NCBI RefSeq assembly: GCF_004323595.1 | Contig: NZ_AP019373.1 | Location: forward strand, 806,001 to 870,000 | DNA length: 64,000 bases | Direction: 5' to 3' | Source: Sulfuricystis thermophila | Lineage (GTDB): Bacteria > Pseudomonadota > Gammaproteobacteria > Burkholderiales > Rhodocyclaceae | In this document: positions 1 to 64,000 of the stretch, piece by piece | Layout of the letters: each line of letters begins with the position of its first letter | Numbering within the stretch: position 1 is the stretch's first letter | Translations under genes and position numbers: made by a program | The notes under the pieces: model-generated | Database searches by the model: none | What the model was told of the DNA's origin: nothing | What the model saw: the letters and a program-made list of their open reading frames with translations, nothing else

Positions 1-593
1 CCCTTGCCTTGCATCGCGAGGCAGGATTCGGGACGGGTGAGCCGGGCGACACCGATGCGTTCGGTGAGATTGAGCGTCGGCTCGGGGTCTTTCTCCTTGG
101 CGAGCAAAATCGGCTTTTCAGCCAGCTTCGCACCCGGGCGTACGCTCATGTAGGCCGGCTTCTTGTAGGTCAGCGCCCCGGTTGGGCAGGCGAGGATGCA
201 CTGCACCGCGTCGCAGGAAAAATCGCAGGCTTGCTCGCGCGCTTCGATGTAGGGCACGCCGACGCCGAAGCCATCGGCAAGGTCGGCGAGTTTGATCGCA
301 TTCACCGGGCAGACCTGCACGCATTGTCCGCACTTGATGCAGCTGGCGAGAAAATCCTTTTCATCGAGCGCACCGGGCGGGCGCAGGCGTTTCTTCTGCG
401 CATAGGCGACGGGCAGAAAGCCCGACAGCGCAGCGCCGAACACGCCGCCACCGAGCAGGATGGTGCGCATGAAGCGGCGGCGCGCCTGCAGGCGCCGCTC
501 CTTGGAAAGGGGCGGTTTGGCGCCGGGGGCTCCCTGGGGGGGCGGGGGTGCCGTGTCAGCAGCGCCGACTTTGGGGGTGTCGTCTTCGCTCAT
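1..593 (-). CDS. nosG: NosG/NapG-type ferredoxin (4Fe-4S), partial, cut by window start
   Basis: About 197 codons are visible; the rest lies before base 1. After a proline-rich N-terminus, a twin-arginine-poor hydrophobic segment (around residues 40-65, RRRFMRTILLGG then GFLPVAYA) precedes two ferredoxin cysteine clusters, CIKCGQCVQVCP and CDFSCDAVQCILACP. This matches NapG/NosG/MauM proteins, which are thought to pass quinol electrons towards periplasmic reductases. The ATG overlaps the nosD stop as ATGA, so translation is probably coupled. In Wolinella-type nos clusters nosG follows nosB and nosD, as here. The N-terminal PKVGAADTAP stretch is encoded by a copy of the dispersed 28-bp repeat (548-573). 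The exact family member (nosG against napG) is inferred from context. Confidence 0.85.
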   Translation of the reverse strand, partial: MSEDDTPKVGAADTAPPPPQGAPGAKPPLSKERRLQARRRFMRTILLGGGVFGAALSGFLPVAYAQKKRLRPPGALDEKDFLASCIKCGQCVQVCPVNAIKLADLADGFGVGVPYIEAREQACDFSCDAVQCILACPTGALTYKKPAYMSVRPGAKLAEKPILLAKEKDPEPTLNLTERIGVARLTRPESCLAMQGK

Positions 594-1969
594 CCTGCAT
601 TCCTCGCGGGTTTGTGCATGCGCGGTTTCGGGTCGCGCGCCTGCAGTTCGGGAGAGGTGATCGGGGCCAGCCGTTCGAGGAAATCGAGCAGCTCGAGTAC
701 CGGCGAAGTCTTGAAGAAACGGGCCGGCGGTGTTTCCATCCAGATCTGGTCGGCGTAGGCGTACTCCTCGTGCGGCGTGTCGCCATAGCCATCCCCATCC
801 TTGTCGAAACCCTGATAGGTGTCGAAGTAGTTGCCGCGCCAGGTGTTTTTGTCGCCCTGGCCGCGTCCGGCCTGATAGATGTCGGTCAGATTGCCTTCGA
901 AGATATTGTCGTCGAGGAAGTTGCCGCCGAGTTCGCTGGTCAGTTGCACTGCGATGCCGTTGTAGGCGAAACGATTGCCCTTGAAGCGGATCGTCGTGTT
1001 CGGCTGGAACGGCGACAGATCCGAGCCGACGCCCACGGCGCTGTAGATGATCTCGTTGTTCTCGATGAAGATGTCCGAGGCTTCCTTGAAGCCGAGCGCC
1101 ATGCCGGTCGCACCGGTGGCATGCGAGATGATGTTGTTGCGCGCGCCGCCGCCCTCCATGTACATGAAATAGATGCCGACTGCATTGTCGTAGAAACGGT
1201 TGTTCTCGACGATGTTGTTGTTGGCGAACATGAAGTGGATCGAATAGCGGCTGCGCCGTCCTTCGTTGCCGCGGTAGATGTTGCGATGCGAATACCAGGC
1301 GACGTTGTCGCGCGAATCGGTGACGAGGTTGTTTTCGATCAGGTTGTTGTTGCTGTACCAGAGGCGGATGCCATCTCCACGGATACCCAGATCGAAGGGT
1401 TTCGAGGAGATGCGGTTGCCACGCACGATGTTGTTGCTCGACTGCTTGAGGTCGATGCCGAACAGGCAGTTGTCGATCTGCAGATTCTCGATCACGTTGT
1501 TGTGGCCGCGCACGTCGAGGCAGGAATCATCGGTGTCGTGGTTGGCGCCGGAACCCGTCAGATGCATGCCACGCAAGACTGCCCCATCGGTTTCCAGCGA
1601 GAACACCGTGCCACGATCGCCGGCATCGATCGTCACCTTGCCCTCTCCGTCGATGACGAGCGGTTTCTTGACGACCACCGGCCCGGCGTAGTTGCCGGGG
1701 GGTACTTTCAGCACCGAGCCGGCCGGCGCGGCATCGACGAGCGCCTGGAACGGCGGATAGCCATGCATCCGTTTGTCGCGCTCGTAGAGCGGATAGGTGG
1801 GTTTGGGCCGATCGATCGTGACGCGCGGCGCGTTCGACAGGTCGGCCGTTTCGCCCAAGCGGCCGGAGGTCTCGCCGATGCCGACCTTGTCGCTCACCCC
1901 TTGCGCGGTGACGAGCAGCGAGAAGCCGCCGAGCATCAGACCCGGCACGATCGACCGCCAGCGCGCCAT
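590..1969 (-). CDS. nosD: NosD, periplasmic copper-site maturation protein of N2O reductase
   Basis: 459 residues. A Sec signal (first about 24 residues, ending near VTAQG) is followed by a right-handed parallel beta-helix of repeated asparagine-rich turns such as NNVIENLQI, NNIVRGNRI, NNLIENNLV and NNIVENNRF, the hallmark of NosD/CASH proteins. NosD works with the NosFY ABC transporter in assembling the CuZ centre of NosZ. A Gly/Asp-rich segment (GFDKDGDGYGDTPHEEY) near residue 400 resembles a calcium-binding loop and is usual in this family. Its start lies one base after the nosB stop, and its stop overlaps the nosG start, so nosB-nosD-nosG form one translational unit. Confidence 0.95.
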   Translation of the reverse strand: MARWRSIVPGLMLGGFSLLVTAQGVSDKVGIGETSGRLGETADLSNAPRVTIDRPKPTYPLYERDKRMHGYPPFQALVDAAPAGSVLKVPPGNYAGPVVVKKPLVIDGEGKVTIDAGDRGTVFSLETDGAVLRGMHLTGSGANHDTDDSCLDVRGHNNVIENLQIDNCLFGIDLKQSSNNIVRGNRISSKPFDLGIRGDGIRLWYSNNNLIENNLVTDSRDNVAWYSHRNIYRGNEGRRSRYSIHFMFANNNIVENNRFYDNAVGIYFMYMEGGGARNNIISHATGATGMALGFKEASDIFIENNEIIYSAVGVGSDLSPFQPNTTIRFKGNRFAYNGIAVQLTSELGGNFLDDNIFEGNLTDIYQAGRGQGDKNTWRGNYFDTYQGFDKDGDGYGDTPHEEYAYADQIWMETPPARFFKTSPVLELLDFLERLAPITSPELQARDPKPRMHKPARNAG

Positions 1970-1970
1970 C

Positions 1971-2948
1971 TCAGCTCCCCGCTGGCTGATTCAGCTGCTT
2001 GCGCCGCATCAAGAGCGCCAGCATCAGGCAGACGAAGACGATCAACAGCAGTCCGTAACCCCAATACGGGTAGGAATAGGTCGAGAACTGCGCAACCTTG
2101 CCTTCGCCGAACACGGTGGGCATGAAGGGTTTGACGGTGAATGCGCCCCACGGGTGCAGGTTGTGACCGAAGAACCACAGCCAGGCAGAATATTCGATCA
2201 CGAAATAGAGCGGCAGCAGGGCCGGCACCAGCGCCAGCAGCAGTTCGAACTTGCGCGGCCCCTTCCAGACGCCGATGATGACGATCAGCATCGCCACGAT
2301 CATGCCGGCGATCACATAACCGGTGATGCGCCAGACGTTGTCGCCCCAGACCTGGATTTTTTCCGGCTCGCGGAAGAAGGTGCCGGTCTCCTCCATGTAT
2401 TCCTTGACATGGCTAGCGAGATGGCCGAGCACGTACTGATCGACGATCGCCCACGCGGCGACGGCGGCAAAGCCCAGTGTCAGGATCGCCAGACGACGCT
2501 TTTTGTCGGTGCACATGAAGCCGAGCAGCATCACCGCGAAAAAGCCGAAGAAGAACTTCGCCAGCGGCTTCTCGACCGGTGCGCCGGTGGCGATCGGGAA
2601 CATGCCGACGTAGTGGTTGATGGTGTTCATCTCATGCACGCAGTCCAGGCCCTGCGCGCCGGTATCGACTTTCTTCTTCTGATCGAGAATCGGGTTGTAG
2701 CGCTCTTCACTGCCTTGAATGTCGGACTGGATCACTTCCTCGGCCATGCGGCTGCCCTTGCCGGCGGCCTTGCAGCCGTTATAGACGCCGTCGAAGTGGA
2801 AATGGATGCGGATGCCATCCGGGAAAGCATCCTTCGGGTAGTTGGGGGCCGTGAGCGAAACCCACCAGATCGGGGTGAAATAGGCGGCGATCATCGCGAT
2901 CAGCGCGATCAGGGTCAGTCCGCCGATCAGTTTGTTGTTTGCTTGCAT
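1971..2948 (-). CDS. nosB: NosB, membrane protein typical of clade II nos clusters
   Basis: 325 residues. The N-terminus has one membrane helix (about residues 8-24), then a periplasmic stretch of roughly 120 residues, then five or so membrane helices (FFFGFFAVMLLGFMC, LAILTLGFAAVAAWAI, VIAGMIVAMLIVIIGVW, LLLALVPALLPLYFVI, YWGYGLLLIVFVCLMLALL). It has no enzyme motif. Such a protein sits between nosZ/cytochromes and nosD in clade II (Wolinella, Dechloromonas type) clusters and is absent from the classical Pseudomonas/Paracoccus type, so it supports the clade assignment. It is presumed to help electron transfer or NosZ maturation. The start is the first ATG, behind a weak purine-rich ribosome site. 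Confidence 0.85.
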   Translation of the reverse strand: MQANNKLIGGLTLIALIAMIAAYFTPIWWVSLTAPNYPKDAFPDGIRIHFHFDGVYNGCKAAGKGSRMAEEVIQSDIQGSEERYNPILDQKKKVDTGAQGLDCVHEMNTINHYVGMFPIATGAPVEKPLAKFFFGFFAVMLLGFMCTDKKRRLAILTLGFAAVAAWAIVDQYVLGHLASHVKEYMEETGTFFREPEKIQVWGDNVWRITGYVIAGMIVAMLIVIIGVWKGPRKFELLLALVPALLPLYFVIEYSAWLWFFGHNLHPWGAFTVKPFMPTVFGEGKVAQFSTYSYPYWGYGLLLIVFVCLMLALLMRRKQLNQPAGS

Positions 2949-3059
2949 GTCCGTTCTCTTCGATTGAGGGGCCCGTCCGCGAGCGCGGACGGGATGCCAG
3001 GATACCTACAGAATACCGAAAAAACTGCTCGCCCTCCCCCCCAGGGCGAAATATGCGGC

Positions 3060-3809
3060 TTACTTCTTCTTGCCGCCCTTGGCTGCGGGCTTGGCCGCGC
3101 ACATCTTGCCGGGCATCGACAGGCTCGCCTGATAGGCCGAGATCGCCACCAGTTGGTCATTGGTATAGGGTTTGATCACCTTCACCATGTCCGGGTTGGC
3201 GTTGCGGCGCTTGCCGTCGCGGATCTCGGTCATTTGACGCAGCAGATACTTGTAATGCTGACCGGCGATGACCGGATAGAACTTCTCGGCATTGCCTTCA
3301 CCGTGCATGCCGTGGCATTCCTTGCATTGCTTTTCATAGAGCTCTTTGCCCTTGGCGATTTGCTGCGCAGCATCGGGACCTTCGTATTTGCCGTGGTCGG
3401 TCGGGATGCAGAGCGTCTGGATGTAGGCCGCGGTATTGGCGAGCTCCTGAGGATCCTTCAGGGCTTCCTTGGCGAACGGATACATCGTCGGGTTGTCGCG
3501 TAAGCCCTCGACGATGTCGGCCATCTGCTTGAGCAATACGGTCGCGTGCTGGCCGGCGAGCTGCGGGAAGGTGCCATCGTCACGGCCGGCGCCATTGGGC
3601 AAATGGCAGCCGCCGCAGACCTCATAGCTTTCCTCACCTGCCTTCGGATCGCCTTTGAGATGGAGAGCTTCGGCCTTCTTGCCTTCCATCTTGTTCCATT
3701 GATAGTCCTTGCTCTCGATGCCAGACTTCTTCTGCGCTGGCACTTGGGCAAGTGCTGCGGTTGCGGGGAGCAGGGCGGCCGCGATGGCCAAGGTGATGAC
3801 TTTCTTCAT
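3060..3809 (-). CDS. Periplasmic dihaem cytochrome c (nos cluster, NosC2-like)
   Basis: 249 residues from the ATG at 3809; a longer reading frame upstream is unlikely because MKKVITLAIAAALLPATAALAQ is a clean Sec signal. Two class I cytochrome domains carry CGGCH (around residue 70) and CKECH (around residue 170), each followed by the distal Met region typical of cytochrome c4/c553. A lysine-rich tail ends the protein (AAKGGKKK). Dihaem c4-type proteins sit next to nosZ in clade II clusters and are the likely soluble donors to the CuA site, or the link between NosGH and NosZ. It lies between the monohaem cytochrome and nosB on the same strand. Confidence 0.9.
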   Translation of the reverse strand: MKKVITLAIAAALLPATAALAQVPAQKKSGIESKDYQWNKMEGKKAEALHLKGDPKAGEESYEVCGGCHLPNGAGRDDGTFPQLAGQHATVLLKQMADIVEGLRDNPTMYPFAKEALKDPQELANTAAYIQTLCIPTDHGKYEGPDAAQQIAKGKELYEKQCKECHGMHGEGNAEKFYPVIAGQHYKYLLRQMTEIRDGKRRNANPDMVKVIKPYTNDQLVAISAYQASLSMPGKMCAAKPAAKGGKKK

Positions 3810-3933
3810 GCTGGGTTTCCTTTCTCTGTGAAATGACGCCAACCCCTGTCGGCTATCAGGGAGAGCAGCATATCCAAACGAGATTGCCTGCTCCATTGGT
3901 TGCCTCCGATTCTTTCTATCGGAAGATTCCGAT

Positions 3934-4245
3934 TTACTTCAACTTGGACAGATATTCGGCGATCGCCTTCATCTCCTCGTCATTGACGAGGTGCATCACG
4001 CCCTTCATCGCCGCGGTCTGGCCATTGTTGCGCGCGCCGCTCTTGATGTCTTTCATCTGCTGCAGCGCATATTCGGCGTTCTGTCCGGCGAGCTTCGGAT
4101 AGCTGGGCATGATCGGCGTCTTGGCATCTTTGCCATGACAGGTGAAGCAGGTTTTTTCCTTGTAAAGCGTCGCGCCATCAGCAGCGAAAACCGGGGCGGA
4201 AATGGCCAGCGCGAGCACCGTCGTGAGGGTTCCTTTCAGCATCAT
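3934..4245 (-). CDS. Monohaem c-type cytochrome (nos cluster, NosC1-like)
   Basis: 103 residues from the first of two adjacent ATGs at 4245, behind AAGGAAA; the longer open frame begins inside an inverted repeat and is rejected. A Sec signal ends near SAPVFA. The single haem motif is CFTCH, followed by the KLAGQNAEYALQQMKDI and MHLVNDEEMKAIAEYLS segments typical of cytochrome c553/c4 domains, with a Met as likely sixth ligand. It is the first gene of the nosC1-nosC2-nosB-nosD-nosG run and has its own predicted FNR promoter directly downstream of nosZ copy 1, so it can be expressed apart from nosZ. Confidence 0.9.
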   Translation of the reverse strand: MMLKGTLTTVLALAISAPVFAADGATLYKEKTCFTCHGKDAKTPIMPSYPKLAGQNAEYALQQMKDIKSGARNNGQTAAMKGVMHLVNDEEMKAIAEYLSKLK

Positions 4246-4270
4246 CGGGGTTTCCTTTCCTTGGGTAGAC

Positions 4271-4324
4271 CGGGTGAATCGCATTCTGATCGATTCACCC
4301 GGCGGGTTCCTTGAACTAGATCAA
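4271..4324 (-). promoter_or_regulatory. FNR-type class II promoter of the nosC1C2BDG operon, overlapped by an inverted repeat
   Basis: On the minus strand an FNR-like box at 4311-4324 (half-sites TTGAT and TTCAA around CTAG, one mismatch to TTGAT-N4-ATCAA) is followed by CAGAAT at 4283-4288 in the -10 position; the box centre is then about 41.5 bp before the predicted start near 4276, the classic class II spacing. A perfect 11-bp inverted repeat (CGGGTGAATCG at 4271-4281, its complement at 4291-4301) surrounds the -10 and start site. It could be an operator or an RNA hairpin after nosZ. FNR consensus is established; use of this site is inferred. Confidence 0.65.
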
Positions 4325-4348
4325 TTTACTCAACAATGGCCACTCGCC

Positions 4349-6643
4349 TTACTTCACTTTTTTGGCGCCTTTTTGTTCGAGGTAGGTTTTGGCGCGCAGG
4401 CCGAGGTCGGCGGCCTTGACCTGGTATTGCCAGACCTGTTCGGCCCAGAGGGCGGCCTGTTCCCAGTCCTTCTTGGCGGCGGCTTCCTCATGCTTCTTCT
4501 TGGCTTCGGGGATCTTGTTGAGCTGGTCGGTGGCATCCTCGACCATGGCGACGGCATCCGGGAAGTCCTTGTAATTGACCGAGGTGATGAAGGCGACGAC
4601 GGAGTCGATGACGGCCTGGGTGTCGGCGATCTTCTTCAGCTGGGCCTTGTAGTCGGCTTCCGTATAGGCCTGGGCGGCGAGCGTGGTCTTGGACGGCTTC
4701 CAGCCCTTCGGCTTGACCAGCAGATAGCCCTGCATTTCGAGGTGCAATGCCGAGCAGAACTCCGTGCAGTAGTACGGATAGACGCCTTCCTTGTCGGCCT
4801 TGAACTTCACCGTGACGGTCTTGCCGGGTTCGACGGACGCATGGACGTTGTAAGTCGACACCGTGAAGCCGTGGGTTTCGTCCTGGGCGCGTTCGAGGTT
4901 GGTCAGATGGATCGTCACCTCGTCGCCCACTTCGGCCTCGATGGTTTCCGGCGTGATGTGCGAGCGGATCAGCGAGCCGAACACCTCGACCTTGTTGCCC
5001 TTCTTGACGGTGCGCTCCTCACCGGCCTTGACGGCGGCGGGGTGCGGATTGTCGGTGCGGCTGTTGGTGCCGAGCTTGTAGCGGATCGCCGGCTTGAGCT
5101 TCTTGGCGTCGATGGCGACGACGTAGTGCGGCTCGCCCAGCGGCAACGGCATGTCGTAAAGGAGCTGCATCTTGTCGTTGCTGATGTCGATCAGCTGGTG
5201 GTTCTGCGGATGCAGGGGACCCACAGGATTGAAGCGGTCGATCGACAGCTTGTTCAACGCGACCAGATAGCGGCCCTTCGGCTTGGTGGTATCGCCTTCC
5301 ATCGTCATCAGGTGGCCGATGTTGTAATGGACGGAGATCTTGTCGAGCACCTTGCCTTCGCAGAAGTCCCATTTCGCCACTTGCGAATCGACATACAGCG
5401 AGGTGTAGGCGACGCAGGGCTTGGAATCGAACTGCGTGTGCAGGGGGCCGAGACCCAGCGAGACCTGGGTGTGCAGCGTGTCCTTCATGCTGAGCACCGG
5501 GATGCCATAGGGGTCCTTCGACTCGAACTTGCCGGCCTTGATGGCGGCCATGATCTTCTCGAAGCTATACACCGACACATGGGTGTCGAGCTTGCCGGCG
5601 ACGATGATCTTGGTGCCGTCCGGGGTGACATCGACGCCGTGCGGGCTCTTCGGCTCGGGGATCAGGAACAGGATGCCTTCCTTGACCGCGACGTCCATCG
5701 GTAGCACGTTGTGGCCGTTGATCTTCTTGGCCTTGCCTTCCTTGACCAGTTCGGCGGCGCGCTTCCAGTTGATCACGTGCAGGTAGTCGGTGTCCTTGGC
5801 GGAGCAGCCGGCCTCATAGGGCGGACGACCCTTCTCGATGCCGCCCACATAGCGCTCGGAGCAGAACGAGTTGGTGAAGCTCCAGCCATCCGACGGGCCC
5901 TTGCCGGCATCCGACAGGTCCTGCGAGTAGGGCGGTAGTTCGACGGAGAAGGATTCCGCCGGCACGATGCGGCCTTCCTTGCGGTCGAACTTCCAGTAGG
6001 TCATGCCGCCGCGGTACTTCTCGTTGAACTCTTCGAGCGGATAGAACTTGCGCGGTTCGAGCGGGGCGGCGTATTGCGAGGCTTCGAAGACGTAGTCGGT
6101 GTTCGGCGTGACGAAGGCGCCGCCGTGCTCGGACTTGAAGATCGGGTTGACGACGATCTGCTTGGTCTCGAAGTCCCTGAGGTCGATCACCGCGATGCGC
6201 GGGTTGGCCTTGTCGTTGATGAACAGGAACTGGCCATCCGATTCGCCGTTGGTCTCGGAGATCGCCGGGTGGTGGGTGTCGCCCCAGGTGATGTCCTTGC
6301 CGTCGATGCGGCCGCCGGCGAGCACCGCCTTCGACTCTTCGTCATAGCCGTAGCCCTGCCAGGGCTCGGGGGTGAATACCGCCAGATACTTGAGAATGCG
6401 CATCGAGGGGATGCCATAGACGATGATCTGGCCCGACTGTCCGCCCGAACTGAAGGCGACGAATTCATCGCGCCCCCCCGTCGGCACATAGGTCTTCGCC
6501 GCCGCCAGCAAATCCTGCTGACTCAAATTCCGCCGCTTCATCACATCCTGCAGCGTCTCGGCGCCAAACGCCGAGCCCATCACCGATACTCCCAAACCTG
6601 CCGCCATCAACCATGGTATGGCTCGCTGGCTGAATCTCTTCAT
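4349..6643 (-). CDS. nosZ: Nitrous oxide reductase NosZ, clade II, copy 1
   Basis: 764 residues from the ATG at 6643, chosen because GGGAGG precedes it and a Sec signal follows (MKRFSQRAIPWLMAAGLGVS to AFG/AETL). It reduces N2O to N2 in the periplasm. The beta-propeller carries the CuZ histidine motifs (DTHHPA, EHGGAF, KSPHGVDV, GLGPLHTQF), and the cupredoxin domain the CuA ligands CTEFCSALHLEM (C626, C630, H634, M637). The signal lacks the twin-arginine motif of clade I. About 124 residues after CuA form a lysine-rich helical extension without CxxCH, unlike the cytochrome tail of Wolinella NosZ. The mature part is identical to copy 2. The cytochrome-nosBDG operon follows on the same strand. 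Confidence 0.97.
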   Translation of the reverse strand: MKRFSQRAIPWLMAAGLGVSVMGSAFGAETLQDVMKRRNLSQQDLLAAAKTYVPTGGRDEFVAFSSGGQSGQIIVYGIPSMRILKYLAVFTPEPWQGYGYDEESKAVLAGGRIDGKDITWGDTHHPAISETNGESDGQFLFINDKANPRIAVIDLRDFETKQIVVNPIFKSEHGGAFVTPNTDYVFEASQYAAPLEPRKFYPLEEFNEKYRGGMTYWKFDRKEGRIVPAESFSVELPPYSQDLSDAGKGPSDGWSFTNSFCSERYVGGIEKGRPPYEAGCSAKDTDYLHVINWKRAAELVKEGKAKKINGHNVLPMDVAVKEGILFLIPEPKSPHGVDVTPDGTKIIVAGKLDTHVSVYSFEKIMAAIKAGKFESKDPYGIPVLSMKDTLHTQVSLGLGPLHTQFDSKPCVAYTSLYVDSQVAKWDFCEGKVLDKISVHYNIGHLMTMEGDTTKPKGRYLVALNKLSIDRFNPVGPLHPQNHQLIDISNDKMQLLYDMPLPLGEPHYVVAIDAKKLKPAIRYKLGTNSRTDNPHPAAVKAGEERTVKKGNKVEVFGSLIRSHITPETIEAEVGDEVTIHLTNLERAQDETHGFTVSTYNVHASVEPGKTVTVKFKADKEGVYPYYCTEFCSALHLEMQGYLLVKPKGWKPSKTTLAAQAYTEADYKAQLKKIADTQAVIDSVVAFITSVNYKDFPDAVAMVEDATDQLNKIPEAKKKHEEAAAKKDWEQAALWAEQVWQYQVKAADLGLRAKTYLEQKGAKKVK

Positions 6644-6690
6644 GATCTGCCTCCCGATAAAAATCACGCAAAGTCGCGGCACATCGCCAC

Positions 6691-6739
6691 ATGCGGCAAC
6701 CGGCCGCATGCGACAACTTGTCGCACTGACAGCATACTA
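6691..6739 (-). promoter_or_regulatory. nosZ copy 1 upstream region with 17-bp palindrome
   Basis: A perfect palindrome TGCGACAACTTGTCGCA at 6709-6725 lies 66 bp before the nosZ start. A further half-site TGCGGCAA is at 6692-6699. On the minus strand TAGTAT at 6734-6739 could be the -10, which would place the palindrome on the start of transcription. The same palindrome, with one mismatch, occurs at almost the same distance from nosZ copy 2. No FNR box is seen here. Which protein binds the palindrome is unknown; an NO- or redox-responsive repressor, or the neighbouring response regulator, are possibilities. Confidence 0.55.
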
Positions 6740-6815
6740 GTTTTCGCGTTCGGGAAACAGAATCGGCTCAGGCTGATTTGGCAGGTAGGAAAATTCCTAT
6801 TGTCGACAGGGTACT

Positions 6816-7460
6816 TCAGCTTTCGGGCAGCAGCCCTTGTCGCACCGCATAGCGAACCAGCTCGGCGATGTTCTCGCAGCGCATCTTTTCGAGGATGTGC
6901 ATCTTGTGGGTGCTGACCGTCTTGACGCTCAGATTCAGCCGTTCGGCGATCTCAGAGACGCTCTCGCCCGCGACCAGGGCCTGAAAGACCTGATACTCCC
7001 GATCGGAAAGGCGCAGGTGCGGTGGCGTGTCGGCATCGTCTCCCTGCAGCATGTCGAGCGCCAGTTTCTCGGCGACCGTCGGGGTGATGTAGAGGCCGCC
7101 GCCCGCCACCTTGCGCAATGCCGCGACCAGCTGATCCTCGGCATTGTCCTTGCACAGATAGCCGGAAGCGCCGGCCTTGAGCGCCCGTACCGCATACACG
7201 TCCTCCTTGTGCATGCTAAGGATCAGGATCGGCAGGCGCGGAACGAGCTGTTTGAGCTGCTTGATCAGCTCGATGCCGCTTCGGCCGGGCATCGTCATGT
7301 CCAGCAGCAGCACGTCCCAGGGTTCGGCTTGCGCCTTGGCGAGCGTTTCGTGACCATTGGCGGCCTCGCCGCCGACGACGATGTCGGGCGTTTCGGAGAG
7401 AATCTGTTTCAATCCGGCGCGCAAAATCGCGTGATCATCAGCGATCAGGACTTTGATCAT
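6816..7460 (-). CDS. NarL/FixJ-family response regulator
   Basis: 214 residues from the ATG at 7460, which has AAGGAA upstream; the longer frame would extend further into the kinase gene. The receiver domain shows the acidic pair ADDH, phosphoacceptor D54 in LLLDMTMPG, and a conserved Lys in the KAGASGYLCKD segment. The C-terminal LuxR-type helix-turn-helix (LSDREYQVFQALVAGESVSE, then VKTVSTHKMHI) spans about residues 145-205. It overlaps the kinase gene by 23 bp, so the two are a cognate pair. Its place between two nosZ genes suggests control of N2O respiration or of the electron-donating cytochromes, but no binding site can be assigned. Confidence 0.92.
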   Translation of the reverse strand: MIKVLIADDHAILRAGLKQILSETPDIVVGGEAANGHETLAKAQAEPWDVLLLDMTMPGRSGIELIKQLKQLVPRLPILILSMHKEDVYAVRALKAGASGYLCKDNAEDQLVAALRKVAGGGLYITPTVAEKLALDMLQGDDADTPPHLRLSDREYQVFQALVAGESVSEIAERLNLSVKTVSTHKMHILEKMRCENIAELVRYAVRQGLLPES

Positions 7461-8985
7461 CGTGGGATTCCTTTGCGAGTGGTAGCCAGCCATCGATGCG
7501 CGTGCCTCGGCCCGGCTGGCTTTCGATATCGAGATGGCCGCCCAGGATGGCGGCGCGCTCGCGCATGCCGATCACGCCGAAATGCTTCTTGCCATCGTTG
7601 CCTTGTAGGCTCGTGAACCCCTGTCCGTCGTCTTCGACGCGCAGATGAATGCCCTGGTCGGTTTCCTCGATGAGGACGGTCACCGTTTGGGCATGGGCAT
7701 GGCGGGCGACGTTGGTCAGTGCTTCCTGGACGATGCGGAACACGGCAGTGGCAATCTCTCCCGGCAGATCGAATTCTTCGCGGTTCATCCGCAGCTGGCA
7801 GTCGATGCCGGTGCGCTCGCTGAATTGCGCGACGTGATGCTCGATCGCGGCGGCCAGTCCCAGGCTGTCGAGCATCGCCGGTCGCAGGTCTTCCGAGATG
7901 CGACGTAATGAGACGATGCTCTGCTCGACGACGGAAAGGGCTGCGCCGACCCGTTCTGCCGCCGGGCTGCCCAGGTTCGAGGCGCTGCACTTGTTGCGCA
8001 GCCAGCCGAGATCGAAACGCAAGGCGGTGAGCGCCTGCCCCAGTTCGTCGTGCAGCTCGCGGGCGATGCGCGTACGCTCTTCTTCACGCACGGTCTGCAG
8101 GAACGCTGCCAGCTCGCGCAAGCGCGCTTCCGAGGCTTCGAGCCGTTCCTTGTGCTTTTTCAGCGTGTCTTCGTTGGCGCGCCGCTCCATTTCCAGTTGC
8201 ACGTGTTCCGCGGCGCGACGGCGCAGGAAAATCCAGTAGGCGAGCAGGGTGATCATGCCGGCCAGCCAGATGCCGATGTGCCAGTACTGGATCGTCCGCC
8301 AGGTCGGCTCCTGCGCGTTCCAGTAGGTGTTGAGGTCGATCGTCACGGCCGCGCCGCCGCGCAACCCGCCGACGGGGATCAGGGTTTCGCGATGGCATTC
8401 GAGGCATTCCTCGTCCATGCGCATCGGGATCATCACGCGCATCAGGCCATGGCCTTTTTTCTTCGGCATCGCCTCGGCGACGATCTGCGAACCGCCCTGC
8501 AAGGCTTTCAGCGCCTGGGCTTCCCATTCGTCCGGTGCATTGTCGCGGTTGGTGAGCTGCAGCGAGGTCAGGCGTTCCTTGCTGCCGTAGAGTTTGTTGC
8601 TGACTTCCTGGATGCCCATCAGAATGTGGATCGAGGTCAGCGAGATCAGCTTGTCGAGTTCTCCGGTCGAACGCAGCGCCAGCAGGCGTTCCTGCTCGCT
8701 GAACCTGTCGACGCTGGGCGCGCGGCTCTCACGGATGAACACGCCGCCGACTTCCGAAGCCCACTTGCGGATCGCCATGTCCTTCTTGAGATTGGCGATC
8801 GCATCGATCCGCGCCAGCTCCTGGGCGGTGTGGTTCAGTTGCTCGCGCTGCGTCCACAGCGAAAACAACACCAGCACGGTCCACACGATGCCGGTCAGGA
8901 TGAAAGCCAATGGATGCGTGACCAGCGACAGCGGGTGGCTGCGGCTCGATGCTGGTGTCGGGAAAGTCGGCTTGCCGTCTTGCAT
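7438..8985 (-). CDS. Sensor histidine kinase with periplasmic haem c (DUF3365/Tll0287-like) domain
   Basis: 515 residues. Membrane helices at about 24-43 and 236-254 enclose a periplasmic domain of about 190 residues that ends with DEECLECHRE; CLECH (C194, C197, H198) is a c-type haem attachment motif, as in DUF3365/Tll0287-like sensors. A coiled coil (about 262-300) leads to the HisKA_3 helix (ARELHDELGQALT, H312) and an HATPase domain with QEALTNVARHAHA and DDGQGF. This is the NarX/UhpB-like kinase class that pairs with LuxR-type regulators such as the overlapping gene downstream. The haem suggests sensing of redox state, O2 or NO; the ligand is not known. It is transcribed after the terminator of nosZ copy 2. 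Confidence 0.93.
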   Translation of the reverse strand: MQDGKPTFPTPASSRSHPLSLVTHPLAFILTGIVWTVLVLFSLWTQREQLNHTAQELARIDAIANLKKDMAIRKWASEVGGVFIRESRAPSVDRFSEQERLLALRSTGELDKLISLTSIHILMGIQEVSNKLYGSKERLTSLQLTNRDNAPDEWEAQALKALQGGSQIVAEAMPKKKGHGLMRVMIPMRMDEECLECHRETLIPVGGLRGGAAVTIDLNTYWNAQEPTWRTIQYWHIGIWLAGMITLLAYWIFLRRRAAEHVQLEMERRANEDTLKKHKERLEASEARLRELAAFLQTVREEERTRIARELHDELGQALTALRFDLGWLRNKCSASNLGSPAAERVGAALSVVEQSIVSLRRISEDLRPAMLDSLGLAAAIEHHVAQFSERTGIDCQLRMNREEFDLPGEIATAVFRIVQEALTNVARHAHAQTVTVLIEETDQGIHLRVEDDGQGFTSLQGNDGKKHFGVIGMRERAAILGGHLDIESQPGRGTRIDGWLPLAKESHDDQSPDR

Positions 8986-9007
8986 GGATCGCTATTTTGC
9001 TCCGGGC

Positions 9008-9037
9008 AAAAAAAAGAGGGGCGGTTGCCCGCCCCTT
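9008..9037 (-). terminator. Rho-independent terminator after nosZ copy 2
   Basis: Read on the minus strand, an 8-bp GC stem (AGGGGCGG pairing with CCGCCCCT, four-base loop) is followed by eight T. It lies between the nosZ stop and the kinase start, so nosZ copy 2 is probably transcribed alone and the kinase-regulator pair has its own promoter. Confidence 0.85.
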
Positions 9038-9062
9038 TGCTCTGCCTCGAACCTCTGCCGCC

Positions 9063-11354
9063 TTACTTCACTTTTTTGGCGCCTTTTTGTTCGAGGTAGG
9101 TTTTGGCGCGCAGGCCGAGGTCGGCGGCCTTGACCTGGTATTGCCAGACCTGTTCGGCCCAGAGGGCGGCCTGTTCCCAGTCCTTCTTGGCGGCGGCTTC
9201 CTCATGCTTCTTCTTGGCTTCGGGGATCTTGTTGAGCTGGTCGGTGGCATCCTCGACCATGGCGACGGCATCCGGGAAGTCCTTGTAATTGACCGAGGTG
9301 ATGAAGGCGACGACGGAGTCGATGACGGCCTGGGTGTCGGCGATCTTCTTCAGCTGGGCCTTGTAGTCGGCTTCCGTATAGGCCTGGGCGGCGAGCGTGG
9401 TCTTGGACGGCTTCCAGCCCTTCGGCTTGACCAGCAGATAGCCCTGCATTTCGAGGTGCAATGCCGAGCAGAACTCCGTGCAGTAGTACGGATAGACGCC
9501 TTCCTTGTCGGCCTTGAACTTCACCGTGACGGTCTTGCCGGGTTCGACGGACGCATGGACGTTGTAAGTCGACACCGTGAAGCCGTGGGTTTCGTCCTGG
9601 GCGCGTTCGAGGTTGGTCAGATGGATCGTCACCTCGTCGCCCACTTCGGCCTCGATGGTTTCCGGCGTGATGTGCGAGCGGATCAGCGAGCCGAACACCT
9701 CGACCTTGTTGCCCTTCTTGACGGTGCGCTCCTCACCGGCCTTGACGGCGGCGGGGTGCGGATTGTCGGTGCGGCTGTTGGTGCCGAGCTTGTAGCGGAT
9801 CGCCGGCTTGAGCTTCTTGGCGTCGATGGCGACGACGTAGTGCGGCTCGCCCAGCGGCAACGGCATGTCGTAAAGGAGCTGCATCTTGTCGTTGCTGATG
9901 TCGATCAGCTGGTGGTTCTGCGGATGCAGGGGACCCACAGGATTGAAGCGGTCGATCGACAGCTTGTTCAACGCGACCAGATAGCGGCCCTTCGGCTTGG
10001 TGGTATCGCCTTCCATCGTCATCAGGTGGCCGATGTTGTAATGGACGGAGATCTTGTCGAGCACCTTGCCTTCGCAGAAGTCCCATTTCGCCACTTGCGA
10101 ATCGACATACAGCGAGGTGTAGGCGACGCAGGGCTTGGAATCGAACTGCGTGTGCAGGGGGCCGAGACCCAGCGAGACCTGGGTGTGCAGCGTGTCCTTC
10201 ATGCTGAGCACCGGGATGCCATAGGGGTCCTTCGACTCGAACTTGCCGGCCTTGATGGCGGCCATGATCTTCTCGAAGCTATACACCGACACATGGGTGT
10301 CGAGCTTGCCGGCGACGATGATCTTGGTGCCGTCCGGGGTGACATCGACGCCGTGCGGGCTCTTCGGCTCGGGGATCAGGAACAGGATGCCTTCCTTGAC
10401 CGCGACGTCCATCGGTAGCACGTTGTGGCCGTTGATCTTCTTGGCCTTGCCTTCCTTGACCAGTTCGGCGGCGCGCTTCCAGTTGATCACGTGCAGGTAG
10501 TCGGTGTCCTTGGCGGAGCAGCCGGCCTCATAGGGCGGACGACCCTTCTCGATGCCGCCCACATAGCGCTCGGAGCAGAACGAGTTGGTGAAGCTCCAGC
10601 CATCCGACGGGCCCTTGCCGGCATCCGACAGGTCCTGCGAGTAGGGCGGTAGTTCGACGGAGAAGGATTCCGCCGGCACGATGCGGCCTTCCTTGCGGTC
10701 GAACTTCCAGTAGGTCATGCCGCCGCGGTACTTCTCGTTGAACTCTTCGAGCGGATAGAACTTGCGCGGTTCGAGCGGGGCGGCGTATTGCGAGGCTTCG
10801 AAGACGTAGTCGGTGTTCGGCGTGACGAAGGCGCCGCCGTGCTCGGACTTGAAGATCGGGTTGACGACGATCTGCTTGGTCTCGAAGTCCCTGAGGTCGA
10901 TCACCGCGATGCGCGGGTTGGCCTTGTCGTTGATGAACAGGAACTGGCCATCCGATTCGCCGTTGGTCTCGGAGATCGCCGGGTGGTGGGTGTCGCCCCA
11001 GGTGATGTCCTTGCCGTCGATGCGGCCGCCGGCGAGCACCGCCTTCGACTCTTCGTCATAGCCGTAGCCCTGCCAGGGCTCGGGGGTGAATACCGCCAGA
11101 TACTTGAGAATGCGCATCGAGGGGATGCCATAGACGATGATCTGGCCCGACTGTCCGCCCGAACTGAAGGCGACGAATTCATCGCGCCCCCCCGTCGGCA
11201 CATAGGTCTTCGCCGCCGCCAGCAAATCCTGCTGACTCAAATTCCGCCGCTTCATCACATCCTGCAGCGTCTCGGCGGACCATGCGGTCGCCGCTGCGAG
11301 ACCCATGCCGGCGGCCAGTAACAGCGGCACGGTTCGCTGGGTGAGTTTTTTCAT
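9063..11354 (-). CDS. nosZ: Nitrous oxide reductase NosZ, clade II, copy 2
   Basis: 763 residues. From the first mature residue (AETLQD) to the stop it appears identical to copy 1, at DNA as well as protein level; CuZ and CuA ligands are therefore the same (CuA C625, C629, H633, M636). The signal peptide differs at most positions from that of copy 1 (MKKLTQRTVPLLLAAGMGLA to AWS/AETL) but is again Sec-type with a good AxS cleavage site. GGGAGT precedes the ATG. It is flanked by its own FNR-type promoter upstream and a strong terminator downstream, so it is a separate transcription unit. Two nosZ copies in one cluster are uncommon. Confidence 0.97.
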   Translation of the reverse strand: MKKLTQRTVPLLLAAGMGLAAATAWSAETLQDVMKRRNLSQQDLLAAAKTYVPTGGRDEFVAFSSGGQSGQIIVYGIPSMRILKYLAVFTPEPWQGYGYDEESKAVLAGGRIDGKDITWGDTHHPAISETNGESDGQFLFINDKANPRIAVIDLRDFETKQIVVNPIFKSEHGGAFVTPNTDYVFEASQYAAPLEPRKFYPLEEFNEKYRGGMTYWKFDRKEGRIVPAESFSVELPPYSQDLSDAGKGPSDGWSFTNSFCSERYVGGIEKGRPPYEAGCSAKDTDYLHVINWKRAAELVKEGKAKKINGHNVLPMDVAVKEGILFLIPEPKSPHGVDVTPDGTKIIVAGKLDTHVSVYSFEKIMAAIKAGKFESKDPYGIPVLSMKDTLHTQVSLGLGPLHTQFDSKPCVAYTSLYVDSQVAKWDFCEGKVLDKISVHYNIGHLMTMEGDTTKPKGRYLVALNKLSIDRFNPVGPLHPQNHQLIDISNDKMQLLYDMPLPLGEPHYVVAIDAKKLKPAIRYKLGTNSRTDNPHPAAVKAGEERTVKKGNKVEVFGSLIRSHITPETIEAEVGDEVTIHLTNLERAQDETHGFTVSTYNVHASVEPGKTVTVKFKADKEGVYPYYCTEFCSALHLEMQGYLLVKPKGWKPSKTTLAAQAYTEADYKAQLKKIADTQAVIDSVVAFITSVNYKDFPDAVAMVEDATDQLNKIPEAKKKHEEAAAKKDWEQAALWAEQVWQYQVKAADLGLRAKTYLEQKGAKKVK

Positions 11355-11423
11355 GCTTGGACTCCCATATCAGTTGATCGACGACACCCAAATGCGCAGC
11401 GGCCGGGTGCGACAAAGCGCCGC

Positions 11424-11483
11424 TGCGACAATTTGCCGCACAATCTAGGCTCCGCTCCAGAGCTTGACCTTGATCGGAATCAA
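11424..11483 (-). promoter_or_regulatory. FNR-type class II promoter of nosZ copy 2 with palindrome at the start site
   Basis: A perfect FNR box (TTGAT-CGGA-ATCAA) at 11470-11483 and a -10 TAGATT at 11442-11447 on the minus strand put the predicted start near 11435, so the box centre is at -41.5. The near-palindrome TGCGACAATTTGCCGCA (11424-11440) lies on the start site, with a further half-site TGCGACAA at 11408-11415; it corresponds to the perfect palindrome before copy 1. The FNR box might also serve the divergent gene at 11533, but no good -10 is placed for that. Activation by FNR/ANR and repression at the palindrome are inferred. Confidence 0.7.
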
Positions 11484-11532
11484 GTTACCGGCCATTTTTT
11501 TTGCCTGCCGGGCGTGATACCTTTGGGGGGCG

Positions 11533-12003
11533 ATGTTGCCCCGCAAATCCCTGCTCGTCGATGCCGCGATGATCCTCGCCCTGATCCTGATCGGGGCGAT
11601 CGGCTACAAGCTCTCGCCGCTGTTGCTGCCGAAGGCGGATCTGTTCGTCCAGCCCGACGCCGGCTGCGATCTGCACCGGGCGCCGTGCACCGCCAGCCTG
11701 CCCGGCGGTGGCCGCCTCAGCTTCTCGCTTTCACCACGGCCGATTCCGGTGGCGACGCCGCTCGACGTCGAGGTAGCGCTCGAAGGACTGGAGGCCGAGC
11801 GTGTGAAGGTCGATTTCGCTGGGGTGGAGATGAGCATGGGTTACAACCGGCCGACGCTGCGGGCGATCACGGCGCAACGCCATGTCGGTCAGGCAACGCT
11901 GCCGGTGTGCGTGACCGGGCGCATGCTGTGGCAGGCGACGGTGCTGGTCGAAAGCGGCGGTCAGCGTATCGCCGTGCCTTTCAGATTCGAGGCGGGGCAT
12001 TAG
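11533..12003 (+). CDS. Membrane-anchored protein of unknown function beside nosZ
   Basis: 156 residues. One N-terminal membrane helix (about residues 10-28) is followed by a periplasmic beta-rich domain with a cysteine pair (GCDLHRAPC, about 45-53), a Met-containing stretch (VEMSMGYNRPTL) and a third cysteine (LPVCVTGRMLW). The layout recalls FixH-like or copper-handling periplasmic domains, and the place next to nosZ would suit a copper-delivery or assembly role, but I do not recognise a named family with confidence. A run of six G directly before the ATG is the ribosome site. It is followed with no gap by a second small membrane protein. Confidence 0.75.
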   Translation: MLPRKSLLVDAAMILALILIGAIGYKLSPLLLPKADLFVQPDAGCDLHRAPCTASLPGGGRLSFSLSPRPIPVATPLDVEVALEGLEAERVKVDFAGVEMSMGYNRPTLRAITAQRHVGQATLPVCVTGRMLWQATVLVESGGQRIAVPFRFEAGH

Positions 12004-12183
12004 ATGCGACTCTTTCTGATCCTGCTCAACGTCGCGCTGGTCGTCGCGATCGTCTTCGTGATCTTTTTCTGGAATCCTCAGATCCAGGAAGCGCCGCTGC
12101 CGGGCACTCACGATGCGCGGTTGGGCGCGGACGCACCCGCCAGCAGCCCAGCGGATGGCGCTGTGCAGAAACGCGTACCCTGA
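12004..12183 (+). CDS. Small single-pass membrane protein
   Basis: 59 residues starting at the base after the previous stop. Residues 2-24 (RLFLILLNVALVVAIVFVIF) form one membrane helix, followed by a short Pro/Ala-rich tail. It is probably co-translated with the upstream gene and ends exactly where the convergent rsgA gene ends. No family is recognised; it could be a small partner of the upstream protein. Confidence 0.6.
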   Translation: MRLFLILLNVALVVAIVFVIFFWNPQIQEAPLPGTHDARLGADAPASSPADGAVQKRVP

Positions 12184-13128
12184 TCAGGGCAAGCGGGCGC
12201 TTTCGTTTTCGCGGGCGATAGCGAGAAAGTGCGCGAGCCGCCGTGGGTCGATCCTGCCGGCGGCAACCGCGGCGCGGATCGCACAATCGGGTTCGTTCTC
12301 GTGGCGGCAGTCGCGGAAACGACAGTGACCGAGATACGGCAAAAACTCGACGAAACCAAGCTCGATCTCGCCACGCGTCAGATGGGCGAGCCCAAAGGCC
12401 TGCAGGCCGGGTGAGTCGATCAGCGCGCCATCGCCTTCCGGCAGGGGGTAGAGGCGTGTATGCGTGGTGGTGTGCTTGCCGGAATCGAGTGCGGTGGAAA
12501 TCTCGCGCGTCGCGGCAGCGGCTTCGGGAATCAACGCATTGACGAGCGTCGACTTGCCCATGCCGCTTTGGCCGACCAGCACCGATGTCTGCCCGGCCAG
12601 CCAGGGTTTCAGGGGGGAAGCGTCGAGACGGGCGGAGAGTTCGACGATCGGCAGACCGAGCCGGGCGAAGGGTTCGAGTTCGGCGCGCGCCGCCTCCAGC
12701 CCGGCGGTGAGGTCGCATTTGTTGAGGACGATCACACAGCGCAGCTTTTCATGCGCTGCGGCGACGAGCGCGCGGGAGATCAGTTCCGGCGAAAAGCTCG
12801 GTTCGGTCGCGACGACCAGAACGATTTGGCTGGCATTGGCGGCGATCAGTTTCTGCTTCCATTGATCGCTGCGATAGAGCAAGGAGGTTCTCGGCCGATG
12901 GGCGAGGATCGGCGCCTCGTTGCAGTGCAGTTGGCCCAAGCTGACGCGGTCGCCGCAGGCATAGATGCTTTTCTTGCCGCGCGGAATGCCGATGACGATG
13001 CGGCCGTCGGCGAGCGTGACTTCGTAATGACGGCCAAAGGCGGCGGTCACGACGCCGTCACTCATGTTCGCGGTGGTGACGGGGTCCTTGCCCGTGCCGG
13101 GGAGCGGATTGTCCTTGCGCAACCTCAC
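12184..13128 (-). CDS. rsgA: RsgA, 30S-subunit maturation GTPase
   Basis: 314 residues from a GTG at 13128 that overlaps the upstream stop as GTGA; a start at the inner Met of MSDGVV is also possible. An N-terminal OB fold (about 20-95) is followed by a circularly permuted GTPase domain: NKCD (G4) comes first, then GQSGMGKST (G1) and DSPG (G3). The C-terminal zinc-binding helix region has the CRFRDCRHENEPDC pattern. RsgA releases the assembly factor RbfA in late 30S maturation. The M48 peptidase and pterin dehydratase genes lie directly upstream with overlaps, so the three form one operon. Confidence 0.96.
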   Translation of the reverse strand: MRLRKDNPLPGTGKDPVTTANMSDGVVTAAFGRHYEVTLADGRIVIGIPRGKKSIYACGDRVSLGQLHCNEAPILAHRPRTSLLYRSDQWKQKLIAANASQIVLVVATEPSFSPELISRALVAAAHEKLRCVIVLNKCDLTAGLEAARAELEPFARLGLPIVELSARLDASPLKPWLAGQTSVLVGQSGMGKSTLVNALIPEAAAATREISTALDSGKHTTTHTRLYPLPEGDGALIDSPGLQAFGLAHLTRGEIELGFVEFLPYLGHCRFRDCRHENEPDCAIRAAVAAGRIDPRRLAHFLAIARENESARLP

Positions 13129-13406
13129 GGCGTGAAGAACAATGCGTCGATGCGCGCTGCGTTGGCGAAATCCTTGTCGGTGAGCCCGCCGGCGCTATGG
13201 GTGGTGAATGCCACGCGGCAGCGGTTGTAGCCAACCTCGAGATCGGGATGATGGTCGCTGCGGTGGGCGATCCAGGCGAGGGCATTCACGAAGGCCAGCG
13301 TCTCATGGTAATTGGCGAAATGGTAGGTCTTGACGATGGCATTGTCTTGGCGTGCCCAGCCCTCGAGCGCGGCAAGGCGATGAGCGATCTCCTGCTCGTT
13401 CAGCAT
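13125..13406 (-). CDS. phhB: 4a-hydroxytetrahydrobiopterin dehydratase (PhhB/PCD family)
   Basis: 93 residues, the usual length. The family's histidine-rich active-site stretch is present (AWIAHRSDHHPDLEVGYNR), and the C-terminal TTHSAGGLTDKDFANA segment is typical. The enzyme dehydrates 4a-carbinolamine pterins made by aromatic amino acid hydroxylases; in bacteria lacking those it may protect molybdopterin-type cofactors. AAGGAG stands upstream. Its start overlaps the peptidase stop and its stop overlaps the rsgA start. Confidence 0.92.
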   Translation of the reverse strand: MLNEQEIAHRLAALEGWARQDNAIVKTYHFANYHETLAFVNALAWIAHRSDHHPDLEVGYNRCRVAFTTHSAGGLTDKDFANAARIDALFFTP

Positions 13407-14680
13407 GGTATGGGCTCCTTATGGACAAACGATTCGAGATGGGCGATGCGTTGGCTCGCGGGCGGGTGCGAGTCGTAAAACAGCGAATAGAGCGGGTCCG
13501 GCGTCAAGGTCGCTGCGTTGTCGCGGTAGAGCTTGACCAGGGCGCTGATCAGCGCCCTGGCATCGGTTTGCTGCGCGGCGAAGGCATCGGCCTCGAATTC
13601 GTGGCGGCGCGACAGCCACGAAAACAGCGGTGCGAGCGGAAAGGCGAACACCGGCAGCACCAGCGAGAAAAGAATCAGCGCCATGGCAGTGTTCGGTGCC
13701 GTTCCGTCAGCGCCGACTTTCAAGCCGGCATATAACCACGGCTGGTCGATGAGCTGGCCGAGCAGCCAGAGTACCGCCAGCGCCAGTGCGGCCATCACAG
13801 CGATGCGCTTGGCGATGTGGCGGCGTTTGTAATGACCGAGCTCATGGGCGAGCACGGCTTCGGTTTCGGTCGGCGTGAGTTTATCGAGCAGCGTGTCGAA
13901 GAAGACGATGCGCTTCGATTTGCCGAAGCCGGTGAAATAGGCATTGCCATGTGCGGAACGTTTCGACCCATCCATCACGAACAGCCCTGCGCTGGTAAAG
14001 CCGCAACGTTCGAGCAGCGCGGCGACACGCTGCTTCACTTCGCCATCGGCAAGCGGCGTGAACTTGTTGAACAGCGGTGCGATGAAGGTCGGATAGACGA
14101 TCAGCACCAGCAGGTTGAACGCGAGCCAAGTGAGCCAGACATCAAACCACCAAAATCGCCCCATTGCCTCCATCAGCCAGAGCACGAGCGCGATGAGCGG
14201 CGCACCGATCAGCACGGTCAGCACGAGCTGCTTCATCAGATCGGTGACGAAGAGCGCCGGGGTCATCTTGTTGAAGCCGAAGCGCGCCTCGATGCCGAAG
14301 ATGCGCCAGAGCGTGAAGGGCAGACCGACGAGGAAGCCCGTCAGTCCGACGCTGGCAAACAGGGCGAGACCGTAGGGGATACCGGCAGCAGGGAAGAGGC
14401 TGCGCCAGAAGTGGTCGAAAGCGGCGAGGAGGCCGCCGAAGGTCAAGGCCAGCAGCAACAGCGTATCGGCCGTCAGTTCGAACAGCCCGAGGCGCAGTTT
14501 GGCCACGGTGTAATCGGCGGCCTTGCGATGGTCGGCAAGCGCAATGCGCTCGGCGAAAGCGCTCGGCACCGCATCGCGATGCGCCGCGACGTGACGCATC
14601 TGGCGAATAGCGAGCCAGATGCGCAGCGCACTGCTGAGTGCCAGCAGCACGAGAAAGAGGGCGGAGAAGACGCTGGCCAT
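13400..14680 (-). CDS. M48-family (Ste24-like) membrane zinc endopeptidase
   Basis: 426 residues. About seven membrane helices surround the zinc motif HELGH (around residue 280, in TEAVLAHELGHYKRRH) with a downstream HEFEADAFAA glutamate, the arrangement of CAAX-protease-like Ste24/HtpX-related enzymes with an N-terminal M48 extension domain. It should cleave misfolded or prenyl-like substrates at the cytoplasmic membrane. The segment LKVGADGTAPN (around residue 325), in a loop between membrane helices, is encoded by a dispersed repeat copy (13695-13723). It heads the phhB-rsgA operon; the gene starts just inside the 206-bp mobile element's upstream flank. Confidence 0.92.
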   Translation of the reverse strand: MASVFSALFLVLLALSSALRIWLAIRQMRHVAAHRDAVPSAFAERIALADHRKAADYTVAKLRLGLFELTADTLLLLALTFGGLLAAFDHFWRSLFPAAGIPYGLALFASVGLTGFLVGLPFTLWRIFGIEARFGFNKMTPALFVTDLMKQLVLTVLIGAPLIALVLWLMEAMGRFWWFDVWLTWLAFNLLVLIVYPTFIAPLFNKFTPLADGEVKQRVAALLERCGFTSAGLFVMDGSKRSAHGNAYFTGFGKSKRIVFFDTLLDKLTPTETEAVLAHELGHYKRRHIAKRIAVMAALALAVLWLLGQLIDQPWLYAGLKVGADGTAPNTAMALILFSLVLPVFAFPLAPLFSWLSRRHEFEADAFAAQQTDARALISALVKLYRDNAATLTPDPLYSLFYDSHPPASQRIAHLESFVHKEPIPC

Positions 14681-14724
14681 GAACGAAAAAATGGGTCAGA
14701 TATGTAAGAATGCAAGCCGTTCAA

Positions 14725-14930
14725 CCCAGATTGTCCATTGGAACACGAGCGGGTTTCGAAGGCGAGGGCGAGCAGGTTTGCGTCCCCGCGACGAGCCAAT
14801 AACGGTGTCTATTGGCGAGGAGCGGGGGCGCGAAGATGCCGCCCGCAGCCCGAAAACTGCCGTGTAGGGCGCTGAAATGATCGTTTCGCATGCCCATGGC
14901 GCATCAGCCCGGTCTAATGGATAATCTGGG
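14725..14930. mobile_element. 206-bp MITE-like element, copy 1
   Basis: The element begins CCCAGATTGTCCATTGG and ends with its near-complement CTAATGGATAATCTGGG, giving terminal inverted repeats of about 17 bp with one mismatch. It is flanked on both sides by TTCAA (14720-14724 and 14931-14935), a 5-bp target duplication. Inside lies a small hairpin (CCAATA at 14796-14801 with TATTGG at 14810-14815) but no gene. A second copy of the same length, about 95 % identical, is at 27660-27865. It sits between the M48 peptidase and orn. The mobilising transposase is not in the window. Confidence 0.9.
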
Positions 14931-14957
14931 TTCAATACTTCGGAAGCGAAGCGCAGT

Positions 14958-15503
14958 ATGGCACAAGACCAAAACGCCCTCGTCTGGCTCGACATGGAGA
15001 TGACCGGCCTCGACCCGGATCGCGACCGCATTCTCGAGCTGGCGATGGTGATCACCAATTCCCAGCTCGAGGTGATCGCCGAAAGCGCCGTCTGGGCGGT
15101 GCATCAGGACGATGCGGTACTCGAGGCGATGGACGACTGGAACAAGAAGACCCACGGCAAATCCGGGCTGATCGAGCGGGTGCGGGCTTCAGTGCTCGGC
15201 GAGGCCGAAGTCGAGGCCCAGGCGCTCGACTTCCTGAAACGTTACGTGCCGGCTGGCAAGTCGCCGATCTGCGGCAATTCGATCTGTCAGGATCGGCGTT
15301 TCATGGCCCGGCACATGCCGAAGCTCGAAGCCTGGTTCCATTACCGGAATCTCGATGTCTCGACGCTCAAGGAGTTGTGTCGACGCTGGGCGCCGGCGAT
15401 CGCCAAGGGGGTCAAGAAAGGCGGCAAGCACGAGGCCTTGGCCGACATCTACGAGTCGATCGAGGAGCTCAAGTATTACCGGGCGAACCTCCTGAAAATC
15501 TGA
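14958..15503 (+). CDS. orn: Oligoribonuclease Orn
   Basis: 181 residues, the family's length. DEDDh exonuclease motifs are visible: [10 protein letters not shown] (first Asp and Glu), [10 protein letters not shown] (Asp) and the His/Asp pair in KHEALADI. The enzyme degrades 2- to 5-nt RNA fragments and linear pGpG from cyclic-di-GMP turnover. The start ATG lies only 23 bp after the mobile element, so the element may supply or disturb its promoter. It converges with the glycosyltransferase gene with no bases between the stops. Confidence 0.97.
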
Positions 15504-17084
15504 TCACTCGCGGATACGCTGGTCGAGATACCAGCGCTCCTTGCGGTCGCCCGCCCGGTGGCCTTGCCAGACTTCCTGCCAGCCATCGGGTGTAACGCGG
15601 TCGCGCTGGTCGACGACGAGCCGCCAGGCACACTGGCGGCCGGCCTTGGGTTCCATCGTGCGGATGCCGGTGTAATAGTCGAGCACGGCGCGCTGGGCGT
15701 GACCGAGGCCGATGCGCTCGATGCAATCGACGCTGGCAGGCAGTGCGGCCTGCAGCGACTGAACCACCGGCCGGTAGGATTTGTAATGATCGAGCCAAGA
15801 TGACCAGAGGCTCATGATCAGCGCCCACATCAGCGTCAGACCGCTTGCCCAGCGCAGCGTGGGACGCCAGCTGGCGCGCCGCAATCCCCAGAACAGCAGC
15901 CAGATGAGCGTCAGCAAGGCGGCAAACCCCAGGGCGGCGTACGAATACTCGACGGTATGCCCTGGCGCGAGACGGGCGAAGTTGCGCGCGATCTTGGCCG
16001 GCCAGCCGAGCGCCTGGGCGCTGGCGCCGAGCCAGATCAGGACTGCGAAGAAGGTGAAGGTCACCCAGCCGAACCAGTCGAAGGCATTCGCCGCGCCACG
16101 GCGCAGCCGGTCGGCGCCTGCCGCCGCGACGAGCAGCAGGGGTAGCAGCAGCGGCAACAGCGCCAGGCTGCGCGCAGGACCGGAAAGAAACCAGAGGAGC
16201 CCGAAGAACACACCGAGCAATGGCAATGCCAGCTTGACCGGCTCACGGCGACTCACCCAGAGACTCCAAAGCGCGAGCGGCCAGACCGGCCAGGTCACCC
16301 AGCCCAGGTACTCCAAGTGTTGCGCAGCGGGCCAATTTCGCCCACGGGTGACTTCGGCGAGCTCGTTTTGCCACCACTGCGCCAAGAATTCCGGAGAGGA
16401 TTGCAGGAGCGCCCAGGGCCAGGCAGCAGCGAGCGGCACGGCGATGGCCAGGGCGAGCGCGAAACCTGCCCAGTCACGACGCAGAATCGGCCCTGGCAGC
16501 ACGGCAAGCGCCATCACCACTCCCACCAGCCCATGGGCGGGAAAGGTCAGACCGAGACCCAGGCCGAGGAGGACGGCGCCGAGCCGCCGGCCTTGCAGGC
16601 TCAGTCCGGCGCCCCACCAGGCCAAGGCGGCGAACGCCAGGCCGGCGATGCCCGGCTGGGCTTCGTGCAGCGGCAACAGCAGCCCCAGTGTGCCCAAGGC
16701 GAGCAGGACGACGATCCGGCCGGCGTTGTCGCCATGGAAGCAGCGTGCCGCACCCGCCAGTGCGACGAGGAACAAGGCGCCGAACAGCGTCGTCGCCAGC
16801 CGCGCGGCGACGTGAAAGCCGAGCAGTCCGCCGAACAGCTTGCCCGACAGGGCAGCCACCCAGTGATAGAGCGGTGCGGTATGCGGCCAGGGCTCCCCGG
16901 CGATCGCCGGAGCGAGCCAATGGCCATCGTCGAGGAAACCCCAGGCGATGTCGATGTGGATCGCATCCTCATACTTCCAGGGGTCGTGCTGCAGGCCCGT
17001 CAGCAGATAGATCGCCGCCAGCACGACGACGACCGCGAGCGGCAGTCGGGGAGAGTGCGGCTGGGCGGGCACGGCGAAATTCAT
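15504..17084 (-). CDS. ArnT/PMT-like (GT39/GT83) membrane glycosyltransferase
   Basis: 526 residues with about eleven membrane helices. The first periplasmic loop has KYEDAIHIDIA, the acidic DE/DA motif region of GT-C enzymes, and AGEPWPHTAPLYHW, the loop motif seen in ArnT-like transferases. Such enzymes move a sugar from a polyprenyl phosphate to lipid A, proteins or other acceptors at the outer face of the inner membrane. The acceptor here cannot be read from sequence. It stands alone on the minus strand between orn and rpmE. Confidence 0.8.
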   Translation of the reverse strand: MNFAVPAQPHSPRLPLAVVVVLAAIYLLTGLQHDPWKYEDAIHIDIAWGFLDDGHWLAPAIAGEPWPHTAPLYHWVAALSGKLFGGLLGFHVAARLATTLFGALFLVALAGAARCFHGDNAGRIVVLLALGTLGLLLPLHEAQPGIAGLAFAALAWWGAGLSLQGRRLGAVLLGLGLGLTFPAHGLVGVVMALAVLPGPILRRDWAGFALALAIAVPLAAAWPWALLQSSPEFLAQWWQNELAEVTRGRNWPAAQHLEYLGWVTWPVWPLALWSLWVSRREPVKLALPLLGVFFGLLWFLSGPARSLALLPLLLPLLLVAAAGADRLRRGAANAFDWFGWVTFTFFAVLIWLGASAQALGWPAKIARNFARLAPGHTVEYSYAALGFAALLTLIWLLFWGLRRASWRPTLRWASGLTLMWALIMSLWSSWLDHYKSYRPVVQSLQAALPASVDCIERIGLGHAQRAVLDYYTGIRTMEPKAGRQCAWRLVVDQRDRVTPDGWQEVWQGHRAGDRKERWYLDQRIRE

Positions 17085-17092
17085 GGTGGCGG

Positions 17093-17120
17093 AAAAAACG
17101 CAGGGCAGCCGCGGCTGCCC
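17093..17120 (-). terminator. Terminator after rpmE
   Basis: On the minus strand a perfect stem GGGCAGCC/GGCTGCCC (17103-17120) is followed by TGCG and six T (17093-17098). It ends the rpmE transcript just before the glycosyltransferase start. Confidence 0.75.
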
Positions 17121-17204
17121 TTGCAGGATCTACGGGCTGGAACGACTGCCCTGGTCATGACGCCAATGCAGGGAACCTGCCTTGGCTTGGGGTGGCGATG
17201 CCGT

Positions 17205-17420
17205 TCAGGCCGCCGCGCCGGCGCGCTTGTATTTCTGCTTGAAGCGTTCGACGCGGCCGGCGGTGTCGACGATCTTCTGTTTGCCGGTGTAGAACGGGTG
17301 GCAGGCCGAGCAGACTTCGATGTGCAGAGGCTTGCCAACGGTCGAGCGCGTCTTGAAGGTGTTGCCGCAGCTGCAGGTCACCTCGATCTCGGTGTAATTC
17401 GGGTGGATGCCTTCTTTCAT
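17205..17420 (-). CDS. rpmE: 50S ribosomal protein L31 (bL31), zinc-binding type
   Basis: 71 residues from the ATG at 17420 (MKEGIHPNY is the canonical start; upstream frame extension is rejected). The cysteines CSCG near residue 16 and CSACH near residue 37 make this the zinc-containing form rather than the zinc-free paralogue made in zinc starvation. It lies downstream of rho, the common order in proteobacteria, and is followed by its own terminator. Confidence 0.97.
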
Positions 17421-17510
17421 TTCACTATCCTTATTGCTGTCCGGGCTGGCCGGCGCTCGTTGCGGAAAGCCGCGCATTATCCTGAAAAAGCGGCGGGAAA
17501 TCAACCGTGA

Positions 17511-18773
<1,263 letters not shown>

Positions 18774-18908
18774 GGTTGTGCGTGAGCGCGGGCGCGCTGG
18801 GCTCGGAAAAAAACGACTGGGGAGTGGGGAGATGCGCCGGAGGAGGGCCGGCTGCCCGAAATCGTCTAGCGGCTGGCGCCACGCGACTCCGGGCGGACTG
18901 TAACGGGA

Positions 18909-19235
18909 TCAGAGATTGCTGTCAATGAAGGCGGTGAGCTGCGACTTCGACAGCGCGCCGACCTTGGTGGCCTCGACGTTACCGTTCTTGAACAGGATCA
19001 GGGTCGGAATGCCGCGGATGCCATATTCGCCCGGCGTCTTGGGATTCTCGTCGATGTTCAGCTTGGCGACCTTGAGACGGCCGCTGTATTCCTTGGCCAC
19101 TTCGTCGAGAATCGGCGCGATCATCTTGCAGGGGCCGCACCATTCGGCCCAGTAATCGACCAGCACCGGAATCGGAGATTCCAGCACGTCGCTCTTGAAA
19201 CTGGCGTCGGTGACGTAATGGATGTGCTCGCTCAT
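18909..19235 (-). CDS. trxA: Thioredoxin 1
   Basis: 108 residues with the active site WCGPC (C33, C36) and cis-Pro region [14 protein letters not shown]. It is the general cytoplasmic dithiol reductant. The trxA-rho-rpmE order is common in proteobacteria. The 135 bp between it and rho hold no other gene. Confidence 0.98.
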
Positions 19236-19266
19236 GGCAATGCCTCGAGATTGGAAAAGAGGGGAA

Positions 19267-20100
19267 TCAGATTTCGAGATTGTCGATCAGGCGCGTCGTG
19301 CCCAGTCGGGCCGCTGCCAAAACCACCAATGGCGGCACCGGGCCATCGGTGGGCGGCGATTGTAGATCAATTCGGCTGCGCACGGCAACGTAGTCGGGTG
19401 CCCAGCCGTGCGCAGAAAGCTCGGCCATGGCCTCGGCCTCGAGGCGCGGAAAGTCGCGGTTGCCGGCCCGCACTGCCTGCGCGACTTCGCACAGGCAGCG
19501 ATACAGCCTTGGCGCCTCGGCGCGTTCGGCTGGCGAGAGATAGCCGTTGCGCGACGAGAGCGCCAGGCCATCCGGCGCGCGCACCGTTTCTCCGGGAATC
19601 ACCTCGATCGGCAGGGCGAATTCGCGCACCATCGCTGAGAGCACCAAGAACTGCTGGTAATCCTTCTTGCCGAACAGCGCCGCCTGCGGCTGGACGATGG
19701 CGAACAGCTTCATCACCACGGTCGCCACACCACGGAAATGGCCCGGACGGAACTCGCCCTCGAGAATGCTGGCATGTTCGGCCGGCGGCTCGACGACATA
19801 GCGCTGCGGGGTCGGATAGAGCTCTTCTTCCGCTGGGGCGAAAAGGTGGTCCACGCCTGCGGCGACGAGTTTCTCGCAATCCGCTTCGAGCGTGCGCGGG
19901 TATTTGTCGAAATCCTCGCCGGGACGGAATTGCAGGCGGTTGACGAAGATCGAGGCGACCACGCAGTCGCCGTGCGCGCGGGCCTGCTTCATCAGCATGA
20001 TGTGGCCTTCGTGCAGATTGCCCATGGTCGGCACGAAGACGATGCGGCCGGCGTCTTTCAGCGCGGCGCGCAGGCCGGCGATGGCGTGATGAATCTGCAT
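19267..20100 (-). CDS. panC: Pantothenate synthetase
   Basis: 277 residues. It shows the ATP-binding [17 protein letters not shown], the KDYQQFLVL lysine segment and [10 protein letters not shown] signatures. The enzyme joins pantoate and beta-alanine with [13 protein letters not shown] has Asn where many homologues have Ala. It follows panB after 12 bp on the same strand, forming a panBC unit. Confidence 0.98.
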
Positions 20101-20112
20101 CTTTGCGGTTTA

Positions 20113-20928
20113 TCAGTAGCAGTGTTCGGGGGCGGGATAGCGGCCTTCCTTGACGGCGGTGACATAGGCGCGCACGGCGCCTTCGATGCTCTGCGCCTCG
20201 AGCATGAAGTCCTTGACGAAACGGCCTTTCTTGCCGGGGTAGAGACCCAGCATGTCGTAGAGCACCAGCACCTGTCCGTCGCAGTCGGGGCCGGCGCCGA
20301 TGCCGATCGTCGCACAGACCTTGAGCGTGCGCGTGATCTCCGCAGCCAGCGCGGAGGGGACCATTTCCAGCACCATCAACGCCGCACCGGCCTGTTCGAG
20401 CGCGATCGCATCGTTCATCATGCGCGCCGCCGAGGCCTCATCGCGCCCCTGCACGTGGTAGCCGCCGAGCGCATGCACCGATTGCGGTGTGAGGCCGATG
20501 TGCGCGCAGACCGGCACGCCCCGTTCGACGAGGAAATGCACGGTCTCCGCCATCACCTCGCCGCCTTCGAGCTTGACCATCTCGGCGCCGGCGGCGAGCA
20601 ATCGGCCGGCATTCCTGATCGCCTGCTCCTTCGATTCGTGATAGGCGCCGAACGGCATGTCGGCGATCACCATCGCCCGATGCACCATGTGGCCGACGCA
20701 TTCGGTGTGATAGACCATGTGCTCCATGGTCACCGGCAGCGTCGAAGTCCTGCCCTGGATGACGTTGCCGAGCGAATCGCCGACCAGCATCGCATCGACG
20801 CCGCAGCGGTCTTCGAGCGCGGCGAAGCTGGCGTCATAGCAGGTCAGCATGGCGATCTTCTCGCCGGCATGCTTCATGCGGGCGAGGCCGGGAAGGGTGA
20901 CCGGCTTGTTGGAGGCGAGATAAGTCAT
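20113..20928 (-). CDS. panB: 3-methyl-2-oxobutanoate hydroxymethyltransferase
   Basis: 271 residues. It carries the TIM-barrel motifs [34 protein letters not shown] and [15 protein letters not shown]. It makes ketopantoate from 3-methyl-2-oxobutanoate and 5,10-methylene-THF. The start abuts the stop of the upstream DUF486 gene with no gap; panC follows. Confidence 0.98.
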
Positions 20929-21291
20929 CTATGGGCTGCGAAAGATGAAATAGACGGCGCCAAGGATACACAAAGCCGCCCACAGGTAGTCGAGTTTGAG
21001 CGGCTGGCGCATGTAGAAGACGACGAAGGGCACGAACACCGTCAGCGCGATGACTTCCTGGAGGATCTTGAGCTGCGGCAGCGACAGTTCGTGATGGCCG
21101 ATGCGGTTGGCCGGCACCTGCAACAGGTATTCGAACAGCGCGATGCCCCAGGATGCCAGCGCGGCGATCCACCACGGGCGGTCGTTGAGATTCTTCAGGT
21201 GCGCATACCAGGCGAAGGTCATGAAGACGTTCGATGCCGACAGCAGCAGCACGGTCTGCCAAAGGACGGGGAGGCCTTTCAGGAAACTCAT
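20929..21291 (-). CDS. DUF486 family small membrane protein
   Basis: 120 residues with four membrane helices (about residues 8-27, 40-60, 75-93, 98-117). The ASNVFMTFAWYAHLKN and LQVPANRIG motifs are those of the DUF486 family, related to drug/metabolite-transporter folds; the function is unknown. It overlaps folK by 4 bp and abuts panB, so it is part of the pcnB-folK-panBC transcription unit. Confidence 0.88.
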   Translation of the reverse strand: MSFLKGLPVLWQTVLLLSASNVFMTFAWYAHLKNLNDRPWWIAALASWGIALFEYLLQVPANRIGHHELSLPQLKILQEVIALTVFVPFVVFYMRQPLKLDYLWAALCILGAVYFIFRSP

Positions 21292-21770
21292 GGCAACTTC
21301 TCGATGCGCTGGTCGGCCACCTGCGGCAGCAAGGCAGCGAGCGGGCCGCGACCAGGAATGGCCAGATCGGGTGCGATCTCGGCCAGCGGCGCGAGCACGA
21401 AGGCGCGTTCGGTCATGCGCGGATGCGGCAGCGTCAGTTCGGGCAGGTCGAGGATCTGGTCGCCATACAGCAGCAGGTCGAGATCGAGCGTGCGTGGCGC
21501 GTTGCGGATCGAGCGTACGCGCCCGAATGCGGCCTCGATGGCGAATAGGCGGGTGAGCAGCTCGGCGGGGGCGAGTGCAGTCTCGAGCTCGACGACGGCG
21601 TTGATGAAGTCCGGCTGATGCTTCAGGCCGACCGGCGCGGTGCGGTAGAGCGAGGAGCCGGCAATGAAACGGGCATCGGGCATCTCTTGCAGGGCAGTGA
21701 TCGCGGCGCGCACCGTGCGCAATGGATCGCCGAGGTTCGCGCCGAGCGCGATATAGGCAATGGCGGTCAT
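21288..21770 (-). CDS. folK: HPPK, 6-hydroxymethyl-7,8-dihydropterin pyrophosphokinase
   Basis: 160 residues. It has IALGANLGDP at the start, the RTAPVG loop, and the signature RNAPRTLDLDLLLYGD with magnesium-binding aspartates, then LPHPRMTERAFVL. It is a folate pathway enzyme. It lies 7 bp after pcnB, a linkage common in beta- and gammaproteobacteria (pcnB-folK-panBC). Confidence 0.98.
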   Translation of the reverse strand: MTAIAYIALGANLGDPLRTVRAAITALQEMPDARFIAGSSLYRTAPVGLKHQPDFINAVVELETALAPAELLTRLFAIEAAFGRVRSIRNAPRTLDLDLLLYGDQILDLPELTLPHPRMTERAFVLAPLAEIAPDLAIPGRGPLAALLPQVADQRIEKLP

Positions 21771-21777
21771 GGCGTGC

Positions 21778-23133
21778 TCACTCGTTCAGACTCGGCGCTG
21801 GTGAAACGGCACTGGCTGGGCATTCGGCGGGCTTTTTGGCGCGCCGGCGCCGGCGTTTCTTCGTGCCGGCGGTCTCGGGTTTCAGCATCGCTTCGCGGGT
21901 GGCATGGTCGGCCTCGGCAAAGCGCGCCCACCAATCGACGATTTCTTCGGGCAGCTCGCCGCTTTCCGCCCGCAGACGCAAAAAATCCCAGGCGGCACGG
22001 AAGCGCGGCTGCTCGATGAGGCGGAACGGCGCGCGGCCGCCGCGTTTTTCGAAGCGCGGCTGCAAGAGCCAGATCTCCTTGATGTCGCCGATGATGCGGC
22101 GCGTGATGGCGAGCTTTTCCGCCTGCGTGTCGAGCACTTCGTCCATCGCCGCATGCAGCGCCGGCAGGGCCGGTTCGCCGTTTTGCTTGCGCGCTTCCCA
22201 GTTGGCGAGCACCTCGTGCCAGAGCAGGGTGGCGAACAGAAAGCCCGGCGAGGTGCGCTTGCCTTCGCGCACCCGTCGGTCGGTGTCGGCAAGCGCCAGC
22301 ATGACGAATTTCTCGCCCAGCGGCTGTTCGAGGATCACGTCCAACAGCGGCAGCAGGCCATGGTGCAGACCTTCCTCGCGCAGGCGTTTCAGACATTCGA
22401 CGGCATGCCCAGAGAACAGCAGTTTCAGCATTTCGTCGAAGAGTCGCGCGGCCGGCACGTTCTCGATCAGCCCGGCCATCTCGCGGATCGGCGCCTCGAC
22501 GGTCGGGTCCATGCGCAAATCGAGCTTCGCCGAGAGGCGCACCGCGCGCAGCATGCGCACCGGGTCTTCGCGGTAGCGCGCGCGCGGATCGCCGATCATG
22601 CGCAGGGTCTTGTGCTGCAGATCGCGCACGCCGTGGTGGTAATCGAAAACCTGTTGCGTGGCAGGATCGTAGTAGAGCGCATTGATCGTGAAGTCGCGGC
22701 GGGCGGCGTCTTCCTCCATCGTGCCCCAGACGTTGTCGCGCAGCACGCGGCCATGTTCGTCCTTCAGCGTATGCTCGTCGTGGGCGGCACGGAAGGTGGA
22801 TACCTCGATGGTCTCCTGTCCGAACATCACATGCACGATCTGGAAGCGCCGGCCGATGATGCGGGCGCGGCGGAACAGGCCGCGCACCTGCTCGGGCGTG
22901 GCGTCGGTGGCGACGTCGAAATCCTTGGGATCGATGCCGGCGATCAAATCACGCACCGCGCCGCCGACGACATAGGCCTTGAAGCCGGCCTGCTGCAGCG
23001 CCTCGCAGGTGCGGCGCGCGGCCAGTGACACTTCCTGCGGATGGATGCCATGCTGTTCGGGGCCGATGATCTCGACCGGGTGCGGGGTGGGTTCGCCGCG
23101 CCTGAAGACGCGGCGCAACAGCTTGCGGATCAT
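21778..23133 (-). CDS. pcnB: Poly(A) polymerase I
   Basis: 451 residues from the ATG at 23133 (MIRKLLRRVF); the frame stays open upstream through the neighbouring phosphatase gene, so the longer version is rejected. The class II nucleotidyltransferase core is visible: AYVVGGAVRDLIAG, DFDVATDATPEQ (catalytic Asp pair), RRDFTINAL and RYREDPVRMLRAVR. The C-terminus is basic (KKRRRRRAKK), as usual for RNA binding. It adds 3' poly(A) tails that promote RNA decay. HAD phosphatase upstream, folK downstream. Confidence 0.96.
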   Translation of the reverse strand: MIRKLLRRVFRRGEPTPHPVEIIGPEQHGIHPQEVSLAARRTCEALQQAGFKAYVVGGAVRDLIAGIDPKDFDVATDATPEQVRGLFRRARIIGRRFQIVHVMFGQETIEVSTFRAAHDEHTLKDEHGRVLRDNVWGTMEEDAARRDFTINALYYDPATQQVFDYHHGVRDLQHKTLRMIGDPRARYREDPVRMLRAVRLSAKLDLRMDPTVEAPIREMAGLIENVPAARLFDEMLKLLFSGHAVECLKRLREEGLHHGLLPLLDVILEQPLGEKFVMLALADTDRRVREGKRTSPGFLFATLLWHEVLANWEARKQNGEPALPALHAAMDEVLDTQAEKLAITRRIIGDIKEIWLLQPRFEKRGGRAPFRLIEQPRFRAAWDFLRLRAESGELPEEIVDWWARFAEADHATREAMLKPETAGTKKRRRRRAKKPAECPASAVSPAPSLNE

Positions 23134-23143
23134 GAGGCGCGCA

Positions 23144-23809
23144 TCATACCCGAAGTGACAGGATCGGCCAGCCGCGCGCGGCGGCATGGGCGCGTAAAGT
23201 GTCGTCGGGGTCGACGGCGACCGGGTGCGTGACGCGTTCGAGCAGCGGCAGATCATTGTGGGAATCGCTGTAGAAAGTGCTGTGTTCGAAAGCGCCCCAC
23301 CACAGCCCCATTTCTTCGAACCAGAGGTTCAGACGTGTGATCTTGCCCTCCTTGAAGGCGGGGATGCCGCGCGGCGCGCCGGTGAAACGCCCGTCCTCGC
23401 AGGCCGGCACGGTGGCGATGAGGTGCGGGATGCCGAATTCGCGGCAGATCGGGCCGGTGACGAAACTGTTGGTCGCGGTGACCATCACGCACAGATCCCC
23501 GTCGTCACGGTGGCGGGCGACGAGCTGGCGTGCGCTCGGGGTGATCAGCGGCAGGATGCGTGTGGCCATGAACTCGCGATGCCAGGCGTCGAGCTGGCGG
23601 CGATCGTGGCGCGCCAGCGGCGCGAGCTGGAATTTCAGGAAGGCGTGGATGTCGAGCGTGCCCGCCTTGTAGTCTTCGTAGAAAGCCAGGTTTCTTGCTT
23701 CATGGACTTCGCGGTCGAGCACCCCTTTCGAGATCAGGAACTGCGCCCACTCGAAATCGGAGTCGCCGGCAAGCAGGGTGTTGTCGAGATCAAACAGGGC
23801 GAGATTCAT
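23144..23809 (-). CDS. HAD-superfamily IB phosphatase
   Basis: 221 residues. HAD motif I is FDLDNTLLAGDSD, motif II is in VTATNSF, and motif IV is YSDSHNDLPLLERV. The helical cap of subclass IB (SerB-like) lies between motifs I and II. Close relatives in betaproteobacteria sit between hda and pcnB and are annotated as histidinol-phosphatase-like or unknown; the substrate is not established. Its start overlaps the hda stop by 20 bp. Confidence 0.9.
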   Translation of the reverse strand: MNLALFDLDNTLLAGDSDFEWAQFLISKGVLDREVHEARNLAFYEDYKAGTLDIHAFLKFQLAPLARHDRRQLDAWHREFMATRILPLITPSARQLVARHRDDGDLCVMVTATNSFVTGPICREFGIPHLIATVPACEDGRFTGAPRGIPAFKEGKITRLNLWFEEMGLWWGAFEHSTFYSDSHNDLPLLERVTHPVAVDPDDTLRAHAAARGWPILSLRV

Positions 23810-24491
23810 CGTCAGTGGGAACGAGGGTGAGTTGCAGGGCTTCCTTGAGCAAGGGCAGGGTGGCGTGCTGTTTGCGTTCGAGGGTCGTGCGGTCGAGGTG
23901 GTCGAGTACCGCCATCAGGGAGGGCAGATCGCGCCGACCGTGGGCGAGCAGGTAGCGCACCAGACCGTCGTCCACTTTCAGGCCGCGTTCGAGCGCATGG
24001 CGGCGCAGCGCGGCGGCCTTCTCCTCGTCGTTGAGCGTCTTGACGGCGTAGATCAGCGTCTGGCCGATGCGTGTGCGCAAGTCTTCGCGCAGCTCGAGCT
24101 TGGTCGGCGGCTTGCCGCCGGCCAGCAGCAGCCCGAGACCGATCAGCCGCGCGGTGTTGAAGATGCGGAACAGCGCCACTTGTGCGTCTGCATCGAGCGC
24201 GTCGACCTCATCGACGATCAGCAGGCCGCCTGGCGGCGCGTGGAAATCGGCGCTGGCGGAACGGCACCCCGAAAGGAGCAGCACCGGCCGTCGCCGCAGG
24301 GCGCTCGCGGCGGTCGCGCTCAACAGATGGCTCTTGCCGCAGCCTGTCGCACCCCACAGGTAAATCGCATCGAAGCAGCCTGGCTCGGCGAGCAGGCGCA
24401 GCCGCGCCACCAGCTCGGCGTTTTCACCGACGATGAAATTGTCGAAGGAGGGCGGCTGATTGGGCCGCAGATCGAGCAGCAGTTGGGTCAA
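23790..24491 (-). CDS. hda: Hda, DnaA regulatory inactivator
   Basis: About 233 residues from a TTG at 24491 (TQLLLDLRP is the family's usual N-terminus); the longer open frame begins with unconserved sequence. The N-terminus LLLDL is the clamp-binding motif. The AAA+ core shows YLWGATGCGKSH (Walker A variant), LLIVDEVDAL (Walker B) and the sensor regions. Hda with the sliding clamp stimulates ATP hydrolysis by DnaA. The segment GCRSASADFHAPPGG between strands is encoded by a dispersed repeat copy (24242-24268), an in-frame insert relative to typical homologues as I remember them. Divergent from purM. Confidence 0.9.
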   Translation of the reverse strand: MTQLLLDLRPNQPPSFDNFIVGENAELVARLRLLAEPGCFDAIYLWGATGCGKSHLLSATAASALRRRPVLLLSGCRSASADFHAPPGGLLIVDEVDALDADAQVALFRIFNTARLIGLGLLLAGGKPPTKLELREDLRTRIGQTLIYAVKTLNDEEKAAALRRHALERGLKVDDGLVRYLLAHGRRDLPSLMAVLDHLDRTTLERKQHATLPLLKEALQLTLVPTDDESRPV

Positions 24492-24603
24492 GGCAGTGTG
24501 TGGGCGATGAGGTGATTCCGGTAGAATCCGCGCGCAACTTGCTTGCGGCAATGCGAATTATCGCCGCAAATCCGCCCGTTTCGTTTTCAGCCGGCCTTCG
24601 ACC

Positions 24604-25641
24604 ATGAATTCATCTTCCTCCTTGACCTATCGTGACGCGGGTGTCGATATCGATGCCGGCGACGCGCTAGTGGAACGCATCAAGCCCGCAGCGAAGCGCA
24701 CACTGCGTCCCGAGGTGCTCGGCGGCATCGGCGGCTTCGGTGCGCTGTGCGACCTGCCGAAGAAGTATCGCGAGCCGGTGCTGGTCTCAGGCACCGATGG
24801 CGTCGGCACCAAGCTGAAGCTCGCCTTCCAGCTCAACCGTCACGACACCGTCGGCCAGGATCTGGTCGCGATGAGCGTCAACGACATCCTGGTGCAGGGC
24901 GCCGAACCGCTGTTCTTTCTCGACTACTTCGCCTGCGGCAAGCTCGATGTCGGCACTGCTGCATTGGTGATCGAAGGCATCGCGAAAGGCTGTGAGCTCG
25001 CCGGCTGTGCGCTGATCGGCGGTGAGACGGCCGAGATGCCAGACATGTACCCGGAAGGCGAATACGATCTGGCCGGCTTTGCGGTCGGTGTCGTCGAAAA
25101 GGCGAAGATCGTCGACGGCCGCTCGATCCAGCCAGGCGACGCCGTGCTCGGGCTGGCATCCTCCGGCGCACATTCCAACGGCTATTCGCTGATCCGCCGC
25201 ATCGTCGAGCGCGCGAAACCCGACCTTTACGCCGACTTCCATGGCAAACCCCTCGCCGAGGCGCTGCTCGCCCCGACGCGCATCTATGTCAAGCCGCTGC
25301 TCGCCCTGATGGAACGGCTGACGGTGAAGGGCATGGCGCACATCACCGGCGGCGGCATTACCGGCAACGTGCCGCGCGTGCTGCCGGAGAACGTCACGGC
25401 GGTGATCGAGCGCGCGTCCTGGCCGCTGCCGCCGCTCTTCCAGTGGCTGCAGCGTGAGGGCAACGTCGCCGACGACGAGATGCACCGCGTGTTCAACTGC
25501 GGCATCGGCATGGTGGTGATCGTCGCCGCCGAAGATGCTGTGCCGGCCGCGGAATTCCTCACTGCCGCCGGCGAGACCGTTTATCGTCTGGGCCGCATCG
25601 AAGCGCGCCAGCCGGGACAGGCGCAGACCCTGATCTGCTGA
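24604..25641 (+). CDS. purM: AIR synthetase (phosphoribosylformylglycinamidine cyclo-ligase)
   Basis: 345 residues. It shows [13 protein letters not shown], the [19 protein letters not shown] and [11 protein letters not shown] motifs and [16 protein letters not shown] of PurM. It makes aminoimidazole ribotide in purine synthesis. The hda-purM divergence is widespread in betaproteobacteria; the 112-bp gap holds both promoters. It converges with the PilZ-protein gene after 3 bp. Confidence 0.99.
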
Positions 25642-25644
25642 ATA

Positions 25645-26385
25645 TTAGCCGCCGAGCCGGGCACGTTCCTCACGCTGTTCCTCGGTGATGAAGTGCTGCA
25701 ACAGATGCTCGTCCTGGCGCGGTAGATCGACGAAGCGGCAGCCGATGCGCCCCACGACCTTGTTGCCGCGTTCGAGCGGTCCGACGTTGCGCACCTCCAG
25801 CGTCACGACGAGACGCAACCCGCTGCGGAATTCGATCAGGGCGCCCGGCAGCTGCTGGCCGACTTCGAAGGGGGGATGCGGATCGGGCATTTCCATCGCC
25901 AGCCCGCCGATGCTGATGTCGATCACCGGCAGTTGCAGCGGCGTCTGGCCTTCCGGTGCGGGCAGCGTGCAGATCGGGCGCCGGGTGAGCGGCAGCACCA
26001 GGCGGAAGAATTCGCGCCGCTGCAAGCGGGTATAGCGCTGTGGCAACTGGGTGACGAAAGCGCGCCGACCCTGAAAGACGGTCTCCTGGACCGCGCCGGT
26101 CATGAACTGGTTTCTCACCCCATGCGGCGCGCAGATGAAAAAGTTGCGCTCGCTCTTCAAGAGCTTCTGGTTGGTTTCTTCGCTGCCGCCCCAGTCGAAG
26201 ATCAGCCGGTCGTTGTCCTCATCGACCGCGAGCAGCACGGTGAGAAGCATGTCCTTGCCCTCGTTGAACACGACGCTGACCCGTTCCCCATCCTTGATCA
26301 GCTGATGCAGATAGAAGAGGATCTCGCGACGATGGTTCGTGCTGTATTTTTCGAGCTCTTCGGCCGGTATGGACTGAACGGTCAT
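25645..26385 (-). CDS. YcgR-like flagellar brake protein (PilZ domain)
   Basis: 246 residues. An N-terminal YcgR domain (about 10-105) is followed by a PilZ domain with the cyclic-di-GMP binding elements QRREFFRL (around residue 122) and [10 protein letters not shown] (around residue 155). In enterobacteria YcgR slows the flagellar motor when cyclic-di-GMP is high. No flagellar genes lie nearby. The start overlaps the miaA stop by 4 bp, a translational-coupling arrangement. Confidence 0.9.
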
Positions 26386-27394
26386 GCGTTGGCGCGGGGC
26401 GCGTGTTTCAGATGGGATTCGACTGCCGACAGTATTCTGGCAGTCGCCTGCGCATCCCCTAAGGCCGATTCGAGGTCGAATTCATGGTCAATTACACCCG
26501 CATCCCGGAATGCGCGCAGCCAGGTGAGCTGCCGCTTGGCGAACTGTCGGGTGGCGAAGATGCCGCGCTCGGCGAGTTCCCGGGCGGGTAGCCGTCCCTC
26601 CAGCATCTCCCAAACCTGGCGATAGCCGACGCAGCGCATCGAAGGCAAGTCGGCGGAAAGCCGGTAGCGGGCGCGCAATGCCTCGACCTCGCCGATGAGG
26701 CCGGCGGCGAGCATCGCGTGGAAGCGCCGGGCGATGCGCTCGTGGAGGACATGCCGTTGCGGGGGGGCGAGGGCGATCGTCAGCAGCCGGAAGGGCAGGG
26801 CATTCATTTCCTGCCGTTGCCAGAAGTCGCTCAAAGGCCGGCCGGTGAGCCGCAGCACTTCGAGCGCGCGCTGGATGCGCTGGCTGTCGGTGGGCGCCAG
26901 CCGCGCGGCGGTGAGCGGATCGGCTTTTGCCAGTTCGGCGTGGAGCGCCGGCCAGCCTCGATGTGCGGCTTCCGCGTCGATCGCGGCGCGCATTCCCGGA
27001 TCGGCCTGCGGCAAGTCGGCGAGCCCTGCGATCAAGGCCTTGAAATAGAGCATCGTGCCGCCGACCAGCAACGGCGCCTTGCCGCGTGTAGCGATTTCAC
27101 TCATCACGCGCAGCGCATCGCGACGGAATTGGGCGGCCGAGTAGCGTTCCTCGGGGTGATCAGGTCGATCAGATGGTGCGGGAAACGCGCCAGCGTCTCG
27201 CGGTCCGGCTTCGCAGTGCCGATGTCCATGCCGATGAATACCTGCGCCGAGTCGAGGCTGACGATCCCGACCGGAAAGCGGCGGGCGATTTCCAGCGCCA
27301 GCTCGGTCTTGCCGCTCGCGGTCGGACCGATTAGGGCGATGGCGGGCGGCAGGGCGGGATTCGTCGCAGTTGAAATCGACACGTCAATGCCCAT
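26382..27394 (-). pseudogene. miaA: miaA, tRNA dimethylallyltransferase, interrupted by a frameshift
   Basis: The first part (from 27394) has the P-loop [37 protein letters not shown] and HHLIDLITP. At 27153-27156 a run of four G (C on the sense strand) leads out of frame and to an early stop; the next frame continues correctly as [14 protein letters not shown] then [13 protein letters not shown] through [12 protein letters not shown] to the C-terminus at 26382. One added base would restore a normal protein of about 336 residues. Either a true frameshift or a one-base homopolymer error in the sequence. MiaA modifies A37 of UNN-reading tRNAs and is nearly always kept intact. mutL lies close by, as usual. 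Confidence 0.9.
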
Positions 27395-27424
27395 TTACGA
27401 AACGAGAGTTTTGAAGGAGGGCGT

Positions 27425-27658
27425 ATGAACATCCTGTTCAACAATCCGCAGCTGTATCTGATCGATTATCCGGGTATCGATGCGCTCGAAATCCTCGACA
27501 AGCGCAATGGCCGGATCGGATTGCTGCGCGGCGCGGTCGCGAAGCGCATGCGCGAGGAATTCAGGGAGTTCCTGACCCGGGCGCACGATGAAGAGGAATA
27601 TGAAGACTTCCTCGACGCCCATGATGCCATTCTCTTCCAGCCGGTTTCGTTGCATTGA
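27425..27658 (+). CDS. DUF3567 family protein
   Basis: 77 residues. The N-terminus MNILFNNPQLYLIDYPG, the EILDKRNGR turn and the C-terminal FDALxxQPVxLH-like ending (AILFQPVSLH) fit the small DUF3567 proteins found in betaproteobacteria; function unknown. A good site GGAGGG precedes the ATG. The stop codon lies inside the TTGAA target duplication of the mobile element that follows, so the element inserted exactly at the gene's end. Confidence 0.8.
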   Translation: MNILFNNPQLYLIDYPGIDALEILDKRNGRIGLLRGAVAKRMREEFREFLTRAHDEEEYEDFLDAHDAILFQPVSLH

Positions 27659-27659
27659 A

Positions 27660-27865
27660 CCCAGATTGTCCATTGGAACACGAGCGGGTTTCGCAGGCGA
27701 GGGCGAGCAAGTTTGCGTTCCCGCGACGAGCCAATAACGGTGTCTATTGGCGAGGAGCGGGGGCGCGAAGATGCCGCCCGCAGCCCGAAAGCCGCCGTGT
27801 AGGGCGCTGAAATGATCGTTTTGCATGCCCATGGTGAATCAGCCCGGTCTAATGGATAATCTGGG
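27660..27865. mobile_element. 206-bp MITE-like element, copy 2
   Basis: It has the same ends, length and internal hairpin as copy 1 at 14725-14930, differing at roughly ten positions. The flanking duplications are TTGAA (27655-27659 and 27866-27870). Both targets fit TTSAA, implying a preferred 5-bp site. It lies between the DUF3567 gene and the mutL stop and encodes no protein. Confidence 0.9.
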
Positions 27866-27879
27866 TTGAATTCGCCCCC

Positions 27880-29601
27880 TCAGCGACCGCGCATGAACAG
27901 GCGGTCGAGTTCGGCGAGCGAAAGCTGAATCCAGGTCGGCCGGCCGTGATTACACTGGTCGGCGCGCTCGGTTTCCTCCATCGCGCGTAGCAGCGCATCC
28001 ATTTCCGGTAGGGAAAGGCGGCGGTGAGCGCGCACCGCGCCATGGCAGGCCAGCGTGGCGAGGATTTCGTTGCGATGTTGTTCGAGCACATGGCTGGCCG
28101 GATGTTCGGCGAGCTCGGCGAGCAGCGCACGCATCAGTGACTCGACATCGCCGCCGGCGAGAAGCTGCGGCACGGCCCGCACTGTGAGTTGCCGAGGGCC
28201 GGCGGGCGCGATCTCGAAGCCGAGCCGCTCGAGGGTCGCCGCATGTTCCTCGGCGCAGGCGAGCTCGGCGGGGCTTGCCGAAACGAGCAGCGGGACCAGC
28301 AGCATTTGCGTCGCCGGCCGGGCATCGGCCGCCGCCTTCAGCTGCTCATAGAGGATGCGTTCGTGGGCGGCGTGCATGTCGACGATCACGAGTCCCTTGG
28401 CATTCTGCGCCAGGAGGTAGATGCCGGAAAGTTGCGCGAGCGCGTGGCCGAGCGGGTGGTCGACGCTATCGACGGCCGGCGCTGACGGAGTCGCATCCGC
28501 AAACGCCCGTTGCACGAATTCGAGATAGGCGGCGGCTTCCGGCTCGCGTACGGAAAAGCTCGTCTGCTGCGCTACGAAAGTCGGCGCTGGCGGGACGGCA
28601 CTCGCCGGGGCTTTTGCGGCGGCCAGCGGTTCGGCCAGCGCCCGCTGCAGGGCGTGGAACACGAACTGGTGCACGGCCTGGCCATCGCGGAAGCGCACTT
28701 CCGTCTTCGCCGGATGGACATTGACATCGACCAGCATCGGGTCGATGTCGAGGAACAGCACCCAGGCGGGATGCAGCGCGCCATGCAGCACGTCGGCATA
28801 GGCGGCGCGTGCCGCGTGGGCGAGCAGCTTGTCGCGCACGAAGCGGCCATTGACGAAAAAGAGCTGTTCGGCGCGCGTGTTCTTCGCATAGGCGGGCAGC
28901 GCCGCGAAACCGGACAGCCGCAACGGCCCGGCTGCACTGTCGATTTGCCGGGCGTGGGCGAAGAAGGCCTCCCCCATCAGTTCCCGGGTGCGGCGCGCCA
29001 GATCGACGGGCGGCAGGCGTCGGCGCACCTGGCCGTTGTGGGCGAGAGTGAAGCCGATCTCGGGACGGGCCTGCGCCATGCGCGTGAGCACCTCATCGCA
29101 GTGCGCGAACTCGGTGGCCACCGACTTGAGGAACTTGCGCCGCGCGGGCGTGTTGAAGTAGAGATCGGCGACCGTCACTACCGTGCCGGCGGACAGGGCA
29201 GCCGGTTTCACTGCGCCGCTTTCGGCATCGAGTTTCCAGGCGTGGGGAGAATCCGCCGTGCGGCTGGTGATCGTGACCCGCGCGACCGAGGCGATCGAGG
29301 CCAATGCCTCGCCGCGAAAGCCGTAGCTGGCGACGCGTTCGAGATCGTCGAGCGTGGCGATCTTGCTCGTCGCATGACGGGCGAGCGCGAGCGGTAAGTC
29401 CTCGGCGTCGATGCCGCCGCCGTCGTCCGCGACGCGGATCAGCTTGACGCCGCCTTCCTCGAGTTGCACGTCGATCCGGCTCGCGCCGGCATCGAGGCTG
29501 TTCTCGATCAGTTCCTTGAGCACCGAGGCAGGACGTTCGACCACCTCGCCGGCGGCGATCTGGCTGATCAGGAGGTCGGGAAGGGGGTGGATGCGGGACA
29601 T
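27880..29601 (-). CDS. mutL: DNA mismatch repair protein MutL
   Basis: 573 residues from the ATG of MSRIHPLPDLLISQIAAGEV. The GHKL ATPase motifs are ENSLDAGA, DDGGGID and YGFRGEALASI; VNVHPAKTEVRF ends the N-terminal half. The C-terminal dimerisation domain has DMHAAHERILYE, the variant of the DQHAxxE(x)4E endonuclease motif, so this MutL may nick DNA, unlike the E. coli protein. The linker segment SAVPPAPTFVAQQ (around residue 340) is encoded by a dispersed repeat copy (28575-28601). It is divergent from dedA. Confidence 0.97.
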   Translation of the reverse strand: MSRIHPLPDLLISQIAAGEVVERPASVLKELIENSLDAGASRIDVQLEEGGVKLIRVADDGGGIDAEDLPLALARHATSKIATLDDLERVASYGFRGEALASIASVARVTITSRTADSPHAWKLDAESGAVKPAALSAGTVVTVADLYFNTPARRKFLKSVATEFAHCDEVLTRMAQARPEIGFTLAHNGQVRRRLPPVDLARRTRELMGEAFFAHARQIDSAAGPLRLSGFAALPAYAKNTRAEQLFFVNGRFVRDKLLAHAARAAYADVLHGALHPAWVLFLDIDPMLVDVNVHPAKTEVRFRDGQAVHQFVFHALQRALAEPLAAAKAPASAVPPAPTFVAQQTSFSVREPEAAAYLEFVQRAFADATPSAPAVDSVDHPLGHALAQLSGIYLLAQNAKGLVIVDMHAAHERILYEQLKAAADARPATQMLLVPLLVSASPAELACAEEHAATLERLGFEIAPAGPRQLTVRAVPQLLAGGDVESLMRALLAELAEHPASHVLEQHRNEILATLACHGAVRAHRRLSLPEMDALLRAMEETERADQCNHGRPTWIQLSLAELDRLFMRGR

Positions 29602-29630
29602 GGGCCCGTGCATTGTAAACTGCCGCCATC

Positions 29631-30281
29631 ATGGAGCTCATTGCTCAATTTCTCGACATCGTCCTGCATCTGGACCGGCATCTCGCGCTGCTGGTGGCGG
29701 ACTATGGGGTATGGATCTATGCGCTGCTGTTCGCGATCGTGTTCTGCGAGACCGGATTGGTCGTGACGCCTTTCCTGCCGGGCGACTCCTTGCTGTTCGT
29801 CGCCGGCGCGCTGGCGGCGACGGGCGGCATGGACATCACCGTCTTGATCGCCGTGCTGATGAGTGCCGCAGTGCTCGGCGACAACGCCAATTACTGGATC
29901 GGCCGCTGGGTCGGTCGGCGCATCCTGCATTGGGGCGAGGGCTCGCGCTTCTTCAACCGCGCCGCCTACGAGAAGACCCATGCCTTCTACGAGCGCTACG
30001 GCCCGCTGACGATGACGATGGCGCGCTTCGTGCCGCTGGTGCGCACTTTCGCGCCTTTCGTCGCCGGCATCGCGCGCATGACCTATGCGCGCTATTTCGC
30101 GTTCGACCTGCTCGGTGCCGTGCTCTGGGTGTTTTCGCTGACGCTCGCCGGTTACTGGTTCGGCAACCTGCCGCTGGTGAAGAACAATCTGTCGCTGGTG
30201 ATCGTCGGCATCATTCTCGTCTCGGTGATGCCGATGGCGATCGGCTGGCTGCGTGCGCGGCTCGCCGCGGCCCGCCAATGA
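29631..30281 (+). CDS. DedA-family membrane protein
   Basis: 216 residues. The family signature is present: ETGLVVTPFLPGDSLLFVAG, then FYERYGPLTMTMARFVPLVR and TFAPFVAGIARM, with about five membrane helices. DedA proteins are thought to act as proton-linked lipid-carrier (undecaprenyl phosphate, phosphatidylethanolamine) flippases. The stop overlaps the next start as ATGA. Confidence 0.95.
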   Translation: MELIAQFLDIVLHLDRHLALLVADYGVWIYALLFAIVFCETGLVVTPFLPGDSLLFVAGALAATGGMDITVLIAVLMSAAVLGDNANYWIGRWVGRRILHWGEGSRFFNRAAYEKTHAFYERYGPLTMTMARFVPLVRTFAPFVAGIARMTYARYFAFDLLGAVLWVFSLTLAGYWFGNLPLVKNNLSLVIVGIILVSVMPMAIGWLRARLAAARQ

Positions 30282-30970
30282 AGCGGCGCAGTTTGCTGCT
30301 GGCCGTTTCATGTTCAACGCTTCTTTCCGCCTGCCTGTCGAGCCCTGGACAGCTCGCCAAGACCGACATCGACCGCATTGCCGACCTACATCGGCGCGAG
30401 GTGTTCGCCAGCCTCGCACGACTGGCCGACAAGCTCTACCGGCGCAATCCACGCGAATGGAAGAAAGGCGGCCATCCCAGCCGCGAGGCGGCGCTGGCAA
30501 AACTGACGGATCCGCAGCGCCTCGGCCGCTCGCCGGAACCGGAGGGCCGGCGCGGCACGGCGCTGATTCTCGCCGGCCTGCGCGAGGATTATGCGCACGA
30601 TCGCGTCGCCGCATTCATCGGCGGTCTCAACACGATGCTCTTCGACGCCTTCGACGGCAAGACCGAATTTTTCATTCTCGACGACCTCGATGCCCAGCGG
30701 CTCTACAATGCGGCCCGCAACGTCGAGATCGCCGCCTGGAAGCTCGCCAATGCGCGTCGCAGCCAGCCCGAAGGCGAGCTGCCGGCGGGCACGCCGCTTT
30801 TGCTCTCCAACGAAATGGGGCCGATCCAGAACCTCAGTTTCGAACGCGAATTCGGCCGGCTGATCGGCAGCCTCGACCTCCTGTCGCAAATCGTCGCCGA
30901 CAAATCGAATCGCACCGTCGTCAAGGTCGTGCACAGTCTTGCGACCGCCGTCTTCCTTCCCGTCAAATAG
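30278..30970 (+). CDS. Predicted lipoprotein of unknown function
   Basis: 230 residues. A basic N-terminus and hydrophobic stretch end in a lipobox (LLSAC, Cys about residue 19). The rest is helical and largely charged, with FIGGLNTMLFDAFDGKTEFF and YNAARNVEIAAWKLANARR as notable stretches. No enzyme motif. It is translationally coupled to dedA and is followed by purN after 5 bp. No named function is recognised. Confidence 0.8.
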   Translation: MKRRSLLLAVSCSTLLSACLSSPGQLAKTDIDRIADLHRREVFASLARLADKLYRRNPREWKKGGHPSREAALAKLTDPQRLGRSPEPEGRRGTALILAGLREDYAHDRVAAFIGGLNTMLFDAFDGKTEFFILDDLDAQRLYNAARNVEIAAWKLANARRSQPEGELPAGTPLLLSNEMGPIQNLSFEREFGRLIGSLDLLSQIVADKSNRTVVKVVHSLATAVFLPVK

Positions 30971-30975
30971 CGCTC

Positions 30976-31608
30976 ATGAATTCTTATGTGATCCTCATCT
31001 CCGGCCGCGGCAGCAACATGCAGGCGCTCCTCGAAGCCCGGCTGCCCGGCCAATGCGTCGCGGTGATCAGCAACCGGCCCGAGGCGGCCGGGCTCGCCTG
31101 GGCTGCCAGCCGCGGCGTGCCGACGCGCGTCGTCGATCATCGCCAGTACCCTTCCCGCGAAGCCTTCGATACCGCGCTGGCCGAGGCAATCGAGCGCGTG
31201 GGCGGCGAACTGGTCCTGCTCGCCGGCTTCATGCGCATCCTGACCCCGGACTTCGTCGCACACTTCGCCGGCCGGCTCATCAACATCCATCCCTCGCTCC
31301 TGCCGGCCTTCCCGGGCCTGCACACGCACGAGGCGGCGCTCGCCGCCGGGGTGCGCGTGCATGGCTGCACGGTGCATTTCGTCACGCCGGCGCTCGATTG
31401 CGGACCGATCATCATCCAGGCCGCCGTGCCGGTGCTGGCGGGAGATACGCCGGACGCTCTGGCGGCACGGGTGCTCCGGCAGGAGCACATCATCTACCCG
31501 CAAGCCGCGCGGGCGGTGCTCGAAGGCCGTTGCCGGCTCGTCGACGGCAGGGTCGTCTGGGATGACGATGCCACCTCTGCCGATCTCGCCTTGCGGGTTC
31601 CCGCGTAA
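30976..31608 (+). CDS. purN: GAR transformylase 1
   Basis: 210 residues. It shows ISGRGSNMQALLEA, HRQYPSREAFD, the formyl-folate region LAGFMRILTPDFV, catalytic INIHPSLLPAFPGLHTH (Asn, His) and VTPALDCGPII (Asp). It formylates glycinamide ribonucleotide using 10-formyl-THF. The last residues are followed after 10 bp by the DUF3108 gene. Confidence 0.98.
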   Translation: MNSYVILISGRGSNMQALLEARLPGQCVAVISNRPEAAGLAWAASRGVPTRVVDHRQYPSREAFDTALAEAIERVGGELVLLAGFMRILTPDFVAHFAGRLINIHPSLLPAFPGLHTHEAALAAGVRVHGCTVHFVTPALDCGPIIIQAAVPVLAGDTPDALAARVLRQEHIIYPQAARAVLEGRCRLVDGRVVWDDDATSADLALRVPA

Positions 31609-31618
31609 TTCCAAGACG

Positions 31619-32671
31619 ATGCTGCCGTTCTGGCTGGCGCTGGCTGCCTCGCTGACGCTGCATCTCGGCGTGTTGCTATCGGCGGGCTGGTCCCTGCCGC
31701 TGGAAGGAGAGAACGAACCGGCCCGTCTCGAAGCGACCTTGGTGTCGGCGCCCATGACGCCAGCGGCGCCCCAGGCAACCCCGGTGGCAAAGAAACGCCC
31801 GCCGCGCAAGTCGGCGAAACCGCGGTCGGCGCCGCCAGTGCCGCCAGCGTTGGATCTGCCGGACGCCAGTCTGCCGGCACCCGAGCCGGTCCTCTCCTCG
31901 CCGCCCATGCCGGCCGAGCCGGAAATCCCGCCCGCCGATACGGCAGCAGCGCCGGTCGCCGAGTCTGCTTCGTCTGCCGAGGGTGCCGTCCCGCCAGCGC
32001 CGACTTTCGAGATTCGCTGGCCCCCGAGCGGCCGCATCGTCTATCAGGTGACGCGCGGCGAGCAGGGGTTCGTCATCGGTCAGACCGAGCAGCGCTGGGA
32101 GTGGAATGAGGCGCACTATCTGCTGCAAACCATCGCCGAAACCACCGGCCTCGTCGCGCTGTTCCGGCCGGCGAAGGTCGTCCAGACCAGCCGCGGCGGC
32201 TTCGATGCCCACGGCGTGCGGCCCGCGGAGTTCATGGTCGAGCGCGAAGGTCGGGAGACCGAACATGTGCGCTTCCAGGCCGAGGAGGGGCGTGTCGTGT
32301 TTCCCCGCGGTGGCAGCGCGCCGTTCGCGGCGGGCGTGCAGGATCTGCTGTCGGTGTTCTTCCAGCTCGCCGGACTGCCGCTCGATACGCCGGAATATGC
32401 CGTCAGCGTGGCGACGACCCGCAAGCTGGCGAACTACCATGTCACGGTGGATGAGGTGTCCCGGCTCGAAACGCCGCTGGGCGCTCGGCCGGTGCGTCAT
32501 CTCTCGGTGCTGGGGCGGCCCGGCGAGGATGTCACCGAGCTGTGGCTGGATGAGCAAACGCGCCTGCCACTGAAAATCCGCCATCGCGACCGCAAAGGCG
32601 AGGTCTTCGACCAGATCGTCATCGCCATCGAACCCGGATTGCCCATTGCCGACACGGATCTGCCACGATGA
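31619..32671 (+). CDS. DUF3108-domain protein with membrane anchor and Pro-rich linker
   Basis: 350 residues. An N-terminal membrane helix (residues 3-21) is followed by about 110 residues rich in Pro and Ala (PPRKSAKPRSAPPVPPALDL and similar), recalling the TonB linker, and a C-terminal domain (about 135-350) with the DUF3108 pattern (YQVTRGEQGFVIGQTEQRWE, VFFQLAGL, LWLDEQTRLPLKIRHRDRKG). It probably spans the periplasm. Part of the linker-domain junction (GAVPPAPTFE) is coded by a dispersed repeat copy (31982-32010). It ends overlapping the methyltransferase start as ATGA. Function unknown. Confidence 0.85.
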   Translation: MLPFWLALAASLTLHLGVLLSAGWSLPLEGENEPARLEATLVSAPMTPAAPQATPVAKKRPPRKSAKPRSAPPVPPALDLPDASLPAPEPVLSSPPMPAEPEIPPADTAAAPVAESASSAEGAVPPAPTFEIRWPPSGRIVYQVTRGEQGFVIGQTEQRWEWNEAHYLLQTIAETTGLVALFRPAKVVQTSRGGFDAHGVRPAEFMVEREGRETEHVRFQAEEGRVVFPRGGSAPFAAGVQDLLSVFFQLAGLPLDTPEYAVSVATTRKLANYHVTVDEVSRLETPLGARPVRHLSVLGRPGEDVTELWLDEQTRLPLKIRHRDRKGEVFDQIVIAIEPGLPIADTDLPR

Positions 32672-33930
32672 AAACTTTGTCTTCCAGCCTGATCGACCTG
32701 ACGGTCGACGCCTGCCGCGAGTTGCTGCAATTCCGCCAGCCGGCCGATGCCGTGTTGTCGGCTTTTTTCCGCGCCCGCCATTGTGGGCCGCGCGAACGCG
32801 CCTTCATCGCCGAGGCCGCCTATGCGCTGTTGCGCCGCAAGCGTTCGCTGGCGGCCTGGGTCGGCCCGCAGGCCGATGTGCGGCAACTGGTACTCGCGGC
32901 GCTGGTGCGCCATGGCGGTATCAGCCTGCGCATGCTGGATACGGCGCTGCCGAAGCGCGATGCCGAGTGGCTCGCCGCCTTGAAGGCGCAACCGGAGCCG
33001 GCATTGACGCTCGGCGAAGAGACCGACCTGCCCGACTGGCTGGTCGAGCGTCTCGGAGCGCTGATGTCGCAGGACGAACTCATTGCGCTCGCCCGGGCGC
33101 TGAACCAGCCGGCGCCGCTCGATCTGCGGGTGAATACCCTCAAGGCGCGGCGTGACGATGTGCTGGCGCGGCTCGATGGCGAGGGCATCGCCGCGGCGCC
33201 CTGTCCGTTCGCGCCCGAGGGCATCCGGCTGGCCGGCAAGCCGGCGCTGGCGAAGCACCTGCTGTTTCTCGATGGCAGCATCGAAGTGCAGGACGAAGGC
33301 AGTCAGCTCCTTGGCCATCTCGTCGCTCCCAAACGCGGCGAGATGGTCGTCGATTTCTGCGCCGGCGCCGGCGGCAAGACGCTGCTGCTCGGCGCGTCGA
33401 TGCGCTCGACGGGGCGGCTGTATGCCTTCGATGTGTCGGCCAGGCGTCTGGCGAAACTCAAGCCGCGCCTGGCGCGCTCGGGGCTCTCCAACGTCCATCC
33501 CGTCGTGATCGCCAACGAGAACGACGTGCACGTCAAGCGTCTGGCCGGCAAGTGCGACCGCGTGCTGGTCGATGCACCTTGCTCGGGACTGGGCACGCTG
33601 CGGCGCAATCCCGATCTGAAATGGCGGCAGACGCCGCAGGACGTCGCCGAGTTGACCGCCAAACAGGCCGCGATCCTCGCCGCCGCGGCACGCCTGGTCA
33701 AGCCTGGCGGGCGGCTCGTCTATGCCACCTGCAGCCTGCTGCCCGAAGAGAACGAGGCCATCGTCGATGCTTTTCTCGCCAAGGAGCCGCAGTTTGCGCG
33801 ACATTCCGCCCGCGAGGTGCTCGCAGGGCAGGGCATTTCGCTCGACCTCAAAGGCGAGGACCTGCATTTGTCGCCGCACGTTCATGGCACCGATGGCTTT
33901 TATGCCGCAGTGCTGGAGCGGGCGAAATGA
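32668..33930 (+). CDS. RsmB/NOP2-family RNA m5C methyltransferase
   Basis: 420 residues. An N-terminal NusB-like helical region (1-110) precedes a Rossmann methyltransferase with SAM motif DFCAGAGGKTLLLG, then DAPCSGLGTLRRNPDLKW (catalytic-release Cys) and YATCSLLPEEN (catalytic Cys). It could be RsmB (16S C967) or a relative; the canonical rsmB partner genes (fmt, def) are not adjacent, so the target base is uncertain. It is coupled to genes on both sides by ATGA overlaps. Confidence 0.9.
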   Translation: MKTLSSSLIDLTVDACRELLQFRQPADAVLSAFFRARHCGPRERAFIAEAAYALLRRKRSLAAWVGPQADVRQLVLAALVRHGGISLRMLDTALPKRDAEWLAALKAQPEPALTLGEETDLPDWLVERLGALMSQDELIALARALNQPAPLDLRVNTLKARRDDVLARLDGEGIAAAPCPFAPEGIRLAGKPALAKHLLFLDGSIEVQDEGSQLLGHLVAPKRGEMVVDFCAGAGGKTLLLGASMRSTGRLYAFDVSARRLAKLKPRLARSGLSNVHPVVIANENDVHVKRLAGKCDRVLVDAPCSGLGTLRRNPDLKWRQTPQDVAELTAKQAAILAAAARLVKPGGRLVYATCSLLPEENEAIVDAFLAKEPQFARHSAREVLAGQGISLDLKGEDLHLSPHVHGTDGFYAAVLERAK

Positions 33931-34475
33931 AGGCGTGGCTGCTGATTGGACTGCTGGTGCTGGCGCCCGCCGCCGCGGCAGTCGAAGTGCCGGCCGTCGG
34001 CCGGATCGAGGTGCTGTTCACACCCTGGGACGACGCCGAAGGCGCGGTGCTGCGGGCGATCGATGCGGCGCAGCGCAGTTTGCACGTGCAGATGTTCCTG
34101 CTCTCCAGCCGCAGCATCGCCCGCTCGCTCATTGCCGCCCATGCGCGCGGCGTCAGGGTCGAGGTGCTCGCCGACAGGGAGATGGTGGTCAACGGCGAGA
34201 ACTCCCAGATAGAGAAGCTCGCCGCGGCGGGTATCGCGGTGTGGCTGGAAACCCGCTATGCTGCTGCCCACAACAAAATCCTGCTCATCGACGTCGATAG
34301 CGATCATCCCGTGGTCATCACCGGCAGCTACAACTTCACCTGGTCGGCGCAGGCGCGCAATGCCGAGAACCTCTTGATCCTGCGCGACAATCCGGCGCTG
34401 GCGCAGGTCTATTTCGCCAATTGGCGGCGTCATCACGCCGAGGCCATCCCCTTTGCCGAGGCGGTTCGGCCATGA
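33927..34475 (+). CDS. Periplasmic phospholipase D-like (Nuc-type) protein
   Basis: 182 residues. A short signal peptide (to about residue 18) leads a single PLD domain with HNKILLID (HxK-x4-D) and TGSYNFTWSAQARNAEN, the pattern of the Nuc endonuclease group, which dimerises to form one active site. It may be a secreted nuclease or phosphodiesterase. It overlaps both neighbours by 4 bp. Confidence 0.9.
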   Translation: MKAWLLIGLLVLAPAAAAVEVPAVGRIEVLFTPWDDAEGAVLRAIDAAQRSLHVQMFLLSSRSIARSLIAAHARGVRVEVLADREMVVNGENSQIEKLAAAGIAVWLETRYAAAHNKILLIDVDSDHPVVITGSYNFTWSAQARNAENLLILRDNPALAQVYFANWRRHHAEAIPFAEAVRP

Positions 34476-35752
34476 GCGCGGCAACGGAACCCTTCGGCCG
34501 GCTGCTGCTGGATCTCTGGGACGATCTGCAACAGCCCGACGTGCTCTGGCAGGTCGCCGTACTGGCCGGATGTTTCGTGCTGGCCTGGCTGTTCGACCGC
34601 TGGGTGCATTCCCGCTTCGCGCACGCAGGCGGGACAGAAAGCGCTGCGCGACGTTTCGGCCAGCGGGGTCTGAAGCGTATCGGCCTACCGGCGGTGATGC
34701 TGCTCCTGGTGCTCGCCGCGCGGCCGCTGCTCGCGCAGTGGCATCACGTGAATCTGCTCAGCCTGGCGGTTCCGCTGCTGACTTCGCTGCTGGTCATTCG
34801 CGCCGTGATGTTCGTCGTGCGCCACACCTTTTCCGCCACGGCGCCCTGGCTCGCAGGCTTCGAGCGTAGTTTCGCGTTGCTGGTGTGGAGTGGGGTGGCG
34901 CTGCATATTCTCGGTCTGATGCCGCAATTGATCGAGTTCCTCGAAGGGATCGGCTTCACGCTCGGCCGCACGCGGCTCAATCTGTGGCTGATCCTGCAAG
35001 GCGTCGGCGCGGTGCTGACGACGCTGCTGGTCGCCTTGTGGGCCGGGGGGGTGATCGAAGCGCGGTTGATGGGCGCGCAAAGTCTCGACGGCAATCTGCG
35101 CCTGGTGCTGGCACGCTTGACTCGGGCATTGTTGGCGCTGCTCGCGGTGCTGATCGCGCTGCCGATGGTCGGCATCGATCTCACGGCATTGTCGGTATTC
35201 GGTGGCGCGCTGGGCGTGGGGCTGGGCTTCGGCATGCAGAAGATCGCCGCCAACTATGTATCGGGCTTCATCATCCTGCTCGACCGTTCGATCCAGCTCG
35301 GCAACCTGATCGAGGTCGGTGGCCAGCGCGGCGTCGTCACGCGCATCACGACACGTTACACGGTGTTGCGCGGCATGACGGGCATCGAGACGATCGTGCC
35401 CAACGAGATGCTGGTCAGCTCGGTGATCAACAATGAAACCTTCAGCGACCCGAAGGTGCGCATCGCCACCCAGGTGCAGGTCGCCTACGGCAGCGATCTG
35501 GAAAAGGCACTGGCGATCCTCGTCGAGGCGGCGCAAGCGCAGTCGCGCGTACTCGCCGATCCGCCGCCGAAGGCCTTCGTCGTCCGTTTCGCCGATTCGG
35601 GCATCGATCTCGAAGTGGGGTTCTGGATCGCCGATCCCGCCGAAGGCACGCTGCAGATCAAGTCCGACATCCATCTGGCGATCTGGCGGGCCTTCAAGGC
35701 GGCGGGGATCGAGATTCCCTTCCCGCAGCGGGAAGTGCGATTGTTGCAATGA
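34472..35752 (+). CDS. MscS-family mechanosensitive ion channel
   Basis: 426 residues. About five N-terminal membrane helices are followed by the MscS core: the pore helix ALSVFGGALGVGLGFGMQKIAANYVSG is Gly/Ala-rich, then the beta domain with IVPNEMLVSSVINNE, and the C-terminal alpha/beta domain (GIEIPFPQREV ending). It opens under membrane tension to release solutes. It is the last gene of the dedA-to-mscS run. Confidence 0.95.
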   Translation: MSAATEPFGRLLLDLWDDLQQPDVLWQVAVLAGCFVLAWLFDRWVHSRFAHAGGTESAARRFGQRGLKRIGLPAVMLLLVLAARPLLAQWHHVNLLSLAVPLLTSLLVIRAVMFVVRHTFSATAPWLAGFERSFALLVWSGVALHILGLMPQLIEFLEGIGFTLGRTRLNLWLILQGVGAVLTTLLVALWAGGVIEARLMGAQSLDGNLRLVLARLTRALLALLAVLIALPMVGIDLTALSVFGGALGVGLGFGMQKIAANYVSGFIILLDRSIQLGNLIEVGGQRGVVTRITTRYTVLRGMTGIETIVPNEMLVSSVINNETFSDPKVRIATQVQVAYGSDLEKALAILVEAAQAQSRVLADPPPKAFVVRFADSGIDLEVGFWIADPAEGTLQIKSDIHLAIWRAFKAAGIEIPFPQREVRLLQ

Positions 35753-35797
35753 AGTTGCTGCTGGCGGAAAACTGGAACGCTCCGCCAGCCGCTCCGT

Positions 35798-36781
35798 TCA
35801 TTCGGGCACGCAGATTTCGCCGCGCATCGCCGCCAGTGCGGTGCGTAAGGTCAGGAGCAGCAGCACGAGGCTCAGCACGATCAAGAGCAGCCAGGACAAG
35901 CCGAAGAAGAATCCCGAACCGCGTTCGGCCATGATCAGCGTGGCGATGGTGATCGCGGCGAGCGGGAAGGAATAGGCCCAGGTCGAGAGAAAGAAGCGCA
36001 GGCGGAAGAAGCGCAGCGCATTGCTGGCGAGCAACAGCGTCAGAAAAAGCGCGACGTTGTAAAGGATCTGCCCGAAGGCATCGATCTGGCCGCCGTTGAG
36101 TTTCAGCCAGGCGATGAAAGCGACCGCCGGCGGGGCGATCAGGATGAACAGCGTCGGCGTCAGCCGTTCGGGCAGGGGTTCATGGAAGAACAGCCGGTTC
36201 ATCACGATGGTCAGCAGCACGACCCAGAACACGAGGCCGATGCTGAAGAAGAACCAGGAGATCTCGACGGGCGCGAAGTTGACGCCGGCCACCGGCACGA
36301 TTACGTTGCCGACGATGGGGATGAACCAGGCCGGATTGGCGTGTTTGATCTCATAACGCGTATGGTGGATCCAGCTGCTCATCACGATCAGGGTGAAAGC
36401 CAGGTGCAGGGCAGCGCCGACGATCCAGAAGGCATAGGCGAGGCCCGCCTGCGCATCGACGAAAGCGACGGCCAAAAGCAAAAGGGAAATCGAGACAGCC
36501 GGAAAGAAATTGAGCCGGATCGGGTTCGAGAATTCCTTTTTCACGGCCTCCCAGTGTGAGGCCATCTTCGCCAGATAGCCGAGCGCGACCATCACGAACA
36601 GGATGAGCGACCACCATTGCAGGGAAAGACCGATCCCGGCCGGCAGGCCGAGTACGTGGCCGGCCTTTTTCCAGGCGATGGCGAGACCACTGGTGCCCAT
36701 GACCGTGGCGAACAGGGGAATCGGATAGTGGGCGAGGCGCGAGTGAGGCGCGGAAGGGGTTGCAGGGCTGGGGTGCGTCAT
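35798..36781 (-). CDS. TehA/SLAC1-family (C4-dicarboxylate or anion) transporter
   Basis: 327 residues with ten predicted membrane helices, the TehA/SLAC1 fold. Typical stretches are YPIPLFATVMGTSGLAIAWK, HWEAVKKEFSNPIRLNFFP and GNVIVPVAGVNFAP. Family members export tellurite, malate, sulfite or small anions; the substrate is not deducible. It is divergent from the sigma-54 activator and has a GG-N10-GC promoter upstream, so it is a likely target of that activator. Confidence 0.88.
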   Translation of the reverse strand: MTHPSPATPSAPHSRLAHYPIPLFATVMGTSGLAIAWKKAGHVLGLPAGIGLSLQWWSLILFVMVALGYLAKMASHWEAVKKEFSNPIRLNFFPAVSISLLLLAVAFVDAQAGLAYAFWIVGAALHLAFTLIVMSSWIHHTRYEIKHANPAWFIPIVGNVIVPVAGVNFAPVEISWFFFSIGLVFWVVLLTIVMNRLFFHEPLPERLTPTLFILIAPPAVAFIAWLKLNGGQIDAFGQILYNVALFLTLLLASNALRFFRLRFFLSTWAYSFPLAAITIATLIMAERGSGFFFGLSWLLLIVLSLVLLLLTLRTALAAMRGEICVPE

Positions 36782-36854
36782 GGGCTTTTTCCTTTTCGTT
36801 TTGGGAGCGACTTCGATGAGTTGGATTCGCCTGGAATTATATTAGCGGATGCTT

Positions 36855-36928
36855 AAGCACAATGTGTTCCAGCCGAAGAAGGCTTTTCCAACCAGCAGGC
36901 AAGTCAGCGCTGCTGTCATCCATGGCAG
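36855..36928 (-). promoter_or_regulatory. Candidate sigma-54 promoter and upstream site for the TehA/SLAC1 gene
   Basis: On the minus strand TGGAACACATTGTGC (36857-36871) keeps the GG-N10-GC spacing of sigma-54 promoters, although the -12 part matches weakly. About 45-60 bp upstream CTGTCA-TCCA-TGGCAG (36913-36928) is an imperfect palindrome; its half-site TGGCAG also occurs as an inverted pair at 38297-38314, near the second sigma-54-like promoter. The divergent activator gene makes the assignment plausible, not proven. Confidence 0.45.
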
Positions 36929-36959
36929 AATAGACAGAAATCCTTGACAGTAACGTTTC

Positions 36960-38294
<1,335 letters not shown>

Positions 38295-38296
38295 AG

Positions 38297-38318
38297 TGGC
38301 AGTCATCGCTGCCATTTT
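38297..38318 (+). other. Inverted repeat TGGCAG-N6-CTGCCA after the activator gene
   Basis: The arms lie at 38297-38302 and 38309-38314 and four T follow, so it could be a weak terminator of the activator gene. It also lies about 105 bp before the sigma-54-like promoter at 38412, the usual distance of an enhancer site, and shares its half-site with a palindrome before the transporter gene. The two readings cannot be separated by eye. Confidence 0.4.
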
Positions 38319-38410
38319 GGCATGAATGATCGGCTCTTTTTCGTCGGCTTGTGCAAGCCCCGATTCTTTATCTATCTGTTTTTAAGTCAATTATCCTGCC
38401 AGAGGTCGAT

Positions 38411-38428
38411 CTGGCACGCCTTTTGATA
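38411..38428 (+). promoter_or_regulatory. Sigma-54-like promoter
   Basis: TGGCACG-N4-TTGA at 38412-38426 matches the sigma-54 consensus TGGCACG-N4-TTGC except for the last base, with the correct GG-N10-G spacing. The predicted start is near 38437-38438. No protein gene follows on this strand before the rpmG gene, which runs the other way. Confidence 0.6.
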
Positions 38429-38437
38429 TAGAAAGTA

Positions 38438-38601
38438 GTGAAGCGGTGCATTGCATCGGGTCGCTGGTAAGTTAGAGTGCCAAGTCCCCCCTGATCTTGG
38501 TTTCTCTTGACGAACCTCCTCCTCCTCCAATGTGCTTTTCGAGATCTTCCCTCAGGCTCGACAAGCAGGTAATCCAGCGACTCGCACCGCTTCTTTTTTT
38601 T
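38438..38601 (+). ncRNA. Candidate sigma-54-dependent small RNA with CCUCC repeats
   Basis: The 395-bp stretch 38295-38689 has no plausible protein gene. From the predicted sigma-54 start the transcript begins GAAGCGGTGC (38440-38449), which pairs exactly with GCACCGCTTC (38584-38593), directly followed by eight T. Inside, GGGTCGCTGG (38458-38467) pairs with CCAGCGACTC (38573-38582) with one wobble. Two further hairpins are visible: CCAAG/CTTGG (38480-38499) and TCGAG/CTCGA (38539-38561). Between them lies an unpaired run with four CCT units (38515-38528), complementary to Shine-Dalgarno sequences. The stem plus U-run acts as its terminator. No known RNA family is recognised; it resembles anti-SD small RNAs in layout. 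Confidence 0.55.
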
Positions 38602-38616
38602 CTCCCGCGCAGAAAA

Positions 38617-38650
38617 CAAGAACGCCAGCGCTGGCGCGCTGGCGTTCTTT
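38617..38650 (-). terminator. Terminator of the rpmB-rpmG transcript
   Basis: AGAACGCCAGCG (38619-38630) pairs with the complementary CGCTGGCGTTCT (38637-38648). On the minus strand the stem is followed by TTGTTTTC. It closes the ribosomal-protein transcript about 40 bp after rpmG and may also stop read-through from the plus strand. Confidence 0.7.
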
Positions 38651-38689
38651 TCCATACCCGGCCGTGGGCGCGGGCTATCCTGGAATGGC

Positions 38690-38860
38690 TTACTTGAGCT
38701 TCACTTCCTTGTAGAGCACGTGCTTGCGCGCTTTCGGGTCATATTTCATGAATTCCAGCTTTTCCGGCGTGGTGCGCTTGTTTTTGCTGGTGGTGTAAAA
38801 GTGACCGGTGCCCGCGGTGGATTCGAGCTTGATTTTTTCACGTCCGCCCTTGGCTGCCAT
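38690..38860 (-). CDS. rpmG: 50S ribosomal protein L33 (bL33)
   Basis: 56 residues. The sequence begins [20 protein letters not shown] and ends [17 protein letters not shown], the standard L33 pattern. It has no zinc cysteines, so it is the Cys-free form. It follows rpmB after 17 bp, the universal order. Confidence 0.97.
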
Positions 38861-38877
38861 GATCGCTTACTCCTGTC

Positions 38878-39114
38878 TCAAACGGCTTCGCCGCGTTCGC
38901 GCAGCTCGGCGAGAACGACGTCGATGCCTTTCTTGTCGATGGTGCGTAAGCCCGCGTTCGAGACGCGCAGCCGCACCCAGCGGTTTTCGGATTCGACCCA
39001 GAACTTGCGATTCTGCAGGTTGGGCAGATAACGACGCTTGGTCTTGTTGTTGGCGTGGGAAACGTGGTTCCCCACCATCGGGGCCTTGCCCGTCACTTGG
39101 CAAACGCGGGACAT
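38878..39114 (-). CDS. rpmB: 50S ribosomal protein L28 (bL28)
   Basis: 78 residues beginning [20 protein letters not shown] and including [13 protein letters not shown], the L28 signature. It is co-transcribed with rpmG. The single Cys in the N-terminal motif is the version without a full zinc site. Confidence 0.97.
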
Positions 39115-39198
39115 GCTTGTCTCCAGAAAACATCGATTGCGGAAAGCCGCGCATTCTAACCGACCGTCAGGGGGCGGGCAAGCGTTTTTTTCGGAAAT

Positions 39199-39879
39199 TC
39201 AGAGCAATCCCCGCTCGGCAAAGGACAGCGGCGGCGCGTGGCCGGCGACGATGAAGTGATCGACGAGACGAACTTCGACCAGTGCGAGCGCCTGCTTGAG
39301 GTTGCGCGTCAACAGCTCGTCCGCGGCCGAGGGCTCGGCAACGCCCGAAGGATGGTTGTGGGCGAGGATCACGGCGGCGGCATTGCGGGCCAGGGCGCGC
39401 TTGACGACTTCGCGCGGATACACCGAAGTCTGGGTGAGGGTGCCGCGGAACAGTTCCTCGTCGGCGATCAGCCGGTTCTGGGCATCGAGCCAGAGGGCCA
39501 GAAAAACCTCATGTTGCAAGGGCGAGAGCGCCAGCCGCAGCCAGTCACGTACCGCATTGGGGGTGGCAAGGGCGGGTCGTTGGCGGAGCTCTTCGCGCAA
39601 GCCGCGGCGCGCGAGCTCGAGGGTGGCGGCCAGTTGCGCCGCCTTGGCCGGTCCGATGCCATTCACGGCTGTCAGCTCCGCCGCCGAAGCGGCGCACAGC
39701 CGCGTCAGGCTGTTGTCGAAGTGGGCGAGCAGTCGCCGGGCGAGATCGACCGCACTCATGCCCTTGACGCCGACACGCAGAAAGATCGCCAGCAGTTCGG
39801 CATCCGAGAGGGCTGCGGCGCCCTGCGACAGCAGTCGTTCGCGCGGGCGTTCGTCGTCGGGCCAGTCTGTGATCGCCAT
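39199..39879 (-). CDS. radC: RadC/YicR family JAB-domain protein
   Basis: 226 residues. A helix-hairpin-helix region (about 45-100, [16 protein letters not shown]) is followed by the JAMM metalloprotease-like motif HNHPSG with the downstream Asp in SAADELLTR. Despite the name, a role in DNA repair is not established. Family members occur beside rpmBG and coaBC-dut in many proteobacteria, as here. Confidence 0.95.
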
Positions 39880-39920
39880 GAGCTAGAATCCTCGAACCGT
39901 TCTCCTCTATTCTATCTGTC

Positions 39921-41111
39921 ATGAATGACTTGCAAGGCAAACGCATCGTGCTGGGCGTCACCGGCGGCATCGCGGCCTACAAGGCCTGCGAACTGGCACG
40001 GCTGATCGGCAAGGCGGGAGCCGACGTCGATGTCGTCATGACCGAGGCGGCGACGCAGTTCGTGGCGCCGCTGACTTTTCAGGCGCTCACCGGCCGGCCG
40101 GTGCAGGTCTCGATGTGGCAAACCGATCGAGCCAACGGCATGGCCCACATCGACCTCACGCGAGGGGCGGACGCCCTGCTGGTCGCCCCGGCGACGGCCG
40201 ATTTCATCGCCAAACTCGCCCATGGCTTTGCCGATGATTTGTTGTCCTCGTTGTGTCTCGCCCGAGATTGCCCGCTGCTGATCGCGCCGGCGATGAATCG
40301 CCAGATGTGGATCAATCCCGCCACGCAGCGCAACGTCGCCCAAGTGCGTGGTGATGGCGTCGTCATCCTTGGTCCGGCCAGCGGTGAACAGGCCTGTGGC
40401 GAAGTGGGGGAAGGGCGCATGCTCGAAGCCGAGGCGCTTTGCCAGGCGCTGATCGCTTTCTTCCAGCCGAAGCTGCTCGCCGGCAAGCGTGTCCTGCTGA
40501 CCGCCGGGCCGACCCAGGAGCCGCTCGATCCGGTGCGTGTGCTGACGAATCTCAGTTCCGGCAAGATGGGCTACGCGTTGGCGCGCGCCTGTGCCGAAGC
40601 CGGGGCATCGGTGACGCTGGTGTCCGGCCCGGTGTGCCTGCCGACGCCGGCCGGAGTCACGCGCATCGATGTCGTGAGCGCGCTCGAGATGCGCGATGCC
40701 GTCATCAATGCCCTGCCGGCCGACATCTTCATTGCCGTCGCGGCGGTGGCCGACTACCGCCCTGCCGCGCCCGCCGCTCACAAGATCAAGAAAGGGGCTG
40801 AGCGGCTGACCCTCGATCTCGTCGCCAATCCCGACATCCTGGCCGAGGTGGCCGCACTGCCGGATGCGCCGTTCTGTGTCGGCTTCGCTGCCGAGAGCCA
40901 GCAGCTCGCCGAGTATGCCGAGGCCAAGCGTCGTGCCAAGCGTCTGCCGCTGGTCGTCGGCAATCTCGTCCAGGACGGACTGGGCGGCGAGGCGAACCAG
41001 ATTACCCTGTTCGATGCGGCCGGCAGTCATCCACTGCCGCCTGGTGACAAACTGACCCTGGCGCGTGCGATCGTGCGCCATATCGCGGAGATGATCCATG
41101 CACACGATTGA
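39921..41111 (+). CDS. coaBC: Bifunctional phosphopantothenoylcysteine decarboxylase/synthetase
   Basis: 396 residues. The CoaC half (1-180) has the flavin-binding [11 protein letters not shown], active His in GMAHIDL, the PAMNRQMW motif and Cys in [14 protein letters not shown]. The CoaB half shows [20 protein letters not shown] and the KIKK segment. It catalyses two steps of coenzyme A synthesis. The gene overlaps dut by 14 bp. Confidence 0.98.
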
Positions 41112-41559
41112 CGTTCGCATCCTCGATCCCCGTCTCAAGGACGAGAAAGGCGGTTATGCGCCGCATTACGCCACGCCGGGGGCGGCGGGGATGGATCTGC
41201 GCGCCTGCATCGAGGCGCCGGTGCGGCTGCATCCGAACGAAACGATGCTGGTGCCGTCTGGCATCGCGATCCATATCGCCGATCCGGGCATGGCGGCATT
41301 GATCCTTCCCAGATCGGGACTGGGCCACAAGCATGGCATCGTGCTCGGCAACCTCGTCGGCCTGATCGATTCGGATTACCAGGGCGAAATCTTCATCTCC
41401 CTGTGGAACCGCGGCCATGAAGTCTTCGCGCTCAATCCCCTCGATCGCGTCGCCCAACTGGTGATCGTGCCGGTGCTGCAGGTCGGCTTCAATATCGTCG
41501 ACGACTTCGAAGCCTCTCATCGCGGCGCAGCCGGATTCGGCAGCACTGGCAAAGCTTGA
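41098..41559 (+). CDS. dut: dUTP diphosphatase
   Basis: 153 residues. The trimeric dUTPase motifs are present: [45 protein letters not shown] and the C-terminal arm [10 protein letters not shown]. It removes dUTP and supplies dUMP. It overlaps coaBC, a common pair. A composite dispersed repeat follows immediately. Confidence 0.98.
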
Positions 41560-41565
41560 TCTGGG

Positions 41566-41676
41566 GGTGCCGTCCCGCCAGCGCCGACTTTCCGAGGTAA
41601 GGAGGCGCCCGGCGGGACGCTCGTTTTACGCCAGCGCCGACTTTCGTCGAGCGTCGGTGCCTGGGCGCCACTTTCG
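41566..41676 (+). repeat. Composite dispersed-repeat cluster after dut
   Basis: Three parts in order: a full 28-bp repeat (GGTGCCGTCCCGCCAGCGCC from 41566, ending TTTCCGA), a block GGCGCCCGGCGGGACG (41604-41619) whose GGCGGGACG is the complement of CGTCCCGCC in the first part, and a second partial repeat ACGCCAGCGCCGACTTTCG (41628-41646). A degenerate third copy lies at 41656-41676. The same order and spacing recur at 49711-49792. Intergenic; the inverted blocks could form a hairpin. Confidence 0.85.
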
Positions 41677-41704
41677 TTTCCACCCGGGCAGTCGCATAAC
41701 CGGC

Positions 41705-41733
41705 CAAAAAAGAACCCCGCGTAAGCGGGGTTC
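41705..41733 (-). terminator. Terminator after the fccB-like gene
   Basis: GAACCCCGC (41712-41720) and GCGGGGTTC (41725-41733) form a perfect 9-bp stem with a GTAA loop; on the minus strand six T follow (41705-41711). Confidence 0.88.
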
Positions 41734-41757
41734 GTCGTATTGGCGTCAGAACGGGGC

Positions 41758-43065
41758 TCAGCTCGACATCTCGGTGAGGATGTTCCTGAGCCAGCTCTTC
41801 GCGAAAGTCGCTTCGGTCTTGACCATCGACCAGTCGGCCGGGGAAACACCGCCCGAGTTGGGCACCGCGATGATTTTGCCATCCTTGGAGGCATACACCG
41901 CGGCGACGCTGATCGCTTCGTCGTCGGTGATGTAGCTGTAGCAGGTGTTGATGCCGGATAGCGGAGTCACCGGGCGGCCGTTCATCAGATTGACGATGTT
42001 GGTCGCGCAGACCTTGGCTTCGGAGTTCGCCGAATAGCCGGACTTGGGCATCGCACCGGCGATCGAGGCATCGCCAATGACGTGGATGTCCTTGTGTTTG
42101 GTCGATTCGAAGGTATCGGCCACGATCGGGCACCATTTCTTGTCGTCACCGACGAGGCCCGCCTGCACGGCGATATTCGCGGCACGCTGCGGGGGGATCA
42201 GGTTGACGACGTCGCCCTTGACCTCGTCGAGGCCCTCGATCAGCACCGACTTGTTGGCGGCATTGATCGCGGTGACCTTCGATGCCTTGCGGTAGTCGAT
42301 GATGCCCTTGTAGTGCATGTCCCAACCCTTCTTGAACAGCGGGCCCTTGGAAGCGATGTCCGGGTTGGCGTCGACGACGATGATCTTCGACTTCGGTTTG
42401 TGCTGCTTCAGATAGCGGGCGATCATGCTGGTGCGCTCGTAGGGGCCGGGCGGGCAGCGGAACGGCGAGAGCGGCACGGCGAGCACGACGGTGCCGCCGT
42501 CCTTCATCGCTTCGAGCTGCTTGCGCAAGAGCACCGTCTGCGGGCCGGCCTTCCAGGCATGCGGCATGATCTCGGGCGTCTGTGCGTTGTAACCCTCGAT
42601 CTCCTCGGTACGGAAGTCGATGCCCGGGGAGATGACCAGACGGTCGTATTTGAGCGTGCCCTTCGAGGTGACGACGGTGTGCGCGGCGGGATCGATCGCG
42701 GTGACCTCGGCCTGCACGAACTTGATGCCGTGGTTGGCGATCAACTTGTCGTACTTGATGGTCAGCGAGGAGAGGTCGGGCAGGATGCCGCCGATGTAGA
42801 GGTTGGAGAATGGGCAGGAGACGAAATGGTCATTGCGTTCGACCAGCACCACCTCGATGCTCGGATCCATCATGCGGATGTATTTGGCGGCGATGGTGCC
42901 GCCGTAGCCGCCGCCAACGACGACGACGCGGCGCGCCGAGCCTTTCGGCATGATTTCGGCCGCCGAGCCACTCGATACGGCCGGGCCTTGCGTCGCGCAG
43001 CCGGCAAGGGCCAGGCTCGATGCGCCACCCACGAGTTTGATGAAGTTTCTACGATCCAGTGTCAT
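41758..43065 (-). CDS. fccB: Flavocytochrome c sulfide dehydrogenase, flavoprotein subunit (FccB/SoxF)
   Basis: 435 residues. The N-terminus has RRNFIK (Tat-like) and LALAGC (lipobox-like, C23), so export through Tat and possible lipid anchoring are both conceivable. FAD binding is at VVVVGGGYGGTIAAKYI and the second nucleotide-type motif at VIGDAS. The redox-active cysteines of FccB are present: C204 in PFRCPPGPYER and C375 in NTCYSYI, which supports real sulfide (or polysulfide) oxidation. It follows the fccA-like gene after 12 bp and closes the four-gene electron-transfer operon. Confidence 0.92.
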   Translation of the reverse strand: MTLDRRNFIKLVGGASSLALAGCATQGPAVSSGSAAEIMPKGSARRVVVVGGGYGGTIAAKYIRMMDPSIEVVLVERNDHFVSCPFSNLYIGGILPDLSSLTIKYDKLIANHGIKFVQAEVTAIDPAAHTVVTSKGTLKYDRLVISPGIDFRTEEIEGYNAQTPEIMPHAWKAGPQTVLLRKQLEAMKDGGTVVLAVPLSPFRCPPGPYERTSMIARYLKQHKPKSKIIVVDANPDIASKGPLFKKGWDMHYKGIIDYRKASKVTAINAANKSVLIEGLDEVKGDVVNLIPPQRAANIAVQAGLVGDDKKWCPIVADTFESTKHKDIHVIGDASIAGAMPKSGYSANSEAKVCATNIVNLMNGRPVTPLSGINTCYSYITDDEAISVAAVYASKDGKIIAVPNSGGVSPADWSMVKTEATFAKSWLRNILTEMSS

Positions 43066-43077
43066 TTTCCGTCCCCC

Positions 43078-43659
43078 TTACTTGTTCACGCTGGCATAGA
43101 AGTGGAGCAGGGCGTCCAGGTCTTCCTTGGACAAGGGCTTCACCTTCTCGGCCATCTTCTCCGGCATCTTGCGTTTGCCGGACTGATAGAGCTCCATCTG
43201 CATCTGCAGGTAGGGCAGCCATTGGCTGGCCATCACCGGTGTATCGTCCTTGCCGTCCTTGCCATCGTCGAGGTGGCAGCGGGAGCAGTTGGCTTCCTGC
43301 AGGTCGGCGCCCTTCTTCGCCTTGGCCATGTCGACCTGCTGGTGGGTGAAATGCAGCTTCTGCTTGGAGAAGAACTCACCGAGCTGGTCGATCTGCTGAT
43401 CGGTATAACCCTTGGCCAGGCGTCCCATGATGCTGGAAGGACGTTCGCCGCTCTTGAACTTTTTCATCGCTTCGACGATCGCCGTCTTCGACTGCGCGGC
43501 GAGGCTGGGCATCGTCAAGCCGGCGCTGCCGCCGTGCGTGCCGTGGCAACCGGCGCAGGCATTCGCCAGCATCGCCGTACCCGGGTCGGCGGCCAAGGCC
43601 GTCGCCGAGATCGTCAGGGCGCCTGCCGTGAGCGCCCAACTGCTCCATCGTTGCTTCAT
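43078..43659 (-). CDS. fccA: Dihaem cytochrome c, FccA-like
   Basis: 193 residues. A Sec signal (to about ALAA, residue 24) precedes two haem motifs, CAGCH (near 36) and CSRCH (near 127), in a c4/c553-like two-domain protein with Met-containing segments (MGRLAKGY, MASQWLPYL) as likely axial ligands. Together with the adjacent flavoprotein it should form the FccAB sulfide dehydrogenase, passing electrons to periplasmic carriers. Confidence 0.88.
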   Translation of the reverse strand: MKQRWSSWALTAGALTISATALAADPGTAMLANACAGCHGTHGGSAGLTMPSLAAQSKTAIVEAMKKFKSGERPSSIMGRLAKGYTDQQIDQLGEFFSKQKLHFTHQQVDMAKAKKGADLQEANCSRCHLDDGKDGKDDTPVMASQWLPYLQMQMELYQSGKRKMPEKMAEKVKPLSKEDLDALLHFYASVNK

Positions 43660-43711
43660 CGTTTTCTCCTCCTGTGATGAAAAAAAAGTACTGCCGATGC
43701 TGCTTCCCCTG

Positions 43712-44635
43712 TTACTGCTTGACGACGTTGTAATAGTACTTCACACCTTCAACCGTCTTGTCGAGACCGAACTGGTAGTTGAGCGAGACGTAGTGGTAGC
43801 GGGCCTCGGCGCCGCCGTCATGCAGGGCGAAGCCGAAGTCGTAGATCTTGCCCGGTTCGATCTTGTGGTCGCCCGTGCCGCCGCCGGCGAGCGTCCGGGT
43901 GAAGGTGACGACCCACTTGTTGCCCTCCTTTTTGCCCTCGGCCTTGACGAGACCCTTGCCGCCTTCCATGACGCGCTTGTCGGCAATGTAACCGTCGACG
44001 GGTTTTTCACCCTTGCCGCTCCTCCACTGGATCAGATCCATGAACTTCCCGCCATCGAGCGCCGCGCCCTTGATGTATTTGGTCTTCTTGTCGTCCTTGG
44101 CATCCTTCATCGAGCGCAGGTCGTTGTGGCAGGTGACCCAGCAGCCGGCGCGCTCGGCCAGTTCGATCGCCGGTGCGCCGCCGTCGGCGAAGCCGCCATC
44201 GAACATCATCGCCAGCTTCACGTCGTTCTTCTTGTCCATGCCGAAACTGCCCCCCTTGGGCTGCTCCCATTCGACGCGTACATAAAGGTTTTGTCCGTCA
44301 TGCGCCATCTTGAAAGTGGCGGGCACCCAACCGGCGCGGTCACTGATCGGTTTCGGTTCGAGCTGGGTCTTCGAGTTGCCGGCGGGATTGCCCTTGATGA
44401 TCTTGTCGCCGACCTCGTTGGCGTCGCCTTCGTGGCACTTCGAACAGGCGCGTTTCTTGTCGACGATGTCCGGTACTGCCGAGTGATCGGCTTTGTTCAT
44501 GATCCACTCGAGGCCGGATTGTCCGGGGTAGAACAGCTTGATCTTGCGTTCGGTCACCTTGCTCCAGTCGGGTTCGGCGGCAAAGGCCCCGCTGGCGACG
44601 AATACTCCCATTACAGCCAAAGCAATCTTTTTCAT
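43712..44635 (-). CDS. Periplasmic cytochrome with ethylbenzene-dehydrogenase-like haem domain
   Basis: 307 residues from the ATG at 44635 (MKKIALAVMGVFVASGAFA signal). CSKCH near residue 65 is a c-type haem motif, and CWVTCHND near residue 170 contains a second CxxCH-like pair. The overall fold signature (WSKVTERKIKLFYPGQSGLE, YVRVEWEQPK, GKIYDFGFALHDGGAEARYH) fits the EB_dh/DMSO-reductase gamma-like haem domain of cytochrome c-552 group proteins. It likely relays electrons between the NapC-type protein and FccAB or another partner. No molybdenum subunit is encoded nearby. Confidence 0.8.
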   Translation of the reverse strand: MKKIALAVMGVFVASGAFAAEPDWSKVTERKIKLFYPGQSGLEWIMNKADHSAVPDIVDKKRACSKCHEGDANEVGDKIIKGNPAGNSKTQLEPKPISDRAGWVPATFKMAHDGQNLYVRVEWEQPKGGSFGMDKKNDVKLAMMFDGGFADGGAPAIELAERAGCWVTCHNDLRSMKDAKDDKKTKYIKGAALDGGKFMDLIQWRSGKGEKPVDGYIADKRVMEGGKGLVKAEGKKEGNKWVVTFTRTLAGGGTGDHKIEPGKIYDFGFALHDGGAEARYHYVSLNYQFGLDKTVEGVKYYYNVVKQ

Positions 44636-44678
44636 GATGAGATGACTCCTGTATGGTTTGTCTCTGGGGAACTGTTGA

Positions 44679-45320
44679 TCAGCCTTCCGACTTCTCGCCA
44701 CCCTGCTTCAGTTGCTCGAGGTATTCCTTCGGCAGATGGTGGGAGACGCCCTTGTGGCATTCGATGCAGGTCTTGCCGTCCTCGACTGCGCCTTCATGCT
44801 TCACCGCCGAGCGGTCTTTCTGTTTGTCGGGATCCATGTACTTGAAGTCGTGGCAGTTACGGCATTCCTTGGAATCGCGCTCTTTCAGACGTTCCCAGAC
44901 GCGCTGCGCCATCGTGTAACGATGGGCCTCGAATTTCTCCGGTGTGTCGATCGTCCCTTTGATATGGCCGATGACGTCACGAGCGGCGAGGATCTTCTGG
45001 AACGCCTTGAACATGTAGTCTGTTGGCGTCTTGCTGCTGGCGACATGGCAATCGGCACATTGCGCCGCGGCGCCGCTGCGGTTCTTGTAGTGGACGGTCT
45101 GCTTGAGCTCGTTGAAAGGAATCTGCATTTCATGGCAGGAAGTGCAGAACTCCGAGCGGTTGGTGTATTCCATGCCCGTGTTCAGTCCGCCCCAGATGAC
45201 GATGCCGCCGAGCACGCCGATGACGATCATGCGCAGCATGGAACACTTGGGTGGATTTTTCAGGCGGTTGATCAGGCCCGAATCTTCATTGGTCGATTTG
45301 TTGTCTTGTGTGTCAGCCAT
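44679..45320 (-). CDS. NapC/NirT-family tetrahaem membrane cytochrome
   Basis: 213 residues from the ATG at 45320; a TTG two codons upstream is better spaced from GGAGG and is an alternative. One N-terminal membrane helix (about 30-50) anchors a periplasmic domain with four haem motifs: CTSCH, CADCH, CRNCH and CIECH, with further His in the family pattern (HYKNRSG, HHLPKEY). NapC/NirT proteins oxidise quinol and pass electrons to periplasmic reductases. It heads the operon with the EB_dh-type protein, fccA and fccB. Confidence 0.93.
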   Translation of the reverse strand: MADTQDNKSTNEDSGLINRLKNPPKCSMLRMIVIGVLGGIVIWGGLNTGMEYTNRSEFCTSCHEMQIPFNELKQTVHYKNRSGAAAQCADCHVASSKTPTDYMFKAFQKILAARDVIGHIKGTIDTPEKFEAHRYTMAQRVWERLKERDSKECRNCHDFKYMDPDKQKDRSAVKHEGAVEDGKTCIECHKGVSHHLPKEYLEQLKQGGEKSEG

Positions 45321-45513
45321 CGTCAATTCTTCCTCCTGAGTTCATTATCGATCGACCGGCGGAAGGAAGATTCGCATTTGACGGATGCGTAGTCGTCGCT
45401 GGCCCTAGCGAAGCCATGGAGTCTGGCAGACGCTCTCCCCGACATGAAACCTCCTCCGTTTTTTATTCCATGCGGATAACGCTTGGATTGCTGGCGAAAT
45501 TATTACAGGCCCG

Positions 45514-45567
45514 GTGATAAGGATCAAGAGGTTTTATCAAACTATTTTTTGTATAAATATATTATAA
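45514..45567 (-). promoter_or_regulatory. FNR-like box and AT-rich promoter region before the NapC-type operon
   Basis: The 366-bp gap 45321-45686 holds this region and a repeat hairpin, but no gene. On the minus strand, TTGAT-CCTT-ATCAC (45514-45527) differs from the FNR consensus at one position. Upstream, 45531-45573 is strikingly AT-rich for this genome and contains TATAAT on the minus strand (about 45562-45567). No -10 is found at the class II distance from the box, so its role is less clear than for the nos promoters. Confidence 0.45.
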
Positions 45568-45638
45568 AATGCTAATGTGCTTTGTGTGCAAGCTGAACCT
45601 GTGTGTCATGCAGGCATGCCAAAGGGTCGAGCTGTCGC

Positions 45639-45680
45639 CGTGCCGTGTCGCCAGCGCCGACTGGCGTGTCGGCGCTGGCG
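45639..45680. repeat. Dispersed repeat in inverted pair, hairpin after aceB
   Basis: A repeat copy (45639-45660) is followed by its own complement: TCGCCAGCGCCGAC (45647-45660), a 6-base loop and GTCGGCGCTGGCGA (45667-45680), a perfect 14-bp stem. It lies 6 bp past the aceB stop and may protect or end the transcript; there is no T-run. Confidence 0.8.
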
Positions 45681-45686
45681 AGGCTC

Positions 45687-47297
45687 TTATTCCATCGCCT
45701 CGTAGAGTGGCAGGGTGAGGAACTCGGGAAATTCCTCGGCGAGCGACATCTGCTCGAAGATCTTCGCCGCCTGATCATAGGTGTCGGTTTTTTCGCCATT
45801 GGCGGCGACGACTGCCTTGACCTTGGCGAGTTCTTCCGGAATCATCGCCTTGACCATCTCGGCGGTGATCTTCTCGCCGGCGCGCGGGCCTTCCGAGATT
45901 ACCCCCTTGGGCGAACGCACCCACTGCCAGACCTGCGAGCGGGAGATTTCGGCGGTGGCGGCGTCTTCCATCAGGTTGTGGATCGGCACGCAGCCGTTGC
46001 CGGCGAGCCACGAGCCGAGATAGTGGATGCCGACGTTGATGTTGTTGCGCAAGCCCGCCTCGGTGATCGGCTTTTCCGGGCCGAAGTTGAGCCAATCCTT
46101 GGGGCCGAAGCTGCCTTCGATCTGTTTGTCCCACTGGTTCGGTCGCTCGCCGAGCACCTTGACGAATTCCTCCATCGCGATCGGCACCAGACCCGGATGG
46201 GCGACCCAGCCGCCGTCATAGCCGTCATTGGCATCGCGTCGCTTGTCGTGGCGGATGCCGGCGAGCGCCTTTTCGTTCGCTTCCGGATCGTTCTTGATCG
46301 GAATGAGGGCGCTCATGCCGCCGATCGCTGGCGCGCCGCGCTTGTGGCAGGCCTGCACCAGCGCCAGCGCATAGCTGCGCATGAAGGGCACTTCCATCGT
46401 GATCGCACCGCGGTTGGCGAGACAAAAATCCTTGTTGCGCTTGAACTTCTTGATGGCGCTGAAAATGTAGTCCCAGCGACCGGCGTTGAGCCCCGCGCTG
46501 TGCTCGCGCAGCTCATAGAGGATTTCTTCCATCTCGAAGGTGGCGAGGATGGTCTCGACCAGCACCGTGGCCTTGATGGTGCCGCGCGGTAAGCCAATGT
46601 GATCCTGGGCCATGCAGAAGATGTCGTTCCACAGCCGCGCTTCGAGATGCGATTCCATCTTCGGCAGATAGTAGAAGGGGCCGGCGCCGCGCGCGATCTG
46701 TTCCTTCGCGTTGTGGAAGAAGACGAGGGCAAAGTCGAAAATGCCGCCACTGACGCGCTGGCCATCGATGGTGACGTGTTTCTCGTCGAGATGCCAGCCG
46801 CGCGGGCGGATCTGCAGGGTGGCAATCTTGTCGTTGAGCTTGTATTCCTTGCCGGCTTCGTTGGTGAAGGTAATCTGACGGCGGATCGCGTCATAGAGAT
46901 TCACCTGGCCCTGGATCTGGTTGTACCAGTTCGGGCTGTTGGAATCCTCGAAGTCGGTCATGTAGGAATCCGCGCCTGAGTTGAAGGCATTGATGATCAT
47001 CTTGCGCTCGACCGGGCCGGTGATCTCGACGCGGCGGCAATGGAGCGCGGGCGGCAGCGGGGCGATCTTCCAGTCGCCTTCGCGGATGTGCTTCGTTTCC
47101 GGCAGGAAGTCGGGCATTTCGCCGGCATCGATGCGTGCCTGACGCTCGATGCGTTTTTTCAGCAATTCCTGACGGCGCGGCTCGAAGGCGCGGTGCAGCT
47201 TGGCGACGAATTCGAGTGCCTCCTTGGTGAGGATTTCATCGAAGCGGGGATGGATTGGCGCGTTGATCTGCACGCCGGCAGGTAGGTCGAGGTTCAT
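45687..47297 (-). CDS. aceB: Malate synthase A
   Basis: 536 residues, the malate synthase A type. Typical stretches include DFEDSNSPNWYN, RPRGWHLDEKHV, PKMESHLEARLWND, GTIKATVLVETILATFEMEEI and NVGIHYLGSWLAGNGCVPI. It condenses glyoxylate and acetyl-CoA to malate in the glyoxylate shunt. The 17-bp palindromic operator in front is shared with aceA (isocitrate lyase), located 2.2 kb away. Confidence 0.98.
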   Translation of the reverse strand: MNLDLPAGVQINAPIHPRFDEILTKEALEFVAKLHRAFEPRRQELLKKRIERQARIDAGEMPDFLPETKHIREGDWKIAPLPPALHCRRVEITGPVERKMIINAFNSGADSYMTDFEDSNSPNWYNQIQGQVNLYDAIRRQITFTNEAGKEYKLNDKIATLQIRPRGWHLDEKHVTIDGQRVSGGIFDFALVFFHNAKEQIARGAGPFYYLPKMESHLEARLWNDIFCMAQDHIGLPRGTIKATVLVETILATFEMEEILYELREHSAGLNAGRWDYIFSAIKKFKRNKDFCLANRGAITMEVPFMRSYALALVQACHKRGAPAIGGMSALIPIKNDPEANEKALAGIRHDKRRDANDGYDGGWVAHPGLVPIAMEEFVKVLGERPNQWDKQIEGSFGPKDWLNFGPEKPITEAGLRNNINVGIHYLGSWLAGNGCVPIHNLMEDAATAEISRSQVWQWVRSPKGVISEGPRAGEKITAEMVKAMIPEELAKVKAVVAANGEKTDTYDQAAKIFEQMSLAEEFPEFLTLPLYEAME

Positions 47298-47340
47298 GGC
47301 GTCTCCTGTCTGGGTTGAGCTGGAAAAATGATGCGGTGCA

Positions 47341-47358
47341 GAAATATCTTATATAAGA
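47341..47358 (-). promoter_or_regulatory. Palindromic operator before aceB, shared with aceA
   Basis: TGTCTTATATAAGATAT on the minus strand (47344-47360) contains the perfect 12-bp palindrome TCTTATATAAGA (47347-47358), centred about 55 bp before the aceB start. On the minus strand TTGTTT and TAAGAT with a 16-bp spacer could be the -35 and -10, so the palindrome would overlap the -10. The same 17-mer lies before aceA. Confidence 0.65.
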
Positions 47359-47426
47359 CAAATGAAAAAACAAGCTTGGATTACGCACATTTTGGTCAAT
47401 GATGACTTGACTAGAATGCGCCCAAT

Positions 47427-48701
47427 CTACGCATGGGGCAGATAAATCGCCCGGAAATCGTTGACGTTGGTGCGCGTCGGCCCGGTGATGACGAGTTGGC
47501 CGAGGGCAGCGAAAAAACCGTAGCCATCGTTGCGTGCCAGAAAGTTGGCGCTGACAAGACGGCACGCTTTCGCGCGTTCGCGCACGTCCGGGCCGAACCA
47601 GGCGCCGGCATTGTCCTCGGTGCCGTCGATGCCGTCGGTATCGCAGGCGAGCGCCCAGACCGGGATGTCGAGCACATGGGCGAGTGCCAGCAGGAATTCC
47701 GCATTGCGTCCGCCACGACCATTGCCGCGCACGGTGACCGTCGTTTCACCGCCCGAGAGGATCACGCAGGGCTTTCGCGCCGGTTCGTCGAAACGGAAAA
47801 TCTGCCGTGCGATCGCCGCATGGACGTAGGCGACGTCACGTGCTTCGCCCTCGATCGTATCGCCCAGTACCAGCGGTGTGACGCCTTGACATCGGGCAAA
47901 GGCAGCCGCAGCTTGTAATGCCTGCTGGGCCGTGGCAATGATGTGGGTTTCGCAGTGGGACAGGCGTGGGTCGCCGGGCTTCGGCGTCTCGCATTCAGCG
48001 CTTTCGAGCCAGGCGTGAACGTGCGGCGGCACCTCGATCCCGTATTTGGCGAGAATGCCGAGCGCGTCGCTGCGCGTGGTCGGGTCGGCCACCGTCGGTC
48101 CCGAGGCGAGCGCGGAAGGGTCGTCGCCCGGAATGTCGGAGATGCCCAGCGTCACTACTCGCGCAGGGGCCGCGGCGAGCGCCAGCCGCCCGCCTTTGAT
48201 GGCCGACAGGTGCTTGCGCACGCAGTTCATTTCGTGGATGTTCGCACCGCTCCTCAAGAGCGCCTTGTTGATCGCCTGTTTGTCGGCAAGCGTGAGACCG
48301 GGAGCAGGCAAGGCCAGCAGCGCCGAGCCACCGCCCGAGATCAAGCAGAGCACCAGATCGTCCTTCGTGAGCCCGCGCACCAGATCGAGCATACGTGTTG
48401 CGGCTTGTTCGCCCGCGACATCGGGCACCGGATGCGCGGCTTCGACGACCTCGATCCTTGTGGTCGTCATGCCATGGTCATAGCGTGTCACGACCATGCC
48501 CGAGAGCGGCGCATTGGCTGGCCAGTGCGCCTCGACCGCGGCTGCCATCGCGGCAGCCGCCTTGCCGGCGCCGATCAGCACCGTGCGTCCCTTGGGGGGT
48601 GGAGGCAGATGCGGCGGCACGCACACCGCAGGGCTCACCGCCGCCAGCGCGGCATCGAACAGCTTGTGCAGGAAGCTTTGCGGAGGATTGGTTACAGGCA
48701 T
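47427..48701 (-). CDS. Glycerate 2-kinase / hydroxypyruvate reductase-like (MOFRL, GckA/TtuD)
   Basis: 424 residues from the ATG of MPVTNPPQSF. The N-terminal DUF4147 domain has VLIGAGKAAAAMAAA and ISGGGSALLALP; the C-terminal MOFRL domain has SGGETTVTVRGNGRGGRNAEF and DTDGIDG. Enzymes of this type phosphorylate glycerate to 2-phosphoglycerate, although older annotation names them hydroxypyruvate reductase. It fits a glyoxylate or C2-compound pathway together with the neighbouring aceB and is divergent from a LysR regulator, which probably controls it. Confidence 0.92.
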   Translation of the reverse strand: MPVTNPPQSFLHKLFDAALAAVSPAVCVPPHLPPPPKGRTVLIGAGKAAAAMAAAVEAHWPANAPLSGMVVTRYDHGMTTTRIEVVEAAHPVPDVAGEQAATRMLDLVRGLTKDDLVLCLISGGGSALLALPAPGLTLADKQAINKALLRSGANIHEMNCVRKHLSAIKGGRLALAAAPARVVTLGISDIPGDDPSALASGPTVADPTTRSDALGILAKYGIEVPPHVHAWLESAECETPKPGDPRLSHCETHIIATAQQALQAAAAFARCQGVTPLVLGDTIEGEARDVAYVHAAIARQIFRFDEPARKPCVILSGGETTVTVRGNGRGGRNAEFLLALAHVLDIPVWALACDTDGIDGTEDNAGAWFGPDVRERAKACRLVSANFLARNDGYGFFAALGQLVITGPTRTNVNDFRAIYLPHA

Positions 48702-48811
48702 TGTCGTGATGAAAAGATTCCAGGTGCTATGCAGCTTACGACACCGTGAGGGACAAAAAAATACATTGATCTGCAATTGATTGTTGCAAAATAGACAAAA
48801 AAGGGGTGCGG

Positions 48812-49711
48812 ATGGATCGTCTCAAATTGATGGAAACTTTCGTCGCCGTCAGCCAGCGCGGCAGCCTGACGGCCGCGGCGATGGCCGAGGGGGTGGCGCC
48901 GGCAGTGATCAGCCGTCGCCTCGATGCGCTCGAAGCGCGCCTCGGCGTCAAGCTGTTGGTGCGCACGACCCGGAAGATCACACTGACCTTCGAAGGCAGC
49001 GCCTATCTCGAAGATTGCCAGCGCATCTTGCGCGAACTGGCCGATGCCGAAGCGGCCGTCACCGAGGGCAGCGCGCGTGCCAGTGGCTTTCTTCGCGTCA
49101 CTGCGCCGGCGGGGTTTGGCCGCAAGCATGTCGCCCCGCTGTTGCTCGACTATCTACGCGCTCACCCAGAGGTGAGCGCCAGTCTCGATTTGTCGGACCG
49201 CACGGTCGATCTGGTCAACGAAGGCGTGGATTGCGCCGTACGGTTGGGTGGGCTGGTCGATTCGAGTCTGGTTGCCGTGCGGCTCGGCGAGATGAGGCGC
49301 GTCGTGGTCGGTAGCCCGGCCTATTTCCAGCAGCATGGCGTGCCGCGCACGCTCGATGACTTGTCATGCCACGTCTGTCTTGCGCTCGTCACGCAGGCCG
49401 GCTGGGATTTCGTGGTCGACGGCAAGCCCGTGCTCTTCAAGCCAGGCGGTCGTTTCGCCTGTAACGATGGCGCGGTGTTACACGACTGGTCGTTGGCCGG
49501 CATGGGGCTCGCCTGGCGCTCGCTCTGGGAAGTGGGCGAGGATCTGCGCTGGGGACGTCTCGTATCGGTGCTCGACGCATTCGCCGCGCCGCCGGTGGGC
49601 ATCCATGCAGTTTTCCCACAGCGCCGCCATCTGCCCTTACGTGTGCGGCTGTTCATCGAACTGCTGAAAGCGCATTACAGCCGGCCCGATTACTGGGATA
49701 AGCGTGAGTAG
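48812..49711 (+). CDS. LysR-family transcriptional regulator
   Basis: 299 residues from the ATG at 48812 with AAGGGG upstream (a GTG six bases before is in frame). The N-terminal winged helix (MDRLKLMETFVAVSQRGSL, AVISRRLDALEARLGVKLL) and the substrate-binding domain (about 90-295) follow the CrgA/DmlR-like subgroup. The 110-bp gap to the divergent glycerate kinase gene is the expected operator region; glycerate, tartronate or glyoxylate-type effectors are possible. Confidence 0.95.
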   Translation: MDRLKLMETFVAVSQRGSLTAAAMAEGVAPAVISRRLDALEARLGVKLLVRTTRKITLTFEGSAYLEDCQRILRELADAEAAVTEGSARASGFLRVTAPAGFGRKHVAPLLLDYLRAHPEVSASLDLSDRTVDLVNEGVDCAVRLGGLVDSSLVAVRLGEMRRVVVGSPAYFQQHGVPRTLDDLSCHVCLALVTQAGWDFVVDGKPVLFKPGGRFACNDGAVLHDWSLAGMGLAWRSLWEVGEDLRWGRLVSVLDAFAAPPVGIHAVFPQRRHLPLRVRLFIELLKAHYSRPDYWDKRE

Positions 49712-49792
49712 GTGCCGTCCCGCCAGCGCCAAGTATCCGAAATGACTCGGCGCCCGGCGGGACGTCGAAATTTCCGCCAGTGCCGGATTTCG
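49711..49792 (+). repeat. Composite dispersed-repeat unit after the LysR gene
   Basis: The unit starts on the last base of the LysR stop codon: a 28-bp repeat (49711-49740), then GGCGCCCGGCGGGACG 38 bases from its start (49749-49764), then a partial copy (49774-49792). The same three parts at the same spacing occur after dut (41566-41646), so this is a defined element of about 82 bp and not separate chance matches. Confidence 0.85.
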
Positions 49793-49803
49793 ACAATGAA
49801 AAA

Positions 49804-49827
49804 GCCGGCATCCTTGCGGATGCCGGC
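49804..49827 (-). terminator. Terminator of aceA
   Basis: GCCGGCATCC (49804-49813) and GGATGCCGGC (49818-49827) form a perfect 10-bp stem with a 4-base loop; five T follow on the minus strand. Confidence 0.88.
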
Positions 49828-49859
49828 CTCTTCGCTCCACTCCCTCTGTGTTCGAGGGA

Positions 49860-51170
49860 TCAGTGAAACTGCTCCTCCTCCGTCGAACCGGTCAGCGCCT
49901 TGACGCTGCTCGATCCGCCCTGGATCACGGTGGTGACGTCGTCGAAATAACCGGCACCGACTTCCTGCTGGTGGGCGACGAAGGTGTAGCCCAGTTCGCG
50001 CGCGGCGAATTCCGGTTCCTGCACCATTTCGACGTAATGCTTCATACCCTCGCCGCGAGCGTAGTGATAGGCGAACTTGAAGGTGTTGAACCAGTTGATG
50101 TGAATGCCCGCGAGCGTGATGAACTGGTACTTGTAACCCATGGCCGAGAGCTCGTCCTGGAACCGGGCGATGGTCTTTTCATCGAGGTTCTTCTTCCAGT
50201 TGAACGAGGGCGAACAGTTGTAGGCCAAAAGCTTGCCTGGGCATTCTTTGAGCACCGCTTGGGCGAATTCGCGCGCGAAACCGAGGTCGGGCGTGCCGGT
50301 TTCGCACCAGACGAGATCGGCGTAGGGCGCGTAGGAGACGCCGCGGGAAATCGCCTGCTCCAAGCCATTTTTGACGCGGAAGAAGCCTTCCTGGGTGCGC
50401 TCGCCGGTGAGGAAGGGCTTGTCGCGTGCGTCGTGATCGGAAGTGAGCAGGTTCGCGGCCTCGGCATCGGTACGGGCGAGCACGATGGTCGGCACGCCCA
50501 TGACGTCGGCGGCGAAGCGCGCGGCGATCAGCTTCTCGATGGCTTCCTGGGTCGGCACGAGCACCTTGCCGCCCATGTGGCCGCACTTTTTCACCGCGGC
50601 GAGCTGGTCTTCGAAATGCACGCCGGCGGCACCCGCGGCGATCATGTTCTTCATGAGTTCGAAGGCGTTCAGCACGCCGCCAAAGCCGGCTTCCGCATCT
50701 GCGACGATGGGCAAGAAGTAGTCGATGTATTCCTTGTCGCCGGGGCCGATGCCGCGGCTCCATTGGATCTCGTCGGCGCGTTTGAAGGTGTTGTTGATGC
50801 GGCGCACCATGGTCGGCACCGAGTCATAGGCATAGAGCGACTGGTCCGGATACATGGTCTCGGAGGTGTTGCCGTCGGCGGCGACCTGCCAGCCGGAGAG
50901 ATAGACGGCTTCGAGGCCCGCTTTCGCCTGCTGCATGGCCTGGCCGGCGGTGATGGCGCCGAAGGCGTTGACGTAGCCCTTCTTGGCCTCGCCATTGATC
51001 AGCCGCCAGAGTTTCTCGGCGCCGCGTTTGGCGAGCGTGTATTCGATCTGCACGGAGCCTCTGAGGCGCACGACATCCTCGGCGGAATAACCGCGCTTGA
51101 CGTTTTTCCAGCGCGGGTTGGTCGCCCAGTCGTGTTCCAGGGCGGCAATTTGTTCTTGGCGAGTGCTCAT
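49860..51170 (-). CDS. aceA: Isocitrate lyase
   Basis: 436 residues. The catalytic loop KKCGHMGGK (around residue 195), the WQVAADGN segment near residue 95, [12 protein letters not shown] and [12 protein letters not shown] identify it. It cleaves isocitrate to succinate and glyoxylate. It has its own promoter with a palindromic operator and a strong terminator. Competing use of isocitrate by icd is set by aceK, found 5 kb away. Confidence 0.99.
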
Positions 51171-51292
51171 AGCGGTGTCCTCTCTCGGTAGGGTTCGGAA
51201 AAGCGTGATGTTTCAGGAAACGCTGAATGAAACGTTATGCGGGCGCCTTGCGCTGCATGTCGATCGGGGGTGCTCCAGCCTTCCACAGGCAC

Positions 51293-51339
51293 ACTATAAC
51301 GACTATTTTGCAAAGCAACAAGTGTCTTATATAAGATAT
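51293..51339 (-). promoter_or_regulatory. aceA promoter with the shared palindromic operator
   Basis: On the minus strand a -35 TTGTTG (51316-51321), 17-bp spacer and -10 TATAGT (51293-51298) form a good sigma-70 promoter. Directly upstream lies TGTCTTATATAAGATAT (51323-51339, plus-strand reading), identical to the 17-mer before aceB. The leader to the aceA ATG is about 115 nt. The gap 51171-51396 holds nothing else of note. Confidence 0.7.
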
Positions 51340-51396
51340 ATGTTAGAAAATTTTAATGCGCCGCCGTAATGGGTTTATGGATGGCAGAAGGAAAAG

Positions 51397-51876
51397 TCAG
51401 AGAAGACGCTTGGCGGCGACGATCAAACCATCAGCATCGGCATAGAGCCATTCGCCGGGACGAAAGTCGATCCCGGCAAAGCTCACCGGAACGTCACGCT
51501 CACCAAGATTTTTCTTTTCCGTCTTGCGGGGGTGAGTGGCCAGCGCCAGGACACCGAGATTCATGCGGGCGATTGCCGCGGAATCGCGGATGCAACCCCA
51601 GACGACGACGCCAGACCAACCGTTGTCGACGGCGAGCTGCGCGAGCTGATCGCCGAGGAGCGCGCAGCGCAGGCTGCCACCGCCGTCGATCACCAGGACG
51701 CGCCCCTCGCCCGGGGTGGCGAGAGTCTGGCGCACCAGGCCGTTGTCCTCGAAGAGTTTCAGCGTGGCGATCGGGCCGTGGAAGGCCGTGCGCCCGCCAA
51801 AGGAACGAAAGATCGGCGCTGCTACGCGCACTTGACCTTCGTGCGCATCGCACAGATCGCTGGTGGCGTAGGTCAT
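51397..51876 (-). CDS. RraA-family protein (RNase E inhibitor-like or 4-hydroxy-4-methyl-2-oxoglutarate aldolase-like)
   Basis: 159 residues. It has [14 protein letters not shown] at the start, [22 protein letters not shown] and [17 protein letters not shown], the RraA fold pattern, with Arg and Asp in GCIRD as in class II aldolases of this family. Members either bind RNase E or act as HMG/CHA aldolases; sequence alone does not decide. It lies after clpA on the same strand, 4 bp apart. Confidence 0.9.
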
Positions 51877-51880
51877 CGCT

Positions 51881-54163
<2,283 letters not shown>

Positions 54164-54173
54164 TGCATTCCTT

Positions 54174-54494
54174 TCAGTTCTCTTCCATCACGCAGGCCAG
54201 CGGATGCTGGTGCTGCCGGGCGAAAGTGGTGACCTGCTCGACCTTGGTACTAGCCAGGTCGCGCGGAAACACGCCGCACACGGCACGCCCCTGGTGATGC
54301 ACCATCAGCATGACGCGCGTGGCCTGTTCGCGGCTCATGCGAAAAAACTTCTCGAGCACGACGACGACGAAATCCATCGGCGTGTAATCGTCGTTGAGCA
54401 GCACCACCTTATATAAGGGCGGCGGCTTGACTTTCTGCTGCTCCGGTTCGAGGACGACGTTTCCATTCGACTGGATTTTTTTCCGGGTTACCAT
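54174..54494 (-). CDS. clpS: ClpS, N-degron adaptor
   Basis: 106 residues. The [15 protein letters not shown] binding-pocket motif and [15 protein letters not shown] segment are characteristic. ClpS delivers substrates with bulky N-terminal residues to ClpA. It is divergent from the cold-shock gene. Confidence 0.98.
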
Positions 54495-54630
54495 GAAATG
54501 ATTGTAATGCGAATCGTCGCGGCGACAACCCGACGGCCATTGCGGGATCAGCGGGGGAAAACCCGGTCTGTGCCTCTATTGGCTGGGCTCATCAGATTCC
54601 GGCGATGTTGTCATGCAGCATCGAAAATGC

Positions 54631-54838
54631 TTGACGCTGGCGGCAAACTTCAGTAAAAGGCTGCCGTGTTTGGTGCAAGCTTCGTCCCAGCATTACCGAG
54701 TCGCCGTGCTTCTCCGTGCGTTTGCCTCTGATTCACCGGCCTGGCTCCTTCCTGCCGTCGAGAAACTTGTTACACAAACATGTCGCCGGTCATGTTTTGC
54801 ATGATCGGGTATGTGTCACGTTTTAGGAAAGAGGTTTT
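54631..54838 (+). promoter_or_regulatory. Promoter and long leader of the cold-shock gene at 54839
   Basis: The 344-bp gap 54495-54838 contains no gene. TTGACG (54631-54636) and TAAAAG (54654-54659) with a 17-bp spacer suggest a promoter giving a leader of about 170 nt, as in cspA-type genes whose long 5' UTR folds in a temperature-dependent way. GAAAGAGG stands before the ATG. Inference by position and length; I have not folded the leader. Confidence 0.45.
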
Positions 54839-55042
54839 ATGGCAACGGGTACCGTCAAGTGGTTCAACGACTCCAAGGGTTTTGGCTTCATCACCCCGGA
54901 CGATGGCAGCGAAGATCTGTTCGCGCACTTCTCCGCGATCAACATGCAGGGGTTCAAGACCCTGAAAGAAGGCGAGAAGGTCAGTTTCGACGTCGTCCAA
55001 GGCCCCAAGGGCAAACAGGCTTCGAATATCCAGAAGACCTGA
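54839..55042 (+). CDS. Cold-shock protein (CspA family), copy 1
   Basis: 67 residues. RNP1 KGFGFI and RNP2 LFAHFS motifs in [20 protein letters not shown] identify a cold-shock domain. It binds single-stranded RNA and DNA. A close relative is at 61658-61864. A dispersed repeat and a bidirectional terminator follow. Confidence 0.98.
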
Positions 55043-55055
55043 TTTCGACGGTAGC

Positions 55056-55084
55056 TGTGCCGTCCCGCCAGCGCCGATTTTCGA
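55056..55084 (+). repeat. Dispersed 28-bp repeat copy
   Basis: TGTGCCGTCCCGCCAGCGCC followed by GATTTTCGA, nearly the family consensus, between the cold-shock gene and its terminator, so it is transcribed in the 3' UTR. Confidence 0.85.
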
Positions 55085-55093
55085 GGGCGCTGA

Positions 55094-55128
55094 CAACAAA
55101 AAACCCGGCGATGCCGGGTTTTTTGTTG
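55094..55128. terminator. Bidirectional terminator between cold-shock gene and icd
   Basis: AACAAAAAACCCGGC (55094-55108) and GCCGGGTTTTTTGTT (55112-55126) are perfect complements around GAT, giving a GC stem with T-runs on both strands. Confidence 0.92.
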
Positions 55129-55133
55129 CCTCG

Positions 55134-56378
<1,245 letters not shown>

Positions 56379-56475
56379 GATGGCTCCACTGACGGTTGCA
56401 ATCGCTTCATTATCCATGATTGATTGCCGGCTCGCCAGCGCCGTCGCCCACAGGAAGGCCGGCTCAGGCAGGCTG

Positions 56476-56638
56476 TTAACGTGAAATACACAGCAGAAAG
56501 CGCATCCGGCGTGTGTTTCCTTGACGGTAGGCAACCCTCGCGGCGGCACGCCGCGCTGACAGTCTCCCCGCCCGCGAGGGCGGGGCTGGGGGTGGGCGGG
56601 TGTTTGTTCTTGCGCTTGGGGTATTTCATCCTCTGCGG
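56476..56638. repeat. Dispersed intergenic element, about 160 bp, copy A
   Basis: The 319-bp gap 56379-56697 between icd and aceK contains an element that recurs in reverse orientation at 58986-59142. Shared blocks include TTAACGTGAAATAC, TTTCCTTGACGG, GCCGCGCTGA, GTCTCCCC, CCCGCGAGGG and GTATTTCATCCTC. The ends GTGAAATAC and GTATTTCAT form short inverted repeats. Its interior has two GC-rich hairpins. No coding capacity. Confidence 0.75.
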
Positions 56639-56697
56639 GGGAGCGTGGCGTTCAGCGCGTTAGAATCGATCGCACTGAGTTCGATGAATCCCGAAAA

Positions 56698-58494
56698 ATG
56701 GCTGTAACCCTGAGTCTGGCGCCGGGCGCGTCGCTGCTCGAACGACAGGCGTTGGCGATCGCGCAGACCTTGCTGGCCGGTTTCGACAGGCACTATCGCT
56801 TGTTCCGTGAGATTTCGGCGGCAGCCAAGGAATACTTCGAGGCAGGCGACTGGCCCGGGGTGCAGCGAGCCGTCCGCGAACGCATCCAGTTTTACGATGA
56901 CCGGGTCGCCGAGACGGTCGCGCGCCTGCACCGCGAGTTCGGCCAAGATGCCCTGGATACCGACATCTGGCGTCAGGCCAAGCTCTATTACATCGGCTTG
57001 CTGACCGAACACTCCCAGCCGGAGCTGGCGGAAACCTTTTTCAATTCGGTGTTCTGCAAGATCCTGCACCGCACCTATTTCCACAACGAATTCATCTTCG
57101 TGCGGCCGGCCATCTCGACGGAGTACATCGAGTCCGATCCGCCTGCCTTTCGCTTTTACTACCTGCGCGAAGCCGACTGGCGTGCGGCGCTGGCCCGCAT
57201 CTTCCTCGATTTCGGCTGGCGGCGTCCGTTTGCCGATCTCGAACGCGACATCGACTGGCTGTTGCGCGCCGTGCGCGAGCGTTACCCGGTGCTGCCCCTG
57301 CGCGATGAAAACTTCCAGATCCAGGTGCTGTCCTCGGCCTTCTACCGCAACAAGGCTGCCTATGTGATCGGCAAGGTGATCAACGGCGCGGCCGAATATC
57401 CGTTCGCCGTCCCGGTGCTGCATGATGGAGAAGGCAGGCTCTATCTCGATACCCTCCTGCTCGATGCGGCGGACATCGGCGTGCTGTTTTCGCTCTCCCG
57501 CGCCTATTTCATGGTGGATATGCCGGTGCCGGCGAACACCGTACAGTTTTTGCGCAGCCTGATGCCCAACAAGCCGCGCGCCGAGATCTATTCGATGCTC
57601 GGGCTCGGCAAGCAGGGCAAGACCTCGTTCTACCGCGGCCTGATCTCCCATCTGCATCACTCGGACGATCAGTTCGTCATCGCGCCGGGCATTCGCGGTC
57701 AGGTAATGCTGGTGTTCACGCTGCCGTCCTACCCCTATGTCTTCAAGGTGATCAAGGATCGCTTCGGCGCCAGCAAGGAAGTCGATCACGCCACGGTGAG
57801 ACGCAAGTATCAGCTCGTCAAGCAGATCGATCGCGTCGGTCGCCTGGCCGATACCCTCGAGTTTTCTCTGGTCGCGCTGCCGAAGGAGCGGCTGGCACCC
57901 GAGTTGATCGAGGAGTTCCAGCACGAGATTCCTTCGCAGCTCGAAGAGGAGGGCGGCGATTTGATCATCAAACATCTCTACATTGAGCGGCGCATGGAAC
58001 CGCTCAATCTGTATCTGGAGCGTGCGCTCGCCGCCGGCCGTGACGATCAGGTCGAGCAGGCGGTGATCGAATATGGCAACGCCATTCGCGAGCTGGCGAT
58101 CGCCAACATCTTCCCGGGCGATCTGCTATGGAAGAATTTCGGGGTGACGCGCTATGGCCGCGTGGTGTTCTACGATTACGACGAAATCGAGTTCATGACC
58201 GACTGCCGTTTCCGGCGCATTCCGCCGCCGCCCAACGAAGAAGCGGAGCTGTCCGGCGAACCTTGGTATTCGGTGGGCAAAAACGACGTGTTTCCCGAAG
58301 AGTTCGCCGCTTTCCTGCTCGGCGATCCGCGTATCCGCGCCGCATTTATGAAGCATCATGCCGACCTGCTCGATGTCGGCTTCTGGCAGCGTGCGCAGGA
58401 AGACATTCGCAGCGGAAAGATCCGCGACTTTTTTCCCTATCCCGAGTCGCTGCGTTTTTGCCACCGCTTTGACGAAAGGAAGGAGACCCGATGA
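56698..58494 (+). CDS. aceK: Isocitrate dehydrogenase kinase/phosphatase AceK
   Basis: 598 residues. Family segments include FFNSVFCKILHRTYFHNEF, FYRGLISHLHHSDDQF, GIRGQVMLVFTLPSYPYVFK (ATP-binding part), NIFPGDLLWKNFGVTRYGRV and FYDYDEIEFMTDCRFRRIP (catalytic/metal region). It reversibly phosphorylates Icd, diverting isocitrate to AceA during growth on acetate or fatty acids. It is divergent from icd; its stop overlaps the DUF192 gene by 4 bp. Confidence 0.98.
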   Translation: MAVTLSLAPGASLLERQALAIAQTLLAGFDRHYRLFREISAAAKEYFEAGDWPGVQRAVRERIQFYDDRVAETVARLHREFGQDALDTDIWRQAKLYYIGLLTEHSQPELAETFFNSVFCKILHRTYFHNEFIFVRPAISTEYIESDPPAFRFYYLREADWRAALARIFLDFGWRRPFADLERDIDWLLRAVRERYPVLPLRDENFQIQVLSSAFYRNKAAYVIGKVINGAAEYPFAVPVLHDGEGRLYLDTLLLDAADIGVLFSLSRAYFMVDMPVPANTVQFLRSLMPNKPRAEIYSMLGLGKQGKTSFYRGLISHLHHSDDQFVIAPGIRGQVMLVFTLPSYPYVFKVIKDRFGASKEVDHATVRRKYQLVKQIDRVGRLADTLEFSLVALPKERLAPELIEEFQHEIPSQLEEEGGDLIIKHLYIERRMEPLNLYLERALAAGRDDQVEQAVIEYGNAIRELAIANIFPGDLLWKNFGVTRYGRVVFYDYDEIEFMTDCRFRRIPPPPNEEAELSGEPWYSVGKNDVFPEEFAAFLLGDPRIRAAFMKHHADLLDVGFWQRAQEDIRSGKIRDFFPYPESLRFCHRFDERKETR

Positions 58495-58925
58495 AAGCAC
58501 TCATCACGGCCGTCTTGCTGTTGACGGCTCTCGGCGCCGCCGCCCAGTCGTTGCCGGTGATCGAACTCAACGCCGGCATCCACCGCATCGAAGCCGAAGT
58601 GGCCGCCAGCCCCGAGGCGCGCATGCGCGGGCTGATGCAGCGCACGACACTGCCGCCCCAGCGTGGCATGCTGTTCGTCTTCGACCAGGAGGCGCGCCAC
58701 TGCATGTGGATGAAGAACACCTATCTGCCGTTGTCGGTCGCCTTTCTCGATGCCGCGGGCCGCATCCTCAACATCGAGGAGATGCAGCCGCAGACCGAGG
58801 ACAATCACTGCGCCGCGCGGCCGGCGCGCTTTGCGCTGGAAATGAATGCCGGCTGGTTTGCCCGACGCGGCATCCGGGCGGGTGACACCATCGGCGGCAT
58901 CGGCAAGGCGCCGCGCGCGTTTTGA
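58491..58925 (+). CDS. DUF192 family exported protein
   Basis: 144 residues. A Sec signal (to about AAAQS) is followed by the DUF192 core: TPxxRxxGLMQR-type start (SPEARMRGLMQRTTLPPQRG), MLFVF, CMWMKNTYLPLSVAFLD and ALEMNAGWFARRGIRAGD. The function is not established. It is coupled to aceK. Confidence 0.92.
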   Translation: MKALITAVLLLTALGAAAQSLPVIELNAGIHRIEAEVAASPEARMRGLMQRTTLPPQRGMLFVFDQEARHCMWMKNTYLPLSVAFLDAAGRILNIEEMQPQTEDNHCAARPARFALEMNAGWFARRGIRAGDTIGGIGKAPRAF

Positions 58926-58932
58926 AGCGCCA

Positions 58933-58958
58933 GGTGCCGTATCACCAGCGCCGACATT
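58933..58958 (+). repeat. Dispersed 28-bp repeat copy (degenerate)
   Basis: GGTGCCGTATCACCAGCGCC then GACATT, 7 bp after the DUF192 stop codon. It differs from the consensus at about four positions. Confidence 0.75.
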
Positions 58959-58985
58959 TGTTAACGCGCATGCCGGCAATCGGCA

Positions 58986-59142
58986 CCCGCTGAGGATGAA
59001 ATACCATGCGCAAAAATAAACGCCCGCCCTCCCCCAGCCCCTCCCTCGCGGGAGGGGAGACTATCAGCGCGGCTTGCGCCGCGAAGGGACTCTGCCGTCA
59101 AGGAAACGAAGGGCGGCGCTCTTTGCTTTGTATTTCACGTTA
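58986..59142. repeat. Dispersed intergenic element, about 160 bp, copy B
   Basis: Reverse-orientation relative of 56476-56638, with about 80 % identity by eye over most of the length. It lies between DUF192 and the aminotransferase gene, ending 34 bp before the latter's start codon. Confidence 0.75.
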
Positions 59143-59176
59143 ATCTGGATGCTCGTCAACGCACAAGGAGATTCGC

Positions 59177-60310
59177 ATGCCCGGCTTGCTGCCCAACGTC
59201 GATCCCGACGGACTGCTCGAATACTCGGTCGTCTATACCGACCGCGCGCTGAATCACATGTCGGTGAAATTCCAGGCGGCGATGCGCGACATCTCCCGAA
59301 TCCTCAAGACGGTCTATCACGCCGAAGCAGCCATCGTCGTGCCGGGCAGCGGTACTTTCGGCATGGAAGCCGTGGCGCGGCAGTTCGCCACGGGCAAAAA
59401 GTGCCTGGTCATCCGCAATGGCTGGTTCAGCTACCGCTGGAGTCAGATCTTCGAAATGGGCGCGATTCCTGCCTCCACGACGGTCCTCAAGGCGCGTCGC
59501 ATCACCGCAGCATCGCAATCCCCTTTCGTGCCTGCTCCGATCGATGAGGTAGTGGCAGCGATCGAGGCGGAAAAGCCCGACCTCGTTTTCGCACCGCATG
59601 TCGAGACTTCTTCCGGCATGCTGCTGCCGGACGATTACCTGCGCGCTGTCGCCAATGCCGTGCATGCGCAGGGGGGCTTGTTCGTGCTCGACTGCGTCGC
59701 CTCGGGGGCACTGTGGGTGGACATGGCCGGGCTCGGCGTCGACATCCTCGTCACGGCGCCGCAGAAGGGCTGGAGCGGGCCGCCATGCGCGGGGCTGGTC
59801 TGTCTGGGCGCGACGGCGCTGGCACGCATCGAGGCAACGACCAGCACCAGCTTTGCGCTGGATCTCAAGAAATGGTTGCAGATCATGCAGGCTTATGAGA
59901 AGGGCGGGCATGCCTACCATGCGACGCCGCCGACCGATGCGCTCGTCGCCCTGCGCGATGTGATGTGCGAGGCCGAGCAGTACGGTTTCGAACGGCTTCG
60001 GGCGGCACAGATCGAACTGGGCAGCAAGGTGCGCAGGGTGCTCGCCGATGCCGGTTTCAAAAGCGTTGCCGCGCCGGGTTACGAAGCGCCGGGGGTCGTC
60101 GTCTGCTACACCGACGATCCGGACATCCAGTCAGGCAAAAAATTCATTGCCCAGGGCGTGCAGACGGCGGCGGGGGTGCCGTTGCAATGCGACGAGCCCG
60201 CCGATTTCCGCACCTTCCGCATCGGCCTGTTCGGTCTGGACAAGCTGTACGCCGTCGATCGCACGGTGGCCACTTTCGCTGCCGCGCTCGGGAAAGTGCT
60301 GGGGCGCTGA
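59177..60310 (+). CDS. Class V PLP aminotransferase (alanine-glyoxylate / serine-pyruvate type)
   Basis: 377 residues. The PLP lysine is in VTAPQKGWSGPPCAGL, with the Asp of LDCVASGALWVDM and GSGTFGMEAVAR in the cofactor pocket. It belongs to the AGXT/SPT-like branch. Amino donor and acceptor are not clear; glyoxylate would suit the neighbouring glyoxylate genes. AAGGAG stands before the ATG. Followed after 20 bp by the PDC-domain gene. Confidence 0.88.
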   Translation: MPGLLPNVDPDGLLEYSVVYTDRALNHMSVKFQAAMRDISRILKTVYHAEAAIVVPGSGTFGMEAVARQFATGKKCLVIRNGWFSYRWSQIFEMGAIPASTTVLKARRITAASQSPFVPAPIDEVVAAIEAEKPDLVFAPHVETSSGMLLPDDYLRAVANAVHAQGGLFVLDCVASGALWVDMAGLGVDILVTAPQKGWSGPPCAGLVCLGATALARIEATTSTSFALDLKKWLQIMQAYEKGGHAYHATPPTDALVALRDVMCEAEQYGFERLRAAQIELGSKVRRVLADAGFKSVAAPGYEAPGVVVCYTDDPDIQSGKKFIAQGVQTAAGVPLQCDEPADFRTFRIGLFGLDKLYAVDRTVATFAAALGKVLGR

Positions 60311-60330
60311 ACACGACTTTAGGGATACCT

Positions 60331-61275
60331 GTGGCCGAAAACTGGAAAGCCTCGATCGAACGGCAGCGCGCTGCGCTCGCCGCACAGCTGCATGCGCCGA
60401 TGGCGCGGCTCGCTTCCCTGTGCCCGCCGCTCTGGGGAGATCGGGAAAAGCTCGATGCCTTGCTGCGCGAGCATTTCGGCGAGGTGCCGCACGTCAAGTA
60501 TCTCTACTGTCTCGATCCCAAGGGCGTACAGATTTGCGACAACGTCGGTGCGGACCGCCTGTCGACCGTCCATTTCGGGCGCGACCGCTCCCACCGTTCC
60601 TACATGCGCGAACCGATGCCGCCCTGGGGTTTCCTGCTCTCCGATGCCTATGTCAGTCAGTCGGGGCGGCCTTCGATCACCGCGCTGCATGTGGTTCGCC
60701 AGGGTGACCGGTTGCTCGGTTATCTGGGCGCCGACTTCGATGTGCGCCATCTACCGACGGCCACCGCCCTGCACGAGGAATCGCGTGCCTGGCGTCAGAT
60801 CAAGGGTGACCCGTCGATCCGCGGCACCGTGTTCCTGCAGGAACGTATCGACAGTCCGATGGATCGCCACATCGATCAGGCGCTGACGATCCTCGAAGAG
60901 TTGATCACCGACCGGGGCCTGTTTCAGGCAGTGATCCATTTTTCCAGTAGCCGGGTCACCGCCTGGTTTCTCGACGATCCCTACCGCTATCGTCTGATCG
61001 ACGACGAGGCGCTCGCCGATCCGGATGTCTGCCTGCTCTATCCGCGTCGGCCGTGGCCGGACGATGCATTGATGCCGCGCGATGCCATCCGGCCGATCCT
61101 TGCCGGCATGCGCGAGTTGCGCCTGGCCGATCGCACCATTTACCTGCGCTCGGCGTCGATCAACATCTTCAACGGCATGGTGAGTCTGACCTTTTCCTGC
61201 GATGGCTCACATTATCTGAGCTACGCGGATTTTCTTGATCGCAAGAGCGGTTTCTGGCTCGGCATCGGCGGCTGA
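60331..61275 (+). CDS. PDC/Cache-like sensor-domain protein
   Basis: 314 residues from a GTG at 60331 (AGGGA upstream). Residues 1-160 resemble a PDC/Cache domain (VKYLYCLDPKGVQICDNVG, GRDRSHRSYM, GFLLSDAYVSQSGRPSITAL, LLGYLGADFDVRHLP). The second half has no output domain that I recognise and no membrane helix or signal peptide is visible, which is unusual for a Cache domain. It probably shares a transcript with the aminotransferase. Confidence 0.75.
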   Translation: MAENWKASIERQRAALAAQLHAPMARLASLCPPLWGDREKLDALLREHFGEVPHVKYLYCLDPKGVQICDNVGADRLSTVHFGRDRSHRSYMREPMPPWGFLLSDAYVSQSGRPSITALHVVRQGDRLLGYLGADFDVRHLPTATALHEESRAWRQIKGDPSIRGTVFLQERIDSPMDRHIDQALTILEELITDRGLFQAVIHFSSSRVTAWFLDDPYRYRLIDDEALADPDVCLLYPRRPWPDDALMPRDAIRPILAGMRELRLADRTIYLRSASINIFNGMVSLTFSCDGSHYLSYADFLDRKSGFWLGIGG

Positions 61276-61301
61276 GAGCAGCAATTGCTGGCGCTTGCCC
61301 G

Positions 61302-61562
61302 TCAATACTTGCGACGGGGGGACGCGGCGGGAGTGTTGCGCGCTTCGAGATGGCGGAAGGTGATGCGCCCCTTGCTGAGATCATAAGGCGACAGTTCCAG
61401 GGACACCTTGTCTCCCGCGAGGATGCGGATATGGTGCTTGCGCATTTTCCCGGCACTGTAGGCCACCAGGTCGTGACCGTTGTCGAGGGTGACGCGGTAG
61501 CGCGAATCGGGCAGCACTTCCATCACCACGCCGTTCATTTCGATGAGTTCTTCTTTGGCCAT
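61302..61562 (-). CDS. infA: Translation initiation factor IF-1
   Basis: 86 residues, against about 72 in most bacteria; the extra 14 are a basic C-terminal tail ([14 protein letters not shown]). The S1/OB fold is clear: [40 protein letters not shown] and KGRITFRH. Betaproteobacteria often have a second infA away from the ribosomal operon; this is likely that paralogue, next to a cold-shock gene. Confidence 0.95.
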
Positions 61563-61586
61563 CTGAGAGCCTCCGTGAGGTAAACG

Positions 61587-61610
61587 AAAAAGCCCGGGCG
61601 GGCCCGGGCT
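61587..61610 (-). terminator. Terminator between the cold-shock gene and infA
   Basis: AGCCCGGGC (61591-61599) and GCCCGGGCT (61602-61610) form a perfect stem, followed by T-run on the minus strand. infA lies just beyond, so its own promoter or partial read-through is needed. Confidence 0.85.
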
Positions 61611-61657
61611 CCGTCAGACTACCCGCCGGTCGTTTGGACGGGCGGGGCGTCTGTGGC

Positions 61658-61864
61658 TCAGTCGATCGGCCGAATGTTCGATGCCTGCTGACCCTTGGGG
61701 CCGCTCGTGACGTCGAAATTGACGCGCTGACCTTCGCGCAGCGTCTTGAAGCCGCTGGTCTGGATTGCGGAAAAATGGGCGAAAAGATCGTCACCGCCAG
61801 CTTCCGGCGTGATGAAACCGAAGCCTTTGGAATCGTTGAACCACTTCACTGTACCTGTTGCCAT
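61658..61864 (-). CDS. Cold-shock protein (CspA family), copy 2
   Basis: 68 residues, starting [20 protein letters not shown], identical to copy 1 over the first 20 residues. RNP1 and RNP2 motifs are intact. Its upstream region (61865 to about 62090) is gene-free and probably holds a long leader, as for copy 1. It is divergent from the FNR-box operon at 62199. Confidence 0.97.
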
Positions 61865-62093
61865 GTCTTGAATATCCTGAAAAAACAAAAATTGGGGTTG
61901 CCCCCATACTGGGGCGAAACTCAAGACAGCGGGTGGTGCAGGGGAAGGACAGCAACCCGGGAACCGGGGTGCGCGTACAAAACCAGACAACGACGACACT
62001 ACTTGAAAATCGCTGGATCGGACTATGCGCGCTTTCGCAAGGAAATGCAACGAAAAATTTGTAACAGTTGCAAGGTCTTCGATTCGCCTTGAT

Positions 62094-62134
62094 TTGATCT
62101 GAGTCAAAGCAGAGTATCAACAAATACTTATGAT
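62094..62134 (+). promoter_or_regulatory. FNR-type class II promoter of the 4Fe-4S/NrfD operon
   Basis: TTGAT-CTGA-GTCAA (62094-62107), one mismatch to the FNR consensus, is followed by a -10 TATGAT (62129-62134). The predicted start near 62141 puts the box centre at about -41. The rest of the 334-bp gap 61865-62198 is the cold-shock leader region and the 5' UTR. Confidence 0.7.
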
Positions 62135-62198
62135 GGCCCGCTTTATGTTTTGGCGGTGGCCATCACGCCAGACGGTTCCTAATTACCGGAGGATGACT

Positions 62199-63290
62199 GT
62201 GACAGAAGACATGAATTCGCAGGCGGGTGCCGAGCGGCAGGATACACAAGTTCCGCGGCAACCGGCGCCCGCCGATCCATCCCGTGTTGCCCTGAAAACC
62301 TCGCGTCGTGATTTCTTGAAGAGCGGCGGAATGTTGAGCCTGTCCTCGCTGATGGGCACGGCGGCATTGATGACCGAATCCGATGATGCGCAGGCGGCGA
62401 TCGAATGGGCCGAGCACTTCCAGAAAAATTATCGCCTGATGACGCCGGAGGAAAAGGCCGAGGCACGCGCACGGCTCGAACGGCGCTATTCCGAGGAATA
62501 CGGCAAGAAGGTCACCGTCGATACCACCGAGGCGCAACCCGGCGTGCTGATGGGTTATGCGCTCAACATCCGCAAGTGCATCGGTTGCCGGCGCTGCGTG
62601 CATGCCTGTGTCGCCGAGAACAACCAGTCGCGCGGCAGGAACCGTCCTGGTGAAAAGATCGAGTGGATCCAGGTGCTGCGCATGGAACGCGGTAAGTTCG
62701 AAGCCGAGAAGATGAATCACGGCTATCCGGAGGGTCTGGGCATCCAGGTTGGCGGCAATGCCTATACACCGGTCGGCCAGGTGCTCGAAGGCCAGTATCA
62801 CTACACACCGGACCTCGTACCCGAGAAAGATGCCACCTACATGCCGATCGCCTGCATGCAGTGCGAGAAGCCGCCTTGCGTGAAGGTGTGTCCGGTGCGT
62901 ACCACCTATCGCGAGCCGGACGGCGTGGTGGTGATCGACTACAACTGGTGCATCGGCTGCCGCATGTGCATGGGCGCCTGCCCTTACTGGGCACGTCGTC
63001 TCAATGTCACCAACCCCGTGCTGCCGAAAGAAGAGATGAATCCGGTGACACACTATCTCGGTAACCGGCCCCGGATGCGTGGTGTGGTCGAGAAGTGTCA
63101 CTGGTGTCTGCAACGCACTCGTCATGGGCGCTATCCGGCCTGCGTCGAGGCTTGCCCGGTCGGTGCCCGCAAGTTCGGCAACCTGCTCGATCCAAACAGC
63201 GAGGTGAGCCTGATCCTGGCGCGGAAGAATGTCTTCCGTCTCAAGGCCGAGCTCAATACCTTCCCGAAGTTCTTCTATTTCTACGATTGA
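62199..63290 (+). CDS. Tat-exported polyferredoxin subunit (DsrO/NrfC/HybA-like, 4Fe-4S)
   Basis: About 363 residues from a GTG at 62199, six bases after GGAGG; an ATG at 62211 is an alternative. Around residue 40 is the Tat motif SRRDFLKSGG. Four cysteine clusters follow: CIGCRRCVHAC, CMQCEKPPCVKVCP, CIGCRMCMGACP and CHWCLQRTRHGRYPACVEACP, for four [4Fe-4S] clusters. It relays electrons between an NrfD-type quinone subunit (next gene, 10 bp on) and a periplasmic partner outside the window. An N-terminal extra stretch (about 60-105) is helical and charged. Family choice (DsrO, NrfC or other) is open. Confidence 0.9.
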   Translation: MTEDMNSQAGAERQDTQVPRQPAPADPSRVALKTSRRDFLKSGGMLSLSSLMGTAALMTESDDAQAAIEWAEHFQKNYRLMTPEEKAEARARLERRYSEEYGKKVTVDTTEAQPGVLMGYALNIRKCIGCRRCVHACVAENNQSRGRNRPGEKIEWIQVLRMERGKFEAEKMNHGYPEGLGIQVGGNAYTPVGQVLEGQYHYTPDLVPEKDATYMPIACMQCEKPPCVKVCPVRTTYREPDGVVVIDYNWCIGCRMCMGACPYWARRLNVTNPVLPKEEMNPVTHYLGNRPRMRGVVEKCHWCLQRTRHGRYPACVEACPVGARKFGNLLDPNSEVSLILARKNVFRLKAELNTFPKFFYFYD

Positions 63291-63300
63291 GGAGGCGGCC

Positions 63301-64000
63301 GTGCTGATCCGTTTCATTTCCGACTACGTGCGCTATGTCCTCAAGGGGGGCAGCAAGTTCTACACATGGATGGGCATCTTGGGGGTATTCATCCTCGGCA
63401 TGCTCTATGTGTTCTACCTGCAGAACACCGATGGCCTGATCGTCACCGGCATGACCAGCCAGATCCACGAGGGACTCTACTTTGCCAATCTGGTGTTCCT
63501 CGTCGGCGTCGCGGCGGGGGCGGTGACCATCGTCTTTCCGGCCTACGGCTATCATCACGAGGGGATGCACAAAGTGGCGGTGCTGGGCGAGATGCTGGCA
63601 ATAACCGCAGTGATCATGGTGATGATGTTCGTGTTTGCCCACATGGGGCGGCCCGACCGCCTCTGGCACATGATCCCGCCCTGGGGTATCTACAGCTTTT
63701 CCTCGATGCTCGGTTGGGACGTGATGGTGCTCACCGGCTATCTGTTCCTCAACTTCGTCTGCGGCTTCTACTACCTGTGGTGCAAATACACCGGCAACCC
63801 GATCAACTACAAGTGGTTCCTGCCGGTGGTGTGGGTCGCGATCGTCTGGGCATTGTCGATCCACACCGTGACGGCCTTCCTGATCTCGACGATGCCGGCG
63901 CGTCCGATGTGGCATCACAGCATGATGCCGATCCGCTTCATCACCACCGCGTTTGCCGCGGGTCCGGCACTGATCATCCTGGCCTTCCTGATCATCCGCA
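63301..64000 (+). CDS. NrfD/DsrP-family quinone-reactive membrane subunit, partial
   Basis: 233 residues are visible from a GTG at 63301 with GGAGG five bases before; the gene runs past the window end. Five to six membrane helices are seen (WMGILGVFILGMLYVFYL, LYFANLVFLVGVAAGAVTIVF, AITAVIMVMMFVFAHMG, LNFVCGFYYLW, WFLPVVWVAIVWALSIHTV). Conserved His and Asp residues (HEGLYF, HMGRPDRLWH) fit a quinol site. It forms the membrane partner of the ferredoxin subunit. A catalytic or multihaem subunit would be expected downstream. Confidence 0.9.
   Translation, partial: MLIRFISDYVRYVLKGGSKFYTWMGILGVFILGMLYVFYLQNTDGLIVTGMTSQIHEGLYFANLVFLVGVAAGAVTIVFPAYGYHHEGMHKVAVLGEMLAITAVIMVMMFVFAHMGRPDRLWHMIPPWGIYSFSSMLGWDVMVLTGYLFLNFVCGFYYLWCKYTGNPINYKWFLPVVWVAIVWALSIHTVTAFLISTMPARPMWHHSMMPIRFITTAFAAGPALIILAFLIIR

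What the first reader, a model, noticed from the sequence alone, without database searches (positions are those of the whole stretch)
548..58958. Dispersed 28-bp repeat that inserts in frame into protein genes
Near-consensus copies at 548-573 (nosG), 13695-13723 (M48 peptidase), 24242-24268 (hda), 28575-28601 (mutL), 31982-32010 (DUF3108), and intergenic copies at 41566, 45639, 49711, 55056 and 58933. Five lie inside essential or conserved genes, using three different reading frames (PKVGAADTAP/KVGADGTAP, AVPPAPTF, CRSASADF), each in linker or loop regions. No frame of the consensus contains a stop in these uses. This recalls the coding-compatible palindromic elements of Rickettsia, but I know of no such description for this group.
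Basis: seen in the sequence. Interest (0 to 1): 0.8.

Follow-up and report, generated by a model that had tools for sequence, protein, structure and literature searches.

The report
Candidate DNA uptake tag with invader
A short DNA word kept nearly letter-for-letter at hundreds of places in one group of environmental bacteria looks like a tag for recognising their own DNA, and in a few species a hairpin repeat of exactly 18 codons sits inside it without breaking the proteins.

Summary
The repeat is real: 12 copies in the window, none in 100 shuffles; 282 within 3 mismatches in the genome, 0 in the reversed control. It has two layers.

(1) A sharply bounded 25-bp motif, GTGCCGTNNCGNCAGCGCCGANTTT. 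It is not an insertion: most orthologues lacking it have no gap over its residues. Inside genes it is held at DNA level: third-codon divergence 0.068 or 0.033, against 0.26 in the same genes. It favours three of six frames, is evenly spaced, lies at gene 3' ends when intergenic, is thin in non-shared DNA, and occurs as lineage dialects in one Sulfuritalea-like clade. These are hallmarks of DNA uptake sequences. comEC and dprA are present; no receptor was found; uptake is untested.

(2) A 54-bp hairpin unit (18 codons), in a few related species, sits as 1-4 copies inside the motif; in 30 of 30 measurable arrays called inside genes the added length is a multiple of 54. This layer behaves like Rickettsia palindromic elements, without a RAYT.

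"The 28-mer inserts in frame" is wrong for the motif, right for its 54-bp derivative.

The parts
548..572 (+). motif copy near the start of a 4Fe-4S (nosG-like) gene on the minus strand; frame KVGAADTA
13696..13720 (+). motif copy in M48 peptidase gene 13400-14680 (-); frame KVGADGTA; the G002 orthologue has 27 extra bp beside its motif
24243..24267 (-). motif copy in hda (23790-24491, -); frame CRSASADF; motif-free orthologues nearly equal in length
28577..28601 (-). motif copy in the mutL linker (27880-29613, -); frame AVPPAPTF; G002 has two 54-bp units here (+108 bp)
31983..32007 (+). motif copy in DUF3108 gene 31619-32671 (+); frame AVPPAPTF; G002 has three 54-bp units here (+162 bp)
41567..41644 (+). 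intergenic motif plus one hairpin unit (53 extra bp), just after the stop of 41098-41559 (+)
45640..45664 (+). intergenic motif copy followed by an inverted half copy (hairpin), 3' of gene 45687-47297 (-)
49712..49790 (+). intergenic motif plus one 54-bp hairpin unit, directly after the stop of 48812-49711 (+)
55057..55081 (+). intergenic motif copy, 3' of gene 55134-56534 (-), beside a terminator-like hairpin
58934..58958 (+). intergenic motif copy, 3' of gene 58491-58925 (+)

Best explanation
Two layers. (1) The 25-bp motif is a DNA-level recognition sequence, most likely a DNA uptake sequence of natural transformation: copies arise at permissive places by mutation and by recombination with taken-up kin DNA, and persist because DNA carrying them is taken up and recombined preferentially. 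Shown: motif-specific DNA constraint, gain and loss in place, lineage dialects, no strand polarity over the part listed, even spacing, 3'-end placement, presence of comEC and dprA. Inferred: that a pilus or competence protein reads it. (2) In G000, G002 and G004 (and fewer in G007) a 54-bp hairpin unit, half the motif plus a near-inverted copy and two short spacers, occurs at motif sites in 1-4 tandem copies: GTGCCGTC-[unit]n-CCGCCAGCGCCGACTTT. Shown: unit length, frame use, exact 54n differences between orthologues at four sites. Inferred: it spreads by recombination or template switching through the shared motif halves; the motif is its address, and the 18-codon length plus the permissive sites make insertions in genes survivable.
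For: Bounded, block-like conservation with 79 copies at up to 4 mismatches in 424 kb and 0 in the reversed control. Third-codon divergence in the motif core 20/294 and 7/210 against 0.26 in the rest of the same genes, while free motif positions diverge like or more than the flanks. Gain and loss in place. Three of six frames hold 54 of 58 and 41 of 45 coding copies. Spacing CV 0.70 against 0.98 random (0.80 in G002) and few copies in non-shared blocks >2 kb (3 against 9.8 expected; 2 against 6.2, the latter P 0.053). Intergenic copies: 0 of 21 and 1 of 19 between divergent genes; 19 of 30 and 18 of 24 stop-codon distances are within 25 bp. One supported clade, dialects by genus. comEC and dprA present. 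54-bp unit: 31 of 57 arrays called inside genes, 30 of 30 measurable lengths multiples of 54; nine of ten such proteins scanned match known families; open frames of G002 mutL, DUF3108 and an NnrS-like protein; covariation at one stem pair.
Against: No uptake experiment. No receptor: ComP_DUS family members occur in 21 of 22 motif-bearing and 26 of 28 motif-free genomes tested, and ComEC and DprA are equally widespread; G006 lost the motif yet keeps all three. Density, about 1 copy per 5 kb at up to 4 mismatches, is below that of neisserial DUS (about 1 per 1.1-1.5 kb in PMC2397512). Phage contigs carry the motif: 109 copies in 80 loci chosen for having one. Covariation in the hairpin rests on essentially one pair. 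Four of eight array comparisons between G000 and G002 are not exact 54n (63, 98, -494, 10 bp). Mechanism of unit spread is not shown.
Confidence: 0.6

Rival explanations
1. The motif is the binding site of an unknown chromosome-organising or global regulatory protein, not an uptake sequence. It would be kept in place by the same DNA-level selection.
For: DNA-level constraint, block structure, even spacing and clade-wide presence fit any protein-binding site; phages carry it too.
Against: No replication polarity over the listed copies. Tolerance inside hundreds of genes, preference for gene 3' ends and dialects match uptake sequences more closely. No candidate protein known.
Confidence: 0.25
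2. The motif is a selfish sequence kept alike by recombination among copies (molecular drive), with no benefit to the cell.
For: Low divergence of the motif core could come from conversion between copies; arrays and 27-bp in-frame duplications show recombination at motif sites.
Against: Flanks are not homogenised, copies keep their own letters at free positions 8, 9 and 22, and even spacing is not expected.
Confidence: 0.08
3. One reading: the 28-bp repeat itself is a mobile element that inserts in frame, like Rickettsia palindromic elements.
For: Dispersed, in frame in genes. Two of 12 G006 comparisons have a 10-12-residue shortening nearby. True for the 54-bp derivative.
Against: 10 of 12 motif-free orthologues have no gap over the motif; 26 of 29 MutL rows ungapped; no clean 25-28-bp gap seen among the 25 absences in the G000/G002 comparison.
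Confidence: 0.03
4. The motif acts as RNA: a terminator or mRNA-processing signal.
For: Intergenic copies sit just after stop codons and avoid divergent gene pairs; some form hairpins.
Against: 58 of 79 copies in the G000 segment are inside genes, in both orientations to the gene; the lone motif folds weakly; no Rfam match in the window.
Confidence: 0.04

Closest known systems
Neisserial DNA uptake sequence (DUS) and its dialects
   Same: Hundreds or more of copies, core genome, permissive places yet conserved themselves, inverted pairs at terminators, lineage dialects (PMC2397512 abstract and passages; PMC3630211 passages); part of the string (TGCCGTC) is shared
   Different: 25 bp instead of 10-12; lacks the CTG core required in DUS; lower density; other order; no receptor identified
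Pasteurellaceae uptake signal sequence (USS)
   Same: Abundant in coding and non-coding DNA, orientation/frame bias inside genes (PMC2346458, part 1 of 3); a long extended motif with a T-rich side (recalled)
   Different: Unrelated sequence (AAAGTGCGGT)
Rickettsia palindromic elements (RPE)
   Same: The 54-bp unit is a palindromic repeat in frame in many genes, single or grouped
   Different: RPE are rickettsial and of other sequence; the unit here is exactly 54 bp, tandem, and lies in a pre-existing conserved motif
GTAG- and CGTC-tagged REPs, including intragenic REPs of Thauera and others
   Same: Short hairpin units, single or grouped, in frame inside genes (PMC3733652, section 15 and passages)
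   Different: No GTAG/CGTC tag outside the stem, longer bulged stem and about a 10-nt loop, no RAYT in its main carriers, sits inside another conserved motif

Membership tests
DNA uptake sequence (functional class) | Strong genome-wide over-representation on both strands | tested here: met
   282 copies up to 3 mismatches, control 0; no polarity among the first 100 listed on each strand
DNA uptake sequence (functional class) | Conserved as DNA, rare in accessory DNA, arising in place rather than by insertion | tested here: met
   depletion in non-shared blocks is modest (P 0.012 and 0.053)
DNA uptake sequence (functional class) | Competence machinery in the host | tested here: met
   ComEC and DprA in G000; present also in motif-free relatives
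DNA uptake sequence (functional class) | A cognate receptor (ComP-like minor pilin) that tracks with the motif | tested here: inconclusive
   ComP_DUS matches in 47 of 50 genomes, 21 of 22 motif-bearing and 26 of 28 motif-free
DNA uptake sequence (functional class) | Motif raises uptake or transformation | not testable with these tools
   needs an experiment
Neisserial DUS (sequence family) | 12-mer ATGCCGTCTGAA or a dialect with the CTG core | tested here: not met
   consensus; DUS core from PMC3630211 passages
GTAG REP with RAYT | RAYT tyrosine transposase in the genome | tested here: not met
   PF01797 absent from G000, G002, G004, G007; present in 5 of 19 genus genomes
CGTC REP | CGTC tag outside an 8-9-bp stem with a 4-5-nt loop | tested here: not met
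   unit folds with a long bulged stem and about a 10-nt loop; definition from PMC3733652 passages
Coding-compatible palindromic elements (works like RPE) | Palindromic unit lying in frame inside protein genes | tested here: met
   31 of 57 arrays called inside genes, 30 of 30 measurable lengths multiples of 54

The most novel reading that the evidence does not exclude
A further, independently evolved DNA uptake sequence, outside Neisseriaceae and Pasteurellaceae, in a Sulfuritalea-like clade of Rhodocyclales; and on top of it a satellite hairpin of exactly 18 codons that uses the uptake sequence as its address and thereby adds in-frame linkers to housekeeping enzymes.
Probability: 0.45. Interest if true: 0.9.

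Novelty: new variant of a known kind. Interest (0 to 1): 0.77.

Why it matters
Uptake sequences are textbook for two families (recalled). A further one in environmental bacteria with cultured relatives would show that preference for self DNA in transformation evolved repeatedly, and would give a new system in which to find the receptor. The 54-bp unit is a clean case of a repeat whose length and landing place make it tolerable in genes: arrays lie in E2 acyltransferases (between annotated domains), AroA, TrpC, MetH and RibD family proteins of the window genome or its sister, in IspH and MutL of the sister species, so the effect of added 18-residue repeats on conserved enzymes can be tested directly.

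Tried and rejected
An apparent empty third of the genome was an artefact: the tool lists only the first 100 places per genome, and stretches at 2.2 and 2.5 Mb carry copies. Motif inserted as a 28-bp element: rejected. Chi/KOPS-type polar motif: rejected for lack of polarity among the first 100 listed copies on each strand. RAYT-driven REP: rejected. CGTC REP: rejected on structure. Rfam: no match in the window. ComP_DUS, ComEC and DprA as markers of motif-bearing genomes: not discriminating.

Literature: no held paper has both 'DNA uptake sequence' and 'Rhodocyclaceae' (0 papers). Searches (44 papers, 20 listed; 1; 4; 17, 12 listed; 3; 98, 10 listed) showed, in titles and abstract starts, none reporting such a motif in this group; the library holds open-licence papers only. 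The Ca. Desulfobacillus paper (PMC8402940; passages found by term) has no occurrence of 'repeat' or 'competence'.

Weak points: the in-house gene caller and array caller are crude. They left the DUF3108 array of G002 as intergenic although its frame is open through it, and L289 as intergenic although its apparent orthologue L306 is called in a gene; four arrays in frame opp2 lie mostly near gene ends and may be miscalled. About six pairs among the 57 arrays look orthologous between G000 and G002, so the arrays are not all independent. Arrays without a recognisable left half-motif were dropped before counting. A first Fisher test used 24 instead of 25 non-genic arrays (P 0.005); the corrected value is 0.006.
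Full report
THE OBSERVATION. A 25-mer pattern with up to three mismatches finds twelve in the window and none in 100 shuffles. The window lies in a single-contig 2.74-Mb genome, G000, with 139 forward and 143 reverse copies within three mismatches of the 27-mer and none of the reversed control.

WHAT THE MOTIF IS. In a 424-kb segment of G000, 79 copies have at most four mismatches, against none for the reversed motif. Information stops abruptly at both ends (positions 1 and 26). Inside, TGCCGT, CAGCGCCGA and TTT are nearly invariant, while positions 8, 9 and 22 are much freer. A decaying insert would not look like this; a site read by a protein would. Among the first 100 listed copies on each strand there is no polarity along the chromosome.

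IT DOES NOT INSERT. G002 is largely collinear with G000, the long aligned blocks being mostly 83-91% identical. Of 94 G000 copies (up to five mismatches) 11 could not be aligned, 70 have a copy in G002 (up to six mismatches) and 13 do not; of 85 G002 copies, 9, 64 and 12. The absences are substitutions, arrays of a 54-bp unit, or stretches too different to read; I saw no clean 25-28-bp gap at an otherwise intact site (the M48 gene of G002 has 27 extra bp beside a motif that is present in both). G006, a motif-free genome of the same genus (0 copies up to five mismatches in 337,827 bases), gave 13 orthologue hits for motif genes, 12 of them spanning the site: 10 have no gap over the motif residues, one has one, one has four. 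Net length differences within 25 residues on either side are zero in five, 1-4 in four, and 10, 12 and -14 in three; the 10 and 12 would fit an insert. At MutL residue ~200 the motif is present in several genus members and in two MAGs outside the genus and absent by substitution in others, without gaps in 26 of 29 rows; the other three have 9 extra residues, beside a partial second motif in at least one.

IT IS HELD AT DNA LEVEL. Among alignable coding copies, third codon positions inside the motif core differ between G000 and G002 in 20 of 294 cases (G000 copies) and 7 of 210 (G002 copies), against 0.26 in the rest of the same genes; the remaining motif positions diverge somewhat more than the flanks. 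Coding copies use three of six frames (KVGAGGTA, AVPPAPTF, CRPASADF) in 54 of 58 and 41 of 45 cases. 58 of 79 copies are inside called genes, though about 94% of bases are. Intergenic ones avoid divergent gene pairs (0 of 21; 1 of 19 in G002); 19 of 30 and 18 of 24 distances to stop codons are within 25 bp. Spacing is more even than random (CV 0.70 against 0.98; in G002 0.80) and non-shared blocks over 2 kb hold 3 copies where 9.8 are expected, and 2 where 6.2 are (P 0.012 and 0.053).

WHERE IT OCCURS. The half motif AGCGCCGACTTT is strongly enriched (96-518 copies) in 15 of 150 genomes of the family, in six genera; two more have 11 and 13; the rest have at most 6, like the control. Dialects differ by lineage: second base T in the window genome and its closest kin, mostly C elsewhere; CGGCGT in some copies; CGCTAGCG in most copies of a Sulfuritalea MAG locus. 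On a MutL tree of 50 rows the motif-bearing rows fall in one clade (99/87). The label needs three changes: the two negative rows within the clade are G006, a very long branch that has lost the motif, and G018, negative only because its fragment is 6 kb (it has 149 copies). Of ten proteins from these contigs, seven match phage families, among them terminase, tail fibre, tape measure, primase and antirepressor; two others hold a Mu-transposase domain. This is unexplained and is not what I would predict from a pure self-DNA tag.

THE SECOND LAYER. Ten of the 60 G000 copies I displayed open a longer element. Its unit is 54 bp, CCGCCAGCGCCGACTTTnCGAGGTGAGTCGGCGCCCGGCGGGACGTCnTCATTT, a hairpin whose right arm is a near-inverted copy of the motif; arrays read GTGCCGTC-[unit]1-4-CCGCCAGCGCCGACTTT. 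Counts of the unit core up to two mismatches: G000 63, G002 54, G004 18, G007 10, the other 15 genus genomes 0-7, near control level. Of 57 arrays examined, 31 were called inside genes, 19 intergenic, 7 partial. Inside genes all 30 measurable added lengths are multiples of 54; among the other 25 measurable ones six are not (53, 55, 55, 55, 110, 168; P 0.006). Ten array-bearing proteins were scanned: MltA, RibD, FlgJ-like, two E2 acyltransferases, TrpC, AroA, MetH and IspH families, one without a match. In both E2 proteins the array lies between annotated domains. Between G000 and G002 the length difference is exactly 54n at four sites, among them mutL (+108 in G002) and DUF3108 (+162); several outgroups carry the bare motif there, so the motif came first. 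Four other comparisons are not clean (63, 98, -494, 10 bp). An NnrS-like gene (name recalled) has one unit in G000 and two in G002. One stem pair covaries: 8 compensatory cells against at most 4 in 500 shuffles. No RAYT family member is found in G000, G002, G004 or G007.

HOW IT MOST LIKELY WORKS. [quoted passage not shown] PMC2346458, part 1 of 3). comEC and dprA are present. The receptor is unknown: ComP_DUS matches occur in 47 of 50 genomes irrespective of the motif. I put the uptake reading at about 0.6; the main rival is another DNA-binding protein. The 54-bp unit works like Rickettsia palindromic elements or intragenic REPs (PMC3733652, section 15 and passages) but fails the structural and RAYT criteria of the named REP families. 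Its spread through the shared motif halves is inferred.

NOVELTY. Each layer is a new variant of a known kind. Their combination, a hairpin satellite addressed to an uptake-like sequence, I have not found described in the searches made, which cover open-licence papers only and were seen mostly as listings.

Noticed in passing
   Followed up: no
window 14720-14936 and 27655-27871: A second dispersed repeat, 217 bp at 95% identity with complementary ends, also found in G002 and G007; MITE-like.
   Followed up: no
window 56476-56545 and 59077-59143: Inverted arms about 2.6 kb apart flank two genes (56698-58494, 58491-58925); possible transposon ends or shared operators.
   Followed up: no
window 47342-47364, 51320-51342: AT-rich 23-nt near-palindrome repeated at two places, perhaps a regulator site.
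   Followed up: no
L152 (G013), L164 (G016), L072, near MutL residue 200; also L177/B segment M48 gene of G002: 27-bp in-frame additions at or beside motif sites, at least some of them partial motif duplications.
   Followed up: partly
L334-L413 (IMG/VR contigs): Phage contigs carry the motif, one (L352) five times at about 316-bp steps; none has the 54-bp unit.
   Followed up: partly
G006 (L162, L260-L279): The genus member that lost the motif has an unusually long MutL branch (1.33 changes per column) though it keeps comEC and dprA.
   Followed up: no
L061 (G047, another family): A single perfect 25-mer in a genome of another family; transfer or contamination.
   Followed up: no
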